This document shows positions 1 through 64,000 of a stretch of DNA of 64,000 bases, in pieces. The stretch lies in contig NZ_VISL01000001.1 of the NCBI RefSeq assembly GCF_007827465.1, forward strand, positions 749,001 to 813,000. The letters are read 5' to 3'. The notes under the pieces were generated by a model, which saw only the letters and a list, made by a program, of their open reading frames with translations, made no database searches and had not been told where the DNA came from. This DNA is from Dokdonia sp. Hel_I_53. GTDB taxonomy: Bacteria > Bacteroidota > Bacteroidia > Flavobacteriales > Flavobacteriaceae. Within the stretch, counting starts at the first letter, position 1, and each line of letters opens with the position of its first letter. The translations under genes were made by a program, and so were the position numbers.

Positions 1-2654
1 CCTTTACCCACTACACTAGTATCTAATAGAGCATCTAAGTTCTTTTTAGCTCTTTCGATTGCTTCATCTTGATCAACATGGCGGTCTACAACTTTTCGTA
101 GGTATTCAAACACATCTCTAGCCTTTTTTATACTAGGAAAACCATAGATTTCAGGCTTAGCCGAATCATATAGACTCGCAATAGTATTCACAAATAATCC
201 TAATTGCTTCTTATACTCATCCTTTTGAAGTATTACGTTTGCGTATTCTTGAAACAATTCTACTTCTTTAAAACCTTGTTCTCCTAAATCTAAAATGGCA
301 TCCATATCAAAGCCTAAACCTTTGCAGTACATTTTCGTTTCAACAATGGCTTGTTCTAAAAGCGCTAATAAATCCTCAAATTCTTTTACTGGAAATTCAT
401 CTTCATCATCAGTTGTACTCTTCCCTTTTGTTCCTTCAGCATAATCTGCTAAAGCTTTTTTGAGATTTCTAAATACACCAAAGTAGTCTACAACCAAACC
501 GTTCTTTTTTCCTTCAAAAACTCTGTTTGCTCTTGCAATAGTTTGCATTAATGTATGGTTCTGTAATGGCTTATCTAGATATAGTGTAGATACTGCAGGA
601 GCATCAAAACCTGTTAACCACATAGCGGTTACAAAGACTATACGATACTCACTATTAGGGTCTTTAAAATAATCTTCAATATTACGACCATCTTCATCTG
701 GATGATCCATTAACTTTCTGTGTGGTGTAATATTAAGTCCCTCTTTCTCGAAGACTTCTTTTTCTTCGTTATCAGAACCTTCCTGACTGACTACTGCAGA
801 CATTTTAGTTTCCTCCATAAATGTTATTGCTTGTTTGTAGCGTTCTTTTATTTCGGAATCTCGTTCTCTAGCAATTTTCTTTCTTAAGTCTTTGATTTCT
901 TCTTTTTGTGCTAATTGCACAAAATCATACATTCTAACTGCAGTAAACTTATCAATACAAACGACCATTGCTTTCATGGGTTTGCGCTGTTTTTCATCAT
1001 TTAAAACATCTAAACGGTACGGATAATGTTGTACTATATGTTTTGCAATTTCTTGCAAACGGTCTTCTCGACGCACTACTTGTAATAAAGTAGAATATTC
1101 TCTATCTAATTTTTTCTTTTGCTCTTCAGTAAGGTTTTCATTTTCTAAAATCTCTGCAGCTTCACCTACCAAATCTTCATTAATCTGTTCTACTCTTGGA
1201 ACCGATTTTTTATAATATAATGGCACTGTGGCTCCATCTTCTATACTTTGTGCAAAGTTATATTCTGACACATATGGGCCAAACCAATCTTTAGTCAACT
1301 CACTTCGTAGCAGAGGTGTGCCTGTGAATGCTATATATTGTGCATTTGGTAATGCAATACGCATATTTTCTCCGTAACCTTTATATTGTGATCTATGTGC
1401 TTCATCTACAATTACAATCCAGTTGTCACGCTCTGTAAGCTTTGGATAGGTTTTCCCTTTCTCTATCCCAAACTTGTGTATTAAACTAAAGACGTAAGAT
1501 CTGTTTGATTCTAAATATTCTCTTAGCTTATTTCTACTACTAGGTCTGTAATAGTTTTCTTTCTGTTCTTTAGTTTCTAAAACAACTTCTGTCTCTTGAA
1601 AATTTCGATAAATTTGACTATCTAAATCAGTTCTATCCGTCACAATTAAAAAGGACCAATTACCGGGTACTTTACGTTCTATCTTTTGAGAAAAGAAAAT
1701 CATGGAATATGATTTTCCTGAACCTTGTGTATGCCAAAAGACACCTAACTTCCCTTTATTATCTTCTTTGTGTAGCAAAGACTCTATAGCATTATTAACT
1801 CCCAAATATTGGTGATTTTTTGCTATAATCTTCACCTTGTTTTTATGATACAATACAAAGTTTTCAAAATAATCCAATAGATTAGCTTTTGTGCATAAAC
1901 CTTCTCCAAACAATTTTAAGCTTAAACGTGTGTTAGATGACGAACTTTTAGCCTCTACCTCTAACCGTGTTAATTGACTGTTTGATATTGCTGTGTCTTC
2001 TAATTTTACCCAAGAGAAAAAATGCTCCCATGGTGCATTAAACGAGCCAACCCTAGTTTGAATACCGTTAGAAATACAGACTAACATATTGTACCAAAAT
2101 AACTGAGGTATGTCTCTTTTATAACGTCTTAAGTTTATGTCATAACCACCTTTTACTTTTTCAGTTGCGTTTTTAAGTTCAATCATTACTAACGGTAATC
2201 CATTGACATATAGTAATAAATCTGGTCTTCTGGTAATATTTTCGGTTTGTAAATATTCTATACTTAATTGAGAAACTACTAAAAAATCATTATTCTTTTC
2301 TTTTTCAAAATCCAATACTTTTACATAGCCATTTTCTTCTCTTCCTTCCTTATTTTGATAAGATATTGGAACACCCTTTTTAATTAAATTATAAACCTCT
2401 TTGTTAGCAATAACAGGCGTTAAACTTGCTCTACTTTTAGACAACTCATCTATTGCAAATTCTATACATTCATTTGGTAACGTATCATTTAGTCTCATTA
2501 ATGCAGTTCTTAAATCTTCTTTTAAAACTACATCTTTTAGGCTGTCTCTACCAATAAGTTTTTTCTCCCAAGCATCCTTATGAGTATAACCTAGCATTAG
2601 TTCAAAAAATTGAATATCTGCTTCTTCTATATGTGATTCGTTTATAAATGCCAT
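1..2654 (-). CDS. hsdR: Type I restriction enzyme R subunit, HsdR (3' end cut by window)
   Basis: Motor and nuclease subunit of a type I restriction-modification complex; it translocates and cuts unmodified DNA. About 884 codons are present and the C-terminus lies beyond base 1. Reading from the ATG at 2654 gives an N-terminal nuclease motif PDLLLYVN...MIELKN (near residues 143-162), Walker A HTQGSGKS (near 303, about 1745), the helicase box DEAHRSQYKG (near 415, about 1400) and the SF2 motif QTIARANRVF (near 706, about 535). The start is 9 bp after the stop of the DUF262 gene, so it is the fifth gene of the hsdM-hsdS operon. Family call is firm; completeness cannot be judged. Confidence 0.95.
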   Translation of the reverse strand, partial: MAFINESHIEEADIQFFELMLGYTHKDAWEKKLIGRDSLKDVVLKEDLRTALMRLNDTLPNECIEFAIDELSKSRASLTPVIANKEVYNLIKKGVPISYQNKEGREENGYVKVLDFEKEKNNDFLVVSQLSIEYLQTENITRRPDLLLYVNGLPLVMIELKNATEKVKGGYDINLRRYKRDIPQLFWYNMLVCISNGIQTRVGSFNAPWEHFFSWVKLEDTAISNSQLTRLEVEAKSSSSNTRLSLKLFGEGLCTKANLLDYFENFVLYHKNKVKIIAKNHQYLGVNNAIESLLHKEDNKGKLGVFWHTQGSGKSYSMIFFSQKIERKVPGNWSFLIVTDRTDLDSQIYRNFQETEVVLETKEQKENYYRPSSRNKLREYLESNRSYVFSLIHKFGIEKGKTYPKLTERDNWIVIVDEAHRSQYKGYGENMRIALPNAQYIAFTGTPLLRSELTKDWFGPYVSEYNFAQSIEDGATVPLYYKKSVPRVEQINEDLVGEAAEILENENLTEEQKKKLDREYSTLLQVVRREDRLQEIAKHIVQHYPYRLDVLNDEKQRKPMKAMVVCIDKFTAVRMYDFVQLAQKEEIKDLRKKIARERDSEIKERYKQAITFMEETKMSAVVSQEGSDNEEKEVFEKEGLNITPHRKLMDHPDEDGRNIEDYFKDPNSEYRIVFVTAMWLTGFDAPAVSTLYLDKPLQNHTLMQTIARANRVFEGKKNGLVVDYFGVFRNLKKALADYAEGTKGKSTTDDEDEFPVKEFEDLLALLEQAIVETKMYCKGLGFDMDAILDLGEQGFKEVELFQEYANVILQKDEYKKQLGLFVNTIASLYDSAKPEIYGFPSIKKARDVFEYLRKVVDRHVDQDEAIERAKKNLDALLDTSVVGK

Positions 2655-2663
2655 AAACTAATT

Positions 2664-4331
2664 TTAAATTGTATTCGGATTCCAGTAACGTTTAGCAAAA
2701 ATTACAATATCATCTTGTCGTTTTTTTATTTCAACTTCAGTCCAATTTTCTTTGAAAGGTTCTAATTTCTGTCTTTGGATTAAAACCGAGCTAGTAGATC
2801 TTTCTTCTGGTAAATTATTACTATCACTTGAGTTTCTACTTCTAGTTGCTAAGACTAAATTCCCTATGTTGTTTAAATATTTTTCGTTAAACTCTTTTGA
2901 GTATTCCAACTCATCTGGTTTTTGTGGTGTCCAGTGATCTAAAGTATTTTGATATTTAAATTTACCATAGGTATTTGCAAAATCGTTATAACTCATTGCT
3001 GGCTCACGTATTTCATGACTCGCTCTTAAATCATTCTCGTATTTCCATAGTAAATACCGTGTAGATTTGAAATAGTGATAGTTGCCGTCTAAACTACGCT
3101 CAAAATCCCCTGTAAAATTCCAATAGCCCTTAAATCCATGATTTGCATAATGCAATAAAGAATTTTCTAATATTATTATATCACTATTATAATCTAAGGC
3201 AATTTTATGTAACAAATTTGTTCTATAATTACCAACAGTGTACTCCATTTTAAATAAAATTATTTCAATTAAACGAAGTGATTTTCTAAAGTTTTCTATA
3301 TCGTGAAAGTGGAATAATTTTAAAATTAAAGGAAAAGCGTTGTATTGATCTAAATACAAAACATCGCCTAATAAACTTTCTTTGTTTTTAGATCTTTGGA
3401 TAGCAACTACGCTTGAAAAACTCTTTTTTAAAGCAACCGAAAAGTCTTTAATCCAATTACTTTTATTGTCTTGTTTTTTTAATTCCTTTTTTACACGTTC
3501 TAATGAGGTATCATTATTTGAAACAAATGCAATGGTATGATAATTTAGAATTTGATCTTCATCAGCTATTTTTATGAGTTCTAATGACTGATAAATGGTC
3601 TCAAATTCCTTTTCAATATACGTTATATCACTGTTAGGGTTTTTACCTGAAATAGTACAATCTAAATAAATATTGAACATTAAAAATGACTTCAACTTCT
3701 CTAACTCGGTTAAGTCTTTTCCTCTGTCGTTCTGAAATGTAAATAATTGTGTAGCTTCTGCTTTATCTGAAACAGAGTCTGTAGTTATTTTAGCATTTTC
3801 AATTAAATCTTTCCAATATATAATATCTTCAATGGAAACTTCTTTTTTGTTTAATTCGGAAGTAAAAAACTCAAATGCTTCTAAAATTCGTTTTCTAGAT
3901 TTGGTATCTGCTTTATCTTGTACTTGTCTGATAACGATATTTTCAAAAAAATTATTATCATAGGTTACTGTGCAATATTTTTGGTTGCTATCTGTATTTA
4001 CTAAATATTCATTATAAATATTAGTAGCTACATTGTTATAAGCTTCAATATCTTTTAGTTTGTTATACACACAAGCTAAAAATACAACTACAGTAGTAAG
4101 TCTTTGCTGACCATCTATAATCCAAAATTTGTTTTTGTTATGCTCGTCTTCTTCAAATAAGAAATGACCTAAATGATATTGTTTTACAGATGCTGGATGC
4201 TCTTTAATATCTTTAAAAAACTGTTTTATTTGCTTGTCTCTTTCCCAAGAATAAGCTCTTTGGTAATTGGGTACTGCAAATAGGTTTTTACGCGGACTAA
4301 AAATGTCGCTTACTGTTGATTTATAATCCAT
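2664..4331 (-). CDS. DUF262/DUF1524 GmrSD-like protein within the RM operon
   Basis: A 555-aa protein of the GmrSD type. The N-terminal DUF262 domain shows PNYQRAYSWE (21-30) and IIDGQQRLTT (71-80); the DGQQR motif is the nucleotide-hydrolysing, ParB-like signature. The C-terminal DUF1524 part carries LDHWTPQ followed by NNIGNLVLATRSRNSSDSNN, an HNH-type nuclease arrangement. Relatives act as type IV enzymes on modified phage DNA, or as other DUF262 defence proteins. Its start overlaps the end of the 191-aa gene by 11 bp and hsdR follows 9 bp later, so it is co-translated with the type I system. Whether it helps HsdRMS or is an independent second layer of defence is not visible here. Confidence 0.88.
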   Translation of the reverse strand: MDYKSTVSDIFSPRKNLFAVPNYQRAYSWERDKQIKQFFKDIKEHPASVKQYHLGHFLFEEDEHNKNKFWIIDGQQRLTTVVVFLACVYNKLKDIEAYNNVATNIYNEYLVNTDSNQKYCTVTYDNNFFENIVIRQVQDKADTKSRKRILEAFEFFTSELNKKEVSIEDIIYWKDLIENAKITTDSVSDKAEATQLFTFQNDRGKDLTELEKLKSFLMFNIYLDCTISGKNPNSDITYIEKEFETIYQSLELIKIADEDQILNYHTIAFVSNNDTSLERVKKELKKQDNKSNWIKDFSVALKKSFSSVVAIQRSKNKESLLGDVLYLDQYNAFPLILKLFHFHDIENFRKSLRLIEIILFKMEYTVGNYRTNLLHKIALDYNSDIIILENSLLHYANHGFKGYWNFTGDFERSLDGNYHYFKSTRYLLWKYENDLRASHEIREPAMSYNDFANTYGKFKYQNTLDHWTPQKPDELEYSKEFNEKYLNNIGNLVLATRSRNSSDSNNLPEERSTSSVLIQRQKLEPFKENWTEVEIKKRQDDIVIFAKRYWNPNTI

Positions 4332-4896
4332 TTGTTAGTGAGTTTATGTTCTCATCTTCACACAAAATAAAAGTGATATTAGGAAACTGACTTTTTTTAC
4401 CTTGAAACCAGTTTTCATGACCTAAAAGTGCTGTTTTATTAAAAGCTATAATGCCTTTTTTATTGTCACTAAACTTTCTCAAATCACTTCTCATTTTTTG
4501 TTGAAAATAAGTAGGTGCTGTATTAAATGCTTCACCTATAATTACTTTATTATCCTTGTCTATTACCGCGATATCATCTCCAGCATGATTACTCAGCTTT
4601 AGTTTTACGCTTTTTACATGAAACTTTCCAAACAACAATCTTGCTGTTTCTAGTAATACTAAATCTGAATAAATACGATTACTAATCTCGTAAAAAGTTA
4701 TGTCTTGATAAGGCCCAAATGTTATTCTAGCTCTTTTGGCAAATAGCATGAAAGCCAACGTATCTTTTTTTGGAATCGTAAACTTATTTGTTTTAAAACT
4801 CTGATAGTATAAAGCAGTGGCATTCTGCAATTGCTCTAGATTCATAGCTTCTTTAAAAGCCGCTGATAATAAAAACGTGTTACTTCTTTGTTTCAT
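4321..4896 (-). CDS. Unknown protein between hsdS and DUF262 gene, possible degenerate PD-(D/E)XK fold
   Basis: 191 aa; I do not recognise a named family. The middle reads GDDIAVIDKDNKVIIGEAFN (106-125). The spacing of D107/D108 to E122 resembles a PD-(D/E)XK nuclease core and parallels the D...IELK motif of the neighbouring HsdR, but the catalytic Lys position is Phe124, so activity is doubtful. There is no signal peptide or membrane segment. It overlaps hsdS by 17 bp and the DUF262 gene by 11 bp, so it is clearly a planned member of the operon. An accessory specificity, inhibitor or nuclease-like role is inference only. Confidence 0.75.
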   Translation of the reverse strand: MKQRSNTFLLSAAFKEAMNLEQLQNATALYYQSFKTNKFTIPKKDTLAFMLFAKRARITFGPYQDITFYEISNRIYSDLVLLETARLLFGKFHVKSVKLKLSNHAGDDIAVIDKDNKVIIGEAFNTAPTYFQQKMRSDLRKFSDNKKGIIAFNKTALLGHENWFQGKKSQFPNITFILCEDENINSLTNGL

Positions 4897-6169
4897 AGAC
4901 TGTACCTGGCTCCGCAGCCATATTCATATCTATCTCTCCAACCTCCAAACCCTCCACACTCAACTTACCACTAATTAAACGTGGTAATAATAAATCTCTG
5001 GTTTCTTGAAGCACTATATTTTTATCAGATAAAGTGTGTATTTCTTTAATCATTGGGAAAACCAATTCTTCAAAATATTCTAATAAATCATCAGAAGGTT
5101 TATAAATTGAATAATTTTGAACTTCATTCCAAGAAATCGTAGGCATTTTAGTTCCATTACTAAAGTTAACCGACCAATTAATGAAGTGATTACTAAAAAA
5201 TGTAAAAAGAGAATAGCTTCTGTAAATCTCTTTTTTAGGTCTGAAAATTAAAACTGAAACATTAGTGATCCCTTTTTTATTAGCGGAACTTACTTTATGA
5301 AAATAAGATCTAATTGAACCAAATAAAATATCATTCTCTTTGAAAATTATTCTTGAGGATTCTAATTCATTGGAATCTCCAAATTGTGGTACAACAAGAC
5401 TTTTTCTAGGCATTCTAGACAAGTCAAATATTCCTAGATGTGAATGTTCTTCTTCCTTGTATTTGTCTTTAAAATTTCCAACAATATCTTTAACTGCCTT
5501 TTTCTCCCACCCCTCAGGAATCCCACCTTTTGTACCATGTGCTACTTCATTACCCTCTTTATCTAAAAAATTGGTGTTTTGATAATTAGGAAACCGAAAA
5601 CGTACAAACCATTCTTTGTAGATTTCGGCTGCCATGTCTTCCAAAAGTGTAATGCGTTGGTTGTTGTTTTCTATTAAATCATCATAAGCAGAAAGGATGG
5701 AGGCTATTTTTTTTTGTTCTTCAAATGAATGCACGTAAATAGGCTTGCTTAATAATTTATCAAGGCTCATATTATCTTGAGTAGTTCCTTGAGAAATAGC
5801 TTTTAATTCAATTTGAATGAAATCTAAATAATACTTAACATATTTTACATCAGAAACTCTTTCTTTAGGAATAAAAGCAACAATACTATCTGGAAAACAA
5901 GCTCGTATTTTTAAAATAGCGGTATCTGCAATATTTGCAGCAATAGTTATTAGTAAAGTATTTTCTTCCCAAAGTTTGCTTTGAGCTAAACCTTTATCGT
6001 TATAGGTTTCTTTAAAATCATTTATATATAAGTTTGCAGCTTTTACTTCGCCTGTTTGAATAAACGGGTATTTTCCACCGAATAATGATTGATCATTTCT
6101 AGGTCTATGTCTAGACCGTCCTCTCCCGACAAACCCTAATTGATCTAAAGTCGTTTTAGTTAATTTCAT
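4880..6169 (-). CDS. hsdS: Type I restriction-modification specificity subunit, HsdS
   Basis: 429-aa DNA-recognition subunit. Two target-recognition halves are visible. The first runs to SFEEQKKIASILSAYDDLIE (near 148-167), the usual conserved helical spacer, followed by NNNQRITLLEDMAAEIYKEW. The second starts near GGIPEGWEKKAVKDIVGN and ends with the second helical repeat and the common tail RDLLLPRLISGKLSV. The halves would each bind part of a bipartite site. The ATG at 6169 overlaps the hsdM end by 14 bp. I saw no inverted repeats or a second hsdS that would suggest phase-variable shuffling. Confidence 0.92.
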   Translation of the reverse strand: MKLTKTTLDQLGFVGRGRSRHRPRNDQSLFGGKYPFIQTGEVKAANLYINDFKETYNDKGLAQSKLWEENTLLITIAANIADTAILKIRACFPDSIVAFIPKERVSDVKYVKYYLDFIQIELKAISQGTTQDNMSLDKLLSKPIYVHSFEEQKKIASILSAYDDLIENNNQRITLLEDMAAEIYKEWFVRFRFPNYQNTNFLDKEGNEVAHGTKGGIPEGWEKKAVKDIVGNFKDKYKEEEHSHLGIFDLSRMPRKSLVVPQFGDSNELESSRIIFKENDILFGSIRSYFHKVSSANKKGITNVSVLIFRPKKEIYRSYSLFTFFSNHFINWSVNFSNGTKMPTISWNEVQNYSIYKPSDDLLEYFEELVFPMIKEIHTLSDKNIVLQETRDLLLPRLISGKLSVEGLEVGEIDMNMAAEPGTVYETKK

Positions 6170-8288
6170 ACAGCAAAGACTTTAGGTTTAGTTCAATTTT
6201 ATTTTCCAGTCCTAGTGATTCTTCTCCAAGTCTTTTAAATTTGAGATTTTTCTCTTTTAGAAATGTGGTGTATTCTTCAATTGACATTGAGATTTCTTCA
6301 ATCTCCACTCCAACATAACGTCCTGCATTTAAAGAATAATCTTGTTCTTCAACATATTCAGTTCTATCAGCCATTTTACATAAACCTACCACATCTTCAT
6401 ATTTTGCTTCTGGAAAACGTGATTGTAGCCAATAGATATTTGTAACCCAATAGGCAGCATACTCTGTGGATTCTAAATATAGTTGTAATGCTTCTTCTAA
6501 ATTTTTATCAGCTTTCACTAAATCGTAGTTACTCCAAACTTTATCCGTTTTAAGTTTCAGGTTTTTGTCTGCTATTTTGTAAAGTTCTAAAAGGGTATTT
6601 ACATCTTGTTTTAAAGCATCACTTTCAAGCTTGTTTTGTGCAACATTCCATTGTAAATGTTCTGCTACTTGCAATTGCTCTTCGTTATCTCTTTGCGTAC
6701 TTTTTATAGGGTGTGCTAGGTTATTTAACACCTCTTTATTTGCTTGAGGCGTAGTGCGCTTAAAGTTTTCTATTAGGTTAAAGAAATTGGTTTCTTTTAA
6801 AGCTTTGGTTTTTGCAGGTGTGCGCTTGCTGTCTTTTGTTTCTTCAATGTGCTTTTTCAGGCTTTTTATCACCTTCTCAATTTGTAAGACTAATGCTTCC
6901 TTAGCAGGTTCAATTTTAATTTCAGCTTGGTCTGCTGCTTTTATATAGGTATCAATTAACTGTAAATAGCGGTTAGTTTCACCACGGTACAAACGTACTA
7001 TAGCTGCTAAATTTTGTTGATTTTCTTGAGTCCACTCTCTATGGGCTCTATCTATTTGGTTATATACGTTACGCGCATCTAAAAACAATATTTTGTCTTT
7101 ACGCTCTGTATTCACTTTCTGCTTATCGAAAAACCATAAAGTAGCAGGAAGAGTTACCGTTAAAAACATATTGGTTGGCATACTCACCATACAATCTACA
7201 ATCCCAGAATCTACGATGTTTTTACGAATATCGTATTCTGAGTTTCGAGCATCAGAAGCTGAGTTAGGCATTACAAAGCCAGCCCTTCCATTTTTGTTTA
7301 ATGAGGTAGCAAAGAGTGATATCCATAAATAATTGGCATCACTTATTTTATCATCTTTCTTACCCTTGTTTTTTGGTAAACCATATTTGTAAAAACGCTC
7401 ATCGTTTTTAACCGTACTTTCTTTTACAGACTTTACGTTAAATGGTGGATTTGCCATTACGAAGTCGAATTTACCAAAGCCATCATAAGGATCGCTATCG
7501 TAAGAGTTGGCTTCTGTAATTTCACCACGTAAATTGTGTACTAATAAGTTCATTTTAGCCAAACGCACGGTTTCTCCCATGTATTCTTGTCCGTAGACAT
7601 AGATATCGTTTAGGTCGTGACCTTCGTGTGCAATAAAATCGGCAGATTGCACAAACATACCACCAGAACCACAAGCAGGATCATAAATTTTACCTTTGTA
7701 AGGTTCTATAAGTTCTACAATAAAACGTACTACAGACGTTGGCGTAAAGAACTCACCTCCTTTTTGTCCTTCGCTCATGGCAAATTTACCAAGGAAGTAT
7801 TCATAAATTTTACCAAATATATCTCCAGAAGCATCTTTAGGAATGTCTGAGAACGATTTTAATAGTTCAGGTAAAATATCGTCTTTCTTTTTTTCTATCT
7901 CAAAATACGCCTCTGTAGGTAATACATCTTGAAATTTAGCATCTTGGTACTTTTCTATACCTTTCATAGCATCACGTAATGCTTCTGCTCGTTTGTTTCC
8001 TGGCAACTTCAATAAATGATCGTATCTAGCATTTTCTGGCAAGTAAAAACCACAAGTAGCCAGCGCCACTTCTTGTATAGTGCGTTCCATACGTGTGCCC
8101 TTATCTTTTTGATAATCTGCTAAAATTTTAGCTTCGTGCTGACTATATTTATTTTCGGCAAACTTTAAGAAGATTAGACCTAAAACTGGTACCGCATAGT
8201 CAGATGCTTTTAATCCACCATGTGCACGCATAGCGTTTGCAGAGTTCCAGAGTTTGTCTTCTAAGTTTTTTAATTGATCGTGATTCAT
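6156..8288 (-). CDS. hsdM: Type I restriction-modification DNA methyltransferase, HsdM
   Basis: 710-aa N6-adenine methyltransferase subunit, first gene of the operon. The HsdM N-terminal helical domain (1-170) leads into GGEFFTPTSVVRFIVE (178-192), the SAM motif DPACGSGG (203-210) and the catalytic NPPF (280-283). It is longer than the usual roughly 500-550 aa: from about residue 450 on there is a Lys/Glu-rich, coiled-coil-like extension ending in a segment that reads NAGRYVGVEIEE, as in other long HsdM proteins. No promoter of the clear TAnnTTTG type was found in the 275 bp upstream. Confidence 0.95.
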   Translation of the reverse strand: MNHDQLKNLEDKLWNSANAMRAHGGLKASDYAVPVLGLIFLKFAENKYSQHEAKILADYQKDKGTRMERTIQEVALATCGFYLPENARYDHLLKLPGNKRAEALRDAMKGIEKYQDAKFQDVLPTEAYFEIEKKKDDILPELLKSFSDIPKDASGDIFGKIYEYFLGKFAMSEGQKGGEFFTPTSVVRFIVELIEPYKGKIYDPACGSGGMFVQSADFIAHEGHDLNDIYVYGQEYMGETVRLAKMNLLVHNLRGEITEANSYDSDPYDGFGKFDFVMANPPFNVKSVKESTVKNDERFYKYGLPKNKGKKDDKISDANYLWISLFATSLNKNGRAGFVMPNSASDARNSEYDIRKNIVDSGIVDCMVSMPTNMFLTVTLPATLWFFDKQKVNTERKDKILFLDARNVYNQIDRAHREWTQENQQNLAAIVRLYRGETNRYLQLIDTYIKAADQAEIKIEPAKEALVLQIEKVIKSLKKHIEETKDSKRTPAKTKALKETNFFNLIENFKRTTPQANKEVLNNLAHPIKSTQRDNEEQLQVAEHLQWNVAQNKLESDALKQDVNTLLELYKIADKNLKLKTDKVWSNYDLVKADKNLEEALQLYLESTEYAAYWVTNIYWLQSRFPEAKYEDVVGLCKMADRTEYVEEQDYSLNAGRYVGVEIEEISMSIEEYTTFLKEKNLKFKRLGEESLGLENKIELNLKSLLYEIN

Positions 8289-8924
<636 letters not shown>

Positions 8925-9106
8925 TAATTTTTGTAAGTAACTCGTGGTAACCTTTTTCTGATTCCGCTATTATATTCACCAAATTATATTTGATATGTAA
9001 TACTGAAAAACTTACATTTCAATTGAAAATGAGGATTTATTTACAGTAAAATATCAGTGAATAATATATACAATTATAAACCCCAATTGTTTTTTTTACT
9101 TTAGAT

Positions 9107-10438
9107 TTAATTTACTTCATTAGACTTTGGCTTACTAAAGTTGTAAGTTATCCCGAAGAAGTGACCAAAGCCAAATTTATCAGTCGTTGGTACCGTATTA
9201 TCCGAGCCTAAATCATATGGTGTGGCTCCATCTGCAAGAAAATTATCATCTAACTCATTGACCTGACCCATTGTCAAGCCACCGTGAATTAGCCACCTTT
9301 CATTTTTACCCAATATTATCCCTGCACCCGTAACAATTTGGAATTTTTGATTGCTTGTTAATATAGTTCCAAAGTTAAATGTAGGTCGTATCCAAGTGCC
9401 ACCTCTAGGTGATATATTTACCAATGCACCAAAACCAAAATCATATTCGCCGTTATCTATCTCGCTTATGGTACTCATTGTACCATCGGCATTCTGAGTT
9501 GTTCTGTACTCTTTATCAAATAATGATGTAATAAATCCACCACCACTAACGTCTATTTTCAAGCCACCTTGAAGCCATATCTTATATGTATATAACTCTG
9601 GTGTTTTGCTACTTTTACCTTTTTCTTGTCGTGTTAATTGAATTTCTACGTAATCAATATTATCCCCATTCAAATCTATTGGTAATAAGTAGGATGGGCT
9701 ACTTATGGTATAAAGGAGTTGTATCTTTTTATCCAGTTTAACTAATACCTCAAATAAATCAAGCATTCTTTTATCATAATCTGCTGAATTTTTGAGCAAA
9801 CCTTGGCTTTGTTCAAGATTTAATAAATCCTTTTTAAGTGGTTTTATAACTTCTGTGAAATACAATCTTTGAAGTTTGAATTTATCAAAATTTAGTATGT
9901 CCTGACTTTCTTTCAAAGTAATAAATTCATTAACTGACTCTGATAATTCGTAAATTACAGTTTCTGCTTCTTCTAAATCTTCTTTAAATTTTTCTTCGTC
10001 TACATCCCCGATAAGAGTTTCACTAACCAGTTGTTCTGTTTGAGAACTTTCTTCCGGCTTTACAATAGAGAAATTATCTGTTCCGAAAATATCAATCTTA
10101 TTATAAGTCAGCTTATAATCGTACTTAAGTGGATTACCATTTATTAATTTTATGGCAAGTGGATTTTTATTGGAGACAACCAATCTTTTTTTTCCACCCG
10201 AATGAGTAATACTGTTTTTGTCTGGGGAAGAAAGATTAATTGTAATTATTGTTGTCTCAATCCCATCAGTTTTAGGTATAAAAGTCGATGAGGTATCAAT
10301 AACTCTTTTGCGTTTAGCAGTTCCTTTTAATTCTAATTCTTCTCTTAATTTTTCGATTTTACTTTTTCGTTCTTGTCCTGAAACAAAACCAATAAAGAGA
10401 AAGAAGACTATACTTGTAAATAGTAGTTTTAATTTCAT
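9107..10438 (-). CDS. Secreted protein of unknown function with possible outer-membrane beta-barrel end
   Basis: 443 aa with a clear signal peptide (MKLKLLFTSIVFFLFIGFVSG, cut near residue 21). Residues about 130-240 are rich in Glu/Lys/Leu heptads, likely helical. The C-terminal 160 residues alternate polar and aromatic residues (GGFITSLF, FGFGALVNIS, WIRPTFNFG, FGFGHFFGITYNFSK), which looks like an outer-membrane beta-barrel half ending in an aromatic strand. No family recognised. It lies between the restriction operon and the tRNA-Ser repeat array, so it may be island cargo. Confidence 0.7.
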   Translation of the reverse strand: MKLKLLFTSIVFFLFIGFVSGQERKSKIEKLREELELKGTAKRKRVIDTSSTFIPKTDGIETTIITINLSSPDKNSITHSGGKKRLVVSNKNPLAIKLINGNPLKYDYKLTYNKIDIFGTDNFSIVKPEESSQTEQLVSETLIGDVDEEKFKEDLEEAETVIYELSESVNEFITLKESQDILNFDKFKLQRLYFTEVIKPLKKDLLNLEQSQGLLKNSADYDKRMLDLFEVLVKLDKKIQLLYTISSPSYLLPIDLNGDNIDYVEIQLTRQEKGKSSKTPELYTYKIWLQGGLKIDVSGGGFITSLFDKEYRTTQNADGTMSTISEIDNGEYDFGFGALVNISPRGGTWIRPTFNFGTILTSNQKFQIVTGAGIILGKNERWLIHGGLTMGQVNELDDNFLADGATPYDLGSDNTVPTTDKFGFGHFFGITYNFSKPKSNEVN

Positions 10439-10496
10439 TCTAAAAAATTTGATGGTTAATAATAATTATCTAAAGTTAAATTATTTATGTAAATTA

Positions 10497-10520
10497 AAAA
10501 TACCCATTGATGGGTATTTT
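10497..10520. terminator. Hairpin TACCCA-TTGA-TGGGTA with A/T flanks
   Basis: Perfect 6-bp stem and TTGA loop at 10501-10516, flanked by A's on the left and TTTT on the right. It can work as a weak terminator in either direction and separates the 443-aa gene from the repeat array. Confidence 0.45.
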
Positions 10521-10756
10521 GTTACACTAGAATTTCTTCCACACAACATCCATCAGTTTGCAATTGTTCTAATTGAAGTTGAAGATCTCATACCTCAAGA
10601 TGAGTGTAGTGAGCTAAACTTATACTTATTGTTTTCTCTATTTCCACTACCATCATCATAACATTGGAGATTTGACAATGTCCAATTAGATAAATTTTCA
10701 AAAGTTAAATTTGGAAGATTTTAATTTTTTGAAGTATATGCATGACAACTTTAATA

Positions 10757-10769
10757 GCGGAGAAAGAGG
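10757..10769 (-). repeat. 13-bp copy of the tRNA-Ser 3' end (candidate attachment-site remnant)
   Basis: GCGGAGAAAGAGG is identical to 11338-11350, which holds the 3' end of tRNA-Ser and its flank; the next four bases match 3 of 4. It sits at the left edge of the tandem repeat array, 568 bp from the tRNA. A direct repeat of a tRNA 3' end is what tRNA-targeting integrases leave behind, but it is short and no integrase is visible in the window. Confidence 0.45.
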
Positions 10770-11290
10770 CATTACCAGCTGTGATCCCAGAGGGGAATCC
10801 TAGGCAAGCATAGAACCTTCAACAGGCGCTGCTCGTTGGGTTGTTTGTTTTCTATCACTACTTTCAAGCGGAGGTTACTTTACAATTAAGTTCTATAAAT
10901 AGTAAGGATTACCTGCGATAATCCCAGAGGGTGATCCTGGGCAAGCATGAAACCTTCAACGAGCGCTGCTCGTTGGGTTTTTTTTTCTACCCCTACTTTC
11001 AAGCGGAGATTACAAATAATTAATTGGTGAAAATAGAAAAGGGATTACCTGCGGTGATCCCAAGGGGGAATCCTGGGCAAGCATGAAACCTTCAACGAGC
11101 GCTGCTCGTTGGGTTTTTGTTTTCTACCCCTACTTTCAAGCCTAGCTTGACTAGTAGTAATTGATAAAAATTAGAAAGGGATTACCTGCGGTGATCCCAA
11201 GAGGGAATCCTGGGCAAGCATGAAACCTTCAACGAGCGCTGCTCGTTGAGTTTTTTGTTGTATCCCTACGCCTTCCAAGCGCGCTTGGGG
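10763..11290 (+). repeat. Four tandem 136-137-bp units with RNA-like structure and terminator hairpins
   Basis: Units start near 10763, 10898, 11035 and 11173. Each contains, in order: a stem GGGATTACC-TGC-GGTGATCCC, the segment GGGAATCCTGGGCAAGCATG, and a hairpin CAACGAGC-GCT-GCTCGTTG followed by G and a T-run. The hairpin is at 10820-10838 (first copy diverged), 10957-10975, 11093-11111 and 11230-11248, with spacing 137, 136 and 137 bp. Copies 3 and 4 are nearly identical in the core; copy 1 is the most diverged. No open reading frame is conserved. The build suggests repeated small RNAs or stacked terminators reading rightwards; the RNA interpretation is inference. Confidence 0.8.
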
Positions 11291-11309
11291 CTAGGGATAC
11301 AACAAAAAA
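11251..11309. repeat. 59-bp near-perfect palindrome beside tRNA-Ser
   Basis: The outer arms TTTTTTGTTGTATCCCTA (11251-11268) and TAGGGATACAACAAAAAA (11292-11309) are exact 18-bp inverted repeats. Between them lies a second inverted repeat CCAAGCG/CGCTTGG (11275-11288), slightly off centre. It closes the last repeat unit and abuts the tRNA-Ser terminator. It can form a cruciform or a long RNA hairpin. Confidence 0.8.
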
Positions 11310-11332
11310 CCCGCAACATACGTTGCGGGTTT
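11307..11332 (-). terminator. Intrinsic terminator of tRNA-Ser
   Basis: Stem CCCGCAAC (11310-11317) and GTTGCGGG (11322-11329) with a 4-base loop. Read on the minus strand it is followed by a run of T's directly after the tRNA 3' end. Confidence 0.8.
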
Positions 11333-11338
11333 CTTTTG

Positions 11339-11423
11339 CGGAGAAAGAGGGATTCGAACCCCCGGAGGTGTGACCCTCAACAGTTTTCAAGACTGCCGCA
11401 TTCGACCACTCTGCCATTTCTCC
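11339..11423 (-). tRNA. tRNA-Ser (anticodon UGA)
   Basis: 85-nt class II tRNA. The acceptor stem GGAGAAA/TTTCTCC has discriminator G, the anticodon loop CTTGAAA lies inside CAGTCTTGAAAACTG, there is a long variable arm (GTTGAGGGTCACACCTCC region) and the T arm is GGGGGTTCGAATCCC. CCA is not encoded. It is transcribed from a TATATTTG box at 11460-11467. The 3' end is a likely integration target for the neighbouring island. Confidence 0.95.
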
Positions 11424-11459
11424 TTGAGTGCCTCATCAGGTATTCCCTGAATGCGGGTG

Positions 11460-11467
11460 CAAATATA
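11460..11467 (-). promoter_or_regulatory. TATATTTG -7 box of tRNA-Ser
   Basis: Perfect match to the Bacteroidota TAnnTTTG element, with a TTG triplet (plus-strand CAA at 11488-11490) 20 bp upstream as the -33 element. Confidence 0.75.
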
Positions 11468-11663
11468 CACTGCTTTTCTAATTATGACAAAAAATTAGAA
11501 CACAATTTTAAATAAAATTTTAGTTATTAAAACACCTTACTCACTATCAACAACTTAATAATAGCACTCTCCCCTACCATTTTGCGATAACGGCACGATT
11601 ATCTTGTATCACGGCAAACAAAACAAATGTGAGCACGTATGTTTAGCTTGAAAAAGAAAAACT

Positions 11664-12080
11664 ATGACATCCCAATACACTATCTGCTATTTTAGTAAGG
11701 CAAAAGAAGACCTACCTATTCACCATGTAAAAGAGATTTGTGAAAAAGCAACCGAATTGAATAATAAAATCGGAATATCTGGCTTTATTTTTAATTCCCT
11801 AGATAATTTCTTCCAAGTACTTGAGGGTGAAAAAGAAAAAGTGCTAGACCTTTATGAAAATCACATTAAGAACGATCCTAGGCACCATAAAATTTTTGAA
11901 ATTGTACACAGGGATTCCCAAACGCCCCTATTTGCCCAGTACAGTTCAAGATTTCAAACACTACAGAATAGTGAGCAACTTAATAGTTTAAAATCATACT
12001 TAAAAAAACACTCAGTAGATGTAAAGACATCAGACAAAATCTCAAACATGTTGAAGTCTTTTGTTATACTTGATTACTAG
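11664..12080 (+). CDS. BLUF-domain blue-light photoreceptor
   Basis: 138-aa, single-domain FAD-binding blue-light sensor. Family marks visible: the Tyr-containing start YTICYFSKA (Tyr9 in a YxS context), the N-x-x-x-I-S-G stretch NNKIGISGFIF, FFQVLEGEKEKV with the Gln that hydrogen-bonds flavin, and the NDPRHHKIFEI region. No output domain is fused, so it must signal through a partner protein, and none is adjacent. It is followed by a strong bidirectional terminator and convergent ychF. Confidence 0.9.
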   Translation: MTSQYTICYFSKAKEDLPIHHVKEICEKATELNNKIGISGFIFNSLDNFFQVLEGEKEKVLDLYENHIKNDPRHHKIFEIVHRDSQTPLFAQYSSRFQTLQNSEQLNSLKSYLKKHSVDVKTSDKISNMLKSFVILDY

Positions 12081-12099
12081 CTTGTAACGAGAACCAATA

Positions 12100-12130
12100 A
12101 AAAAGCCTTTCTATAACAGAAAGGCTTTTT
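12100..12130. terminator. Bidirectional terminator between BLUF gene and ychF
   Basis: Perfect 12-bp arms AAAAAGCCTTTC (12100-12111) and GAAAGGCTTTTT (12119-12130). A/T runs on both sides serve both convergent genes. Confidence 0.9.
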
Positions 12131-12152
12131 TTATATATTTTATCACGGTCTG

Positions 12153-13247
12153 CTAGACGTTAAAGAGGAAGTGCATAACATCTCCATCTTTTACAATATA
12201 ATCTTTTCCCTGCACCCCAAGCTTTCCGGCCTCACGTACTTTTGCTTCACTTCCGTAAGAGACGAAATCTTCATACTGAATGACCTCTGCGCGTATGAAA
12301 CCTTTTTCAAAATCTGTGTGAATGACTCCAGCAGCTTGTGGTGCAGTGGCTCCAATGTTTACCGTCCATGCACGTACTTCCTTAACCCCTGCAGTAAAAT
12401 AAGTCTGCTGATTCAGTAATTTGTAAGCTCCGCGTATTAAGACTGCACTACCTGGCTCTTCTAGACCTATATCTGCAAGAAACATCTGGCGCTCTTCATA
12501 GTCGTCTAGTTCGGTAATATCTGCCTCTGTACCTACGGCAAGAACGATCACCTCTGCATTTTCATCTTTTACCGCCTCACGTACCTGAGCGACGTATGCA
12601 TTACCATCTACAGCACCATCTTCATCTACGTTACATACATACATCACAGGCTTGTCCGTGATAAATTGTAAAGGTTTTACGAATTCCTCACGTGTATCGT
12701 CATCAATCTCAATGGCGCGTACAGAAATACCCGCCTCAAGACCTTCTTTTATTTTTAAAAGGGCTGCCTCTTCTGCCTGTGCTTCTTTATTACCTGTGCG
12801 TGCCGCTCTTTTTACTTTCTCTAGCTTTTTATCTGTCGTTTCAAGATCTTTTAGCTGTAACTCAATATCAATCGTCTCCTTATCGCGTATAGGGTCTACA
12901 CTACCATCTACGTGTACAATATTGTCATTGTCAAAACAACGTAACACGTGCAGTATCGCATCTGTCTCACGTATATTTCCTAAGAATTGATTCCCTAAGC
13001 CTTCTCCTTTGCTTGCTCCCTTCACCAGTCCTGCAATATCAACAATCTCTACCGTTGCTGGTACAACTCTTTCTGGGCTTACCAATTCTTCTAACTTCTC
13101 AAGACGAGGATCTGGTACATTTACCACACCCACATTTGGCTCTATCGTACAAAACGGATAGTTTGCACTTTGTGCCTTGGCATTTGACAAACAGTTAAAA
13201 AGGGTTGATTTTCCTACGTTTGGTAATCCTACAATTCCGGCTTTCAT
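12153..13247 (-). CDS. ychF: Ribosome-binding ATPase YchF (Obg/OLA1 family)
   Basis: 364 aa, the full family length. P-loop GLPNVGKS at 7-14; [20 protein letters not shown] switch II region; the nucleotide-specificity motif reads NVDE instead of NKxD, the known mark of the ATP-preferring YchF branch; C-terminal TGS domain ending [13 protein letters not shown]. Cytoplasmic, associated with ribosomes. The start follows a TATCTTTG box at 13318-13325, leaving a leader of about 65 nt that contains one full copy of the GCTTTCGCGAAAGC palindrome. Confidence 0.97.
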
Positions 13248-13267
13248 ATGATAATGTGTGTTAGTAC

Positions 13268-13281
13268 GCTTTCGCGAAAGC
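13268..13281. repeat. GCTTTCGCGAAAGC palindrome (copy 1)
   Basis: Exact core; symmetry extends to ACGCTTTCGCGAAAGCGT (13266-13283). It lies in the 5' leader of ychF, about 20 bp before its ATG. Confidence 0.9.
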
Positions 13282-13317
13282 GTAAATACATAAATTCACG
13301 GTTCTTTTTTTGGTGTG

Positions 13318-13325
13318 CAAAGATA
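13318..13325 (-). promoter_or_regulatory. TATCTTTG -7 box of ychF
   Basis: Perfect TAnnTTTG match (plus-strand CAAAGATA) 70 bp upstream of the ATG. Confidence 0.65.
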
Positions 13326-13471
13326 ATTCTAATTTTCAGATTTGTGTGACTAAAGATCAGAAAGCACAAAACAGCTGAAACTTGTGTTAATTTAAGTTAA
13401 TCACTCGCTCCTATTGTAAATTTTAGTAAAGTGTTACCATAGGGTTATACCTACTTAACAAAAGTTGCGTT

Positions 13472-13479
13472 TACATTTG
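13472..13479 (+). promoter_or_regulatory. TACATTTG -7 box of the 196-aa gene
   Basis: Perfect TAnnTTTG match 22 bp upstream of the ATG at 13502. Confidence 0.65.
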
Positions 13480-13501
13480 TAGCACTTTAAAACATAAGAC
13501 A

Positions 13502-14092
13502 ATGAAAAAAATATTTTATACGGCAGCATTTGCGTTATTAACAGTAGGAGTTGCACAAGCACAAGAAAAAATAGAGAAAACAGAAACAGTAAGAACGACC
13601 GTAAAGTCTTCTTTAGGAAATGAAACTGTTTACAAAACGACAAAAGAGACACAACTTACACCGGTAAAAATTGCCCCAGGACAGGAAGGTCAGGAAAATC
13701 AAGTCCAAGAGCGCGGTAGAACACTAGTGATGCGTGAAGTAACCTATACGTATAATGATACTGACTTCATGTTAGAAGAAAATGATAATGGATATACCAT
13801 CATGAGAACTCGTGAAAACGATAAGTCTCAGTATGGAACGATGCGTAGACTCTCTAAGGGTGATACTTATCTAACAAAAACAGCAGACGGGATTTCTGTA
13901 AGTTACTTTGATGAAAATGGAAATATGATTTCTGAAAAATATAATGATGAAGATGATATTGTAACAACCGTTACGTATAAGATGAAGCCTACGAAGATGA
14001 GCTCAATGAAAGATATGAAGGCTCAGAAGATGAAGGCTATGAAGGAGAAGAAGAAAATGAAATCAAAAAATAAAGATACTGAGAAGTATTAG
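13502..14092 (+). CDS. Secreted Lys/Met-rich protein of unknown function
   Basis: 196 aa with a signal peptide (MKKIFYTAAFALLTVGVAQA, then QEKIEKTE). The mature part is hydrophilic with short beta-like repeats (RTRENDKSQYGTMRR, GISVSYFDENGNMISEKY). The last 40 residues are dominated by Lys and Met (MKDMKAQKMKAMKEKKKMKS), strongly basic. No family recognised; a periplasmic or surface protein is likely. Monocistronic, with its own promoter box and terminator. Confidence 0.75.
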   Translation: MKKIFYTAAFALLTVGVAQAQEKIEKTETVRTTVKSSLGNETVYKTTKETQLTPVKIAPGQEGQENQVQERGRTLVMREVTYTYNDTDFMLEENDNGYTIMRTRENDKSQYGTMRRLSKGDTYLTKTADGISVSYFDENGNMISEKYNDEDDIVTTVTYKMKPTKMSSMKDMKAQKMKAMKEKKKMKSKNKDTEKY

Positions 14093-14126
14093 TCACATTT
14101 GATAGACAACTTTGGTTGGTTAGATC

Positions 14127-14153
14127 CCCGATATGAAAATATCGGGTTTCTTT
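14127..14153 (+). terminator. Terminator after the 196-aa gene
   Basis: Arms CCCGATAT (14127-14134) and ATATCGGG (14139-14146) followed by TTTCTTTTT. Convergent with the hydrolase gene to the right. Confidence 0.8.
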
Positions 14154-14158
14154 TTGCC

Positions 14159-14968
14159 TTATTTTGAAAGAGTAGCTTCTATGGTGTTTGTATACGTGTC
14201 AAATTCTATAAGGTTGTTATGCCCCCCTCCTAGAATAGTCACCAGTCTTTTCTCGTTACTTTCTATTCCTTCATATAACCGCTTTGCGTGCGTGTAATCT
14301 ACTACCGTATCTTCTGTACCATGTAACACAAGAATAGGTGCGCTTACCTTATTAATAAACTCAAACGTAGGGAAACGATACTTAAGTAGGCGTTTTACGG
14401 GTAAAAAAGGAAACCTTGTGCTGGCCTCATTTTGTATGCTATAGAACGGTGTTTCTAAAATTAATTGCTTTACCCTATTTTGTGAGGCTACGTACGTAGC
14501 AAAAGTAGTACCTAAACTGCGACCATATACCGTAATTGCTTGATTAGGATAGGTTTTTTTTACAAAGTCATACCATGCTAGACTATCTTCATAAAGCAAT
14601 TGTTCAGATAATGAGCCGCTACTTTTACCGAATTGCCTGTAGTCCATGACCACGACAGCATACCCCTGCTTTACAAAGTACTGTACAATCTCGCCCCACC
14701 GCGCTAGACTGCCCGCATTCCCGTGATAATATAAAAGTGCTCCCTTAGCGTTTTCTACAGGAAAATGAATCCCGTGTAAGGAGGCTCCATCACTTCCCGA
14801 TAACCAAACTTCTTTAAAGGGGGTGTCAAATATAAACGTATAGTCCTCAGGTAATGGCTGTGGGTGGAATAATAGATTGTCTTGAAAGAAAAACAATCCC
14901 CCTGATAGTATGGCGTATAAATTTCCGATAATAAATAGTACAATCAACGGTTTCTTGAGCTTCTTCAT
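14159..14968 (-). CDS. Membrane-anchored alpha/beta hydrolase (BEM46/YqkD-like)
   Basis: 269 aa. An N-terminal hydrophobic segment (residues 6-27, KPLIVLFIIGNLYAILSGGLFFF) anchors it. Then come the oxyanion region YYHGNAGSLARW, the nucleophile elbow GRSLGTT (Ser of GxSxG), the acid in LVLHGTEDTVVDY and the final His in GGGHNN. This is the complete Ser-Asp-His triad of serine esterases or peptidases of this group. The substrate is unknown. Single gene; convergent with the upstream Lys-rich gene. Confidence 0.85.
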   Translation of the reverse strand: MKKLKKPLIVLFIIGNLYAILSGGLFFFQDNLLFHPQPLPEDYTFIFDTPFKEVWLSGSDGASLHGIHFPVENAKGALLYYHGNAGSLARWGEIVQYFVKQGYAVVVMDYRQFGKSSGSLSEQLLYEDSLAWYDFVKKTYPNQAITVYGRSLGTTFATYVASQNRVKQLILETPFYSIQNEASTRFPFLPVKRLLKYRFPTFEFINKVSAPILVLHGTEDTVVDYTHAKRLYEGIESNEKRLVTILGGGHNNLIEFDTYTNTIEATLSK

Positions 14969-15294
14969 AGATAAATATCTCCTTGGGTCATCTTCATGTA
15001 AAATTACTTACTTCTCACAAATTGTACGACCAGGAAATGTGATTTAAACAAGACCCGAGTAAGCAAAAAATGAAAAGCTATTTAGAAACCTCTTAATCAC
15101 AGGTGCTACAGCTTTATGTTACTCCCACGATATATGATTCTTTACAGAACTATATGGAAGAGCTTTCACTAAGGCTACTGAAGCCACCTCTATTATATTT
15201 TAACAGATTCTAACATTCCTTAACAGATTTTTAAGAATAGAAGACCTACTGCACCTTATCTTAGATGCATACAATCAAAAAAACATAAAAACAA
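14969..15294. other. Intergenic region upstream of the M16 protease gene
   Basis: 326 bp between divergent genes. No open reading frame, repeat or perfect promoter box stands out; the sequence CTTATCTTAG near 15255 is a one-mismatch -7 candidate for the protease gene. Confidence 0.35.
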
Positions 15295-18153
15295 ATGAAA
15301 TTCAACTATTTAGGACTGGTAGTCGCTGCCGGTTTATTGACCATGACCTCTTGTGCGGGAGACAAAGATGTTGCAATCGCAGAAGAAGCAGATCTATCCA
15401 TTGATTACGAAAAGTATGAATTAGAAAATGGGCTAGATGTGATCCTACACAAGGACAGTAGCGATCCTATTGTGTCGTTAGCCATACAGTATGGAGTAGG
15501 CTCTAACCGTGAAAAAACTGGACGTACTGGATTTGCTCACCTTTTTGAGCACATGCTCTTTCAAGAGTCTGAAAATGTACCTCAAGATCAATTCTTTAAA
15601 TTAGTACAAGATGCTGGAGGAACCTTAAATGGCGGTACATGGAAAGATGGAACCGTTTATTACGAAGTAGTGCCTAACAATGCCTTAGAAACAGTCCTGT
15701 GGTTAGAATCTGATCGTATGGGGTTCCTTATCAACACGGTGACAGAATCTGCTTTTTACAATCAACAGGAAGTAGTACAGAACGAAAAAAGACAACGTGT
15801 TGACAACAACCCGTATGGTCATACAAGCTGGGTATTAGATAAAAATGTATATCCAGAAGGGCATCCGTATAACTGGCAAGTAATTGGAGAACTAGAAGAT
15901 CTTCAAAATGCTACAGTAGAGGATGTAAAAGAGTTTTACGATAAATTTTACGGGCCTAACAATGCGACCTTAGTTCTTGCAGGTGATTTTGATACTGCAG
16001 AAGCAAAAAAACTGGTTGAAAAGTATTTTGGGGAAATTAAGAGAAGACAAGAAGTCACTCCTCTTGAGCCACAACCAGTAACCATTTCTGAGACTAAAAA
16101 ACTATACCACGAAGATAATTTTGCACAAGCGCCACAACTCCATAGAGTATATGCCACAGTAGAGCAATATACGGATGACGCGTATGCGCTGGATTTTTTA
16201 TCAGAGATTCTTTCAAGTGGAAAAAAAGCACCGCTTTATAAAGTACTTGTAAAAGAAAAAGACTTAACCTCAAGAACACTAGCCTATAATAATAGTCAAG
16301 AGTTAGCTGGTGAGTTTCATATCATTATCACAGCAAATAGTGGAGTAGATCTCGACCAAGTAGAGGCAGGTGTAGACGAAGCCATTGCAAAGTTTGAAGC
16401 TGAAGGAGCTACAGATCGAGATATTGAGCGTATTAAGGCAGGTTTAGAAACACAATTTTATAACGGTATAAGCAGTGTAAATGGAAAAGCTTTTCAGCTA
16501 GCTAATTACAATGTATTTGCTGGTGAGCCTAATTTTATAGAAAAAGATATCGAAAACATCAAAGCGGTTACTAAAGAAGATGTAATGCGCGTATTTAATA
16601 CCTACATTAAGAATAAGCCCTTTGTACAAACGAGTTTTGTTCCTAAGGGAGAACTTGATCTTATTGTAGAAAACTCTACCAGAGCAGCTGTTGTAGAGGA
16701 GGAAATTAAAGAAAATGTAGAGAAAAAAGTAGAAGATGCTGTTGCTACAGTTGCAAAAACACCTTCTAAAATTGACCGTTCTGTGGCTCCAACAACTAGA
16801 AAAGCACCTGCCCTTAAAGTGCCTAGTGCATGGGAAGCGACACTCTCTAACGATATGAAAGTGTACGGAATATCTCAAGATGAGATACCTACTGTAAATT
16901 TCAGCCTAGTGATGGATGGTGGTCATTTACTAGACAATATGGAAAAGAACGGTGTAGCAAATCTCATGACAGATATCATGATGGAAGGTACGGCTACAAA
17001 AACTCCAGAAGAGCTTGAAGAGGCCATTGAACTACTAGGCGCTAGTATAAATATGTATACTACCCGAGAGTCAATTGTAATACAGGGAAATACGCTTACG
17101 CGAAATTTTGATAAGACCATGGATTTAGTAGAAGAGATTCTATTAGAGCCTCGCTGGGATGAAGAAGAGCTAGGACGTATCAAAACTGCTACCATTAATG
17201 GCATTAAACGATCTGCAGCAAACCCGAATACAGTAGCACGTAATGTATACAATAAAGTACTTTATGGGGATGATCATATCTTTAGCTACCCTACCAGCGG
17301 TACTGAAGCCTCAGTAAGTGCAATCACCATGCAAGATCTTAAAGATTTTTATGCGACAAATTTCTCACCGTCTATAAGTCGTTTTCATGTAGTAGGTAAG
17401 ATTGATAAAGACACAGCACTTTCTGCTCTCACAGATCTTGAAGATAAGTGGAAAGCTAAGGATGTGACCATTCCAGAATTTCCAGTTAAAGAACAGCGTG
17501 ATAAATCCTCACTCCTTTTTGTAGATATTCCTAATGCTAAGCAATCTGTAATTAATATTGGTTACATAGGTCTTCCAAGAACAAGTGAAGACTTCTACCC
17601 TGCAGAGGTGATGAATTACAAATTAGGAGGATCTTTCTCTGGTGCTGTAAATATGGTTCTTAGAGAGGAAAAAGGGTATACTTATGGTGCTAGAACTCGT
17701 TTTAGCGGTTCAAAAATCCCAGGAACTTTTACAGCTTCCTCAAGTGTACGTACTAATACTACTGGAGAATCAGTTCAGATTTTTAAGGATGAGATTAACA
17801 AGTACAAAGAAGGTATTTCTGAAGAAGACTTAGCCTTTACAAAAAATGCCTTAATCAAATCAAACGCTCGTCGTTTTGAAACACAATCTGCGCTCTTGGG
17901 AATGTTACAAGAACGATCTGCTTACGACCTTGACAGTAATTATATAGAGAAGGAAGAAGATGTAATACGTAATATGACTCTAGAACAGCATAAAACACTG
18001 GCCAATAAATATCTTGATGAAGATAAAATGGCGTACCTCGTGGTAGGGGATGCTGCTACCCAATTTTCTCAATTTAAAGACATGGGCTTCGATGAAGTAA
18101 AAATGTTAGATAAAGATGGGAACGAAATCGATCTTAAGGATGTGAAGCAATAA
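15295..18153 (+). CDS. M16 family zinc metalloprotease, lipoprotein, two-module
   Basis: 952 aa. Signal peptide with lipobox ending at Cys20 (TMTSC). The active N-terminal module has the inverted zinc motif HLFEH (82-86) and the distal Glu at 164 in QNEKRQR. A linker rich in Glu/Val/Lys (about 460-500) precedes a second, inactive-type module (from about 510) with the R/Y region EEKGYTYGARTRFSG typical of M16C partners. It probably degrades peptides at the cell envelope. A terminator and a palindrome follow directly. Confidence 0.93.
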   Translation: MKFNYLGLVVAAGLLTMTSCAGDKDVAIAEEADLSIDYEKYELENGLDVILHKDSSDPIVSLAIQYGVGSNREKTGRTGFAHLFEHMLFQESENVPQDQFFKLVQDAGGTLNGGTWKDGTVYYEVVPNNALETVLWLESDRMGFLINTVTESAFYNQQEVVQNEKRQRVDNNPYGHTSWVLDKNVYPEGHPYNWQVIGELEDLQNATVEDVKEFYDKFYGPNNATLVLAGDFDTAEAKKLVEKYFGEIKRRQEVTPLEPQPVTISETKKLYHEDNFAQAPQLHRVYATVEQYTDDAYALDFLSEILSSGKKAPLYKVLVKEKDLTSRTLAYNNSQELAGEFHIIITANSGVDLDQVEAGVDEAIAKFEAEGATDRDIERIKAGLETQFYNGISSVNGKAFQLANYNVFAGEPNFIEKDIENIKAVTKEDVMRVFNTYIKNKPFVQTSFVPKGELDLIVENSTRAAVVEEEIKENVEKKVEDAVATVAKTPSKIDRSVAPTTRKAPALKVPSAWEATLSNDMKVYGISQDEIPTVNFSLVMDGGHLLDNMEKNGVANLMTDIMMEGTATKTPEELEEAIELLGASINMYTTRESIVIQGNTLTRNFDKTMDLVEEILLEPRWDEEELGRIKTATINGIKRSAANPNTVARNVYNKVLYGDDHIFSYPTSGTEASVSAITMQDLKDFYATNFSPSISRFHVVGKIDKDTALSALTDLEDKWKAKDVTIPEFPVKEQRDKSSLLFVDIPNAKQSVINIGYIGLPRTSEDFYPAEVMNYKLGGSFSGAVNMVLREEKGYTYGARTRFSGSKIPGTFTASSSVRTNTTGESVQIFKDEINKYKEGISEEDLAFTKNALIKSNARRFETQSALLGMLQERSAYDLDSNYIEKEEDVIRNMTLEQHKTLANKYLDEDKMAYLVVGDAATQFSQFKDMGFDEVKMLDKDGNEIDLKDVKQ

Positions 18154-18176
18154 ATGCTAACTAATCAACCAATTCT

Positions 18177-18210
18177 AAAAGGAGTTTCAGCAATGGAACT
18201 CCTTTTTTTT
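18177..18210 (+). terminator. Terminator of the M16 protease gene
   Basis: GGAGTT (18181-18186) pairs with AACTCC (18197-18202), flanked by AAAA and a run of nine T's. Confidence 0.8.
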
Positions 18211-18211
18211 T

Positions 18212-18225
18212 GCTTTCGCGAAAGC
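18212..18225. repeat. GCTTTCGCGAAAGC palindrome (copy 2)
   Basis: Exact core with symmetric flank TGC...GCA, directly after the T-run of the terminator. Confidence 0.9.
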
Positions 18226-18301
18226 AATATCTATTTTTAATACAGACACTGGTCGTATGTAGGCTTTGCTATAAATAAATTACGTAAGGAAAAGGCATTA
18301 A

Positions 18302-18336
18302 AAAACCTCCAGTGACAGCTAGCCATTGGAGGTTTT
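18302..18336. terminator. Terminator of the small membrane protein gene
   Basis: AAAACCTCCAGTG and CATTGGAGGTTTT form a 13-bp stem with one mismatch. It is functional in both directions and lies 25 bp after the minus-strand gene. Confidence 0.75.
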
Positions 18337-18338
18337 AA

Positions 18339-18352
18339 ATTTTCGCGAAAGC
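18339..18352. repeat. Degenerate palindrome ATTTTCGCGAAAGC
   Basis: Keeps the TTTCGCGAAAGC part; the left GC is replaced by AT, the same variant as at 32183. It lies between the terminator and the 60-aa gene. Confidence 0.7.
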
Positions 18353-18361
18353 GATATATGC

Positions 18362-18544
18362 TTATCTGTTTGCTGCTTCTCTTTTGAGTCTGCGTTCCTC
18401 ACGCTTTTCTTTCATAAATTCAATAAATGAACCACCTACCCAGTAAGGAATTACGAAAGTAAGCAAGAATATCATTAACCAGAATCCGATTGTAAGGATT
18501 GTTAAGAATGCAAGAAAACCTAAATATTGGTCAAAATCAAACAT
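18362..18544 (-). CDS. Small membrane protein of unknown function
   Basis: 60 aa from the ATG at 18544 (MFDFDQYLGFLAF). Two hydrophobic stretches, or one long hairpin (LGFLAFLTILTIGFWLMIFLLTFVIPYWV), precede a highly charged tail KEKREERRLKREAANR. An alternative start 27 bp upstream (18571) would overlap the promoter box at 18569-18576, so the inner ATG is preferred. No family recognised. Confidence 0.75.
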   Translation of the reverse strand: MFDFDQYLGFLAFLTILTIGFWLMIFLLTFVIPYWVGGSFIEFMKEKREERRLKREAANR

Positions 18545-18568
18545 GAATTGTGTCTTTTGTATTTGAAG

Positions 18569-18576
18569 CAAAGATA
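18569..18576 (-). promoter_or_regulatory. TATCTTTG -7 box of the 60-aa gene
   Basis: Perfect TAnnTTTG, with a TTG (plus-strand CAA at 18598-18600) 21 bp upstream. It fixes the start codon at 18544. Confidence 0.7.
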
Positions 18577-18656
18577 ATTGATAATGTTGATGTGATGCAA
18601 GATAAAAAACAGATTTATTGACAGCTTATCAACGATGAAAAAAGAGGACAAATCCT

Positions 18657-18664
18657 TAAATTTG
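18657..18664 (+). promoter_or_regulatory. TAAATTTG -7 box of fumC
   Basis: Perfect TAnnTTTG match 26 bp before the ATG. Confidence 0.65.
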
Positions 18665-18690
18665 TTTCATCAAAATAAAAATCGACAACA

Positions 18691-20076
18691 ATGGCATATA
18701 GAATTGAAAAAGATACAATGGGTGAGGTACAAGTACCTGCAGATAAATTATGGGGTGCACAAACAGAACGTTCTCGTAACAATTTTAAAATAGGAGCTCC
18801 CGCTTCTATGCCTATTGAAATCGTACATGGTTTTGCTATTTTGAAGAAAGCTGCTGCCTATACTAATTGTGAGCTAGGAGCCTTAGATGAAAAAAAAAGA
18901 GATCTTATTGCACAGGTATGCGACGAGATTTTAACAGGCATGCATGATGATCAATTTCCATTAGTGATCTGGCAAACAGGTTCTGGTACGCAAAGTAACA
19001 TGAATGTAAATGAAGTGATTGCAAATAGAGCGCACCAACTCGCTGGAAAAAAAATAGGAGAAGGAGAAAAGACACTGGCTCCTAATGACGATGTAAACAA
19101 ATCACAATCATCTAATGATACGTTTCCTACTGGAATGCATATCGCAGCCTATAAGAAAATTGTAGAAAACACCATTCCCGGAGTTACAAAACTTAGAGAC
19201 ACACTTAAGCAAAAGTCTAATGATTTTAAAGATGTTGTAAAAATAGGTCGCACGCATTTAATGGATGCTACTCCCCTCACCTTAGGACAAGAATTTTCTG
19301 GATATGTCTCTCAATTAGATCACGGATTAAAGGCTTTAAAAAATACATTAGACCATCTCTCTGAACTTGCACTAGGAGGTACTGCCGTAGGAACAGGCCT
19401 AAACACTCCAAAAGGGTACTCTGAAAAAGTTGCCGAATACATGGCCGAATTTTCTGGTCATCCTTTTAAAACGGCTCCAAATAAATTTGAGGCATTAGCG
19501 GCACACGATGCACTTGTTGAAACACACGGTGCGCTCAAACAGCTTGCGGTATCCATAAATAAAATTGCTAATGATATACGACTTATGGCCTCTGGTCCAC
19601 GTAGTGGAATCGGTGAGATCACAATACCTGCAAATGAACCAGGTTCTTCTATTATGCCTGGAAAAGTAAATCCTACACAGTGTGAAGCCATTACAATGGT
19701 ATGTGCACAAGTAATGGGTAATGACGTGGCAGTTAGTGTAGGTGGTTTACAAGGGCACTATGAGCTCAATGTTTTTAAACCGATGATGGCGGCAAACGTG
19801 TTACAATCTGCACAACTCATAGGAGATGCTTGTGTTTCATTTTCTGAGCACTGTGCCTCTGGTATTGAACCGAATCACGCACGTATAAAAGAACTTTTAG
19901 AAAACTCCTTGATGCTTGTTACTGCGCTTAACACAAAAATAGGATATTACAAAGCGGCAGAAATAGCAAATACAGCTCATGCAAACGGTACTACCTTAAA
20001 AACTGAAGCTGTAAATCTGGGCTATGTTACTGCAGAGGAATTTGATGAATGGGTAAGACCTGAGGATATGGTGTAA
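18691..20076 (+). CDS. fumC: Class II fumarate hydratase
   Basis: 461 aa. Iron-independent fumarase of the TCA cycle, interconverting fumarate and malate in the cytoplasm. Visible marks: [14 protein letters not shown] (substrate loop), [21 protein letters not shown] (catalytic His region), and the superfamily signature [16 protein letters not shown]. The Thr-Gln after NP and overall likeness favour fumarase over aspartase. Single gene with its own promoter box. Confidence 0.95.
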
Positions 20077-20149
20077 TATATGTTAACAAACTACTATTCT
20101 TTCGATTAAACGCGCAAAATATCCGTTAAAAGTTCATTATAATCATTAA

Positions 20150-20184
20150 TTGTCTTATAATTGTATTCCCAAATTGTAAGACAA
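20150..20184. promoter_or_regulatory. Inverted repeat overlapping the start of the 7TM/LuxR-like gene
   Basis: TTGTCTTATAATT (20150-20162) and AATTGTAAGACAA (20172-20184) are inverted repeats with 12 of 13 positions matching and a 9-bp centre. The right arm ends on the A of the ATG. It could be an operator for the encoded HTH protein or an RNA hairpin that masks translation. Confidence 0.65.
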
Positions 20185-21521
20185 TGAGATTGTTAGTGGT
20201 CTTTATGACCTTAATTTTGTCAAGCTCTACTGATGAGTTAGACTTGTATTCTTATTATAGAGACGTAACTGGAGATTTAACGTTTGAAGATGTAAAGTTT
20301 AAGAATTTTACAGATAGCAAGACTAATAATCTAGGAGCGGCTAATGGTGTCTATTGGTTCAAAATAAAGGAAAGTATAGGTCCGAGGTCGATCTTAGAAA
20401 TGCGTAGTGCCCATGTAAATGGATTGACATTATATGATAGCGCTAATACTGTTGTTCAACCTATGGATGACACGCGTTTTCCTTCATATTTTTTAATAAA
20501 TAAGCAGCTTACATACCCACTATATTTAAAATCTAACTTTCCATTAGAAGCATATTTCCCCATACACATATTAACAGAAAGTAGTTTTGCAAGCAATGAT
20601 AAGCATAGTTTTCTTGGAATAGGTTTATTTTACGGAACTGCAATTGCACTACTAATAGCCACACTTACGTTCTTTTTTATAGTTAGAAACACTCAATTTT
20701 TAGTGTTTGCTGTACTCATAGTGGCTATAATTTTAAGCGTTATTGGAAAAGATAATATTCTTTATTTCTTTAATTTTCCTTACGAAGTGTCATCAATTTT
20801 GGAAGCAGTGGGACATTGCATCGTAGGTCTTTCTGCCACATGTTTTATGATGTTTTATTTAAGAATTAGACCTCACCAGCAATGGATAAAATGGGCAATG
20901 CTTTCCATGAGCTCTGTATCTGTTCTAGCCCTTGTCATATTTGCAATATCTGGAAACCTGTATGCTTATTCAATTGTTGATATAAGCGGTTTAATAACCG
21001 TGGGATTCATGTGGGTACTTATCCTCATTATTGCAAAAGGAATAAGAAGGCTTACATTAGTATTTGTCTATAGCATTAATTTATTTTTTATTACAGACAT
21101 ATTCATTTTTCATACCTACGGTATTGAAATAGTAAAATTTGGTATTACTGGAATTTCAATTCTTGCAATTTCTAATTTTACTCTAATTGCCGTATTACTT
21201 TTATTCTCATTAAAGAATATCCAAACAAGCGGCGTGATTATGAAACATCGAATCAAATTGTATGTAGAGCGACTTAAGGAGCTTGATAATTACAAGATTA
21301 TTCAAGATGCAAATGACGAATATTTAGAGTCTCTTATCTACCAATATAAACTAGAAAATATAGAAGTTAAAGTGTTAGGTGATATATCTAAAGGGTTAAG
21401 CAATGATCATATCGCTCATAAATACAATCTTACAGAAGAAAAGCTTCAAAACATCACTAACGCCCTCTACTTAAAATTAGGGTTAGAATCTAGTAAAGAT
21501 ATTACCCAACTTGCACACTAG
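20184..21521 (+). CDS. Membrane-bound regulator: 7TMR-DISM-like sensor with C-terminal LuxR-like HTH
   Basis: 445 aa. Signal peptide (about 1-17); extracytoplasmic domain (about 18-145) with the 7TMR-DISM style (ANGVYWFKIKES, NGLTLYDSANT); seven hydrophobic helices (about 150-350); a short coiled linker (HRIKLYVERLKEL); and a cytoplasmic end EVKVLGDISKGLSNDHIAHKYNLTEEKLQNITNALYLKLGLES (described in pieces: a GerE-like helix-turn-helix). It would bind DNA from the membrane without a kinase. The 3' end overlaps convergent ccsBA by 20 bp. No neighbour suggests the ligand. Confidence 0.75.
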   Translation: MRLLVVFMTLILSSSTDELDLYSYYRDVTGDLTFEDVKFKNFTDSKTNNLGAANGVYWFKIKESIGPRSILEMRSAHVNGLTLYDSANTVVQPMDDTRFPSYFLINKQLTYPLYLKSNFPLEAYFPIHILTESSFASNDKHSFLGIGLFYGTAIALLIATLTFFFIVRNTQFLVFAVLIVAIILSVIGKDNILYFFNFPYEVSSILEAVGHCIVGLSATCFMMFYLRIRPHQQWIKWAMLSMSSVSVLALVIFAISGNLYAYSIVDISGLITVGFMWVLILIIAKGIRRLTLVFVYSINLFFITDIFIFHTYGIEIVKFGITGISILAISNFTLIAVLLLFSLKNIQTSGVIMKHRIKLYVERLKELDNYKIIQDANDEYLESLIYQYKLENIEVKVLGDISKGLSNDHIAHKYNLTEEKLQNITNALYLKLGLESSKDITQLAH

Positions 21522-24500
21522 TGCTTTTTGATTTCTTATAATGCTTTTTATATTTCCAAAAAGAAAGTATCCCAATTACAGCTATTACCGCTAATGATAT
21601 TAGTATTTTTTGACTAGCAATGTCTCCTCCACTTTGATATGCGTGGAGTCCTGATAAGTAATAATTCACACCAAAATAAGTGAATAAGATACTTCCTAGT
21701 GAAAGAATGGATAAAAAGTTAAATAACCATCTACCTCTCAATCCTGGAATTAATCGCATATGGATCACAAATGCATAGACGATGAGTGAAATCAAAGCCC
21801 ATGTTTCTTTAGGGTCCCAACCCCAATAACGCCCCCAACTTTCGTTAGCCCATTGCCCCCCTAGAAAGGTTCCTATGGCTAGTAATACCATCCCTACAGT
21901 AAGGGCCATTTCATTAATAATAGTAAGCTCCTTAATGTTAAGGTCCATTTTTTTCTTATTTTTCTCTGTCGTGAAAATCATTAAAAACAAAGAAACAAGT
22001 CCTAATATAGCTCCAAGCGTAAAAGGTCCATAACTAGCCACTATAACGGCTGTATGAATCATTAACCAATAACTATTGAGTACGGCTTGTAAATTTGCGA
22101 TTTCTGGATTCATCCAGTTCATAGAAGCTGCCCATAATATAAATCCAGCTACAAACGCAGTACTCGCTACAGTGAGCATACTTTTACGCCCAAAACCTAA
22201 CCCAAAGAACATTGTCGCCCATCCTACATATAGCACAGATTCATAGGCATCACTCCAAGGAGCATGACCAGAAATATACCATCTCCAGATAAGAGCACCA
22301 GTATGTATTGTAAAAAGAAGTATTACAAGTGCTAGGCCAATTTTAATCATTGTACTTACAAATCTGTTCTCTTTAAAAATAGCCGTTATAACAAACATCA
22401 TCATAAAGAAAGCCGCAAGCATATACATCCAGTACAGCTTTTTAAACACATCGTATTTGTTATACAAAATCTCTGCATCAACCTTCTCTGCAGAGGGCAT
22501 AATGTCATTACTATTCTTTCTTTGAAATTTTTCAATACCTGCAAGAACCTTATCCGCATCAGAATAGTCTCCAGAAGTTCTACCTTTCTTAAGACTTAAT
22601 AAATATGCAGGAAAGATCTGATTTGCTATGACAGAGTCTGTTGCTCTAAAGCCTGCGTCTTTCACTTCAATAGGTGATAGCCATTTATTATTAGCATCAT
22701 CAGGTTTTGGGAAAATTTTTAAAATTTCTTTAACCAGCGTTCGATCTAATAATCCAAGGCGCTGATCTACATCTGTAAACTCTTTTGCTATTTTTGTTTG
22801 ATTGATTTCTGCGTAGGCTTCTGGGAGAAAAGGAGCCAACTTGTAATTAAATGTAGGTTGGGTAAAAAAGTCTATTTGCTTAAAATATTTTCTGTCTGAG
22901 GGCACGCCCACAACGTTACGTAAACTATCATTCCCTTTTTTGAGGTAGATAAGTTCTGCAAATGTCCATATCTGTGGATTTTCCATCATAGACAACATGA
23001 CTTGATCTGCGGTTAATCCTTCGTAAGTATCACTCCTACTGAGTTTACGTAATAGCATACTAGAAAAAGTATTGATAGGCATCATACGGCCTCCATCTTC
23101 TTGTATTATAAGTCTACCAAACTTCTCTGCATGCGCTATTGGCACCGCATTTTCAACAATAAGCTTTTTGATTTCCTCTTGAGAAGGCATCGTCTGTTGA
23201 TGTGTCTCTGTAGTGTGACTATCCAGTCCTAGAATATCTCCTATATTTTCAGAGGAGGTAGCAATGGTGTCTTGAATAACTACATTCCCTTTAGATACCT
23301 CGTTAGAAGCACTTGACATGTCTTCTTGTGCGACTATTGTATTCGCTTTCGCGAAAGCGAACATAATTAAAAGTAATGCCAGCTTAGATTTTTTTACTTT
23401 TACTTTATCCAACATTCTTTTCAAATCTCCAAAACGTGATCCCTTATCAAACAAAATCATCATTAATCCTAAGTATAATAGGAAATAGCCAATGTAGGTT
23501 ACCCAAGTACCCCAGAAGTCATGGCTTACAGATAGGATTGTACCACTCTCATCAGGAAAAAAACTTGCTTGAAAAAAGCGAAATCCCTTATGATCTAATA
23601 CGTGATTCATATAAATATCATAATCAAACGTGTTCTCCGGATCCTCAACCGTAATCTTACTTTCAAAAGAAGCATAGCTGTTTTCAGTTCCAGGGTAGCG
23701 CTCTGCTATAAAGTCGTTTAATTTGATAGAAAAAGGCAGTGGTAAGGCCTTGCTCCCGTAAGAAAGATATAGCTTATGCCCGCCAATTTGTAGCTCTTTT
23801 TTATCATTACTATAACCACGACCACCTAATAAACCTATAGTTTTAGTCTCTCCATTAACAGACACGTTTACAAACAATGCATCTTCTTGAGTCTTTTCTT
23901 TGACCTCCTTTTCTACAATTCCAGTTTTACCTTTTATAGCAGGCTCAGGAATGACAAATTGTACACCGCCGCCTAAATTGTACAATGCTCTAAGATTGAG
24001 AGGAGCTTCTACGTTCTCGACTACTATACTTTCAGTTTGAGTTGCCATGACCGTATTAGTACCACCAAAGGGAGTCTTGATGGTATAATTTTCTCCATCA
24101 AAATTGATATTAACAGCACCATCTTGTGGAGCGTTAAATGCATAGAGCACATTATGAATACTTACCACTTCACCTTCTACAAGAAAATGTTCATGTCTTG
24201 TCCCGTCACCTGCTTCTACTATTTTGAGGTGATACACACCGTTTACATCTTCAACAAATCCATCTTCTGCGCCATCTATAAATTTATTAAATGAAAAAGT
24301 GAAATTTGTTTTATCATTTCTATCTGTTGTGCTGTGCGCAAAATCCTCTGTCCAAGTGAAATCATTATCTAGCCTTGGAGATAAGCTCAATTCCTTTTCG
24401 ATTTGACGACGCATAGGTTGCCCATTTTGCTCTCCATCAATAAAAACTTGTAAATATGTTTTCTCACTCAAAAAAGTGCTTTCTGAAGCTCCCTCCTCAA

Positions 24501-24828
24501 TTGGCATTACCCCTTCATAACTAATATATCTAGTAATACCAGCTCCAAATAGTATGAGAATAAACGAACTATGAAAAATAAGTGTGGTGATTTTCTCTTT
24601 TCGCAGCAAGTTATATCGAGTGATATTTCCAATAAAGTTGATAACAAAAAGCACATGAATAGCTGTAAACCACCAAGCGTCATATATATAATATCTAGAA
24701 TATGGAGTAGGTGATGTTTCTTGACCTTGGTCTAGAAATGTTCCTACTGCCATAGCTACAAAGTAAACAATAAACAATAAGCCTAGAAGGCGTGTAGAGA
24801 ATAAAATAGAGGCGATTTTCTTTTGCAT
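21502..24828 (-). CDS. ccsBA: Fused ResB-CcsA cytochrome c synthase (CcsBA)
   Basis: 1108 aa from the ATG at 24828 (MQKKIASILFS). System II enzyme that exports haem and attaches it to apocytochromes c outside the membrane. The ResB half has early membrane helices (ARLLGLLFIVYF-type; VLFVINFIGNI) and a large extracytoplasmic domain. The CcsA half has the haem-handling tryptophan motif WGRYWGWDPKETWALI and several helices. In the middle, LALLLIMFAFAKANTIVAQ looks like a second signal peptide, and its FAFAKA is encoded by the genome-wide palindrome. A longer start at 24897 would place the -7 box inside the gene, so it was rejected. The end overlaps the convergent regulator by 20 bp. Confidence 0.93.
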   Translation of the reverse strand: MQKKIASILFSTRLLGLLFIVYFVAMAVGTFLDQGQETSPTPYSRYYIYDAWWFTAIHVLFVINFIGNITRYNLLRKEKITTLIFHSSFILILFGAGITRYISYEGVMPIEEGASESTFLSEKTYLQVFIDGEQNGQPMRRQIEKELSLSPRLDNDFTWTEDFAHSTTDRNDKTNFTFSFNKFIDGAEDGFVEDVNGVYHLKIVEAGDGTRHEHFLVEGEVVSIHNVLYAFNAPQDGAVNINFDGENYTIKTPFGGTNTVMATQTESIVVENVEAPLNLRALYNLGGGVQFVIPEPAIKGKTGIVEKEVKEKTQEDALFVNVSVNGETKTIGLLGGRGYSNDKKELQIGGHKLYLSYGSKALPLPFSIKLNDFIAERYPGTENSYASFESKITVEDPENTFDYDIYMNHVLDHKGFRFFQASFFPDESGTILSVSHDFWGTWVTYIGYFLLYLGLMMILFDKGSRFGDLKRMLDKVKVKKSKLALLLIMFAFAKANTIVAQEDMSSASNEVSKGNVVIQDTIATSSENIGDILGLDSHTTETHQQTMPSQEEIKKLIVENAVPIAHAEKFGRLIIQEDGGRMMPINTFSSMLLRKLSRSDTYEGLTADQVMLSMMENPQIWTFAELIYLKKGNDSLRNVVGVPSDRKYFKQIDFFTQPTFNYKLAPFLPEAYAEINQTKIAKEFTDVDQRLGLLDRTLVKEILKIFPKPDDANNKWLSPIEVKDAGFRATDSVIANQIFPAYLLSLKKGRTSGDYSDADKVLAGIEKFQRKNSNDIMPSAEKVDAEILYNKYDVFKKLYWMYMLAAFFMMMFVITAIFKENRFVSTMIKIGLALVILLFTIHTGALIWRWYISGHAPWSDAYESVLYVGWATMFFGLGFGRKSMLTVASTAFVAGFILWAASMNWMNPEIANLQAVLNSYWLMIHTAVIVASYGPFTLGAILGLVSLFLMIFTTEKNKKKMDLNIKELTIINEMALTVGMVLLAIGTFLGGQWANESWGRYWGWDPKETWALISLIVYAFVIHMRLIPGLRGRWLFNFLSILSLGSILFTYFGVNYYLSGLHAYQSGGDIASQKILISLAVIAVIGILSFWKYKKHYKKSKSTSVQVG
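23345..23358. repeat. GCTTTCGCGAAAGC palindrome inside ccsBA (copy 3)
   Basis: Exact core; symmetric out to TTCGCTTTCGCGAAAGCGAA (23342-23361). Encodes FAFAKA in the internal signal-like segment. Confidence 0.9.
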
Positions 24829-24851
24829 AAGACAGGCAAATTTTACCGGCG

Positions 24852-24859
24852 CAAAGATA
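24852..24859 (-). promoter_or_regulatory. TATCTTTG -7 box of ccsBA
   Basis: Perfect TAnnTTTG (plus-strand CAAAGATA) 23 bp upstream of the chosen ATG. Confidence 0.65.
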
Positions 24860-25023
24860 AACCACAGCGTTCTAATAACCTTAAATGTGTCATTCATAAA
24901 AATTGAAAGCTATGATGCTTACGTATGCTAATTGCACAGAATAAGTGTAGGGAATATTTTGGCAGGCTTTTTATCAATTTCTGATCCTTTTAATCAATGC
25001 CGCTACCCTATTTCTTTAAAGCT

Positions 25024-25031
25024 TATTTTTG
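25024..25031 (+). promoter_or_regulatory. TATTTTTG -7 box, almost no leader
   Basis: Perfect TAnnTTTG ending 6 bp before the ATG at 25038, so the transcript of this operon would be leaderless or nearly so. Confidence 0.65.
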
Positions 25032-25037
25032 CAGTAT

Positions 25038-25808
25038 ATGACAACCATAAACATTATTGGTACTGGAAATGTGGCTTGGCACCTTGCAAGAGCTTTTGGC
25101 TCTAAAAATGAGGTTATTGTCATGCAAATTGCAGGTCGAAACCATAAAAAACTTGAAGCTTTTAAGGATTTTACACGTGAACTTGTGAGCATATCACAAC
25201 TCGTCCCTGCAGATGTGACAATAGTTGCTGTAAGTGACGATTCTATTAATAATGTATACAATAAAATACCTTTTCAGGATCAACTCGTGGTACATACCTC
25301 TGGTTTTACAGAAATGCTTTCGCGAAAGCATACAAGTAATCACACCGGTGTTTTTTATCCGTTACAAAGTTTTTCTAAAGAAGATACTGAGTTATCTTTT
25401 AAAGAAATCCCAATACTCATTGAGGCGGCTGATGATAAAAATGAAAAAACTTTAAGAGTTTTAGCTGATGTCATTAGTGATAACGTGCAAGTGATAAACA
25501 GTAATCAACGCAAGCATTTGCACCTTGCTGCTGTATTTGCAAATAACTTTACAAACTATTGTTATACCATTGCAGAGGATATTTGCAAGCAAAATGAAAT
25601 TCCCTTTGATACCTTACACCCGTTACTTTTAAAAACCTCAGAAAAGGCAATACAAAATGGACCTAAACAAAGTCAGACTGGTCCCGCTAAGCGTAATGAC
25701 TTAAACGTAATCAACACACAGCAAGAATTAATCAAAGATCCCACACACAAAAGGGTCTATGAGACAATAACAAAAGCAATACAACATTTGTATGGAGAAA
25801 AGCTATAA
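25038..25808 (+). CDS. Rossmann-fold DUF2520 oxidoreductase
   Basis: 256 aa from ATG 25038. N-terminal NADP-binding segment TTINIIGTGNVAWHLARAF (GxGNVA), with a C-terminal DUF2520 helical domain (LAAVFANNFTNYCYTIAEDI). Resembles pyrroline-5-carboxylate or ketopantoate reductase-type enzymes; substrate unknown. A TTG at 25029 is in frame but lies within the promoter box. First gene of a seven-gene operon; a palindrome copy inside it encodes MLSRKH. kdsC overlaps its end by 17 bp. Confidence 0.85.
   Translation: MTTINIIGTGNVAWHLARAFGSKNEVIVMQIAGRNHKKLEAFKDFTRELVSISQLVPADVTIVAVSDDSINNVYNKIPFQDQLVVHTSGFTEMLSRKHTSNHTGVFYPLQSFSKEDTELSFKEIPILIEAADDKNEKTLRVLADVISDNVQVINSNQRKHLHLAAVFANNFTNYCYTIAEDICKQNEIPFDTLHPLLLKTSEKAIQNGPKQSQTGPAKRNDLNVINTQQELIKDPTHKRVYETITKAIQHLYGEKL
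25316..25329. repeat. GCTTTCGCGAAAGC palindrome inside the DUF2520 gene (copy 4)
   Basis: Exact core with symmetric flanks (ATGC...GCAT, 25314-25331); encodes LSRK in frame. Confidence 0.9.
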
Positions 25809-26331
25809 AGAATATCTACATAAAGTCACAACCTTTATTTTTGACGTAGACGGTGTTTTAACAGATGGATCATTACATATAACCTCAGAAGGACATATGC
25901 ATCGTACTATGAATGTAAAGGATGGTTACGCGATGAAAGAAGCACTTAATCAAGGTTTTAATGTTTCAATAATTTCTGGAGGAACAGATGAAGGTGTCAG
26001 GTCTAGATTACAGGCACTAGGAATTGAAGATGTTGCACTAGGTGCTCATAATAAAATAGAGTACCTTCAATCTTATATTGATTCTAAAAAAATTAATCTT
26101 GAGCATGTATTGTATATGGGAGATGATCTCCCTGATTATCCAGTAATGTTAAAAGTAGGATTGCCTAGTTGTCCTCAAGATGCGGTAAAAGAAATCAAAG
26201 AGATATCTAAATACGTTTCACATAAAAGCGGCGGAAAAGGCTGCGTACGTGACGTTATAGAACAAGTACTAAAAGTGCAAGGCAAATGGATGACTGGCAC
26301 TACCACCTTTGATGCACGACTAAAGAAGTAA
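25792..26331 (+). CDS. kdsC: KDO-8-phosphate phosphatase, KdsC-like HAD enzyme
   Basis: 179 aa, C0-type HAD without a cap domain. Motif I FDVDGVLTDG (Asp nucleophile and general acid), motif II SGG in NVSIISGGTDEGV, Lys in GAHNKIEYL, and motif IV YMGDDLPDYPVM. It removes phosphate from 3-deoxy-D-manno-octulosonate 8-phosphate for lipopolysaccharide core synthesis. Overlaps the preceding gene by 17 bp, so translation is coupled. Confidence 0.88.
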   Translation: MEKSYKEYLHKVTTFIFDVDGVLTDGSLHITSEGHMHRTMNVKDGYAMKEALNQGFNVSIISGGTDEGVRSRLQALGIEDVALGAHNKIEYLQSYIDSKKINLEHVLYMGDDLPDYPVMLKVGLPSCPQDAVKEIKEISKYVSHKSGGKGCVRDVIEQVLKVQGKWMTGTTTFDARLKK

Positions 26332-26391
26332 GGCTAATTTCATCCTTGTGGATATAAAACCTATTTCTCAGTAATTTAAACCTACCTCCTA

Positions 26392-27288
26392 TTGGCCTAT
26401 TTAAAAATCATAAGACCTTTTAATCTCTTAATGATTTTTATGACGCAAGGCGTGCTTCATATTTCTTTTAACTATTTGCAACGCGCATCAGGCTCTATAA
26501 TCCATACTGATTTTATAGTTCTTACACTTAGTACTCTTTTTATTGCTGCCGGTGGGTATGTTATAAATGATTTTTTTGATATCAAAGCAGATCGAATCAA
26601 TAAGCCTGATGAGCTTTACATTACAAAAGATATCTCAAAATCTAAAGCGCTTCTATTTTATTGCTGTCTTACGTTTGTAGGAATATCACTAGGTGTTTTA
26701 CTTTGTTATAGCGTTGGGGTTCCTGTTTATAGCCTCTTGTTTTTTGCAATTGCAATACTCTTATATATATACTCATTTTTTCTACAAAGAATTGCATTAG
26801 TAGGCAATTTGGTCATTAGTATATTAATTGGCTTTTCACTGTACATCATTTTCCTTATTGAAACTATCAAGACTGATATGAGTGAGATAGCAGCAGCTTT
26901 TACGTTTATGGTTGTACTTGCTATCTTTATTAATTTTATCCGTGAGATTATAAAAGACATACAGGACATGAAAGGTGATTACAGTATGGGCTATCAAACG
27001 CTACCTATTCTATTAGGAATCAAAAGAACACTCACAATTTGTACATTTATATGTCTGGCCTTAGTTTTTAATAGTGCTTTGTTCGCCTTTATATCGTTTA
27101 GAGGTTGTTATATAGCAATGGCACTTATACTTTTTGGAGTATCGTTGCCACTGGCATATTTAAGTAGTCTATGCTTCAATGCAACTACAGCCTCTGAGTT
27201 AAAAAAACTGGCGAGACTACTAAAATTGACAATGCTTATGGGAATAATTTTAATTCCTTTTATCATATACTTTTATACTAATGCTTAG
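26392..27288 (+). CDS. UbiA-family prenyltransferase (TTG start)
   Basis: 298 aa integral membrane protein with about 8-9 helices. The first Asp-rich motif is NDFFDIKADRINKPD (near 60-74) and the second REIIKDIQDMKGD, as in UbiA/digeranylgeranylglyceryl-phosphate synthase relatives. It transfers a prenyl chain to an acceptor that I cannot identify. The only possible start after the in-frame stop at 26377 is TTG at 26392; there is no ATG before the first helix. Overlaps maf by 8 bp. Confidence 0.85.
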   Translation: MAYLKIIRPFNLLMIFMTQGVLHISFNYLQRASGSIIHTDFIVLTLSTLFIAAGGYVINDFFDIKADRINKPDELYITKDISKSKALLFYCCLTFVGISLGVLLCYSVGVPVYSLLFFAIAILLYIYSFFLQRIALVGNLVISILIGFSLYIIFLIETIKTDMSEIAAAFTFMVVLAIFINFIREIIKDIQDMKGDYSMGYQTLPILLGIKRTLTICTFICLALVFNSALFAFISFRGCYIAMALILFGVSLPLAYLSSLCFNATTASELKKLARLLKLTMLMGIILIPFIIYFYTNA

Positions 27289-27868
27289 AGAAAAATTAAA
27301 AAATCACAACGTAATTCTTGCATCAGGTTCACCTCGCAGGCAACAGTTTTTTAAAGAATTAGAATTAGACTACACAATTGACACAAAACCTATTGATGAA
27401 GTGTTTCCACCACACCTTAAGGGTACTCAAATTACAGATCATTTATCACAGTTAAAAGCAAGTGCTTTTACAGCACTAAAGCCAAATGACATTTTAGTTA
27501 CCAGCGATACAATCGTATGGTTTAATAACAAAGCGCTTAATAAACCCAAGGATCGTAAAGAAGCTTTCCAGATGATTTCAGACCTATCTGGTAACACCCA
27601 CGAGGTGATTACTTCTGTATCATTCACGATGCTAGATAAACAAGTCACAATTAATGATACCACTAGAGTAACTTTCAAAGAACTCACTAAGGACGAAATA
27701 GCCTATTATATAGATAACTTTGAGCCCTATGATAAAGCAGGTGGGTATGGTATTCAAGAATGGTTTGGTTACATAGCTGTAACTCGAATTGAAGGATCTT
27801 ATTTCAATGTAATGGGAATGCCCTTAGACAAAGTATATAAAACGTTAATGGAAATTGGCACTACCTAG
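27281..27868 (+). CDS. maf: Maf family nucleotide pyrophosphatase
   Basis: 195 aa. N-terminal ILASGSPRRQQFFKEL (SxSxRR signature), catalytic Asp region LVTSDTIVWFNNK, and YDKAGGYGIQEW near the end. Hydrolyses non-canonical or damaged nucleoside triphosphates (dTTP/UTP type). The start codon lies inside the end of the ubiA-like gene. Confidence 0.92.
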   Translation: MLREKLKNHNVILASGSPRRQQFFKELELDYTIDTKPIDEVFPPHLKGTQITDHLSQLKASAFTALKPNDILVTSDTIVWFNNKALNKPKDRKEAFQMISDLSGNTHEVITSVSFTMLDKQVTINDTTRVTFKELTKDEIAYYIDNFEPYDKAGGYGIQEWFGYIAVTRIEGSYFNVMGMPLDKVYKTLMEIGTT

Positions 27869-27902
27869 GTTTTACGTAGCTTTATCTTTAAAATCAAAAT
27901 CT

Positions 27903-28859
27903 ATGTTTGCTAGAAATAAGAACGTTCTTTTTACTCAAAAGATACTCCTTTTGTTAGGGTATGTTATATTCTTGAGTTTTACGGGATGCAAAGAAAATGT
28001 GGAGGATTCCCCCGCTTTCGCGAAAGCAAAAAAAGCCCCCCCCACTACCCTTTCTCCAGCTACCTCACAGCGCATATTATCACAAGAGTGGCAAGACTAT
28101 TGGTACGCGGGTAAAGCAGAAATCACATCATACAAACTCTCTCAGTCAAGGTATGGTCAACTGAGAGAAGGTACTGCTGCATTAATTTACGTGACAGAAG
28201 ATTTCCTGCCTAATGAGCAGGTAAAAGCAAATAGACAAGCGGCTAGTACTATTCCTGTTTTAAAACTTAACACCACAAAAAAATTTATAACAGGTATATA
28301 TCCTTACTCAGTGATGAACAGTACGTTTTATCCTGTAAAAGATGCAACACACGCTCTTAAAATATCGCAAAGCATTCAAGAGTGGTGTGGTCATGTATAT
28401 ATGCAATTAAATACTAGAGAAGATTTTAAAATTGACTCTCACTCATATTTTGAAGGAGAAGCAGATCAAAATGTAACTCTACCACTAGCTATTCTTGAGA
28501 ATGAGCTCTGGACGCAAATACGCCTCAACCCAGCAGCATTACCTACAGGGAAGCTTGATATAATTCCAAATTTTGAGTTTATCCAAATGCGACACGCAGA
28601 ACTCAAAGCCTATAGCGCAACAGCTACTTTGAACGAAGATAAGTATGTGATTGAATATTCAAAACTTAAAAGGAAAGTTACCATCTTTTTTAATCCCCTG
28701 TTTCCTCATATCATAGAAGGTTGGGAAGAAACCTACCAAGATACACGAGGTGGATCTGTAATGACAACCTCTGCAAAGAAAATCACCACTATAAAAAGTG
28801 ATTATTGGAATAAAAATCGCACTGCAGACGAATATTTGCGAGAAAATCTAGAGTTATAA
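27903..28859 (+). CDS. Lipoprotein of unknown function downstream of maf
   Basis: 318 aa from ATG 27903. Hydrophobic leader with lipobox FTGC (Cys29). The mature protein starts with a low-complexity stretch PAFAKAKKAPP, whose AFAKA is encoded by a palindrome copy, followed by a globular domain (SQEWQDYWYAGKAEITSY, EWCGHVYMQLN, FFNPLFPHIIEGWEE). A TTG 48 bp upstream would extend it into the maf end but spoil the signal peptide. Conserved next to maf in related bacteria as far as I recall; function unknown. Confidence 0.8.
   Translation: MFARNKNVLFTQKILLLLGYVIFLSFTGCKENVEDSPAFAKAKKAPPTTLSPATSQRILSQEWQDYWYAGKAEITSYKLSQSRYGQLREGTAALIYVTEDFLPNEQVKANRQAASTIPVLKLNTTKKFITGIYPYSVMNSTFYPVKDATHALKISQSIQEWCGHVYMQLNTREDFKIDSHSYFEGEADQNVTLPLAILENELWTQIRLNPAALPTGKLDIIPNFEFIQMRHAELKAYSATATLNEDKYVIEYSKLKRKVTIFFNPLFPHIIEGWEETYQDTRGGSVMTTSAKKITTIKSDYWNKNRTADEYLRENLEL
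28014..28027. repeat. GCTTTCGCGAAAGC palindrome inside the lipoprotein gene (copy 5)
   Basis: Exact core, encodes AFAKA just after the lipidated Cys region. Confidence 0.9.
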
Positions 28860-28861
28860 TT

Positions 28862-29986
28862 ATGAAGCGACTTGCAAAAAATCTCTCTAAAGTAAACCCT
28901 ATCAAACTAGGAAATTCTCTAGGCGATAGCTTAAAGAAAAATATTATTAAAGAAAAAATGTCTCATGCACCTGGTCATGTTGTGTATACGGGATCAAAGG
29001 AAATTAAAGATGTACTCATAGACGTTTTTGATTACAACACGCATAATTTTGATGAAGAAACAATATCAGAACTCAACTCGTATGTAAAGGATATCGATGA
29101 AAAAACAGTCACTTGGATCAATGTAAATGGATTAAGTGATACCGCTGCGCTTAATGACATAGCTATCAAATATGATTTGCATACACTCGTTATGGAAGAT
29201 GTTGCAAACACTAGCCAGCGCCCCAAATTAGACGAGTATCCAGACCAGCTATTTGTGGTTTTCAAGATGCTCTATTATGATGGAGACAACAAACTGAATA
29301 CTGAACATATAAGCTTGATATTGGGGAAAGCCTATGTTTTATTAATGCAAGAGTATGATGGAGATGTTTTTGATGGTGTAAGAGATCGCATACGTCACAG
29401 CAAAGGGAGGTTAAGAAGTCAAGGTGCAGATTATCTTATGTATGCATTAATGGATGCGGTCATTGATAATTACTTTATGGTGATAGAAACATTAAGTGAT
29501 AAACTCGAAGTTCTTGAAGAACAGATATACGAATGTAGCTCAGAAAATTATTCTCAAGATATACAACGTCTCAAAAAAGAGGTCGTGCAAGTGCGTCGAA
29601 GTATTTTTCCCTTACGAGAAGTAGTTAATAAATTAGAAAAGGTAGATAATCATTTAATGTCAAAAAAAACACAGCTCTTTGTGAGAGACCTCTATGATCA
29701 CACCATACAAGTAATTGAAACTGTAGAAATCTATAGAGATACCATAGCTGGATTAATGGATATGAACTCCACAAACATTGCAAACCGTATGAATGAAGTG
29801 ATGAAAGTGCTAACGATCGTTGCAACTATTTTTATACCCATGACCTTTCTAGCCGGTATTTATGGGATGAATTTTGAATACATACCTGAACTCACAAACC
29901 CCAATGGTTATTTCTATTTCTGGGGAGCAATGGTTGTAATATTTTTTGCATCACTTATCTATTTTAAACGTAAAAAATGGCTATAA
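28862..29986 (+). CDS. corA: CorA-type divalent metal ion transporter
   Basis: 374 aa. Large N-terminal cytoplasmic domain with the long helix (LEEQIYECSSENYSQDIQRL), then two C-terminal membrane helices around the pore signature YGMNFEYIPEL, ending with a basic tail KRKKWL. Transports Mg2+ or Co2+ inward. Starts 2 bp after the lipoprotein stop; same operon. Confidence 0.93.
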   Translation: MKRLAKNLSKVNPIKLGNSLGDSLKKNIIKEKMSHAPGHVVYTGSKEIKDVLIDVFDYNTHNFDEETISELNSYVKDIDEKTVTWINVNGLSDTAALNDIAIKYDLHTLVMEDVANTSQRPKLDEYPDQLFVVFKMLYYDGDNKLNTEHISLILGKAYVLLMQEYDGDVFDGVRDRIRHSKGRLRSQGADYLMYALMDAVIDNYFMVIETLSDKLEVLEEQIYECSSENYSQDIQRLKKEVVQVRRSIFPLREVVNKLEKVDNHLMSKKTQLFVRDLYDHTIQVIETVEIYRDTIAGLMDMNSTNIANRMNEVMKVLTIVATIFIPMTFLAGIYGMNFEYIPELTNPNGYFYFWGAMVVIFFASLIYFKRKKWL

Positions 29987-29989
29987 TCA

Positions 29990-30553
29990 ATGGAGATTTA
30001 TAGAAATGAAATTATTCAAAGTGCTGTTGTTTTTGCTATACTAGTAATTATTCATGTAGTGACCTCATTATTTGTACGCCGTTTTTCCTTGCGTAAAAAT
30101 AAAGTTGCAAAACGAGCTAACCTCATCATGAAGTATGTAGATAGCATTCTAGTCATTTTGGGATTTATTATAAGTATTCTCATCTGGGGGATAAATATAA
30201 AAGACATTGGTGTTATCGCCTCTTCCATATTTGCGATTGTCGGGATTGGCTTTTTTGCACAATGGTCAGTGCTAAGCAACCTCACTTCTGGAGTCATTAT
30301 TTTTTTTACTTTTCCTTACAAAATTGGGGATCGTATTAAAATACACGACAAGGACTTTCCTATTATCGCTATTATTGAAGATATTAAGGCTTTTCACATC
30401 AATTTACGTACAGAAGATGGTGGTTTACATACCTATCCTAATAGTTTAGTGCTACAAAAAGGGATAACCATGGTAGAAGAAGGAGTACAAACACGGATCA
30501 CAGAAGTAGATGACCCTATCGATTTTGACGATTCTTTTAACAAGCCTGTATAA
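29990..30553 (+). CDS. Small mechanosensitive channel, MscS family
   Basis: 187 aa. Membrane helices at about 10-28, 45-65 and the pore-lining Gly/Ala-rich helix FAIVGIGFFAQWSVLSNLTSG, then a beta domain (FPYKIGDRIKIHDKDFP). Shorter than E. coli MscS (286 aa): the C-terminal cage domain is largely missing. It follows corA by 3 bp and ends the operon. Confidence 0.88.
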   Translation: MEIYRNEIIQSAVVFAILVIIHVVTSLFVRRFSLRKNKVAKRANLIMKYVDSILVILGFIISILIWGINIKDIGVIASSIFAIVGIGFFAQWSVLSNLTSGVIIFFTFPYKIGDRIKIHDKDFPIIAIIEDIKAFHINLRTEDGGLHTYPNSLVLQKGITMVEEGVQTRITEVDDPIDFDDSFNKPV

Positions 30554-30598
30554 CCGTTAAAGAAAACTTAAAGCGCGCACCTGCCCTAACCTTTTAGG

Positions 30599-30606
30599 TA
30601 TATTTG
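30599..30606 (+). promoter_or_regulatory. TATATTTG -7 box of the PIG-L gene
   Basis: Perfect TAnnTTTG 25 bp upstream of the ATG, so the gene is uncoupled from the mscS operon. Confidence 0.6.
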
Positions 30607-30631
30607 AGAGGTAACCTAAGCTTCTCAGACA

Positions 30632-33166
30632 ATGCGCAAAACGTATTTTTTTCTCTTTGTGTTGACTATTTTCGCTTTCGCGAAAGCATACTCACAAGGA
30701 ATAACGCTTCAGCCCAAAAAGCCAACTGCGAGCGAAATATATAACGACCTACAAAAACTTAATTTCTTAGGATCTGTACTTTATATCGCAGCACATCCTG
30801 ATGATGAGAATACCACTGCTATCTCCTACTTTGCAAATACTGTAAAAGCCAGAACTGCTTATTTATCCTTAACACGTGGTGATGGAGGGCAGAATATTAT
30901 AGGTCCAGAGCTACGAGAAAAGTTAGGCGTCATCCGTACACAAGAACTACTAGCCGCAAGGGCTACAGACGGTGGGGAACAGCTTTTTACCAGAGCAAAT
31001 GATTTTGGCTATTCAAAACATCCAGATGAAACATTAGCAATTTGGAATAAGGAAGAAGTTTTAGGAGATGTGGTATGGGCCATTCGTACTTTTCAGCCAG
31101 ATGTAATTATAAATAGATTTGACCATCGCTCACCAGGCAGTACCCACGGTCACCATACATCTAGTGCCATGCTCGCGGTTGAAGCATTTGATCTTGCTGA
31201 AGACAAAACAAAATACCCAGATCAACTAGTTTACACAGACACCTGGCAACCTAAACGACAATTTTTCAACACTTCGTGGTGGTTTTATGGAAGTAGAGAG
31301 AATTTTGAAAAAGCAGATAAATCAAAACTTGTAAAAATTGATGTAGGAACTTATTACCCAAGTTTAGGATTATCAAACACAGAAATTTCTTCTTTAAGCC
31401 GTAGCCAGCACAAATCCCAAGGTTTTGGTAATACAGGAAGTCGCGGTGCGAGCGATACTTATTTTGAATTGCTACGCGGAGAAATGCCCTCTAATAGTAA
31501 TTTATTTCAAGGGATAGATACCTCTTGGAATCGTGTAAAAGGAGGAGAACCTATTCAAAATATTATTGACAAAATTATCGCTAGTTATAATTTTAAGGCT
31601 CCTGTGGAGAGCGTGCCATTACTTGTGAAAGCTTATACGCTGGTCCAAGATTTAGAAAATGAGCATTGGAAAAAAAATAAAACAGAAGAATTAAAAAATT
31701 TGATAGTCGCTTGCTCAGGTCTATATCTCGAAGCGACCTCAAACATTGCAACCGCTACTGTAGGTTCATCAATGATACTAAATGTAGAAGCTATAAATAG
31801 AAGTAACCAAATGGTTCAACTTAAAAGTGTTATTATAACGCCCACGAAAGCTCTCACAAATGTTGATACTACTTTAATGAACAATAATCGTTTCAATACA
31901 GAAATTCCTACAACAATTTCAGAGGATTTTAAAGACACTTCTGCGTATTGGCTTCGAGAAGAAGGAACTTTAGGAATGTATAAAGTGGCAGATCGCAGGA
32001 TGATAGGCAAGCCGGAAACACCACAAAAAAACACAGTCGTTTTTAATCTTTCAGTAGCAGGAGTTGATATTGCAGTAGAAAGGCCTATTGTATTTAAATA
32101 TAATGATCGGGTGAAGGGAGAGGTATACGAGTCTTTTGAAGTCACACCTCCTGTTTCGGCAAAAGTTGATGCAAAAGTTATCATTTTCGCGAAAGCGGAA
32201 TCAAAAGAAATCCCAGTTACCGTTACCGCACATAAAGAAAACCTTACGGGAATTGTTACACTAGATGTGCCTAAAGATTGGAAAGTTTCTCCAAGGAGTT
32301 ATCCCATAAATAATACTTCAATAGGAACAAATAACGTCTTTAATTTTACGGTTACTCCTCCCACTGGAAATAGTGGAGGTAGTATATCTCCAAAAGTTTT
32401 AGTAGCGGGTAAAAACTATGCAAAAGAATTAGTCCTTATTGACTATGCTCATATTCCAAAACAATCACTGTTTTTGCCTAATACTGCTAGAGTTGTGCGT
32501 TTAGATATTGAGCGTAAGGGGGACTACATAGGTTACATTCAGGGCGCTGGTGATGCTGTACCAGAAAACCTTGAACAAATAGGATATCAGGTTGCCGTCA
32601 TAGACCCAGATGTAATGACGGCAGATATGTTATCACAATTTGACGCTGTTGTTATAGGTATAAGGGCTTACAATGTTATTAAGTCACTACAAACTAAACA
32701 GCCACTACTTCTTGAGTACGTAAAAAATGGCGGGACACTTATCACACAATATAATACATCTGGTCGCTGGGCAAATACAAACGTCGGAGCTCCGTATGAT
32801 TTAAAATTGAGTAGAGATCGCGTCACTGATGAAAATAGCGAAGTCCGTATTCTCAAAAAAGATCATCCACTCATGTCATTTCCCAATGAGATTACAACAA
32901 AAGACTTTGAGGGATGGACACAAGAGCGAGGTTTGTATTTTCCAAATGAATGGTCCTCAGAATTTACCCCCCTACTCTCTATGAATGATAAAGGTGAATC
33001 TCCTAAGCTAGGTAGCTTGCTAGTTGCACCTTATGGTGAAGGACATTATATATATACAGGCTTGAGCTTCTTTAGAGAATTGCCCGCTGGTGTTTCTGGT
33101 GCCTACAAGCTTTTTGCAAATATGTTAAGCATAGGAAAACAAGAAATAAAAGATATAAAGCAATAA
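30632..33166 (+). CDS. Secreted PIG-L family deacetylase with C-terminal class I GATase-like domain
   Basis: 844 aa. Signal peptide MRKTYFFLFVLTIFAFAKAY, whose FAFAKA comes from a palindrome copy. Zinc deacetylase motif AHPDDE (54-59), DGGQNIIG, and the distal metal His in STHGHHTSSAM. The middle (about 380-620) has NEW3-like immunoglobulin folds; the C-terminal 200 residues (QIGYQVAVIDPDVMTADMLS, YVKNGGTLITQYNT) look like a ThuA/GATase-type fold. Probably deacetylates an amino sugar conjugate outside the cytoplasm; the substrate is unknown. Four bases after its stop a 35-aa gene starts. Confidence 0.9.
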   Translation: MRKTYFFLFVLTIFAFAKAYSQGITLQPKKPTASEIYNDLQKLNFLGSVLYIAAHPDDENTTAISYFANTVKARTAYLSLTRGDGGQNIIGPELREKLGVIRTQELLAARATDGGEQLFTRANDFGYSKHPDETLAIWNKEEVLGDVVWAIRTFQPDVIINRFDHRSPGSTHGHHTSSAMLAVEAFDLAEDKTKYPDQLVYTDTWQPKRQFFNTSWWFYGSRENFEKADKSKLVKIDVGTYYPSLGLSNTEISSLSRSQHKSQGFGNTGSRGASDTYFELLRGEMPSNSNLFQGIDTSWNRVKGGEPIQNIIDKIIASYNFKAPVESVPLLVKAYTLVQDLENEHWKKNKTEELKNLIVACSGLYLEATSNIATATVGSSMILNVEAINRSNQMVQLKSVIITPTKALTNVDTTLMNNNRFNTEIPTTISEDFKDTSAYWLREEGTLGMYKVADRRMIGKPETPQKNTVVFNLSVAGVDIAVERPIVFKYNDRVKGEVYESFEVTPPVSAKVDAKVIIFAKAESKEIPVTVTAHKENLTGIVTLDVPKDWKVSPRSYPINNTSIGTNNVFNFTVTPPTGNSGGSISPKVLVAGKNYAKELVLIDYAHIPKQSLFLPNTARVVRLDIERKGDYIGYIQGAGDAVPENLEQIGYQVAVIDPDVMTADMLSQFDAVVIGIRAYNVIKSLQTKQPLLLEYVKNGGTLITQYNTSGRWANTNVGAPYDLKLSRDRVTDENSEVRILKKDHPLMSFPNEITTKDFEGWTQERGLYFPNEWSSEFTPLLSMNDKGESPKLGSLLVAPYGEGHYIYTGLSFFRELPAGVSGAYKLFANMLSIGKQEIKDIKQ
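30674..30687. repeat. GCTTTCGCGAAAGC palindrome in the PIG-L signal peptide (copy 6)
   Basis: Exact core, frame AFAKA, within the signal-peptide hydrophobic core and cleavage region. Confidence 0.9.
32183..32196. repeat. Degenerate palindrome ATTTTCGCGAAAGC inside the PIG-L gene
   Basis: Same AT-for-GC variant as at 18339; reads IFAKAES in frame. Confidence 0.7.
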
Positions 33167-33169
33167 AAG

Positions 33170-33277
33170 ATGAAAGAGAGATTCACCTACGTATGGAAGA
33201 AGAAATATACGGGTATACTTATTATCAATATTGGATATCTTATTATCTTTTATCTACTAATGAAACGATACGCTTAA
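33170..33277 (+). CDS. 35-aa single-pass membrane peptide before the SSS symporter
   Basis: ATG AAA GAG AGA ... TAA gives 35 aa: basic N-terminus MKERFTYVWKKKYTG, one hydrophobic helix ILIINIGYLIIFYLLM, basic end KRYA. It sits 3 bp after the PIG-L stop and 1 bp before the symporter ATG, so all three are one transcript. Small membrane partners are known for other transporters; a stabilising or regulatory subunit role is inference. Confidence 0.7.
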   Translation: MKERFTYVWKKKYTGILIINIGYLIIFYLLMKRYA

Positions 33278-33278
33278 T

Positions 33279-34991
33279 ATGGAAATTCTTGATTGGGCAG
33301 TACTTGCTTTTACCCTCATATTTATCGTTGTCTACGGTACGTATAAAACGCAAGGAAGCAAAAATGCAGAAGACTATATAAGAGGAGGCAACACTTCAAA
33401 ATGGTGGACAGTAGGGCTTTCTGTGATGGCTACGCAAGCTAGTGCCATTACCTTTCTCTCTACTACAGGCCAAGGATTTTATTCTGGGATGGGTTTTGTT
33501 CAATTTTATTTTGGACTTCCTATTGCAATGGTTATCATCTGCCTCGTATTCATCCCAATTTACCATAGGTTAAAAGTATTTACCGCTTACGAGTATTTAG
33601 AAACTAGGTTTGATCTGAAAACTAGGTCTCTTGCTGCAATATTATTTCTGATACAAAGAAGTCTTGCTGCAGGTATAACCATTTATGCACCAGCTATCAT
33701 ATTATCTGCCGTACTAGGTTGGAACCTTACTGTACTTAATATCATTATTGGGATTGTGGTAATTGTGTACACCGTATCAGGCGGTACGAAAGCAGTGAGT
33801 ATTACACAAAAGCAACAAATGGCAGTGATCTTTGCAGGTATGGCCATCGCATTTTACCTTATTCTCGATAAGTTACCTGATGCTATAAGTTTTACAGATG
33901 CATTGAGTATAGCTGGCGCTGGTGAGAAAATGAATTTGTTAGACTTTTCATTTGATTTAAATAATCGGTATACCGTTTGGACAGGTCTATTAGGTGGTAC
34001 ATTCTTAATGCTGTCTTACTTTGGCACAGATCAAAGCCAAGTGCAGCGCTATCTTTCTGGTAAAAATGTAAAAGAAATGCAGATGGGTTTGCTTTTTAAC
34101 GGAGCACTTAAAATACCTATGCAATTTTTTATTTTACTGGTAGGAGTCATGGTGTTTGTTTTTTATCAATTCAATAATTCTCCTATAAATTTTAACCCTG
34201 CAGCTACATATGCTGTAGAAAACTCTATATATAAAGACGAATTTGAAAGTCTTAATAAACAACTTCAAAATAACCAAGAGAATCAAAAAACAGCAGCATT
34301 TAACTATGCAAAAGATCCGCTTCTAGATATTTACTCCAGTGATGGGATACAAAAATCATATATAGAAACGTATGCCGTTAAGGATAAGGAACTAAGATCT
34401 GTAGGTAAAGATCTTATAGCTCGTGCTGCTCCAGAGGTTGAAAATAATGATAAAGATTATGTCTTTATCCATTTCATACTTAATAACCTTCCTCACGGTC
34501 TTATCGGTCTTTTGCTAGCCGTGATACTAAGCGCAGCAATGTCATCTACAGCCTCAGAGTTAAATGCCCTAGGCGCCACCACTGCCGTAGACCTATATAA
34601 ACGAAATTATAAAGGAGTGATGACCGAAGATCATTATGTGAAATCAACTAAAGGATTTACACTCATGTGGGGAGTATTAGCCATTATTGTAGCTTGTACA
34701 GCAAGCCTATTTGAAAATTTAATACAGCTTGTAAATATTATTGGCTCCATTTTTTATGGAAACATTCTTGGGATTTTCTTACTTTCATTTTTTATAAAAT
34801 TTGTTCAAAGTAATGCAGTATTTATGGCCGCACTAGTGACGCAGGCTATCATTATAGGATTATACGCTTGTATACACTATGAAACTATTCCGTTATCCTA
34901 TTTATGGCTTAACGTTATAGGCTGTGGTATTGTCATGTTCTTAGCGATTGTATTAGAGGTAAGTTTCGGAAAAAAAGAGAAAATAGTGTAG
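33279..34991 (+). CDS. Sodium:solute symporter (SSS family)
   Basis: 570 aa, about 13-14 membrane helices. Family traits: DYIRGGNTSKWWTVGLSVMAT near the N-terminus, the SGGTKAVSITQKQQ loop, YFGTDQSQVQRYLSGK (the SSS signature DQ..vQRyl) and AMSSTASELNALGATTAVDLY. A long hydrophilic loop (about 310-385) interrupts the helices. Substrate unknown; the upstream PIG-L deacetylase suggests a sugar or amino sugar product may be the cargo (inference). Confidence 0.92.
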   Translation: MEILDWAVLAFTLIFIVVYGTYKTQGSKNAEDYIRGGNTSKWWTVGLSVMATQASAITFLSTTGQGFYSGMGFVQFYFGLPIAMVIICLVFIPIYHRLKVFTAYEYLETRFDLKTRSLAAILFLIQRSLAAGITIYAPAIILSAVLGWNLTVLNIIIGIVVIVYTVSGGTKAVSITQKQQMAVIFAGMAIAFYLILDKLPDAISFTDALSIAGAGEKMNLLDFSFDLNNRYTVWTGLLGGTFLMLSYFGTDQSQVQRYLSGKNVKEMQMGLLFNGALKIPMQFFILLVGVMVFVFYQFNNSPINFNPAATYAVENSIYKDEFESLNKQLQNNQENQKTAAFNYAKDPLLDIYSSDGIQKSYIETYAVKDKELRSVGKDLIARAAPEVENNDKDYVFIHFILNNLPHGLIGLLLAVILSAAMSSTASELNALGATTAVDLYKRNYKGVMTEDHYVKSTKGFTLMWGVLAIIVACTASLFENLIQLVNIIGSIFYGNILGIFLLSFFIKFVQSNAVFMAALVTQAIIIGLYACIHYETIPLSYLWLNVIGCGIVMFLAIVLEVSFGKKEKIV

Positions 34992-35000
34992 GATATTACC

Positions 35001-35014
35001 GCTTTCGCGAAAGC
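35001..35014. repeat. GCTTTCGCGAAAGC palindrome (copy 7)
   Basis: Exact core, 10 bp after the symporter stop and 67 bp before the oxidoreductase ATG. Confidence 0.9.
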
Positions 35015-35080
35015 AAAAACCTAAAAAATAATGGTTTATTATTTTAATATCTCCCTACTAAGCCACAAATTAGTAAGTAT

Positions 35081-36052
35081 ATGATTTATTGGGGAATACT
35101 TGGCTGTGGTAAAATTGCACATAAATTTGCAAGTGATTTAAAGCTTACTAAAGGTGGAAAACTTTATGCAGTAGCCAGCCGAAGTCTCACAAAAGCGACC
35201 GAATTTGCGTTGAATTATGAGGCTCCTGTATCTTATGGTAGTTATGAAGAGTTAGTAAAAGATCCAAGAGTTCACATCATCTATATCGCTACACCCCACA
35301 AGTTCCATATGGAGCAGGCTATGTTATGTCTCACACATAAAAAAGGAGTTCTGTGTGAAAAGGCATTTGCGATGAATCAAAATGAAGTGATGGAAATGGT
35401 TGCTGCTGCAAAAAAGCATCAATTTTTTTTAATGGAAGCGTTATGGACACAATTTTTGCCACACTTCAAATTTGTTTCAGCTACAGTAAAAAACGGAGAC
35501 TTAGGAAAAATAAGATCACTCAAAGCAGATTTTGGGATAGCCATTCCTTTTGATAAAAATCATAGATTATATAACAAAGAAGTAGGTGGAGGCAGCTTGC
35601 TTGATGTGGGCATTTATCCGGTGTTTGCCGCATTAAGCTTTTTAGGGTTTACAGATAGTATTTCGGCTAGTGCTATTTTTGGTCCTACAGAAGTAGATCA
35701 TCGTTGTGAGCTATTATTAAGCTATCCCAATGGCGTAAATGCTCGATTATGCTGCGCTATAGATAAAAAAACGGACACCACATGTCATATTATATTTGAA
35801 AGTGGTGAGATTATTATACACGCTCGTTTTCACGAGCCTAGTAATGTAACAATAATTCAGAACGGCATAACATCTAAAGTACATTTCCCTACACCAGAAG
35901 GCATATATGGGTATCACTATGAAATCCTACATTGTCAAGAGATGCTTACTTCAGAAAAAATAGAAAGTCCAGTAATGAGTTTTAAAAAAAGCCTTCAACT
36001 CATTAAAATGCTCGATTTAATTCGAGAAGAGATAGGACTTCAATATAGCTGA
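35081..36052 (+). CDS. Gfo/Idh/MocA family oxidoreductase
   Basis: 323 aa. Rossmann motif GILGCGKIAHKFASDL at the N-terminus, IIYIATPHKFHMEQ, GVLCEKAFAMN (the EKP-like motif with Ala for Pro), then GGGSLLDVGIYPVFA in the substrate domain. Typical NAD(P)-dependent sugar or dihydrodiol dehydrogenase; substrate not predictable. Separated from the symporter by a palindrome copy. Confidence 0.9.
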   Translation: MIYWGILGCGKIAHKFASDLKLTKGGKLYAVASRSLTKATEFALNYEAPVSYGSYEELVKDPRVHIIYIATPHKFHMEQAMLCLTHKKGVLCEKAFAMNQNEVMEMVAAAKKHQFFLMEALWTQFLPHFKFVSATVKNGDLGKIRSLKADFGIAIPFDKNHRLYNKEVGGGSLLDVGIYPVFAALSFLGFTDSISASAIFGPTEVDHRCELLLSYPNGVNARLCCAIDKKTDTTCHIIFESGEIIIHARFHEPSNVTIIQNGITSKVHFPTPEGIYGYHYEILHCQEMLTSEKIESPVMSFKKSLQLIKMLDLIREEIGLQYS

Positions 36053-36179
36053 ATTTTAGGATTGACAATTATACAATTGAGTCATTAAATACGACAACTG
36101 GGTCGTTACTAATTTTTTTTTGCATGAACATGCCACTACTTTTACTTCATCAAAAAAATCAATCTTTAAATTTACTATT

Positions 36180-36596
36180 ATGAAAACAATTATCTTTTTA
36201 GTTCTAGCTATAGTTTCTGGCTTATCATTTGGGCAAAATGAAAACGGAGTTACTTTAACAATTACAATACCTAACCTATCAAATAATGATGGGGAAGCTT
36301 CTGCTGCCCTTTATAATGAAGCGACATTTATGAAAGCGGCACCTTTACAAACCTCTGCCGCTATACCTAAGAATAATGCAGTCACATTAGTGTTTGAAAA
36401 TGTAAAACCGGGCGCCTATGGAATTATCACACTACATGATACAAATGGTAATGGCAGAATGGATTTTGAAGCAAATGGAATGCCTAAAGAAGATTATGGT
36501 GTGTCTGGTTCTGGAGCTGGGTTTGGCCCGCCATCTTGGAGTAATGCAGAGATTACAGTGGGTAAAGAAAATATGGATATTGAAATAAGAATGTAA
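36180..36596 (+). CDS. Secreted DUF2141 protein
   Basis: 138 aa from ATG 36180, with a signal peptide (KTIIFLVLAIVSGLSFG). The mature part reads LTITIPNLSNNDGEASAALYNE, KPGAYGIITLHDTNGNGRMDF and ends with GFGPPSWSNAEI, the DUF2141 pattern. A possible TTG 60 bp upstream would destroy the signal peptide and is rejected. Function of the family unknown. Confidence 0.88.
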   Translation: MKTIIFLVLAIVSGLSFGQNENGVTLTITIPNLSNNDGEASAALYNEATFMKAAPLQTSAAIPKNNAVTLVFENVKPGAYGIITLHDTNGNGRMDFEANGMPKEDYGVSGSGAGFGPPSWSNAEITVGKENMDIEIRM

Positions 36597-36619
36597 GAGT
36601 ACGTTATATAATTTATTTT

Positions 36620-36650
36620 AAAAAGCTAAGGGTATGCCTTAGCTTTTTCT
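36620..36650 (+). terminator. Terminator of the DUF2141 gene
   Basis: Perfect 12-bp arms AAAAAGCTAAGG/CCTTAGCTTTTT with a 5-base loop, 24 bp after the stop. Confidence 0.9.
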
Positions 36651-36733
36651 ATATAGATAAACTCTTAAATTATAAAATACATTATATGCAAGATTGATAG
36701 TGTTTCTTATTTTTACATACTTAAATCGCAATA

Positions 36734-37672
36734 ATGACTATTACTCAACTCAAATATGTGCTTGCTGTAGCAGAGCATCAAAATTTCACAAAAGCTGCAC
36801 AAAAAACTTTTGTCACACAGCCCACGCTCAGTATGCAAATTCAAAAATTAGAAGATGAGCTTGATATATTAATATTTGATCGAAGTAAAAAACCAATTAA
36901 ACTTACTGAAATAGGCGCTAAAATTGTTCACCAAGCAAGGAACATCGTCAACGAAGCAAATAGAATAAGTAATATTGTAGATCAAGAAAAAGGGTATATA
37001 GGCGGCGAGTTTAAGCTAGGAGTTATCCCTACAGTAATGCCTACACTACTCCCTATGTTTCTCACTAATTTTATAAATAAATATCCTAAGGTTAAGCTCA
37101 AAATTGAAGAGCTTAATACAGATAGAATCATAGAACGCTTAGAAGAGGGACATTTAGACGCTGCAATAGCTGCCACTCCTCTTGAAAATGCTAATATTAA
37201 AGAGCGGCCCTTATATTATGAGCCTTTTATAGCCTACGTCCCACAAAATCACAGACTTTTTAATAATGATAAACTTACTACTAAAAATCTTGATTTAGAT
37301 GATATGCTATTGCTAGAAGATGGTCACTGTTTTAGAGATGGTGTCATTAATTTGTGCAAAACGATTAGAACTGATGATGAAAATAAATTTTCCCTAGAAA
37401 GTGGTAGTTTTGAGACGCTTGTTAAGCTCGCCAATGAAGGGTTAGGGATGACCTTACTCCCATACTTACACACGCTAGATATACCTGAAAGGGATAAAAT
37501 ATTCTTTAAAAAATTTGAGGAACCCTCACCTGCTCGTGAGGTGAGTATTATTTATCACAAGAGTGAGCTAAAAATGCAAATTATTGAAGCTCTAAGATCT
37601 ACTATTGCAGGCGTTGTAAAGGGAGCAATTGCTTTTCAAAATGTACAGATTATAAGTCCGCTCAATAAATAA
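36734..37672 (+). CDS. oxyR: OxyR-type LysR family peroxide sensor
   Basis: 312 aa. Winged HTH at 1-60 (QLKYVLAVAEHQNFTKAAQK, TQPTLSMQIQKLE). The effector domain carries LLLEDGHCFRDGVINLC with Cys199 and Cys208, the same numbering and spacing as the redox disulfide of E. coli OxyR. This supports a true hydrogen peroxide sensor rather than a generic LysR protein. No catalase or peroxidase gene is adjacent, so its targets are elsewhere. Confidence 0.92.
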   Translation: MTITQLKYVLAVAEHQNFTKAAQKTFVTQPTLSMQIQKLEDELDILIFDRSKKPIKLTEIGAKIVHQARNIVNEANRISNIVDQEKGYIGGEFKLGVIPTVMPTLLPMFLTNFINKYPKVKLKIEELNTDRIIERLEEGHLDAAIAATPLENANIKERPLYYEPFIAYVPQNHRLFNNDKLTTKNLDLDDMLLLEDGHCFRDGVINLCKTIRTDDENKFSLESGSFETLVKLANEGLGMTLLPYLHTLDIPERDKIFFKKFEEPSPAREVSIIYHKSELKMQIIEALRSTIAGVVKGAIAFQNVQIISPLNK

Positions 37673-37682
37673 TATGTTCTCT

Positions 37683-37716
37683 AACTAAAAAGTCGCCTAT
37701 AGGCGACTTTTTAGTT
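37683..37716. terminator. 34-bp perfect palindrome, bidirectional terminator
   Basis: AACTAAAAAGTCGCCTA (37683-37699) followed by its exact reverse complement (37700-37716), with no loop. It serves oxyR and the convergent 65-aa gene; its last bases overlap the stop codon of that gene. Confidence 0.85.
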
Positions 37717-37912
37717 ATGATTTTAAATAAATTAAACATCGATCGAGATCTGGATTTTCTTTTATTAGATTTGAAATCCAAATACGGAGTTCATCTATTT
37801 CATAAGGTAATAGGCGTTTAATGGCCTTTTCTAGTTCTTTACAAAAAAGAGTACTATCAAAGCTTACCTTATTTAAAATGGTCTTCGTGTATTCAAACAT
37901 TGCTCTCGCCAT
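37715..37912 (-). CDS. Small cytoplasmic protein of unknown function
   Basis: 65 aa, starting MARAMFEYTKTILNKVSFD. Predicted helical, amphipathic, no membrane segment; ELEKAIKRLLPYEIDELRIW and a Cys in DLDRCLIYLKS. The composition looks like a real conserved small protein, perhaps a partner-binding helix bundle. No family recognised. Its stop overlaps the terminator palindrome. Confidence 0.7.
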   Translation of the reverse strand: MARAMFEYTKTILNKVSFDSTLFCKELEKAIKRLLPYEIDELRIWISNLIKENPDLDRCLIYLKS

Positions 37913-38092
37913 ATTCGAAGGGTTTTTTAGGGTTAGTATTAAATAAGTAGGTGTGCTTAATAGGCTTTAGTGGTTTTAAAATTACCCTTCAATATAAAAT
38001 AAATTAACGACTCAAACTGTTAACAATGATCACTTTAACAGTATCATTTTGTAATAATTTTTTGTTAATCACTAACAACGTGTGAGTTACCC

Positions 38093-38893
38093 TTAAAATC
38101 TATTATCTCCATCTAGTAAATCTCCAAGGCCTCCCAAGATAGATCCCTCACCTCTTTGATTTCCTCCTGCTTTAGGAGCCATAGCCAGAACTCTATTTGC
38201 GAGACGGCTAAAAGGTAATGACTGAATATACACTGTTCCAGGACCAGAAAGTGTAGCAAAGAAGAGTCCCTCTCCGCCAAAAATAGTGTTCTTAATACCT
38301 CCCACAAATTCTATGTCATAGTTTACGCTACTATCAAAACCTATGATACAACCTGTATCAACTTTGAGTCTTTCGCCAGCTACAAGTTCTTTTTTTAAAG
38401 TAGTTCCTCCAGCGTGTACAAATGCGATTCCATCCCCTTCTAATCTCTGCATAATAAACCCTTCTCCACCGAAGAGCCCACGTCCGAGCTTGCGTGAAAA
38501 TTCAATTCCCACAGATACTCCCTTTGCAGCGCATAAAAAGGCATCTTTTTGACAAATAAACTTACCTCCTATTTTATCAAGATCTATTGGAATAATCTTA
38601 CCTGGGTATGGTGACGCAAAGCTTACCTTTTTTTTACCCACAACTTCGTTATAAAAAGCAGTCATAAATAAACTTTCACCTGTAAGCAATCTTTTACCAG
38701 CACCAAAGATTTTACCCATGAGTGTATTATCCTTTGCAGACCCATCTCCAAAAATAGTTTCCATGCGAATTCCTTCTTCCATCATCATAAAACTACCAGC
38801 CTCTGCAATCACCCCTTCTTGCGGATCTAATTCGATCTCTACATATTGCATCTCCTCGCCTACAATTTCATAATCTATTTCATGTGCATTCAT
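38093..38893 (-). CDS. AIM24 / TIGR00266 family protein
   Basis: 266 aa. The family pattern is clear: [25 protein letters not shown] at the start, repeated beta-strand and glycine turns ([42 protein letters not shown]) and a glycine-rich tail after [15 protein letters not shown]. Beta-sandwich protein, cytosolic, biochemical role unknown; the yeast relative is a mitochondrial assembly factor. Confidence 0.92.
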
Positions 38894-39030
38894 ACCTGTT
38901 ATTTTAAATTGATCTCTTTACTATTATTTAAGTTGTAAAAATGCATCATTTGTTACACCTTTTTTTAAAAAATGTTGATCAAAGAAACCCAAATGATATT
39001 TATGGGGTTTCTCAAAAGTTTTTTAAAAAG

Positions 39031-39411
39031 TTAATTTACTTCTAATTGATACGTGCTTTCAATGGTTGCCACATGACATCTATTCTCTGTTAACGTTACT
39101 ATTTGCGGCTCCGTGATCGTAACAGTCTGATACCCCACTTTTTCAATCGAAAGAATATAGGTTCCTGTACGTTCGTTAGGACCAATATATACTCCAGGGC
39201 TTTCTAGTGCTAGTATAGCACTAAAACTATTCTCTAAAGCTGTAACGGTTACCCCTTCAAGTAAACTATTGTCTACTGCATCCCGAACAGTGATCCTAAA
39301 AGAAGGTTCAACGCTAGTCGTACAAACAACATCATCTGCTACTTCACCACCATCATCAGAACTACAGGAGATAAATAAGGAAAAGAATATTGTATAAAGT
39401 AAGTATTTCAT
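39031..39411 (-). CDS. Small lipoprotein with a carboxypeptidase-regulatory-like fold
   Basis: 126 aa. Lipobox FISC (Cys16) followed by SSDDGG, a typical outer-membrane export tail. The rest resembles a CarboxypepD_reg or PEGA-like beta-sandwich: FRITVRDAVDNSLLEGVTVTAL, GTYILSIEKVGYQTVTI. Two Cys (in VVCTTS and NRCHVA) could form a disulfide. Function unknown. Confidence 0.78.
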   Translation of the reverse strand: MKYLLYTIFFSLFISCSSDDGGEVADDVVCTTSVEPSFRITVRDAVDNSLLEGVTVTALENSFSAILALESPGVYIGPNERTGTYILSIEKVGYQTVTITEPQIVTLTENRCHVATIESTYQLEVN

Positions 39412-39908
39412 AATATTAAAGGTTGATGATAATTAATAAATTTAAATTATAGCCCTATGAATGGGTTATCTCAAAGGTAAATTTTTATTAGAATGCTTTC
39501 ACGAAAGCGTAAACTCCTAATTGAAAATTCATATACAAAAGAAAGGTATACTTTATTAATAAATTATACAGCGCATGACTTTCTTTGTTCCAGACACTTA
39601 ACTCGTTGTACCTCTTATTAACAAATTAAATGTTCCCACACTAATTATTCCTATGGTTAACATTGATAATAACCAACATAGTCCAAATGAAAATATTAGA
39701 ATTGGAAACATAAGGCAGGGAATAAAAACTTGCTTGGCAATTTTAAACACAAAATTGTAAAGATTTAATATAATAAATGCTGGATGGCAAACTCAGGATG
39801 CATAAAATCATAAATATTAAATCAATATTAATTACAAATAGACAAATTAAAGAAATTGTAAGACCACGCAATTCGCTGTATGAAATATCCTAAGGTAAAC
39901 TTTAGATT
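39412..39908. other. Long intergenic region
   Basis: About 500 bp without a credible gene. It holds one degenerate palindrome copy (39495-39508) and AT-rich sequence; no clear terminator for the lipoprotein or the TonB receptor was found. Confidence 0.5.
39495..39508. repeat. Degenerate palindrome GCTTTCACGAAAGC
   Basis: One substitution (G to A) in the centre of the core. Confidence 0.75.
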
Positions 39909-42071
39909 CTATAAATTATCTAGCTGGTTAGAAGTTTTATCATCACTTATCGTCCAGAAGAAGCCTACAAAGAAAAATTGATCTGTGGCAGGCCTTAATG
40001 CTTTGCGATTAAAGCTCCCTGTAGCACTAGGGCTCTCTGCATATTGATAGCCATTAATATTTCTAAAGCCTAAAACATTTTGTACTGATGCGTAAATAAT
40101 TTTTTGAGGACCTAATAAATAAGCCCAATTCACACTAAGACTATTAAAAGACTTTGTATTTGATTGTAAAAATCCCCCTTGATTTTTATCTGTATAAGTG
40201 CGACCAGAGCTATGCTGGAAACTAAACCCCACTTGCGATTTCCAATCGTCTATAAAATATTTTGTTACAACAGATATATTATGAGGACTGGCAAAAGATG
40301 GTCGGGCTTTACTAGGGAAATTCAAATACTTCCTTTCAGAATCAAGGTATGAGTAACTAATCCAATAGTCCATATTTTTTATACTCGTATTATCCCTCCA
40401 GAAAAAATCTATTCCCTGAGCATATCCAGCACCTACATTACTGAAAGTAGTCTCTGGCTCTATAAATTCAGAATTATAGGTAATGAGGTTACTATATGTT
40501 TTACGATATGCCTCAGCACGAAAAATCCTACCATTGTTGCTATACTGATAATTTGCAATATAATGTGATGTTTTCTGAGGGGTTACCTCTTGACTAAATT
40601 TTAAAAAATCACTTTGAGGGTTCTGGTAGAAGTCTCCGTAAGCAAGAGATAATTGACTATTCTTCCCAGTTTTGTAAGCGATGCTCGCTCGAGGTGAGAA
40701 AGTGAAATCTCCCATATAATCTGTATACTGCGTTCTTGCACCTAATTTGATCGCAAAATCACGAGAAAAAATAATATCACTTTCAGCAAAGAATGCGGTG
40801 ATGTTACTTAGGTAGTTATACGCTTGATGTATAGCTTCACCATCTATACTACCTTTAAATTCTTCAGAAAAATCTGTTGTAAAATGTTCTGTCCCAAAAG
40901 CAAATTTTACTTGATTTGAAAATCGTTTTTTCATTTTTAATTTAAGATGAGCACTGTGTTGTGTATTGTCAATCGTTGTAGATTGTGGGGATATACGGTT
41001 TCGCGCAAGCGTATAACTTCCTCCTGTATGTAGTGTCCACGCATCACTAAGTACTTCTGTATAATTTGTATTTAAATAGAGGTTTCTATTTTTTAAAGCA
41101 AAATCAAACCCTTCTGGATTATTGATGTCTTCTTGAGTCGTTTTAAAATTTGTAGTATCTCCAGCAAGGTACATCTTAAAAAGTCCGTTAGCTGTCCGGT
41201 AGCGATAGACAGCCTCTCCAGAAAGTACTTCAAAAGGTTTTTGCCATGTATCTCTTACAGGGAAAATAGCATTATAAGCTGCTAGGTTGAGGTAAGATGT
41301 ACTTAGCGATAAAGAACTCTTGTTCCATTTACGAGTGAGTCCTAACCCGCCTCCTAGTGACATTATGGATATGTCTGTTTTATTTTGATCTGGTTCATCT
41401 ATCGTATTTAGTAATAAAACACTTGATAGTGCCTCTCCATATTCTGCAGAGTAACCTCCCGTAGAAAATGTAATACCGTCAAAGAGGAATGGGCTATAGC
41501 GTCCTCTAGCTGGGACATTGTTTGAAGTGGCGGTGTAAGGTGTAAATACTCGTATCCCATCTATAAAAATTTGCGTTTCTCCTGCATCACCACCTCTTAC
41601 AAATAAGCGACCATCCTCTGCGACTGTAGTTGTACCCGGCAAGGTTTGTAATGCTCCTACAAAATCTCCTAATGCGCTTGCTGTAGTGACAACATCTAAA
41701 GGTTTTAAAACTGAAACTTTACTATTATCACTAGCTTCAAATGTACCAGCAGAAAGCACTACTGTAGCTAGAGAGTTTACATCCTCCTTTAATGTTATCT
41801 TTAAATTAGTATAGAAGCGAACGTCCATAAACTGTTCGTAAGGCTCATAAGAGAGATACGTAACTTTAAATAATTGTTCTCCCACTTCTGTGGTCGTAAA
41901 TGAAAAATACCCATTATCATTCGTACTAGCACCATCATAGGTGCCCTCTAAAAATACATTTGCACCCACTATAGGGATTCCCCTTTTATTGATAACAACA
42001 CCAGAGATTTCTGTTTGGGCCACGACAGTAGTTAAGCTAAAAAAAAGGAATGTGAGAATTGAAAATTTCAT
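39909..42071 (-). CDS. TonB-dependent outer-membrane receptor with CarboxypepD_reg domain
   Basis: 720 aa. Signal peptide (1-18); CarboxypepD_reg-like domain (about 19-105: ISGVVINKRGIPIVGANVFLEG); plug domain (about 110-225: VTTASALGDFVGALQTLPGT, LFVRGGDAGETQIFIDGIRV); and a beta-barrel to the end (last strand FFFVGFFWTISDD). The substrate is unknown; there is no SusD partner next to it, so a siderophore, vitamin or other small ligand is more likely than a glycan. A degenerate palindrome at 40997 lies in the barrel. Confidence 0.93.
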   Translation of the reverse strand: MKFSILTFLFFSLTTVVAQTEISGVVINKRGIPIVGANVFLEGTYDGASTNDNGYFSFTTTEVGEQLFKVTYLSYEPYEQFMDVRFYTNLKITLKEDVNSLATVVLSAGTFEASDNSKVSVLKPLDVVTTASALGDFVGALQTLPGTTTVAEDGRLFVRGGDAGETQIFIDGIRVFTPYTATSNNVPARGRYSPFLFDGITFSTGGYSAEYGEALSSVLLLNTIDEPDQNKTDISIMSLGGGLGLTRKWNKSSLSLSTSYLNLAAYNAIFPVRDTWQKPFEVLSGEAVYRYRTANGLFKMYLAGDTTNFKTTQEDINNPEGFDFALKNRNLYLNTNYTEVLSDAWTLHTGGSYTLARNRISPQSTTIDNTQHSAHLKLKMKKRFSNQVKFAFGTEHFTTDFSEEFKGSIDGEAIHQAYNYLSNITAFFAESDIIFSRDFAIKLGARTQYTDYMGDFTFSPRASIAYKTGKNSQLSLAYGDFYQNPQSDFLKFSQEVTPQKTSHYIANYQYSNNGRIFRAEAYRKTYSNLITYNSEFIEPETTFSNVGAGYAQGIDFFWRDNTSIKNMDYWISYSYLDSERKYLNFPSKARPSFASPHNISVVTKYFIDDWKSQVGFSFQHSSGRTYTDKNQGGFLQSNTKSFNSLSVNWAYLLGPQKIIYASVQNVLGFRNINGYQYAESPSATGSFNRKALRPATDQFFFVGFFWTISDDKTSNQLDNL
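40997..41010. repeat. Degenerate palindrome GGTTTCGCGCAAGC inside the TonB receptor gene
   Basis: Two differences from the core; flanks ACG...GT keep the extended palindrome pattern. Encodes part of TLARNR. Confidence 0.5.
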
Positions 42072-42120
42072 AATTGCTTGTTTGATTGATTATTTACAAA
42101 GCAAATATGAAAAGTGTTAC

Positions 42121-42134
42121 GCTTTCGCGAAAGC
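42121..42134. repeat. GCTTTCGCGAAAGC palindrome (copy 8)
   Basis: Exact core, CGC...GCG symmetric, in the 121-bp gap between the divergent TonB receptor and the YdeI/DUF1801-like gene. Confidence 0.9.
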
Positions 42135-42192
42135 GCAACTCACTCAACTGTTATTTTATAATGATCAATTGTATTTTTTGTATTTTAAACCT

Positions 42193-42786
42193 ATGACAAA
42201 AGCAGAAAAAATATCCGATTTTTATTCCAAACCATCTCCATGGAAAACTGGTATTGCAGACTTAAGAAAACTTGTCCTAGATGCGGGCCTTAAAGAAGAC
42301 TGGAAGTGGAGTTTTCCAACATATACCTATAAGGGTAAAAATGTAGTAGGAATTGCAAGTTTTCAAAATCATTTTGGCCTTTGGTTTTTTCAAGGAGCCC
42401 TTCTTACAGACAAAAAAAAGCAACTTAGAAATGCACAAGAAGGAAAAACCAAAGCGATGCGTCACCTTATTTACACATCTTATGAAGAATTAAACCCCAC
42501 AATCGCTTTAAAATTTATAGACGAAGCGATAGAAAATGCAAAACAAGGTAAGAAAGTACAAAGTACACCTACTCAATCTAAAGTAGTTCTTCCTATAATG
42601 CTTAAAAATGCATTATTAAATGACGCACAACTACAACTCAATTTTGACGCTTTATCTTCAAGTAAACAAAGAGAGTATGGAATGTATATTAATGAAGCTA
42701 AGCAAGAGGCCACAAAGCAAAGGAGACTTGAAAAGTGTATTCCATTAATTTTAAATGGAAAAGGACTTAACGATACCTATAGATAA
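42193..42786 (+). CDS. DUF1801/YdeI-like protein
   Basis: 197 aa from ATG 42193. The N-terminal half (DFYSKPSPWKTGIADLRKL, WKWSFPTYTYKGKNVVGIASFQNHFGLWFFQGALL) is DUF1801-like; the C-terminal half (LNFDALSSSKQREYGMYINEAKQEATKQRRLEKCIPLI) matches the YdeI / OmpD-associated tail, whose SxxxxEY segment is typical. Function unknown. An open frame runs 252 bp further upstream, through the palindrome and antisense to the TonB gene, and is not credible. The next DUF1801 gene starts 2 bp after its stop. Confidence 0.85.
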   Translation: MTKAEKISDFYSKPSPWKTGIADLRKLVLDAGLKEDWKWSFPTYTYKGKNVVGIASFQNHFGLWFFQGALLTDKKKQLRNAQEGKTKAMRHLIYTSYEELNPTIALKFIDEAIENAKQGKKVQSTPTQSKVVLPIMLKNALLNDAQLQLNFDALSSSKQREYGMYINEAKQEATKQRRLEKCIPLILNGKGLNDTYR

Positions 42787-42788
42787 AA

Positions 42789-43202
42789 ATGAGCACTCAA
42801 AAAACTACAAAAACAAATGCTTCTGTCTCTCATTTTATTGATAGCATAGCCCATCCTACAAGAAAAGAGAATAGCTCTCAACTTCTTTCTATGATGAATG
42901 ACATAACCGGTATGGAACCTAATATGTGGGGTGACAGTATAATAGGGTATGATGAGTATCAATATAGCTACGCTTCTGGTCGAGTAGGAAACTGGCCTAT
43001 GATTGGTTTTTCTCCACGCAAGCAAAACCTGAGTATTTATATAATGCCCGGATTTAATAAGATGGGAGATTTATTAGAAAAACTGGGTAAGCACAGAACG
43101 AGTGTTTCCTGTTTATATATCAATAAACTATCAGATGTTGATCTTGAGATATTAAGAGAATTACTTAATCGAAGGTATGAGCTCATGAGAAGAAAATATT
43201 AA
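42789..43202 (+). CDS. DUF1801 family protein
   Basis: 137 aa. DSIAHPTRKENSSQLLSMMNDITGMEPNMWG followed by GNWPMIGFSPRKQNLSIYIMPGF is the DUF1801 pattern. Cytoplasmic, function unknown. Directly behind the 197-aa DUF1801/YdeI gene (2-bp gap), so the two relatives are co-expressed. Confidence 0.87.
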   Translation: MSTQKTTKTNASVSHFIDSIAHPTRKENSSQLLSMMNDITGMEPNMWGDSIIGYDEYQYSYASGRVGNWPMIGFSPRKQNLSIYIMPGFNKMGDLLEKLGKHRTSVSCLYINKLSDVDLEILRELLNRRYELMRRKY

Positions 43203-43349
43203 AGATTTTAACTAGTAAATCTAAATCAACTATAAACAGCTGATTTTTAGTTTTATAAAAATAAATATCATAAAATTTGTTGTTTATCCTTAAATACTTG
43301 TAACACTTTACAGAAAAGGACTACCTATACCTCACTAAGCCACCAACCA

Positions 43350-43844
43350 TTGAACAAAGAAACTGAAGACAAGTTTGTAACTCTTTTACAGGAGAACCAG
43401 AACATTGTGCATAAGATCTGTAGATTGTATACAAACAATCAGGATCAACACAATGATCTGTTTCAAGAGGTTACCATACAGTTGTGGAAAGCATTTCCTA
43501 AGTTTCGCGGAGATTCAAAATTTAGTACTTGGATGTACCGTGTTGCTTTAAATACTGCCATCACCCTGTATCGTAAATCAAAAAGAACCATACAAACACA
43601 AGACTTTGATACTGTGATGTTTCGTATTTCATCAGAAGAATATGATGACACCGTAGAGCAACAACTAAAATTAATGTACAGCGCAGTCAAAGAGCTTAAT
43701 GATATAGACAAGGCACTTGTGTTCTTGTATCTAGAAGATAAAAATTATAGTGAGATCTCTGAAACACTAGGTATTACTGAAGTAAATGCCAGAGTAAAAA
43801 TGAACCGAGTGAAGACGAAGCTAAAAAAAATATTAAATCCATAG
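43350..43844 (+). CDS. ECF-type RNA polymerase sigma factor (TTG start)
   Basis: 164 aa. Region 2: NIVHKICRLYTNNQDQHNDLFQEVTIQLWKAFPKF and FSTWMYRVALNTAITLYRK; region 4: LNDIDKALVFLYLEDKNYSEISETLGITEVNARVKMNRVKTKLKKIL (HTH). There is no ATG before the first conserved helix, and TTG at 43350 is the only sensible start. A membrane protein follows 4 bp later and is the likely regulator. Confidence 0.9.
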   Translation: MNKETEDKFVTLLQENQNIVHKICRLYTNNQDQHNDLFQEVTIQLWKAFPKFRGDSKFSTWMYRVALNTAITLYRKSKRTIQTQDFDTVMFRISSEEYDDTVEQQLKLMYSAVKELNDIDKALVFLYLEDKNYSEISETLGITEVNARVKMNRVKTKLKKILNP

Positions 43845-43848
43845 TATT

Positions 43849-44463
43849 ATGGTAGACGAATTAGAATTATTAAAGAAAGATTGGAAAAAACAGGAAGGCA
43901 GCCTTCCAAAATTTTCTAGAGAAGACATTTATCCCATGCTTCTTAAAAAATCATCATCCATTATTAAATGGATTTTAATTATAAGTATTATTGAATTTGC
44001 ATTTTGGATCATACTTAATCTTGTATTGGAACAAAAAGACTCTAATGCTGCTTTTGAAAAGAAAGTAGGTATAGAAACAGTAGATACTGTATTGCTTGCC
44101 ATTAACTATGCGGCACTTATATACTTTATCATTAGATTTTACTTGAACTATAAAGCAATACAATCTACCGATAACGCAAAAGTATTGATGAAAACAATTT
44201 TAAAGGCAAGAAATACTGTTAAACAATATATCTGGTTTAACGTTAGCTTCATTTTTGTAGGAAGCATCGTTGTATTTCTCATTGCGTATTATAACGATCC
44301 AACTACTTTTGATATTACTAGTCCTATTATGTTAGTATTGACTCTGCTTATTGTTATGGGTATATTAATAGGAATATTACTTCTTGTATACAGGCTTATT
44401 TATGGTCGTTTAACCAGAAGATTAAAGTCTAATTATGAACAGTTAAAAAAGCTAGAAGTTTAA
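43849..44463 (+). CDS. Four-helix membrane protein, putative partner (anti-sigma-like) of the ECF sigma factor
   Basis: 204 aa. Cytoplasmic N-terminus of about 35 residues (ELLKKDWKKQEGSLPKF) and four membrane helices (about 38-60, 80-101, 127-148, 158-182), then a basic tail. It lacks the zinc HxxxCxxC anti-sigma motif, so the anti-sigma role rests only on position 4 bp after the sigma gene and on the soluble N-terminal segment. Both genes end at a strong double terminator. Confidence 0.7.
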   Translation: MVDELELLKKDWKKQEGSLPKFSREDIYPMLLKKSSSIIKWILIISIIEFAFWIILNLVLEQKDSNAAFEKKVGIETVDTVLLAINYAALIYFIIRFYLNYKAIQSTDNAKVLMKTILKARNTVKQYIWFNVSFIFVGSIVVFLIAYYNDPTTFDITSPIMLVLTLLIVMGILIGILLLVYRLIYGRLTRRLKSNYEQLKKLEV

Positions 44464-44485
44464 TTATGGGGGATTAAATTTCTAT

Positions 44486-44517
44486 AAAGGTAATTTGCTT
44501 TATAGCAGTTACCTTTT
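44486..44517 (+). terminator. First terminator after the sigma operon
   Basis: AAAGGTAA/TTACCTTTT arms with an inner TGC/GCA; followed by a second hairpin. Confidence 0.65.
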
Positions 44518-44524
44518 GGTAAAT

Positions 44525-44556
44525 AAAGAGAGCTACCGTATGGTAGCTCTCTTTTA
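44525..44556. terminator. Bidirectional terminator between sigma operon and plsC-like gene
   Basis: Perfect 13-bp arms AAAGAGAGCTACC/GGTAGCTCTCTTT with GTAT loop and T-run. Confidence 0.9.
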
Positions 44557-44579
44557 TAAATTAACATCTAGTTTTATTC

Positions 44580-45383
44580 TTAATATTCCCACTGTCTTGT
44601 TTTATTAAGCTCTTCTTCTGCTTCAATTTCTTCTATTGGTATAACCTTTAAAAAGGAAGGATGTTGCTCGATAGCAAACTCTAACTGTTCTACAATCTTC
44701 TCTATAGAATCATTTTCATAATCAATTTCTAAAGGTTCTTTAATTTCAAAAGACTGTAAAATTCCACGTTTTTTTATACGAAGTCCTTTTTTATCAAAAC
44801 TTCTTCTAAAACCATCAATGACGATAGGTACAACAATAGGCTTATAGTTTTTTATAATATGTGCAGTCCCTTTTCTAATAGGTTTCCAAGGCTTAGTAGT
44901 TCCTTGAGGAAAAGTGATGACCCATCCATCATCTAAGGCAATTCCTATATTTTCTGTGTCTTTTAAATTGACCTCTCTTTCTACTTCTTTACCTTTCTCT
45001 CGCCATGTACGACTTACAGTTATCGCGCCAGCATACGCTAGAATTCTTGGTAAAATACCAGACTTCATCGTTTCTCCTGCTGCAACATAGTATAAGTTGA
45101 GTTTTGGGTCCCATAGGTACCCTATATTTTTTATAGAATCTACACGACCACTTAATGTGGCATTAAAGACATGAAACATAGACACCACATCTGCAAAATA
45201 GGTTTGGTGGTTTGACACAAACAAAACACCTTTATCAGGCAAGTCTTTTAATACATCTGAACCTTCAATATAAAGTTCATTAAAACCTTGATAGCGCCTA
45301 TGTGTAAGTGCGCCAGCAATACGAATAAGCCAGCGTTTTAAAAATAATATATGTCCAAATGGATTTTTCTTAAATAACCCCAT
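44580..45383 (-). CDS. PlsC-type 1-acyl-glycerol-3-phosphate acyltransferase
   Basis: 267 aa from ATG 45383 (MGLFKKNPFG). Acyltransferase motif I appears as VSNHQTYFADVV (NHxxxxD), and a later block as FPQGTTKPWKPIRKGTAHI, which corresponds to the FPEGT motif with Gln for Glu. Membrane-associated phospholipid synthesis. An in-frame TTG at 45437 would add residues read from the palindrome (MFRFRESKN); the ATG is preferred. The promoter box is at 45446-45453. Confidence 0.88.
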   Translation of the reverse strand: MGLFKKNPFGHILFLKRWLIRIAGALTHRRYQGFNELYIEGSDVLKDLPDKGVLFVSNHQTYFADVVSMFHVFNATLSGRVDSIKNIGYLWDPKLNLYYVAAGETMKSGILPRILAYAGAITVSRTWREKGKEVEREVNLKDTENIGIALDDGWVITFPQGTTKPWKPIRKGTAHIIKNYKPIVVPIVIDGFRRSFDKKGLRIKKRGILQSFEIKEPLEIDYENDSIEKIVEQLEFAIEQHPSFLKVIPIEEIEAEEELNKTRQWEY

Positions 45384-45416
45384 TGATAAATTTAAAGTTG
45401 GTATGAAACTATTTTT

Positions 45417-45430
45417 GCTTTCGCGAAAGC
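45417..45430. repeat. GCTTTCGCGAAAGC palindrome (copy 9)
   Basis: Exact core in the 5' leader of the plsC-like gene, between its promoter box and its ATG. Confidence 0.9.
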
Positions 45431-45445
45431 GAAACAAGCAGCTTA

Positions 45446-45453
45446 CAAAGATA
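45446..45453 (-). promoter_or_regulatory. TATCTTTG -7 box of the plsC-like gene
   Basis: Perfect TAnnTTTG (plus-strand CAAAGATA); about 60 nt of leader follow, holding a palindrome copy. Confidence 0.65.
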
Positions 45454-45461
45454 CAAAAGTC

Positions 45462-46109
45462 TTACATTTTGCTAGAAGCCTCTAATAGAGACCTTACCTC
45501 ATTGAGCATCATCGCCGTTGCTCCCCAAACAATATAATTATTCAATTTATAAGCTGGCACCTCCATATCCTCCATATAGGATGTAGAAAGTCGCTCCTTA
45601 ACTAGTGATTTTTCTGATAAAAATTCCTTAAGAGGTACCTCAATAAGTGCTTCTACCTCATCTTCTTGAGCTTTAAAATCGGGGTGATATTTTGTATATC
45701 CTATAAAAGATTGCACCCAAAAGTTACTAGGCGGTATATATATATTTGTAAGTTTACGTACTACGGTTATCTTATCTTGTGGTACACCCACCTCCTCTTC
45801 GGTTTCTCTAAGTGCGGTATGGGCAAGATCCCTATCCTCCTGCTCTACTTTCCCACCCGGAAAACCTACTTGATTAGAATGAACGCCTTTGTACGTTTTA
45901 CGTAAAATTAGAATAATGTGCGTTTCATTTTTACCGTTAGGATATAACAATGCCATTACAGCCGCCTGCCTAGGTTTTTTCTTAATTATATCTTGTTCTT
46001 TTAGCTCTTTTATACGATCCATAGGAGCCATTTCAAGCTGTACTTCTCTTCCAGGAAGCGGTAGATTTCTTATTTTTGAAACCATTTCTAAAAAGGACTC
46101 AAATTTCAT
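45462..46109 (-). CDS. NUDIX hydrolase, CoA pyrophosphatase-like (NudL)
   Basis: 215 aa from ATG 46109. NUDIX box GFPGGKVEQEDRDLAHTALRETEEEVGV is complete; LAHTALRE, with NIYIPPSNFWVQSFIGY downstream, fits the CoA/nucleoside diphosphate-X branch. Residues AAVMALLYPNG start the fold. Its ATG is one base from the ATG of the divergent cyclophilin gene. The longer start at 46154 would run into that gene and is rejected. Confidence 0.88.
   Translation of the reverse strand: MKFESFLEMVSKIRNLPLPGREVQLEMAPMDRIKELKEQDIIKKKPRQAAVMALLYPNGKNETHIILILRKTYKGVHSNQVGFPGGKVEQEDRDLAHTALRETEEEVGVPQDKITVVRKLTNIYIPPSNFWVQSFIGYTKYHPDFKAQEDEVEALIEVPLKEFLSEKSLVKERLSTSYMEDMEVPAYKLNNYIVWGATAMMLNEVRSLLEASSKM
46071..46078 (+). 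promoter_or_regulatory. TATTTTTG -7 box of the cyclophilin gene, inside the NUDIX gene
   Basis: Perfect TAnnTTTG 32 bp upstream of ATG 46111; it lies within the first codons of the opposite gene. Confidence 0.6.
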
Positions 46110-46110
46110 T

Positions 46111-46833
46111 ATGCGTATATCTATAGGATTAGCCTTGATACTTCTTGTAAGCACAAGCTGTCAAGATAAGAAAACTCAAGAAAAAATTATACCTAAATCT
46201 TTATCTGTAAAAGATACTATCACAGAAAAAGAGCAAGAAATAATTGAGCTTCCTTTTGGCAGTATGGGCACTCCAAATAATCCAACTATAAGGGATCAAT
46301 CAGAGCTCATAAAGTTTCTTACAGACTATGGACTAGAAAATCCAGAAAGAAAAGTGCGTATTAACACACGTTTTGGAGACATTGAAGTTCGCCTCTTTGA
46401 AGATACTCCACTTCATAGAGCAAATTTTATTATGCTAGTTAAGAATAAGTACTTTAATACTACCCAGTTTCACAGAGTGTCTCCTAATTTTGTGATTCAA
46501 GGAGGAAACAATGATACTCAGACCACAAGTAGAAACCGGGCGAGTTTTGGCAATTACCTTATTCCTAATGAAGCGAGCTCAAAGCATTCACATGTGAGAG
46601 GTGCATTCTCATCTGCAAAATACACAGAGCAAAATGTGAGTAATGCTACTGCACCTTTTGAGTTTTTTATTGTTCAGCCACAGCGCGGTGCACATCATTT
46701 AGATGGTGACCACACAGTATTTGGCCAGGTTACAAAAGGAATGGAGGTTGTAGACAAAATTAATCAACTAGAAGTTGATGGTAGTGAATGGCCTTATGAG
46801 AATGTATACATGAAAATAGAACTCATTGATTAA
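46111..46833 (+). CDS. Cyclophilin-type peptidyl-prolyl isomerase lipoprotein
   Basis: 240 aa from ATG 46111. Lipobox VSTSC (Cys17). Cyclophilin domain about 80-240: TRFGDIEVRLFEDTPLHRANFIMLVKNKYF, FHRVSPNFVIQGG, FEFFIVQPQRGAHHLDGDHTVFGQV. The FHRV and FxFFI motifs give the catalytic Arg/Phe set. It folds exported proteins at the envelope. The next gene converges from the right. Confidence 0.92.
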   Translation: MRISIGLALILLVSTSCQDKKTQEKIIPKSLSVKDTITEKEQEIIELPFGSMGTPNNPTIRDQSELIKFLTDYGLENPERKVRINTRFGDIEVRLFEDTPLHRANFIMLVKNKYFNTTQFHRVSPNFVIQGGNNDTQTTSRNRASFGNYLIPNEASSKHSHVRGAFSSAKYTEQNVSNATAPFEFFIVQPQRGAHHLDGDHTVFGQVTKGMEVVDKINQLEVDGSEWPYENVYMKIELID

Positions 46834-46837
46834 ATAA

Positions 46838-47626
46838 CTAACCTCGCTGTCTTCTCGCTTCAAAAATGAGAATTCCTGCGGCGACAGACACATTCATCGA
46901 ATCTATTTTACCCCGCATGGGGATTTTTATATTTTTTCCCACACTACGCCAAGCTTCAGTGAGGCCTGTAGCTTCAGTACCCACAACTATGGCAGATGAA
47001 GTTTTATAGTCTATCACATCATACGCTACTGCATCTTGTAAAATTGCACTGTGTATATGTATATCTTGAGACTGTAGGAAGGATATTACTTCGCTGGTAG
47101 TTGCTGTCGCAATTTGAGTAGTAAATACACAACCCACACTAGAACGTATGATATTGGGATTGTAAAGGTCTGTACGTGGATTTGCAATAATCACAGCATC
47201 TACTGCTGCTGCATCTGCAGTACGTAATAAAGCTCCTATGTTTCCAGGCTTCTCAGGAGCCTCTGCAACAAGTATTAGTGGGTTTTTAGGTAATAAAAGA
47301 TCCTCTAGTTTGTTGTGCTGTGCTTCTGCAAAAGCAATGATCCCTTCTGTGCCTGCTCTGTAAGCAACTTTTTGATACACCTCTGTTGAAAGTGAAATAA
47401 GTAGAACATCTGGTGCAGACACAAATGCACCTACCTCTTTCTCGCTCATTAGTTGTTCATTAAAATAAACTTCTGTAAGCCTGTATCCTCCTGCAATGGC
47501 TAGTTCTATCTCTCGTATACCTTCGATAATAAAACCTTTTTCTTTCTTGCGAACTCGAGATTTTTCTTGCAATTGTAACAAGCGCTTTACTGCTGGATTT
47601 TGTAAGCTAGAAATGTGTTTTATCAT
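46838..47626 (-). CDS. SpoU/TrmH family RNA 2'-O-methyltransferase
   Basis: 262 aa. N-terminal substrate-binding part (SLQNPAVKRLLQLQEKSRVRKKEKGFIIEG); SPOUT knot motifs EKPGNIGALLRTADA, IVVGTEATGLTEAW and IPMRGKIDSMNVSVAAGILIFEA. Methylates rRNA or tRNA ribose with SAM. The TAACTTTG box ends 4 bp before its ATG, so the mRNA is probably leaderless. Confidence 0.93.
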   Translation of the reverse strand: MIKHISSLQNPAVKRLLQLQEKSRVRKKEKGFIIEGIREIELAIAGGYRLTEVYFNEQLMSEKEVGAFVSAPDVLLISLSTEVYQKVAYRAGTEGIIAFAEAQHNKLEDLLLPKNPLILVAEAPEKPGNIGALLRTADAAAVDAVIIANPRTDLYNPNIIRSSVGCVFTTQIATATTSEVISFLQSQDIHIHSAILQDAVAYDVIDYKTSSAIVVGTEATGLTEAWRSVGKNIKIPMRGKIDSMNVSVAAGILIFEARRQRG

Positions 47627-47630
47627 AGTA

Positions 47631-47638
47631 CAAAGTTA
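47631..47638 (-). promoter_or_regulatory. TAACTTTG -7 box of the trmH-like gene, no leader
   Basis: Perfect TAnnTTTG ending 4 bp before the ATG at 47626. Confidence 0.6.
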
Positions 47639-47689
47639 GATAATTGCTCCTTGTTTTATTTGATCATTTACACAAAAGAGTTTTTATAC

Positions 47690-47703
47690 GCTTTCGCGAA
47701 AGC
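47690..47703. repeat. GCTTTCGCGAAAGC palindrome (copy 10)
   Basis: Exact core extended to TACGCTTTCGCGAAAGCGTA (47687-47706), about 50 bp upstream of the trmH-like promoter box. Confidence 0.9.
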
Positions 47704-47949
47704 GTAAAAGCAACAAACCTTCAATTCTCTGGAATCCTTCTTCTATCATTATCCTAGTAATTCCCAATTACAGTTTGAGGTGGCGTTCTGAGCATTACCT
47801 TAAACGCCTAGGTACATACAAATAATACCAACTTAATCATATAACCGGTTGAGGTTAATAAAATTTACGAAGTGAGAACTTTTGTAGAGAACATTAAAAT
47901 ATGATAGGAAAGTATCCTCAAGCTATTGTCCCACCTTTACACCTTTTCA

Positions 47950-47957
47950 TACATTTG
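47950..47957 (+). promoter_or_regulatory. TACATTTG -7 box of gcvT
   Basis: Perfect TAnnTTTG 22 bp before the gcvT ATG. Between them ATG ATC AAA TGA (47972-47983) forms a 3-codon frame whose stop overlaps the gcvT start. Confidence 0.6.
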
Positions 47958-47979
47958 CATTCTTAAAACAAATGATCAA

Positions 47980-49071
47980 ATGAAGGATACTGCCTTAACT
48001 AAAATACATGAAGCACTTGGAGCAAAAATGGTTCCTTTTGCAGGATATAATATGCCTGTCTCTTATGAAGGGGTTACTGTAGAACACGAAACCGTCAGAA
48101 CGGGAGTTGGCGTTTTTGATGTATCACATATGGGTGAGTTTCTCGTATCTGGAGAAAATGCTCTAGCATTATTGCAGTGGATATGCTCAAATGACATTTC
48201 TAAAATTGCTGTGGGTGGTGCACAATATAACTGCTTACCTAATGATACAGGTGGTATTGTAGATGATCTTATTGTTTACAGAGTTAAAGAAGATCAGTAT
48301 ATGCTTGTAGTAAATGCAAGTAATATTGATAAAGATTGGGCGTGGATAGAAAAGCAAAATATGCTCAAAGGATTTGACGCAGAAATGCGTAATATTTCGG
48401 AGAGTCACTCATTACTTGCCATACAAGGTCCTAAAGCTATTGAGGCTATGCAGTCGCTTACAGAGGTAGACCTTTCTGCTATTAAATTTTATAATTTTGT
48501 CGTGGCCCCATTTGCGGGACTTCAGCATGTAATTATAAGCGCAACTGGATATACAGGTAGTGGTGGTTTTGAAATTTATTGTAAGAATGAAGAGGTTGCA
48601 CAACTTTGGGGTAAAGTTTTTGAAGCAGGTGAATCTTATGGAATAAAACCTATAGGCCTTGCTGCTCGTGACACCTTACGATTAGAAATGGGTTATTGTC
48701 TTTATGGAAACGATATAGATGACACCACATCTCCACTTGAAGCTGGTTTAGGCTGGGTTACAAAATTTACTAAAGACTTTGTCCATAGCGATCATCTTCT
48801 AGCACAAAAAGAAGCTGGTTTATTTCAAAAACTCATAGGCTTTGAGCTTACAGAACGAGGAATTCCCCGTCAAGGATATGAAATTTTAGATGACCAAGGC
48901 ACTAAAATAGGGCAAGTAACTTCTGGAACTATGGGGCCTTCTGTAGAGAAAGGAATTGGAATGGGGTATGTTGATATCGCTTTTTCAAAAGCAGGATCAA
49001 AAATAAATATTCAAATACGTAAGAAAGTAGTCCCTGCAACTGTTGTGAAAACTCCTTTTTACAAAAAATAA
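47980..49071 (+). CDS. gcvT: Aminomethyltransferase, glycine cleavage system T protein
   Basis: 363 aa from ATG 47980 ([17 protein letters not shown]). Transfers the methylene group of glycine to tetrahydrofolate. Marks: [57 protein letters not shown] and C-terminal [21 protein letters not shown]. An upstream TTG at 47926 is rejected since the promoter box lies after it. gcvH and gcvP are not in the window. Confidence 0.95.
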
Positions 49072-49174
49072 ATCACTAACACTTAAGCCCCAAATCCTAA
49101 GGGTTAATTTTTTAGGATCTGGGGTTTTCTGTATAATATATTGAGTTATCGCATTTAAAAAATCAAAAGATAAA

Positions 49175-49999
49175 ATTTTAATTCTAGGAGCAAGCGGTTT
49201 TCTAGGTGGAGCGCTATATAAAGAGCTTTACCGGTATTATAACACTTTTGGAACTTATCATTCTGGAAACATATATAGCGATAATCAACATTACTTAAGG
49301 TTTAGTCTAGAAGATGATGATGTGTTTGAGCTACTTACAAAACTGAGACCTTCTGTGATCATATCTGCACTAAGAGGTTCTTTTAAAGACCAACTAGAGA
49401 CGCATGAACTAATCGTTGCATATGCACAACAATCTGGGTCTCATGTGGTCTTTTTATCAAGTGCAAATGTTTTTGATGCCTTTACAAATTATCCTAGTTA
49501 TGAGAATGACAAAACGCTCTCTGAAAGCATTTATGGAAAATTAAAAATAAGAATCGAAACCTTATTAATGCGTCATTTACCAGAAGAGCAATATGTGATT
49601 GCAAGATTACCTATGACCTTTGGTGTTGCATCGCCTCGTATAGAAGAGCTTAAAAATAAACTTCTATTAGACGAGGCTATTGAAGTTTTTCCTCATCTTG
49701 TTATGAATACGACAACTCAAACAAAGGTGTGCCAGCAATTACACTATATCATTAATAGAAAATTGCATGGTATCTTTCACCTAGGCAGTACTGATCTTAT
49801 TCACCACAAAGAATTTATACATGAGCTTCTTATTATGCTAGACCTCAATAGAAAGCCAAATTATAAAAATGTCTATACGAGTAATTTTGACCGTTATCTT
49901 GCCGTATTGCCTAGAGATAACAAACTACCTAAACATCTTCAAATTACAAATGAAATGGTAATTGAGGGTTCAAAAAAGTATAATTCTGATACTTTATAA
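49175..49999 (+). CDS. SDR / dTDP-4-dehydrorhamnose reductase-like protein with missing start codon
   Basis: The Rossmann start ILILGASGFLGGALYKELY is encoded at 49175-49233 in the same frame as the rest (SALRGSFKDQLETHE, FLSSANVFDAF, and a Tyr-Gly-Lys YGK active site in SESIYGKLKI). Yet from the in-frame TGA at 49142 to GTG at 49322 there is no ATG, GTG, TTG or CTG. The sequence AAAAGATAAAATTTTAATT is exactly what a normal start AAAAGATGAAAATTTTAATT would give after losing one G. Either an ATT/ATC start, a fresh inactivation, or a sequence error. Using GTG 49322 would cut off the nucleotide-binding motif (225 aa). Confidence 0.75.
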   Translation: MLILGASGFLGGALYKELYRYYNTFGTYHSGNIYSDNQHYLRFSLEDDDVFELLTKLRPSVIISALRGSFKDQLETHELIVAYAQQSGSHVVFLSSANVFDAFTNYPSYENDKTLSESIYGKLKIRIETLLMRHLPEEQYVIARLPMTFGVASPRIEELKNKLLLDEAIEVFPHLVMNTTTQTKVCQQLHYIINRKLHGIFHLGSTDLIHHKEFIHELLIMLDLNRKPNYKNVYTSNFDRYLAVLPRDNKLPKHLQITNEMVIEGSKKYNSDTL

Positions 50000-50067
50000 T
50001 TAGTGCGATACACTTTTTATATCAATACACTTTGTAACTTTAAGTTCTAATAATAAAACAACTTTTT

Positions 50068-50418
50068 ATGCCTTGGCACCTTTACCTTATGGCCGCAATA
50101 TATATTATTGCTGGAACGATGCACTTTATCACTCCAAAAGTTTATGGGGCAATTATGCCCTCATACATCCCTAATAAACGTGCTATGGTTTTTTGGAGCG
50201 GTATTGCTGAGATTGCAGGGGGTGTAGGTCTGCTTTTTGAAGAGACTAGAGCGATCGCCGTTTGGGGAATTATAGTTATGCTTATCATATTCTTTACAGT
50301 GCATATCGATATGCTTTCTAACGAACGACTCAAAGGAAGATATCCTAAATGGCTTTTATGGGCTCGCATTCCATTACAATTTGGATTGATCTATTGGGCA
50401 TATATATACCTTCCATGA
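50068..50418 (+). CDS. DoxX-like four-helix membrane protein
   Basis: 116 aa. Four hydrophobic helices: LYLMAAIYIIAGTMHFI, MVFWSGIAEIAGGVGLLF, AIAVWGIIVMLIIFFTVHI, LLWARIPLQFGLIYWAYIY. The pattern AGTMHFITPKVYGAIMPSYIP is common in DoxX-like proteins. Its stop overlaps the alkB start (ATGATG/TGA), so they are co-translated. Function unknown. Confidence 0.85.
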   Translation: MPWHLYLMAAIYIIAGTMHFITPKVYGAIMPSYIPNKRAMVFWSGIAEIAGGVGLLFEETRAIAVWGIIVMLIIFFTVHIDMLSNERLKGRYPKWLLWARIPLQFGLIYWAYIYLP

Positions 50419-51020
50419 TGGAATTATTTGATTCTTTCCCACAAAAATTAAACCTCCCAGAGGCAGATGTTGTGTACTACCCTGCAATTTTTAATAAAAA
50501 AGAAGCAGCTCACTACTTTGAAACCTTATATAAAAACACCCATTGGAGACAGGATCAAATAAAAGTATATGGAAAAGTATATCCGCAACCTAGACTCACA
50601 GCACTTTATGCTAACAATAGTAAACCTTACTCCTATTCAAATATTACTATGCATCCAGAGCGTTTTACTTTCGCTTTAAGCGAAATTAAAAAAAAAGTGG
50701 AGGCTATCACAAACGTGTGTTTTACCACTTGTTTGTTAAATTTATACCGAGATGGTCAAGATAGTAATGGGTGGCATGCAGACAACGAAAAAGAACTTGG
50801 CACAGAACCTGTCATTGCTTCGGTGAGTCTAGGTGCAGAAAGAACTTTTAAGTTAAGAAAGATCAGTGATCATCGTATTAAAACAAAACTCACTTTGGAA
50901 GCTGGAAGTATGCTAATAATGAAAGGAACTACACAACATAAATGGCAACACCAAATTCCAAAAACTTCAAAAAACGTAGCTCCTAGAATAAACCTCACTT
51001 TCAGAATTATAAATAATTAG
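50415..51020 (+). CDS. alkB: AlkB-type 2-oxoglutarate/Fe(II) dioxygenase, DNA alkylation repair
   Basis: 201 aa from ATG 50415 (ATG 50418 is the alternative). Iron ligands H and D in NGWHADNEKELG and the distal His in TTQHKWQHQIP; 2-oxoglutarate Arg in PRINLTFR. YPQPRLTALYANNSKPYSYS lies in the nucleotide-recognition lid. Oxidatively removes 1-methyladenine/3-methylcytosine. The start overlaps the DoxX-like stop by 4 bp. Confidence 0.92.
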   Translation: MMELFDSFPQKLNLPEADVVYYPAIFNKKEAAHYFETLYKNTHWRQDQIKVYGKVYPQPRLTALYANNSKPYSYSNITMHPERFTFALSEIKKKVEAITNVCFTTCLLNLYRDGQDSNGWHADNEKELGTEPVIASVSLGAERTFKLRKISDHRIKTKLTLEAGSMLIMKGTTQHKWQHQIPKTSKNVAPRINLTFRIINN

Positions 51021-51293
51021 AAACAATCCTTTGTAGCTATTCTATAGAGTATTGAAACAAGAGGACTAAAAGAGTCCTTACCACAAGTCTGAAAGCCTAT
51101 TTACCTTATACTTTAAGAAATGCTTGAGACTGCAAATATCTTCCTATTTCTAACTTCAGGTCTAGGTAGGTATCGTAGTACGTTCTCGTATGATTTTAAT
51201 TTAAATAAAATTTGTAACTTTCTGATAATTAGTTAAATTACAATTACTACATATTGATTTAAAAAATTTTAAAATATACACTGATATATATCT
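51021..51293. other. Intergenic region between alkB and the AraC gene
   Basis: 273 bp. One small hairpin AGGACT...AGTCCT (near 51063-51079) may be a weak terminator; otherwise I see nothing. Confidence 0.4.
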
Positions 51294-52163
51294 ATGCAAC
51301 GCTTTAATCTAGATGATAGCTTTACTATTAAAAAAATCACAGAAAGTGAGCGCTATCATGATGTAAATACTCATAACTATTTTCAAATTGTGTTTATAAA
51401 GGATGGTAAGGGCAAGTATTTTATTAATGACTTTAACCTATCTTATGAAAAAGGAGATGTGTTTTTTATAACACATGATGACAAATACTGGTTTGAAATT
51501 AATAAACGAACCACATTCCACTACTTTCAGTTTACAGAATTATTGTTTTCTGGTAAAATAAATTTTACAGACAAGACCAACTGGCTGCAACCCATTGAAT
51601 ATCTCATTAAATATCCAAAAATAGCACCCGATGATATCGTCATTGATGCTCAGGATAATAAAACTATCTGGGATTTACATCATATTATTATGAGTGAGTT
51701 TGAAATGAAAAAGCATTTTTTTGAACATAATATCTCAAATGTGGTTAGCACGATCTTAAGTATTCTTGTTAGAAATATAAAAAATTCTACTTCTTCCAAA
51801 AAAGATTTTAAAAACAAAGAGATTAAAATTGACGAAGTCATCAATTATATAAAACAATACGTTTATGATAAAAACCTTTTGAAGGTAAGTGCGTTAGCAA
51901 ACCGATTTAATATGACTAAAAGTGGCCTGAGCGCTTCGTTTAAGAAGAATACAGGCGAGTCTATTCATCATTATATTTTAATGTACAAACTAAGTCTTAT
52001 TAAATACAGACTACTACATACAGACTTTACAGTGTCTGAAATTGCGTATCAACTTGGCTTTACAGACGAGAGTCATCTTACACGTATTTTTAAAAAATAC
52101 AACCATATGACTCCTAAGCAGTTTAAATCTTCAAATTGTAATGAAACAAGCTTACCCGAGTAA
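51294..52163 (+). CDS. AraC-family transcriptional regulator
   Basis: 289 aa. N-terminal cupin-like sensor domain (1-150: THNYFQIVFIKDGKGKYFIN) and C-terminal double HTH (about 190-285): VSALANRFNMTKSGLSASFKKNTGES and VSEIAYQLGFTDESHLTRIFKKYNHMTPKQFK. Effector unknown. The 3' end overlaps the convergent S1/P1 nuclease gene by 12 bp. Confidence 0.93.
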   Translation: MQRFNLDDSFTIKKITESERYHDVNTHNYFQIVFIKDGKGKYFINDFNLSYEKGDVFFITHDDKYWFEINKRTTFHYFQFTELLFSGKINFTDKTNWLQPIEYLIKYPKIAPDDIVIDAQDNKTIWDLHHIIMSEFEMKKHFFEHNISNVVSTILSILVRNIKNSTSSKKDFKNKEIKIDEVINYIKQYVYDKNLLKVSALANRFNMTKSGLSASFKKNTGESIHHYILMYKLSLIKYRLLHTDFTVSEIAYQLGFTDESHLTRIFKKYNHMTPKQFKSSNCNETSLPE

Positions 52164-52925
52164 CTCATTGAGAAGGCTCGCAAGACGTACACCACCTTTA
52201 TGAAGTTGCCCCTTAAGCGTTTCAAAATAGTCATACATATACCTATAGCTTAGCTTTTCTCCAGATTTTGTATTCTGGTAAATATCTTTCACAAGTATAC
52301 GACTTTCCTTCATCCAATCTCTATGTGTACCTGCTGACATAGCTCTGCGCTGTTTCTTAGAAAACGCTGGCATATTGTCACTGATCTCAGTATAGGACAT
52401 TCCGTAGCTATCAATCATTTTTGTATCCCACACAGAATGCAGATTCGTTCCCTTATTAAACCACTGGACTTGAAAGTCATTACCTCCCTTGTCATCAGAT
52501 AGCCCTGTATGTAATGGTTGGTGTAAATCTCCAATAAAATGAATAAGAAGTTTTAAATGGAATGCTTTCTCTTCTCTACTTGTTGTTTTTGATTTTATTT
52601 TATCAATACAAATATCTATCCCTGCAATAAGATCTCCTCGCTCACTTTTAGGGTGTACATCGTAAGTGGTGTCAAATGGTACATTCACATAATGCCAAGG
52701 CCCGTAAGATCTATACTTTCCATCACTTTTAATTTCATCTGCATAGGTAGAAGTAAGGGCAAGTGATTGCCCATCGAGAAGTTTTGCAATTGCTTTACGT
52801 GCTTTACGTGATAAATACTTTTCAGCTATAGCACCTGTAGTTCTATGGCCTGTTTGCCCCCAATCATAGGCATTTGCATTTGTAATAAAAGTCGTAATAA
52901 AGAAAAGAGTTACTAATACACGCAT
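52152..52925 (-). CDS. Secreted S1/P1-type zinc nuclease
   Basis: 257 aa. Signal peptide ends in NANA, so the mature protein begins YDWGQTGHRTTGAIAEKYL with Trp as the second mature residue, the N-terminal zinc ligand of this family. Further ligands: YADEIKS, PWHYVNVPF, LIHFIGDLHQPLH, GGNDFQVQWFNKGTNLHSVWD. Cuts single-stranded RNA/DNA outside the cell, probably for phosphate and nucleoside supply. Its promoter box TACATTTG is at 52940-52947. Confidence 0.93.
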   Translation of the reverse strand: MRVLVTLFFITTFITNANAYDWGQTGHRTTGAIAEKYLSRKARKAIAKLLDGQSLALTSTYADEIKSDGKYRSYGPWHYVNVPFDTTYDVHPKSERGDLIAGIDICIDKIKSKTTSREEKAFHLKLLIHFIGDLHQPLHTGLSDDKGGNDFQVQWFNKGTNLHSVWDTKMIDSYGMSYTEISDNMPAFSKKQRRAMSAGTHRDWMKESRILVKDIYQNTKSGEKLSYRYMYDYFETLKGQLHKGGVRLASLLNELLG

Positions 52926-52939
52926 TGTTGTTTTTTTTT

Positions 52940-52947
52940 CAAATGTA
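52940..52947 (-). promoter_or_regulatory. TACATTTG -7 box of the S1/P1 nuclease gene
   Basis: Perfect TAnnTTTG (plus-strand CAAATGTA) 14 bp upstream of the ATG; very short leader. Confidence 0.6.
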
Positions 52948-53035
52948 CAATGAAAACTACAATTGCCTACTTAAATTCCTTAGACAATGGCACTATATTG
53001 GATATAAGGATCGTTAAGTTTATTATATAGTTTCC

Positions 53036-53049
53036 GCTTTCGCGAAAGC
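53036..53049. repeat. GCTTTCGCGAAAGC palindrome (copy 11)
   Basis: Exact core, 40 bp upstream of the hydrolase ATG, between divergent genes. Confidence 0.9.
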
Positions 53050-53088
53050 ATAAACAAGCTTATCTTTAATATTTAAATACCATATAAT

Positions 53089-54051
53089 ATGATTCTGAGA
53101 TTCTTATTTGAACTGCTCCCAACAAAATGGTCCTTTTTTGCTGCACTTCTATGTACCTCCATAATATCTGTTTCTCAAGAATATGGAGGAAATGAAGAGT
53201 TACGTATTAATAGCAACGTTTACGGAACGTTGCTCACTCCAGATCAACCTACCACTACATTAGCCATTATTATTCCTGGCTCGGGTCCAACAGATAGAAA
53301 TGGAAACCAGCAGATGGCTCGTAGTAATACCTTAAAACTTCTTGCAGAAGGGCTTGCTCAAAAGGGAATTGCTAGCTATCGGTATGATAAGCGAGTTCTA
53401 ACCTTACTTAAACAAAATGCTCTTAGAGAAGATAAATTAAGTTTTGATATGTTTATAGATGACGCTATCTCCACTGTGAGTTTCTTTAAAGAAGAAGGGC
53501 GATTTTCTAATATTTACATTATAGGCCATAGTCAAGGATCGTTAGTAGGTATGGTAGCTGCACAAAAGACTTCTGTAGATGGATATGTGTCTCTTGCTGG
53601 TGCTGGACAATCTATAGACAATACTATTGTTAATCAGATAGCGCTACAAATGCCAGATTTAGAAAAACAAGCCATCAATGCTTTCAAAACTTTGAAAGAG
53701 GAAGGGGCTGTAAAAGATTTTTCTCCTGCATTAAATTCTATTCTAAGACCATCTTTACAGCCATTTATGAGAAGTTGGATGGTATATGACCCTCAAGCTG
53801 AGATCGCAAAGCTTGAAGGTGAAAATGTGTTGATTCTCACAGGTGATAATGATGTTCAAGTCTCTTTAGAGGAAGCACATTTGCTACAGGAAGGCAACTC
53901 TAAGGCAACTCTTATAGTAATAGATGGTATGAACCATGTCTTGAGGATTATAAAAGGTGATGACTTAGAGAATACAAAGTCTTATAACCAACCTAATTTA
54001 CCACTTGCACCCGAGGTCGTAAATACTATCGCACAATTCATTTTAGACTAA
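53089..54051 (+). CDS. Secreted alpha/beta hydrolase
   Basis: 320 aa. Signal peptide up to about residue 30 (LLCTSIISVSQ). Oxyanion segment IIPGSGPTDRNGNQQ, nucleophile GHSQGSLVG, acid in LILTGDNDVQVSLEEA, His in DGMNHVLRI. A serine esterase or acyl hydrolase of the dienelactone hydrolase-like group. Substrate unknown. Confidence 0.87.
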   Translation: MILRFLFELLPTKWSFFAALLCTSIISVSQEYGGNEELRINSNVYGTLLTPDQPTTTLAIIIPGSGPTDRNGNQQMARSNTLKLLAEGLAQKGIASYRYDKRVLTLLKQNALREDKLSFDMFIDDAISTVSFFKEEGRFSNIYIIGHSQGSLVGMVAAQKTSVDGYVSLAGAGQSIDNTIVNQIALQMPDLEKQAINAFKTLKEEGAVKDFSPALNSILRPSLQPFMRSWMVYDPQAEIAKLEGENVLILTGDNDVQVSLEEAHLLQEGNSKATLIVIDGMNHVLRIIKGDDLENTKSYNQPNLPLAPEVVNTIAQFILD

Positions 54052-54165
54052 GCGAGAGGTTTTAAATTTTGTGTTTTAAAATTTAAAATTTTTTACTTCA
54101 CCTACTTTATTAGGTATTTTTTCTATTTTCGAGCTTTTCAGTAATTCACTGGTTTTAATGAGTAC

Positions 54166-54179
54166 GCTTTCGCGAAAGC
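54166..54179. repeat. GCTTTCGCGAAAGC palindrome (copy 12)
   Basis: Exact core extended to TACGCTTTCGCGAAAGCGTA (54163-54182), abutting the ATG at 54183. Confidence 0.9.
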
Positions 54180-54182
54180 GTA

Positions 54183-55448
54183 ATGAATTTGATATTTATG
54201 GAAAGTACACCTTTTTTTACAAACGATGCTATTGTCTTTGGCTTAATCGCATTGGCTCTGGCATTTATTTTTTATACAGCTAGCAAAAAAGACGGATTTT
54301 GGTCTAAATTTTATGGTATTATTCCCGCGCTTCTTTTATGCTATTTAATTCCTGCTATTTTTAACTCCTTAGGATTAATAGATGCAGAGAGTAGTCAGAT
54401 TTATTATGTAGCGAGTAGGTATTTACTACCTGCATCACTTGTTTTAATGACGCTTAGTATAAACTTAAAGGCTATTGTAAACCTAGGTCCAAAGGCGCTC
54501 ATAATGTTCTTTACAGGAACAATTGGTATTGTTATAGGTGGACCTATCGCTATTTTATTAATTGCTACAATATCTCCAGAAACCTTAGGAGGGGTTGGAC
54601 CTGATGCTATATGGAGAGGGCTTTCTACCTTAGCTGGAAGCTGGATAGGTGGAGGTGCAAACCAAGCGGCGATGCTAGAGATTTATGAATACAATCCTGA
54701 AAAATATGGAGGAATGGTATTGGTTGATATCGTGGTGGCAAATGTGTGGATGGCAATTCTATTATTTGGCATAGGAAAGTCTAAAAAAATTGATAACTGG
54801 CTACAGGCAGATACCACAGCTATTGAAAGGTTAAAAGAGAAAGTATCTACGTTTGCAGAAGGTGTTAAACGTAACCCTACTCTTAATGACTTAATGGTGA
54901 TGCTGGGTCTTGCTTTTGGGGCCGTAGGAATTGCTCACTGGGGAGCAAGTGGTATGTCATCACTATTTGCAGATATCCCTAAAGATTCTGCACTAGCGTC
55001 GTTTAGCTCTACCTTTTTCTGGATGATTACCATTGCTACTTTAATAGGAATTTTGCTGTCTTTTACAAAAGCAAAAAACTATGAAGGTGCGGGAGCTAGT
55101 AAATTTGGGAGTGTTTTTATTTACATTCTTGTCGCCTCTATAGGCATGAAAATGGACTTAACCACCATATTTGAAAATCCTGGCCTTATTGCTATTGGGT
55201 TTGTTTGGATGTCCATTCACGCTGTATTATTAATTCTTGTAGCAAAATTAATTAAGGCTCCATTCTTTTTTATCGCGGTTGGAAGTCAAGCAAACGTGGG
55301 AGGTGCAGCCTCTGCTCCTGTGGTTGCAGCAGAGTTTCACCCATCATTAGCAAGTGTAGGTGTGCTCCTCGCTGTTTTTGGGTATGTAGTAGGAACGTAT
55401 GGAGCAATTTTGTGTACAATTTTAATGGAAATGGCATCTGCAAGCTAG
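54183..55448 (+). CDS. DUF819 family membrane protein
   Basis: 421 aa, about 10-11 membrane helices. Family traits: LAGSWIGGGANQAAMLEI in the middle and VGSQANVGGAASAPVVAAEFHPSLASVGVLLAVFGYVVGTYGA (in pieces) near the end, the repeated Gly/Ala/Asn signature of DUF819. Transport role presumed. An ATG at 54198 (MESTPFF) is an equally good start, since TGAATTTG at 54184-54191 could be a near-perfect -7 box. The palindrome is immediately upstream. Confidence 0.88.
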   Translation: MNLIFMESTPFFTNDAIVFGLIALALAFIFYTASKKDGFWSKFYGIIPALLLCYLIPAIFNSLGLIDAESSQIYYVASRYLLPASLVLMTLSINLKAIVNLGPKALIMFFTGTIGIVIGGPIAILLIATISPETLGGVGPDAIWRGLSTLAGSWIGGGANQAAMLEIYEYNPEKYGGMVLVDIVVANVWMAILLFGIGKSKKIDNWLQADTTAIERLKEKVSTFAEGVKRNPTLNDLMVMLGLAFGAVGIAHWGASGMSSLFADIPKDSALASFSSTFFWMITIATLIGILLSFTKAKNYEGAGASKFGSVFIYILVASIGMKMDLTTIFENPGLIAIGFVWMSIHAVLLILVAKLIKAPFFFIAVGSQANVGGAASAPVVAAEFHPSLASVGVLLAVFGYVVGTYGAILCTILMEMASAS

Positions 55449-55498
55449 CAATTTATATAAAATAATAGCATCTTTGCCAGCTAACTAATACCCCCGTC

Positions 55499-56197
55499 AT
55501 GAAAAGATTTTTAACAACTTCTTTAATTGCTATTCTTTTAATTTCCTGCTCAAAATCAGGAAACCTTACCGTCTCTGGTACTGTAAAGGGATTAAAAAAA
55601 GGAACATTGTATATGCAACGTATTCAAGACACAGCACTTGTTAATATAGATTCTTTAGAAATAGATGGCGATCCAGAATTTGAATTCATAATTGATATCA
55701 AAGAGCCAGAAGTTATGTATTTACATCTTGACAAAATTGATGACTCTGGTTATGATGACCGTATTCCTTTCTTTGCAGAAGCTGGTGAAATAAACATCAC
55801 AACTTCTTTGAAAAACTTTGAAGGATTTGCTGCTATTGTAGGGTCTGAAAATCAAATGCATTGGACAGAGTTTCAAAATATGAACAAAAAATTTAATGAT
55901 AAAAATCTTGACCTCATTAAAGGATCTTTTGAAGCACAACAGCAAAGTGACCAAGAAAAAATTCTTGCGTATGATGATAGCTTACAAAACTTATTAAAGC
56001 GTAAATACCTCTACACTGGAAATTTTGCAGCAACAAAAAAGAATTTAGAGGTCGCTCCATACATTTTACTTACACAAATACCAGACGCAAATACTGCCTA
56101 CCTTGATACGTTATATGGTAAACTTGATCGTAAAATCAGGAAGTCAAAGTATGGAAAAGAGTTAAAGAAATTAATTAAACAAAGGCAATCAGAATAA
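55499..56197 (+). CDS. Lipoprotein with DUF4369-like domain
   Basis: 232 aa. Lipobox LLISC (Cys17). Residues 20-140 read LTVSGTVKGLKKGTLYMQRIQD, the DUF4369 pattern usually found N-terminal to a thioredoxin domain in TlpA-like proteins. Here the thioredoxin part is missing and is replaced by a charged helical tail (KRKYLYTGNFAATKK, RKIRKSKYGKELKKL). Function unknown. Confidence 0.78.
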   Translation: MKRFLTTSLIAILLISCSKSGNLTVSGTVKGLKKGTLYMQRIQDTALVNIDSLEIDGDPEFEFIIDIKEPEVMYLHLDKIDDSGYDDRIPFFAEAGEINITTSLKNFEGFAAIVGSENQMHWTEFQNMNKKFNDKNLDLIKGSFEAQQQSDQEKILAYDDSLQNLLKRKYLYTGNFAATKKNLEVAPYILLTQIPDANTAYLDTLYGKLDRKIRKSKYGKELKKLIKQRQSE

Positions 56198-56234
56198 ACA
56201 CGTTCCTTCTTACGGCCAAGTTATTAAATTAGAT

Positions 56235-56242
56235 TATTTTTG
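56235..56242 (+). promoter_or_regulatory. TATTTTTG -7 box of the 88-aa gene
   Basis: Perfect TAnnTTTG 17 bp before the ATG at 56260. Confidence 0.6.
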
Positions 56243-56259
56243 CACTCAAAATTAGAATA

Positions 56260-56526
56260 ATGGCAAATATTAGAAATTTAAAAAAAGATATCAATTTTGT
56301 TTTAGGAGACATCATTGATGCTGTATATATCTGGGAGGCTTTAAATCCTAAAGAAGATACAGCAAAAAGTGAAGCTATTGTTGATGATGCTATCGCAACC
56401 TTTGATACCTTAATCGCTAAGGTAAATGATCGTAAAGTAGAAAGTAAAAGCAAGCAGCTTAAAGAAGTACGCGTAGAACTTGAGAAAGAAGCTACTTCAC
56501 TTGTAGAGCGTATTAATAAGCTTTAA
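56260..56526 (+). CDS. Small helical protein of unknown function
   Basis: 88 aa, MANIRNLKKDINFVLGDIIDAV. Acidic/basic amphipathic helices throughout (KVESKSKQLKEVRVELEKEATSLVERINKL looks coiled-coil). Seen as a conserved small protein in related bacteria in my memory; role unknown. It lies directly before tRNA-Thr with its own promoter. Confidence 0.75.
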   Translation: MANIRNLKKDINFVLGDIIDAVYIWEALNPKEDTAKSEAIVDDAIATFDTLIAKVNDRKVESKSKQLKEVRVELEKEATSLVERINKL

Positions 56527-56569
56527 AAAAAGTTGCAATAAGGTGTTGCACATATGATACGATTGCTAT

Positions 56570-56577
56570 TATATTTG
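56570..56577 (+). promoter_or_regulatory. TATATTTG -7 box of tRNA-Thr
   Basis: Perfect TAnnTTTG with TTG at 56546-56548, 21 bp upstream. It has the same form as the tRNA-Ser promoter. Confidence 0.8.
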
Positions 56578-56587
56578 CACCCGCAAT

Positions 56588-56661
56588 GCCGATGTAGCTC
56601 AGCTGGCTAGAGCAGCTGATTTGTAATCAGCAGGTCGTGGGTTCGAGTCCCTCCATCGGCT
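56588..56661 (+). tRNA. tRNA-Thr (anticodon UGU)
   Basis: 74 nt. Acceptor GCCGATG/CATCGGC with discriminator U; D arm GCTCAGCTGGCTAGAGC; anticodon stem CTGAT-TTGTA-ATCAG with anticodon TGT; T arm GTGGGTTCGAGTCCC. CCA not encoded. Confidence 0.95.
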
Positions 56662-56662
56662 C

Positions 56663-56693
56663 AAAAAGTCTTCCTATTTAGGAAGACTTTTTT
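56663..56693 (+). terminator. Terminator of tRNA-Thr
   Basis: Perfect 12-bp arms AAAAAGTCTTCC/GGAAGACTTTTT directly after the tRNA. Confidence 0.9.
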
Positions 56694-56827
56694 GTTTTCA
56701 CCTCTTCAAGCTTTATCTTTAAGTAGTCTCATAAGACTTACCTTTCTTTTTAAACAATTTTTAAGTAGCATTTTTGTGTAGCAAAATGTGCACTATCAAA
56801 CTAATACATTATATGCAAAAACAACAT

Positions 56828-57337
56828 ATGAAAGAACACACATATCCTAGAACATTTTCCCATATTGGAATAACAGTACCCAACATCCATAAAGCAGTTA
56901 AATTTTATGAAAATGTGATGGGTTGGTACGTGATAATGCCTCCATCTACTGTTAAAAAAGAAAGTAATACAGCTATCGGACAGATGTGTATCGATGTCTT
57001 TGGCGAGGATTGGGAGCATTTTGAAATTGCCCATATGTCTACCTCTGACGGAATAGGTATTGAGCTTTTCTCATTCCCACACGGAATCAAAGAACCACCA
57101 GAATTTAATCCATTCAACACAGGACTTTTCCATTTTTGTGTTCAAGATCCGAATATCGAAAGTTTAACTAAAAAAATTATTCAGGCTGGTGGAAAACAAA
57201 GAATGCCCATACGTGAATATTACCCTAATGAAAAACCATTTAAAATGGTTTATGTAGAAGATCCATTTGGTATCGTCTTTGAAATTTATAGTCACAGTTA
57301 TGAGTTAACATACTCCTCTGGAGCTTATCAAAAGTAA
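56828..57337 (+). CDS. VOC-superfamily (glyoxalase/bleomycin-resistance-like) protein
   Basis: 169 aa from ATG 56828 (MKEHTYPRTFSHIGITVP); ATG 56813 is possible. Two beta-alpha-beta-beta-beta modules with metal-ligand positions: His in FSHIGITV, Glu in GIELFSFPHG, His in GLFHFCVQDP, Glu in GIVFEIYSH. Cytoplasmic dioxygenase or lyase, substrate unknown. Confidence 0.88.
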   Translation: MKEHTYPRTFSHIGITVPNIHKAVKFYENVMGWYVIMPPSTVKKESNTAIGQMCIDVFGEDWEHFEIAHMSTSDGIGIELFSFPHGIKEPPEFNPFNTGLFHFCVQDPNIESLTKKIIQAGGKQRMPIREYYPNEKPFKMVYVEDPFGIVFEIYSHSYELTYSSGAYQK

Positions 57338-57453
57338 ACCTTAAAGCCTAAAAGACCTTACATCTTTATTTGAACGAATTCAAATTTATTAGGGTTTTCA
57401 TCAACTACTCCGGAAAATCTAAAGAGGCGCTAAATCTATACTACTTCTTTACA

Positions 57454-57978
57454 ATGAGTCAAAAATTTAATATAAGAAATGTAAGATTAGAAGAATTTGA
57501 AGATATAGGTGAACTTATGGTTAGTGTGTATTCTCAACTAGACGATTTTCCTAAAAAAACAGAGCAACCAGACTACTATAATATGCTCTTAAATGTAGGT
57601 GAACTAACCAAGAATGAGCATACAGAGTTAATAGTAGCTATTTCTCAAAAAAATAAAGTAGTTGGGGCTGTAGAATATTTCAGTGATTTAAAAAACTATG
57701 GCTCAGGAGGTGTCATTAGCAAAATACAAAATGCTTCAGGATTTAGATTATTTGCTGTAGACCCTTTAGAAAGAGGAAATGGATTAGGAAAAATGCTCAC
57801 CTATGAATGTATTTACCGTGCAAAAATTTCAAATAAAAAGCAAGTTTATATTCACTCAACAAAATCAATGCAAGTTGCATGGAGCATGTATGGAAAGTTA
57901 GGCTTCTCAAGATTTCCAGATATCGATTTTATGCAAGAAAAACTTTCTGTTTACGGCTTTAAGCTTAATCTTGATTAA
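57454..57978 (+). CDS. GNAT family N-acetyltransferase
   Basis: 174 aa from ATG 57454 (MSQKFNIRNVRLEEFEDIG). Acetyl-CoA binding segment FRLFAVDPLERGNGLGKML (R-x-x-G-x-G/A) and the later YGKLGFSRFPDIDF. Substrate unknown. The open frame starts 84 bp earlier but without family similarity. Confidence 0.88.
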   Translation: MSQKFNIRNVRLEEFEDIGELMVSVYSQLDDFPKKTEQPDYYNMLLNVGELTKNEHTELIVAISQKNKVVGAVEYFSDLKNYGSGGVISKIQNASGFRLFAVDPLERGNGLGKMLTYECIYRAKISNKKQVYIHSTKSMQVAWSMYGKLGFSRFPDIDFMQEKLSVYGFKLNLD

Positions 57979-58068
57979 TTATATATTATAATAAATTAGA
58001 AGCATATTTATGTAATCGTAATCTCACTTTTAGATGAAGCTCTCGAGATACATTTTTTTGTTTTTTTT

Positions 58069-58082
58069 GCTTTCGCGAAAGC
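58069..58082. repeat. GCTTTCGCGAAAGC palindrome (copy 13)
   Basis: Exact core after a T-rich run, between the GNAT and VOC genes. Confidence 0.9.
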
Positions 58083-58205
58083 GTACTCTTATAAGCCTAT
58101 ATTAATTACCCCTTGCTATACTTAAAACTAATTTATGTGTATTAATACAAAAACTTATTTACAAGAAACTATATAGTAATAAATAGATCTTTTTTAAATT
58201 AATGA

Positions 58206-58213
58206 TAAATTTG
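58206..58213 (+). promoter_or_regulatory. TAAATTTG -7 box, leaderless start
   Basis: Perfect TAnnTTTG ending 4 bp before the ATG at 58218. Confidence 0.65.
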
Positions 58214-58217
58214 TAAA

Positions 58218-58613
58218 ATGAAAGTGAGCCTAATAAGTATCCCTGTAAGAGATCAAGAGAAAGCGTTGCGTTTTTATACTGAAAAATTAGGCTTTTTGAA
58301 AAAGAAAGATGAACCGGTAGGCGGTGGTAATAGATGGTTAACTTTAGTTTCAAAAGAATGGCAGGATGGGCCAGAGATTTTATTAGAACCTGCTCCAAAC
58401 CATTTTGAGCCGTCAAAAGTATATCAAGATGCGCTAATGAGAGCTGGAATTCCTTGGACTCAATTTGACGTGAAAGATGTTGATACATACTATGAACGCT
58501 TATCCTCATTAGGTGTAGAGTTCAGCGTTACACCCACTGAGACAGGAAGTTTTAAAATTGCAATTTTTAATGATACTTGCGGTAATAATATTCAACTCGT
58601 TGAGCAGCTATAA
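58218..58613 (+). CDS. VOC family protein
   Basis: 131 aa. SLISIPVRDQEKALRFYTEKLGF at the start, EWQDGPEILLEP, FDVKDVDTYYERLSSLGVEF, and FNDTCGNNIQLVEQL at the end, the standard VOC layout. The usual first His ligand is replaced by Ser/Ile, so metal binding may differ. Short genes in this family act in resistance or as small metabolic enzymes. Confidence 0.88.
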   Translation: MKVSLISIPVRDQEKALRFYTEKLGFLKKKDEPVGGGNRWLTLVSKEWQDGPEILLEPAPNHFEPSKVYQDALMRAGIPWTQFDVKDVDTYYERLSSLGVEFSVTPTETGSFKIAIFNDTCGNNIQLVEQL

Positions 58614-58648
58614 ATAATACGCTCTAAAATCAAATATCAATAATTAAT

Positions 58649-59107
58649 ATGAAATACTTTTTTACACTACTCGTAATTGCAACATTCGCAATTAGTTCTT
58701 CGGCTCAAAAAACCAATCCAAATTATGATGCAGTATTAGCAGAAAAAGTAGGAGCTGATGATTATGGAATGAAGACATTTGTATTTGTTATTCTCAAAAC
58801 AGGAAGCAATACCTCAACAGATCAAGAACTAAAAAACAGTTCTTTTGCCGGTCATATGAGCAATATAAATCGTTTAGTTGAAGAAAAAAAAATGATTGTT
58901 GCCGGGCCCATGCTTGAAAATGAAAAATCTTACAGAGGTATATTCATTTTAGATGTGCCATCTATAGAAGATGCAAAAGTCCTTCTAGAAACTGACCCTG
59001 CCATAGCAAATAAATTTTTAGAGCCCGAGCTATTTATGTGGTACGGTTCTGCAGCATTATCAGAGTACCTAGAAGCTTCTGATAAAGTATGGAAAATTGG
59101 TTTCTAG
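58649..59107 (+). CDS. Secreted YCII-domain protein
   Basis: 152 aa. Signal peptide ending SSSAQ (about residue 20). The YCII-like domain reads TFVFVILKTGSN, HMSNINRLVEEKKMIVAGPM, YRGIFILDVPSIEDAKVLLETDP, the usual His and Asp positions of YCII. Most YCII proteins are cytoplasmic, so export is notable. It follows the VOC gene by 35 bp. Confidence 0.87.
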   Translation: MKYFFTLLVIATFAISSSAQKTNPNYDAVLAEKVGADDYGMKTFVFVILKTGSNTSTDQELKNSSFAGHMSNINRLVEEKKMIVAGPMLENEKSYRGIFILDVPSIEDAKVLLETDPAIANKFLEPELFMWYGSAALSEYLEASDKVWKIGF

Positions 59108-59471
59108 TAAATCAGAACTAAAAACACATAGCTATAAAGCCTTCAAATGTAATTTCACTTTATAGTATTATCCCTTATTCATTAAGGTTTCTAAACTATA
59201 TAAAGGTTTTACAGTTTGTTCATACCACAAGATCTCTAGCCTATAGGAATCATAGATATCTTATTTACACTACCTTCTCCAGAAAGAAGCTTTAATAAAA
59301 CAAAAAGTTTCTAACAGAATCCATCACCATGTTAGAGGTAGTACTATAAAGCCAACAGCGAGCAACAAGCACGGACTTGCAACGTATAGCCCGATCCTTT
59401 TTTTCTATCGGGTAACCCCAAAAGAGTTTATTGTAAACGCTATTAAACTCAAATCTAGCTTACATCCTTAA
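59108..59471. other. Intergenic region with a CCCGAT/ATCGGG inverted repeat
   Basis: 364 bp. The only structure is CCCGAT (59390-59395) and ATCGGG (59407-59412) with a T-rich loop, perhaps a terminator, next to AACAAGCACGGACTTGCAAC. Nothing else seen. Confidence 0.4.
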
Positions 59472-60653
59472 TTAAAGTTTACGTCTTTTCTTTTCCGCTT
59501 TGAGAAGTTCCAATTCACGGTTTGTTTGTCCAGCTACAGATGTGTTCTCTTCTGCACGGCGTATTAAGTATGGCATTACATCTTTAACAGGGCCAAAAGG
59601 CATATATTTTGCTACATTATATCCTTTATCTGCAAGATTAAAACTTATGTGATCACTCATTCCATACAATTGTCCAAACCAAACACGCTCGTCATTTACC
59701 GCTAACCCTATCTCATGCATAATCTCCGTGGCAAGTAAACAACTATCCTCATTATGCGTACCTAAGAATGGTGACATGTCTTTTATATGGTCAAATATAT
59801 AACGGAGGGTGTGGTTAAAATTTTTGTCTGTAGCAGCTTTATTTGCGCAAATGGGAGTCAGGTATCCTTTTTCTAAGGCTCGCTGGTTTTCTTTTTCCAT
59901 ATAAGCTCCCCTTACGATCTTCACTCCTACTCTAAAATCTCTTTCTATGCCTTCTGCATGTAACTTTTTAAGATAGTCTAATCTATCGTGACGATAGCAT
60001 TGTAAGGTGTTATACACAATAGCTTTCTCTTTGTTATATTTTGCCATCATTTCTGTGACAAGTGTATCTGCAGCATCTTGTATCCAACTTTCTTCTGCGT
60101 CAATGAGGATTTCAATATCACAATCATAAGCTGTTTTACAGATAAGATCGACACGCTCTTTAACTCTTTTCCATTCCCGCTGTTCTGTTTCTGTAAGCGA
60201 TTTCTTCTCGTTTACTTTTTGCCATAAAGCAAATCTTCCTACACCAGATGGTTTAAAAACAGAGATAGGCATCGCTTCTTTATGCTCGCTGAATTTCGTG
60301 AGACTGATTACCTTATTCATACATTGATCAAAAGAGGAATCTTCCTCTTTTCCTTCTACAGAATAATCTAATACGGAGCATACGTTTGCTTCGTAAAGCT
60401 TATCAACGGTACTCATACAATCATCTTCATTTACACCTCCACAAAAATGATCAAACACAGTAGAACGTATCAATCCCTCTACTGGTAGGTTTGCATTAAG
60501 CGCAAAGCGTGTAACTGCAGTTCCTATGCGCACTAGCGGCTGTTTTGATATCATTTTAAACAAGAAATAAGCGCGTTCTAATTCACTATCAGACTTTAAT
60601 GCAAAAGCATTTTTTGTGTTCTCAAAGAGAGATGACGTTAAAGTATCGTTCAT
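59472..60653 (-). CDS. Proline dehydrogenase
   Basis: 393 aa FAD enzyme (first step of proline to glutamate). Marks: EILIDAEESWIQDAADTL, IVYNTLQCYRHDRLDYL, GVKIVRGAYMEKE, FLGTHNEDSCLLA and YMPFGPVKDVMPYLIRRAEEN, the classic PRODH barrel blocks. The size is that of the monofunctional enzyme. It is divergent from aroB, with a TATATTTG box at 60689-60696. Confidence 0.94.
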   Translation of the reverse strand: MNDTLTSSLFENTKNAFALKSDSELERAYFLFKMISKQPLVRIGTAVTRFALNANLPVEGLIRSTVFDHFCGGVNEDDCMSTVDKLYEANVCSVLDYSVEGKEEDSSFDQCMNKVISLTKFSEHKEAMPISVFKPSGVGRFALWQKVNEKKSLTETEQREWKRVKERVDLICKTAYDCDIEILIDAEESWIQDAADTLVTEMMAKYNKEKAIVYNTLQCYRHDRLDYLKKLHAEGIERDFRVGVKIVRGAYMEKENQRALEKGYLTPICANKAATDKNFNHTLRYIFDHIKDMSPFLGTHNEDSCLLATEIMHEIGLAVNDERVWFGQLYGMSDHISFNLADKGYNVAKYMPFGPVKDVMPYLIRRAEENTSVAGQTNRELELLKAEKKRRKL

Positions 60654-60688
60654 TTTTTAATTATAAATTTAGATGCTCCAGAGCATTA

Positions 60689-60696
60689 CAAATATA
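60689..60696 (-). promoter_or_regulatory. TATATTTG -7 box of the proline dehydrogenase gene
   Basis: Perfect TAnnTTTG (plus-strand CAAATATA) 35 bp upstream of the ATG. Confidence 0.6.
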
Positions 60697-60760
60697 CGAG
60701 CAGTTAAGAGTGTTTTATCTAAAAAGTGAGTAATTTGCTATTTTAAAATTTCACATTCAA

Positions 60761-61834
60761 ATGACCCCAATTTCTGCAGCTTCTTACGATATTGTTTTTA
60801 ATAATTCTGGGTATACGGCACTTAACAAATTTCTTAAATCGAGTGCTTATAGCGGTATTTATATAATTGTAGACACAAACACGCATGAACATTGCCTAGC
60901 TTCTTTTTTAGGCAATTTAGATACAGACTTACCTATTGAAGTAATTGAAATCACTCCGGGTGAAATTCATAAAAATATCGAAACTTGTACAGGCGTATGG
61001 CATAGCCTGGCAGATCTTAATGCAGATCGTAAGGCAGTCGTTATAAATGTGGGAGGAGGTGTTGTGACAGACCTCGGTGGATTTGTCGCAAGCACTTTCA
61101 AAAGAGGAATGGATTTTATAAACGTACCTACTTCTCTACTCGCCATGGTAGATGCAAGCGTGGGTGGTAAGACGGGTGTGGATTTAGGGACGCTCAAAAA
61201 TTTGATTGGCATCATAAATAATCCTCAACTGGTACTTATAGATGGTGGTTTTCTATCCACTTTACCTAAAAATGAATTACGATCTGGCCTTGCAGAAATG
61301 TACAAACATGGTCTAGTTGTAAATAAACCATACTGGGATCAATTAAAAGACTTAAGTGGGTTATCCATAGATGATCTTAATAGACTAATCTATGAAAGTA
61401 TTAGTATCAAAAATAAAATTGTCCTTCAAGATCCCACAGAGCAAAACATCCGAAAAACATTAAATTACGGCCACACTTTAGGCCATGCTATTGAGTCTTA
61501 TTGTTTGGACAAAGATGATAAACGCACCTTATTACATGGTGAAGCCATTGCTATTGGGATGATACTGGAGAGTTATATTTCTATGAGAATTACTGGTCTG
61601 AACGAACAACATCTTACAGAAATTTGTGCTGTTTTTACAGAACTCTATGATCAGGTAATGTTCAACCAAAAAGATATAGGGCATATCATAGAGTATCTTA
61701 AATACGACAAGAAAAACACTAATGGCAATGTGAATTTTGTATTGCTAGAAACTATAGGTAAAGCTGTAATTGATCAAAAAGTATCAAATACAATTATCTA
61801 TGAGGGGTTTGACTTTTATAAATCTCTAGCTTAA
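60761..61834 (+). CDS. aroB: 3-dehydroquinate synthase
   Basis: 357 aa, second enzyme of the shikimate pathway; NAD- and metal-dependent. Marks: NVGGGVVTDLGGFVASTFKRG, PTSLLAMVDASVGGKTGVD, GLAEMYKHGL, LNYGHTLGHAIE (metal His), LLHGEAIAIGM. Complete. Monocistronic, followed by a palindrome copy. Confidence 0.96.
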   Translation: MTPISAASYDIVFNNSGYTALNKFLKSSAYSGIYIIVDTNTHEHCLASFLGNLDTDLPIEVIEITPGEIHKNIETCTGVWHSLADLNADRKAVVINVGGGVVTDLGGFVASTFKRGMDFINVPTSLLAMVDASVGGKTGVDLGTLKNLIGIINNPQLVLIDGGFLSTLPKNELRSGLAEMYKHGLVVNKPYWDQLKDLSGLSIDDLNRLIYESISIKNKIVLQDPTEQNIRKTLNYGHTLGHAIESYCLDKDDKRTLLHGEAIAIGMILESYISMRITGLNEQHLTEICAVFTELYDQVMFNQKDIGHIIEYLKYDKKNTNGNVNFVLLETIGKAVIDQKVSNTIIYEGFDFYKSLA

Positions 61835-61894
61835 TAAAGGATTCGAAGCCGTTGTCAAACAATCTACATGGTTATTTTAATATACTTTAAATAC

Positions 61895-61908
61895 GCTTTC
61901 GCGAAAGC
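61895..61908. repeat. GCTTTCGCGAAAGC palindrome (copy 14)
   Basis: Exact core extended to TACGCTTTCGCGAAAGCGTA (61892-61911), in the convergent gap between aroB and the DinB-like gene. Confidence 0.9.
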
Positions 61909-61923
61909 GTACCCGTAATAATA

Positions 61924-62442
61924 TTATATGTAACGTTCGTCAATAATTGTACAATGATGACGCTCATGACCACAAATTATAAAACCTGCAGCTCTTGTGC
62001 TCATTGCGCTACCGCTAGCCGTTCCTGTATAAGTAAGCATATCTGTTTTTAAATTTTTAAATAGGGTAATAGTCCCATTTCTAGTTGCTTTATACTCATC
62101 AATGAGTGAGATAAGGCTACGCTCACTGGCATTACTATGCAACACATAATCATCTTGCTCAAAACCAGGTAAAGAAGTTCCATCTTTTCTAGAGAAACGC
62201 ATTGCTCGGTATGCAAATACACGTTCTGTGTCAATGAGGTGTAGAATTACCTCTTTAGGAGTCCACTTCCCTTGTGCGTATCTGTAATTAAGTGTATCCT
62301 CTGGTAAATTTTCAAGAAAACTTACTGTGGCTTTCATACCTTCATCCAGTGATGTGATAAGCTCACTCTCTTCGGGTACCTGTTCTATATAGTTTTTATA
62401 ATACGGATTATACTCTGAAGGTAATAACTCTTTGCGCCTCAT
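61924..62442 (-). CDS. DinB-like metal-binding protein
   Basis: 172 aa four-helix-bundle type. His ligands in VILHLIDTERVFAYR and CGHERHHCTII; KWTPKEVILHL is the common DinB first-helix motif. Cytoplasmic, possible thiol transferase; partner unknown. Confidence 0.88.
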   Translation of the reverse strand: MRRKELLPSEYNPYYKNYIEQVPEESELITSLDEGMKATVSFLENLPEDTLNYRYAQGKWTPKEVILHLIDTERVFAYRAMRFSRKDGTSLPGFEQDDYVLHSNASERSLISLIDEYKATRNGTITLFKNLKTDMLTYTGTASGSAMSTRAAGFIICGHERHHCTIIDERYI

Positions 62443-62465
62443 ATTTCTTTTGGATTAAATGTACA

Positions 62466-62500
62466 AAAAAAGCCCTTTTTCTTTGAAGAAAAAGGGCTTT
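62466..62500 (-). terminator. Terminator of the Lrp-type regulator gene
   Basis: 13-bp perfect arms AAAGCCCTTTTTC/GAAAAAGGGCTTT; on the minus strand followed by a T-run. It lies 20 bp after the Lrp gene stop and before the DinB-like ATG. Confidence 0.9.
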
Positions 62501-62520
62501 GCCTATTTTGCTCTGTTGTT

Positions 62521-63003
62521 TTATAGTAAATCTTGAAATATAGAATGCATTAAACGCTTTTTATCGTTAATACTTTCCTCAAGAGATATCATTGTTTCTG
62601 TACGATATACTCCATCAATATCATCTAACAAGAAGATAACATTTTTTGCATGATTTGTATCTCTTGCACGTATTTTACAGAAAATATTAAATTTTCCAGT
62701 TGTAACATGAGCAACAGTTACAAAAGGTATTTCTGCAATACGCTCTAAGACAAAAGTTGTTTGTGATGTTTTGTTCAGAAAAACACCCACGTATGCTATG
62801 AAAGAATACCCTAATTTACCATAATCAAGTGTAAGAGAAGAACCTATAATAATACCAGCTTCTTCCATCTTCTTTACACGAACGTGTACCGTTCCTGCAG
62901 AGATCAAAAGCTTTTTTGCGATGTCTGTAAACGGTGTTCTTGTGTTCTCGATAAGCATATCAAGTATCTGGTGGTCAACCTCGTCTAATTTAAATTTTGC
63001 CAT
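62521..63003 (-). CDS. Lrp/AsnC family transcriptional regulator
   Basis: 160 aa. HTH (about 5-55): VDHQILDMLIENTRTPFTDIAKKL and SAGTVHVRVKKMEEAGII; RAM ligand-binding domain with IAYVGVFLNK and VAHVTTGKFNIFCKIRAR. Amino-acid-responsive regulator; its targets are not visible. The promoter box TAATTTTG is at 63030-63037. Confidence 0.93.
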   Translation of the reverse strand: MAKFKLDEVDHQILDMLIENTRTPFTDIAKKLLISAGTVHVRVKKMEEAGIIIGSSLTLDYGKLGYSFIAYVGVFLNKTSQTTFVLERIAEIPFVTVAHVTTGKFNIFCKIRARDTNHAKNVIFLLDDIDGVYRTETMISLEESINDKKRLMHSIFQDLL

Positions 63004-63029
63004 TATGGATGATTTTATTCAATATAATT

Positions 63030-63037
63030 CAAAATTA
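63030..63037 (-). promoter_or_regulatory. TAATTTTG -7 box of the Lrp-type gene
   Basis: Perfect TAnnTTTG (plus-strand CAAAATTA) 26 bp upstream of the ATG. Confidence 0.55.
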
Positions 63038-63136
63038 ATGCTTTATGACTGATTATTCTGCAATAAAATATTTTAATTGACATTATTTATCAGTAAAAAT
63101 TATAAATTCTAATTCTCAAACGTTTTCGTAGAGCAA

Positions 63137-64000
63137 TTATATTTTAAATGACGTTAAGGTATTCATTTCTCTATAAGAAAACTTGCCCGTTCCTAAATCT
63201 TCTGCTAGAACGATAGGGTCAAATCTTATAGTATCTCCATCTTTTGTCTCTAAAAAATACATAGGCATCTGCCCCTCTTTGAGTTTAAGATGGACATCAC
63301 AATAGCACTTACTATGCTTTGGTATCGCCTCATAATCCTCTACACTATAGTTGAACTCACCTATTGCCGCCTCTACTGCATAAATCAACGAGCAAAAAAC
63401 ATATTTACGAGTGTTCTCTCTAGCGTAATCATCTGGAAAATGACCCGCCTCAAATAAAACGGTAGGTACGCCAGCTTCTTGAAAAGTATCTCCGACGCAG
63501 TTTCTATTAAAACCATCATCATATAGTCCAATATGACCTGCAAGTTCATCTTGAAGAGATCTATATATATGAGTTATTAAATAAGAAGCTCGCTTTCGCG
63601 AAAGTGGATAATCTCGATCTGCACTAGCCGAAGGTGCTAAAAAGGAAAGAATGGAAGGCTTGCCGGTGTCTTCAAAACCATAAATCGTACGTTGCCCGTG
63701 TAAATTAAAACAATAATCTGGCATAAAGGTATCAAAAATTGATCGTAACGTTTTTGACTCTGGCTGGCTTAATTTTTGGGCATCTCGATTGAGATCTACA
63801 TCATTTGCATTCGTGCGAGTCCACAAAAAAGAGCCATCAGGATTGAGCATGGGAAGAACTAAAAAGGTGCATCTTTCTAACAATTCTGACACCTCCATTT
63901 GATATGTTTTTGATTGCAAAAAATTAAAAAAATCTAACAGAGATTTTGTGGTTGTTGATTCATTTCCGTGCATCTGTGACCAAAGTAAAATCTTTAATTT
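63137..64000 (-). CDS. M14 family zinc carboxypeptidase (5' end cut by window)
   Basis: At least 287 codons; the frame is open to the window edge (KLKILLWSQMHGNES), so the start lies beyond 64000. Zinc ligands HGNE (His and Glu of HxxE) and the later His in CFNLHGQRTIYG; catalytic Glu in VPTVLFEAGHFP. The C-terminal region after about 63370 is a beta-rich extension. A degenerate palindrome at 63592 encodes PLSRKRASY. It removes C-terminal residues from peptides, probably in cell wall or protein turnover. Confidence 0.88.
   Translation of the reverse strand, partial: KLKILLWSQMHGNESTTTKSLLDFFNFLQSKTYQMEVSELLERCTFLVLPMLNPDGSFLWTRTNANDVDLNRDAQKLSQPESKTLRSIFDTFMPDYCFNLHGQRTIYGFEDTGKPSILSFLAPSASADRDYPLSRKRASYLITHIYRSLQDELAGHIGLYDDGFNRNCVGDTFQEAGVPTVLFEAGHFPDDYARENTRKYVFCSLIYAVEAAIGEFNYSVEDYEAIPKHSKCYCDVHLKLKEGQMPMYFLETKDGDTIRFDPIVLAEDLGTGKFSYREMNTLTSFKI
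63592..63605. repeat. Degenerate palindrome GCTTTCGCGAAAGT inside the M14 gene
   Basis: One substitution (last C to T); encodes LSRK in frame. Confidence 0.75.

What the first reader, a model, noticed from the sequence alone, without database searches (positions are those of the whole stretch)
13268..61908. A 14-bp palindrome GCTTTCGCGAAAGC occurs 14 times exactly and 5 times degenerately, only right of 13 kb
Exact copies start at 13268, 18212, 23345, 25316, 28014, 30674, 35001, 42121, 45417, 47690, 53036, 54166, 58069 and 61895. Near copies are at 18339, 32183, 39495, 40997 and 63592. A random 64-kb sequence should hold none. Symmetry often extends to 18-20 bp with differing but still palindromic flanks (TACGC...GCGTA, ATGC...GCAT, TTCGC...GCGAA), suggesting that symmetry itself is kept. 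This behaves like the cyanobacterial HIP1 or like a genome-wide protein-binding site (nucleoid, segregation, mismatch or uptake signal), but its function is unknown to me.
Basis: seen in the sequence. Interest (0 to 1): 0.85.

Follow-up and report, generated by a model that had tools for sequence, protein, structure and literature searches.

The report
Genome-wide palindrome in marine flavobacteria
The same 14-letter DNA palindrome sits hundreds of times, evenly spaced and kept nearly letter-perfect, in the chromosomes of the marine bacteria Dokdonia and Nonlabens and one further genus but in almost none of the relatives sampled, and it most likely marks the cell's own DNA for a protein that is still unknown.

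Summary
Confirmed. GCTTTCGCGAAAGC occurs 14 times exactly and 5 times with 1-2 mismatches in the window; the genome (2.93 Mb, one contig) holds 700 exact copies and none of the reversed control. 'Only right of 13 kb' is a local 14.6-kb gap with restriction-modification genes; copies continue to the left. 18/18 Dokdonia and 23/23 Nonlabens genomes hold 288-905 copies; its core stands at 459 copies in one more genus and at 0-30 in the other 234 Flavobacteriaceae genera sampled. Copies rarely lie within 1 kb of each other, show no origin-terminus gradient, occur in CDS in all three frames but prefer intergenic DNA of every kind, differ between species by substitutions that sometimes change conserved proteins, and are conserved. 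The symmetric footprint reaches about 20 bp beyond the core on each side. parS, terminator, mobile-repeat and restriction-site readings fail. Best reading, unproven: a self-DNA signal spread by biased uptake (DUS-like); main rival: a chromosome-maintenance site for an unknown dimeric protein. The reader protein was not found, nor any paper with the 12-bp core (open-access library).

The parts
13268..13281 (.). exact palindrome, intergenic, 20 bp upstream of ychF (12153-13247, - strand)
18212..18225 (.). exact palindrome, intergenic, 58 bp after the M16 peptidase gene
18339..18352 (.). near copy ATTTTCGCGAAAGC (2 mismatches)
23345..23358 (.). exact palindrome inside CDS 21502-24897 (-), encodes AFAKA
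25316..25329 (.). exact palindrome inside a CDS, encodes LSRK
28014..28027 (.). exact palindrome inside a CDS, encodes AFAKA
30674..30687 (.). exact palindrome inside CDS 30632-33166 near its start, encodes AFAKA
32183..32196 (.). near copy ATTTTCGCGAAAGC (2 mismatches)
35001..35014 (.). exact palindrome, intergenic, 9 bp after a stop codon (gene ends at 34991)
39495..39508 (.). near copy (1 mismatch)
40997..41010 (.). near copy (2 mismatches), inside ORF 39909-42071
42121..42134 (.). exact palindrome, scored intergenic by my gene caller (lies in a listed GTG-start ORF 41941-42786)
45417..45430 (.). exact palindrome, scored intergenic by my gene caller (overlaps the start of a listed TTG-start ORF)
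47690..47703 (.). exact palindrome, intergenic
53036..53049 (.). exact palindrome, intergenic, 39 bp before a start codon
54166..54179 (.). exact palindrome, intergenic, 3 bp before a start codon
58069..58082 (.). exact palindrome, intergenic
61895..61908 (.). exact palindrome between convergent genes (aroB and 61924-62442)
63592..63605 (.). near copy (1 mismatch, outermost base)
1..13267 (.). palindrome-free stretch, part of a 14.6-kb gap (genome 747616 to 762268); holds a GmrSD-domain gene and type I specificity and modification genes; tRNA at 11339-11423 (-)

Best explanation
A chromosomal self-recognition signal. Shown: about 700 copies of a strict 14-bp palindrome inside a symmetric footprint of roughly 55 bp, differing between species by substitution, kept far more constant than neutral DNA, spaced so that two rarely fall within 1 kb, placed mostly where they harm genes least, missing from one stretch with restriction-modification genes and from the two fetched Nonlabens phages, and found in three lineages of one family. 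Inferred: a sequence-specific dimeric DNA-binding protein reads the site during natural transformation. DNA fragments carrying the site would be taken up or processed preferentially and recombined into the chromosome, so sites would accumulate by molecular drive until about one per recombining fragment (a few kb) is reached. This is the logic of neisserial DUS and Haemophilus USS, here with a palindromic signal and a flavobacterial transformation machinery. The reader protein and the uptake bias have not been shown.
For: Count and control: 700 v 0. Distribution: 18/18 Dokdonia, 23/23 Nonlabens, one more genus, 234 others at 0-30 core copies. Even spacing: 6 of 253 gaps below 1 kb against about 57 expected; in 464 kb of G000 2 observed v 22.5 in a null that keeps the CDS/intergenic share, 0 of 3000 as low. 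Permissive places: 45/107 in CDS (82.5% expected), enriched 3-5x alike in tandem, convergent and divergent gaps; 19 of 62 lie within 16 bp after a stop, 1 of 60 within 16 bp before a start. Differences between species by substitution, with protein change, in parallel in two genera. Constraint: 2 changed bases of 224 in a close pair against about 21 expected (expectation is my arithmetic). Nonlabens phages P12024S/L: 0 copies in 71 kb (about 17 expected at host density). Uptake genes: a DUF5689 protein in 30/30 genomes, an HhH protein in 30/30, a CarboxypepD_reg outer-membrane protein beside DUF5689 in 20/20 stretches, G000 included, matching by domain the pair and HhH protein essential in R. 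anatipestifer (PMC8459023). R. columbina is reported to prefer its own DNA (PMC7965970 section 16). Uptake signals are described as relatively evenly spread, rare in newly acquired and constrained DNA, and explicable by drive alone (PMC7811141, passages).
Against: No sign of competence in these genera was found: the one search for it listed 10 of 105 papers, none holding Dokdonia or Nonlabens. Known uptake signals are not palindromes (PMC1939737, passages). Exact copies outnumber one-mismatch copies 155:24, like HIP1 in Synechocystis (5648:1830) and unlike the A. pleuropneumoniae uptake sequence (438:947; table in PMC1939737). For neisserial DUS, recent copies are said to come by recombination rather than point mutation (PMC2397512, passages); my species comparison shows substitution and cannot separate the two. 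Trees of the candidate receptor pair follow the species or are noisy and do not join the three motif lineages, so no specificity gene was found; the machinery is equally present in genera without the motif. Some phage contigs carry the site, which fits prophages in the donor pool but also an intracellular function. ComEC, DprA and ComF were not checked in this genome.
Confidence: 0.43

Rival explanations
1. An intracellular chromosome-maintenance site: an unknown dimeric protein binds about 700 evenly spaced sites to organise the nucleoid, or the site acts as a bidirectional, Chi-like recombination or repair signal whose 5' flank on each strand is G/T-rich, the composition RecA is recalled to favour.
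For: Perfect palindrome, so probably a dimer; symmetric footprint of roughly 55 bp with C 0.07 against 0.168 in control intergenic flanks and a 3-base T phase; even spacing; uniform over the replichores; one per 4.2 kb, of the order of E. coli Chi (1008 copies, table in PMC1939737); present in phage contigs, one with an integrase; strict core.
Against: No ori or ter bias, unlike parS, Noc or MatP sites (recalled). Chi sites are short and oriented (recalled). Selection for a new structural site would have to start from a handful of copies. No reader found.
Confidence: 0.34
2. A HIP1-like element: an iterated palindrome maintained together with an orphan DNA methyltransferase that methylates an internal sequence such as TCGCGA or CGCG.
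For: Iterated perfect palindrome with few one-off copies (HIP1 table in PMC1939737), differing by substitution, as the title of Robinson 1997 says for HIP1 (reference list of PMC4390886).
Against: No PF00145 match in 7 of 16 motif genomes, this one included; no PF01555 match in 9 of 16, this one included, and only sub-cut-off matches in 2 more. TCGCGA outside exact copies is 70, of which 34 in TTCGCGAA; the remaining 36 equal the Markov expectation of 36.7. Other methylase families not tested.
Confidence: 0.09
3. A transcription-factor operator of a very large regulon.
For: Palindrome, intergenic preference.
Against: Convergent gaps are enriched as much as divergent ones; 42% of copies lie in CDS; copies avoid one another; density is uniform.
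Confidence: 0.05
4. Not exclusive of the above: an ancestral system lost in most genera rather than passed between them.
For: Genera g96 and g164 (two genomes each) have 18-27 copies of CTTTCNNGAAAG against 3-6 reversed controls, possibly remnants; g164 is sister to motif-bearing G252.
Against: Requires several independent losses, though the rooting is weak and sampling sparse; remnants were not inspected.
Confidence: 0.4

Closest known systems
DNA uptake sequences (Neisseria DUS, Haemophilus USS)
   Same: Hundreds of copies, even spacing, permissive or intergenic preference, presence in CDS, shared by several related species (papers)
   Different: Perfect 14-bp palindrome with a symmetric footprint of about 55 bp; far fewer one-mismatch copies (v the table); no uptake assay; Bacteroidota
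HIP1 (GCGATCGC) of cyanobacteria
   Same: Iterated palindrome, few one-off copies, changes by substitution
   Different: Longer, sparser, other sequence; no conserved PF00145 or PF01555 methylase
Chi recombination hotspots
   Same: Similar density; G/T-rich 5' flank on each strand
   Different: Palindromic, 14 bp, copies avoid each other
parS / Noc sites
   Same: Palindrome with TTTC and GAAA halves
   Different: Two or three normal parS coexist with the motif in all 15 motif genomes examined

Membership tests
DNA uptake sequence (DUS/USS) | strong genomic over-representation | tested here: met
   700 v 0 control; 155 in 704 kb, 0 in four third-order Markov simulations of that size
DNA uptake sequence (DUS/USS) | more even spacing than random | tested here: met
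DNA uptake sequence (DUS/USS) | rare in newly acquired DNA | tested here: inconclusive
   one gap with restriction-modification genes and 0 in two Nonlabens phages, but other phage contigs carry copies
DNA uptake sequence (DUS/USS) | organism has transformation machinery | tested here: inconclusive
   outer-membrane/DUF5689 pair and HhH protein present; ComEC, DprA, ComF not tested in G000
DNA uptake sequence (DUS/USS) | fragments with the motif are taken up preferentially | not testable with these tools
   needs a bench assay
HIP1 | sequence GCGATCGC in a cyanobacterium | tested here: not met
   one GCGATCGC in the window; genome is Dokdonia
HIP1 | methyltransferase able to modify the repeat | tested here: inconclusive
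   PF00145 and PF01555 absent in G000; other methylase families not tested
parS / ParB | canonical sequence, few copies near oriC | tested here: not met
REP / MITE mobile repeat | copies inserted with conserved longer sequence | tested here: not met
   six of eight aligned CDS positions show the site with no gap between carriers and non-carriers, two have gaps nearby; flanks differ
Intrinsic terminator | hairpin plus T tract, at gene 3' ends | tested here: not met
   flank after the core is A/C-rich, not T-rich; divergent gaps enriched too
Chi site | short oriented sequence recognised by RecBCD/AddAB | not testable with these tools
   a palindrome has no orientation; no enzyme assay

The most novel reading that the evidence does not exclude
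A new class of genome-wide DNA address in Bacteroidota: a palindromic site of about 55 bp read by an unknown dimeric protein that is shared by three lineages which are not sisters in my tree (moved between them, or kept from an ancestor and lost elsewhere), causing chromosomes, and prophages living in them, to fill with sites at a self-limiting spacing. As far as I recall it would be the first abundant uptake signal outside Neisseriaceae and Pasteurellaceae and the first palindromic one, or else a chromosome-organising site of a kind not yet described.
Probability: 0.6. Interest if true: 0.85.

Novelty: new variant of a known kind. Interest (0 to 1): 0.76.

Why it matters
A 14-bp perfect palindrome at 700 copies is longer and stricter than the iterated genomic palindromes I know of (recalled), and it goes with changes in conserved enzymes (one recognised by eye as phosphoglycerate kinase). 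If it is an uptake signal it would explain how these flavobacteria tell self DNA from foreign DNA and would give the flavobacterial transformation machinery a sequence specificity; if not, it points to an undescribed chromosome-binding system.

Tried and rejected
ParB rewiring: GTTCCACGTGGAAC was absent in 8 of 8 motif genomes and present in 16 of 18 others, which looked like a switched parS; the wider pattern GTTNCACGTGNAAC showed 2-3 normal parS in all 15 motif genomes tested, ParB_N is in 30/30 genomes, and ParB is conserved in Dokdonia and G252 and in four Nonlabens genomes that a filter had missed (68-71% identical). Rejected.

Restriction-site reading: TCGCGA is neither avoided nor enriched outside the motif and TTCGCGAA. 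Terminator, operator, mobile repeat, methylase: see the other fields. Ori/ter effect: rho -0.10, p 0.56, 35 bins of 20 kb.

Receptor co-transfer: trees of the DUF5689 protein, the outer-membrane protein and the neighbouring nuclease-family proteins do not unite the motif lineages. De novo search for a substitute palindrome in one stretch each of other genomes (20 asked, 4 came back as short runs of N, 2 were motif genera, 1 the G029 block) found none of similar strength apart from parS.

Mini-hairpin: GCGAAAGC, half of the palindrome, is recalled as an unusually stable DNA mini-hairpin; standard folding gives nothing for it, papers were listed only; not followed.

Papers: no paper holds CTTTCGCGAAAG; ten hold TTTCGCGAAA, of which I saw titles and passages of one (PMC8034619: words absent from the human genome); Dokdonia or Nonlabens with 'palindrom' gave 5 and 7 papers, none on this by title; one search gave none. 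The library is open-access only.

On checking, I lowered the uptake reading from 0.45 to 0.43 and raised the two next rivals by 0.01 each because the mismatch table speaks against it.
Full report
WHAT IS THERE. The 14 exact and 5 near copies are at the stated positions. The window is bases 749001-813000 of a single-contig genome of 2.93 Mb, which holds 700 exact copies and none of the reversed pattern, one per 4.2 kb. Window genes tested belong mostly to ordinary families. The genus is Dokdonia: of 38 DNA matches to the named loci (themselves chosen for the motif) the nine best go to Dokdonia, and congener G010 has a contig of 1,616,484 bases, the length of a Dokdonia pacifica contig. Genus g11 is Nonlabens by the same token (G080 contig of 1,129,740 bases, as in N. 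xylanidelens).

DISTRIBUTION. 18 of 18 Dokdonia genomes (own included) hold 369-905 copies and 23 of 23 Nonlabens genomes 288-857. A count of CTTTCNNGAAAG in 397 genomes of the family found hundreds only in g1, g11 and the one genome of g210 (459); the other 234 genera had 0-30, mostly close to the reversed control, with an excess in g96 and g164 (18-27 v 3-6). G029 (g13) has 6 exact copies, all within about 92 kb of one contig and with similar flanks: probably acquired DNA. None of 23 genomes of other families of the order had a copy.

THE SITE. In 704 kb of this genome (24%) there are 155 exact copies and 24, 28 and 39 with one, two and three mismatches, against 0, 0.5, 1 and 15 in a third-order Markov model. 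One-mismatch copies mostly differ in the outermost base (13 of 24). Flanks add TTAC-core-GTAA. Beyond that, on each side the strand that reads into the palindrome is poor in C (0.07 v 0.168 in control intergenic flanks) and rich in G and T at positions 4-19, with T favoured at 7, 10 and 13 over the bases between (difference 0.087, 95% interval 0.038-0.136; 186 flanks). The signature fades by about position 25-30, is much the same in Dokdonia, Nonlabens and phage contigs, and is weaker in the eight G252 sites. Both strands are averaged, so gene direction cannot cause it. I infer a protein complex covering about 55 bp.

WHERE COPIES SIT. 45 of 107 lie in CDS against 82.5% expected; tandem, convergent and divergent gaps are enriched 3.3, 4.5 and 3.7 times (my arithmetic). 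All three reading frames are used (21, 12, 12 in G000); in a pooled set of related species the AFAKA frame dominates (156, 32, 46 in the order). Copies are frequent right after stop codons (19 of 62 within 16 bp) and rare right before starts (1 of 60). Gaps below 1 kb: 2 of 93 in G000, 4 of 125 in other Dokdonia, 0 of 35 in Nonlabens, against 21, 29 and 7.6 expected; keeping the CDS share does not change this. Counts per 20 kb do not depend on distance from the parS pair at 2.005 Mb, taken as the origin region (rho -0.10).

HOW COPIES COME AND GO. Around gidA, 20-kb stretches of 15 motif genomes hold 3-6 copies each, five non-motif genomes none. In codon alignments of five genes there are eight positions with a copy; at six, carriers and non-carriers align without gaps in the printed stretch, at two gaps lie nearby. 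In gene 09 (by eye phosphoglycerate kinase) several non-carriers read FAKQL or FAEQL where carriers in both Dokdonia and Nonlabens read AFAKAL; genes 02, 06 and 10 show similar changes. Single-base variants of a copy are seen in G003, G005, G011 and G069. In the G005/G007 pair (59,760 aligned bases), 14 of 16 alignable copies are identical and 2 of 224 bases changed, against about 21 expected from local divergence (9.1% intergenic, 21.7% third positions). So copies are actively kept. Whether new copies arise by mutation on the spot or by import from relatives cannot be told from this.

RELATIONSHIP OF CARRIERS. A tree of seven proteins (22 taxa) places Nonlabens apart from Dokdonia and joins G252 with motif-free G206 (bootstrap 100), so carriers are not one clade; some nodes are weak (51-73) and sampling is sparse.

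PHAGES. The motif has host-like flanks in a set of virus contigs: 40 copies in 305 kb over 13 records chosen for having hits, 24 distinct contexts in the 19 stretches compared. Of ten proteins from five of these contigs, hits include portal, capsid, terminase, baseplate and integrase; the fifth contig gave only an unknown-function family. Two Nonlabens phages without an annotated integrase, P12024S and P12024L, have no copy even at two mismatches; nor do stretches of two Cellulophaga phages that share one protein each with the positive contigs. The hosts' own motif content was not checked. I infer that DNA residing in the chromosome acquires sites.

WHAT READS IT. Not ParB. No PF00145 or PF01555 methylase in this genome. 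Transformation genes found in Riemerella (PMC8459023: abstract, sections 17 and 19, passages) have domain matches here: a CarboxypepD_reg outer-membrane protein beside a DUF5689/DUF5017 protein and an endonuclease-family gene, and an HhH protein. They are equally present in the motif-free genomes tested and their trees give no hint of shared specificity. R. columbina prefers its own DNA; the most frequent 7- to 10-base words its authors list are A/T-rich (PMC7965970 section 16).

INTERPRETATION. Published uptake signals share even spread, permissive placement, rarity in acquired DNA and a drive explanation that needs no benefit (PMC7811141; also PMC1939737, which however calls them not even enough for compaction, and PMC2397512; passages only). 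The drive argument matters: a new structural protein gains little from a few chance sites, whereas biased uptake fills a genome unaided. That is why I put the uptake reading first (0.43) over an intracellular site (0.34). Against it stand palindromy and the low share of one-mismatch copies, which resembles HIP1 more than an uptake sequence (v the table). Palindromy, strictness and the long footprint speak for a dimeric protein in either case.

NOVELTY. No paper holding the 12-bp core was found and none linking Dokdonia or Nonlabens to such a palindrome by title, in an open-access library only. As a kind it belongs with HIP1, DUS and Chi (the three classes named in PMC4390886, passages), but it matches none of them in full.

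Noticed in passing
window 2664-8288: GmrSD-domain gene and type I specificity and modification subunits, palindrome-free, within a 14.6-kb gap.
   Followed up: partly
G029 contig C18, about 82640-174392 (L261, L416-L418): A block of about 92 kb with 6 palindromes and similar flanks in a genome otherwise without them, some 6 kb from a 616-aa ParB-like frame: probably an acquired element.
   Followed up: partly
L302 and L303-L321: All 20 flavobacterial genomes have at least two parS; in nearly all, a pair about 1.9 kb apart flanks the gene I take for gidA, with C/T drift at the fourth base and its partner.
   Followed up: yes
genera g96 and g164: CTTTCNNGAAAG 18-27 copies against 3-6 reversed: possible remnants of a lost system.
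   Followed up: no
L384:8962-10371: The DUF5689 protein beside the outer-membrane transformation gene evolves fast and its tree conflicts with the genera within Dokdonia and Nonlabens.
   Followed up: partly
flanks of the palindrome: T favoured every third base (7, 10, 13) on the strand reading into the palindrome, also in intergenic copies; unexplained.
   Followed up: partly
window 18339 and 32183: Two near copies share the same degenerate form ATTTTCGCGAAAGC.
   Followed up: no
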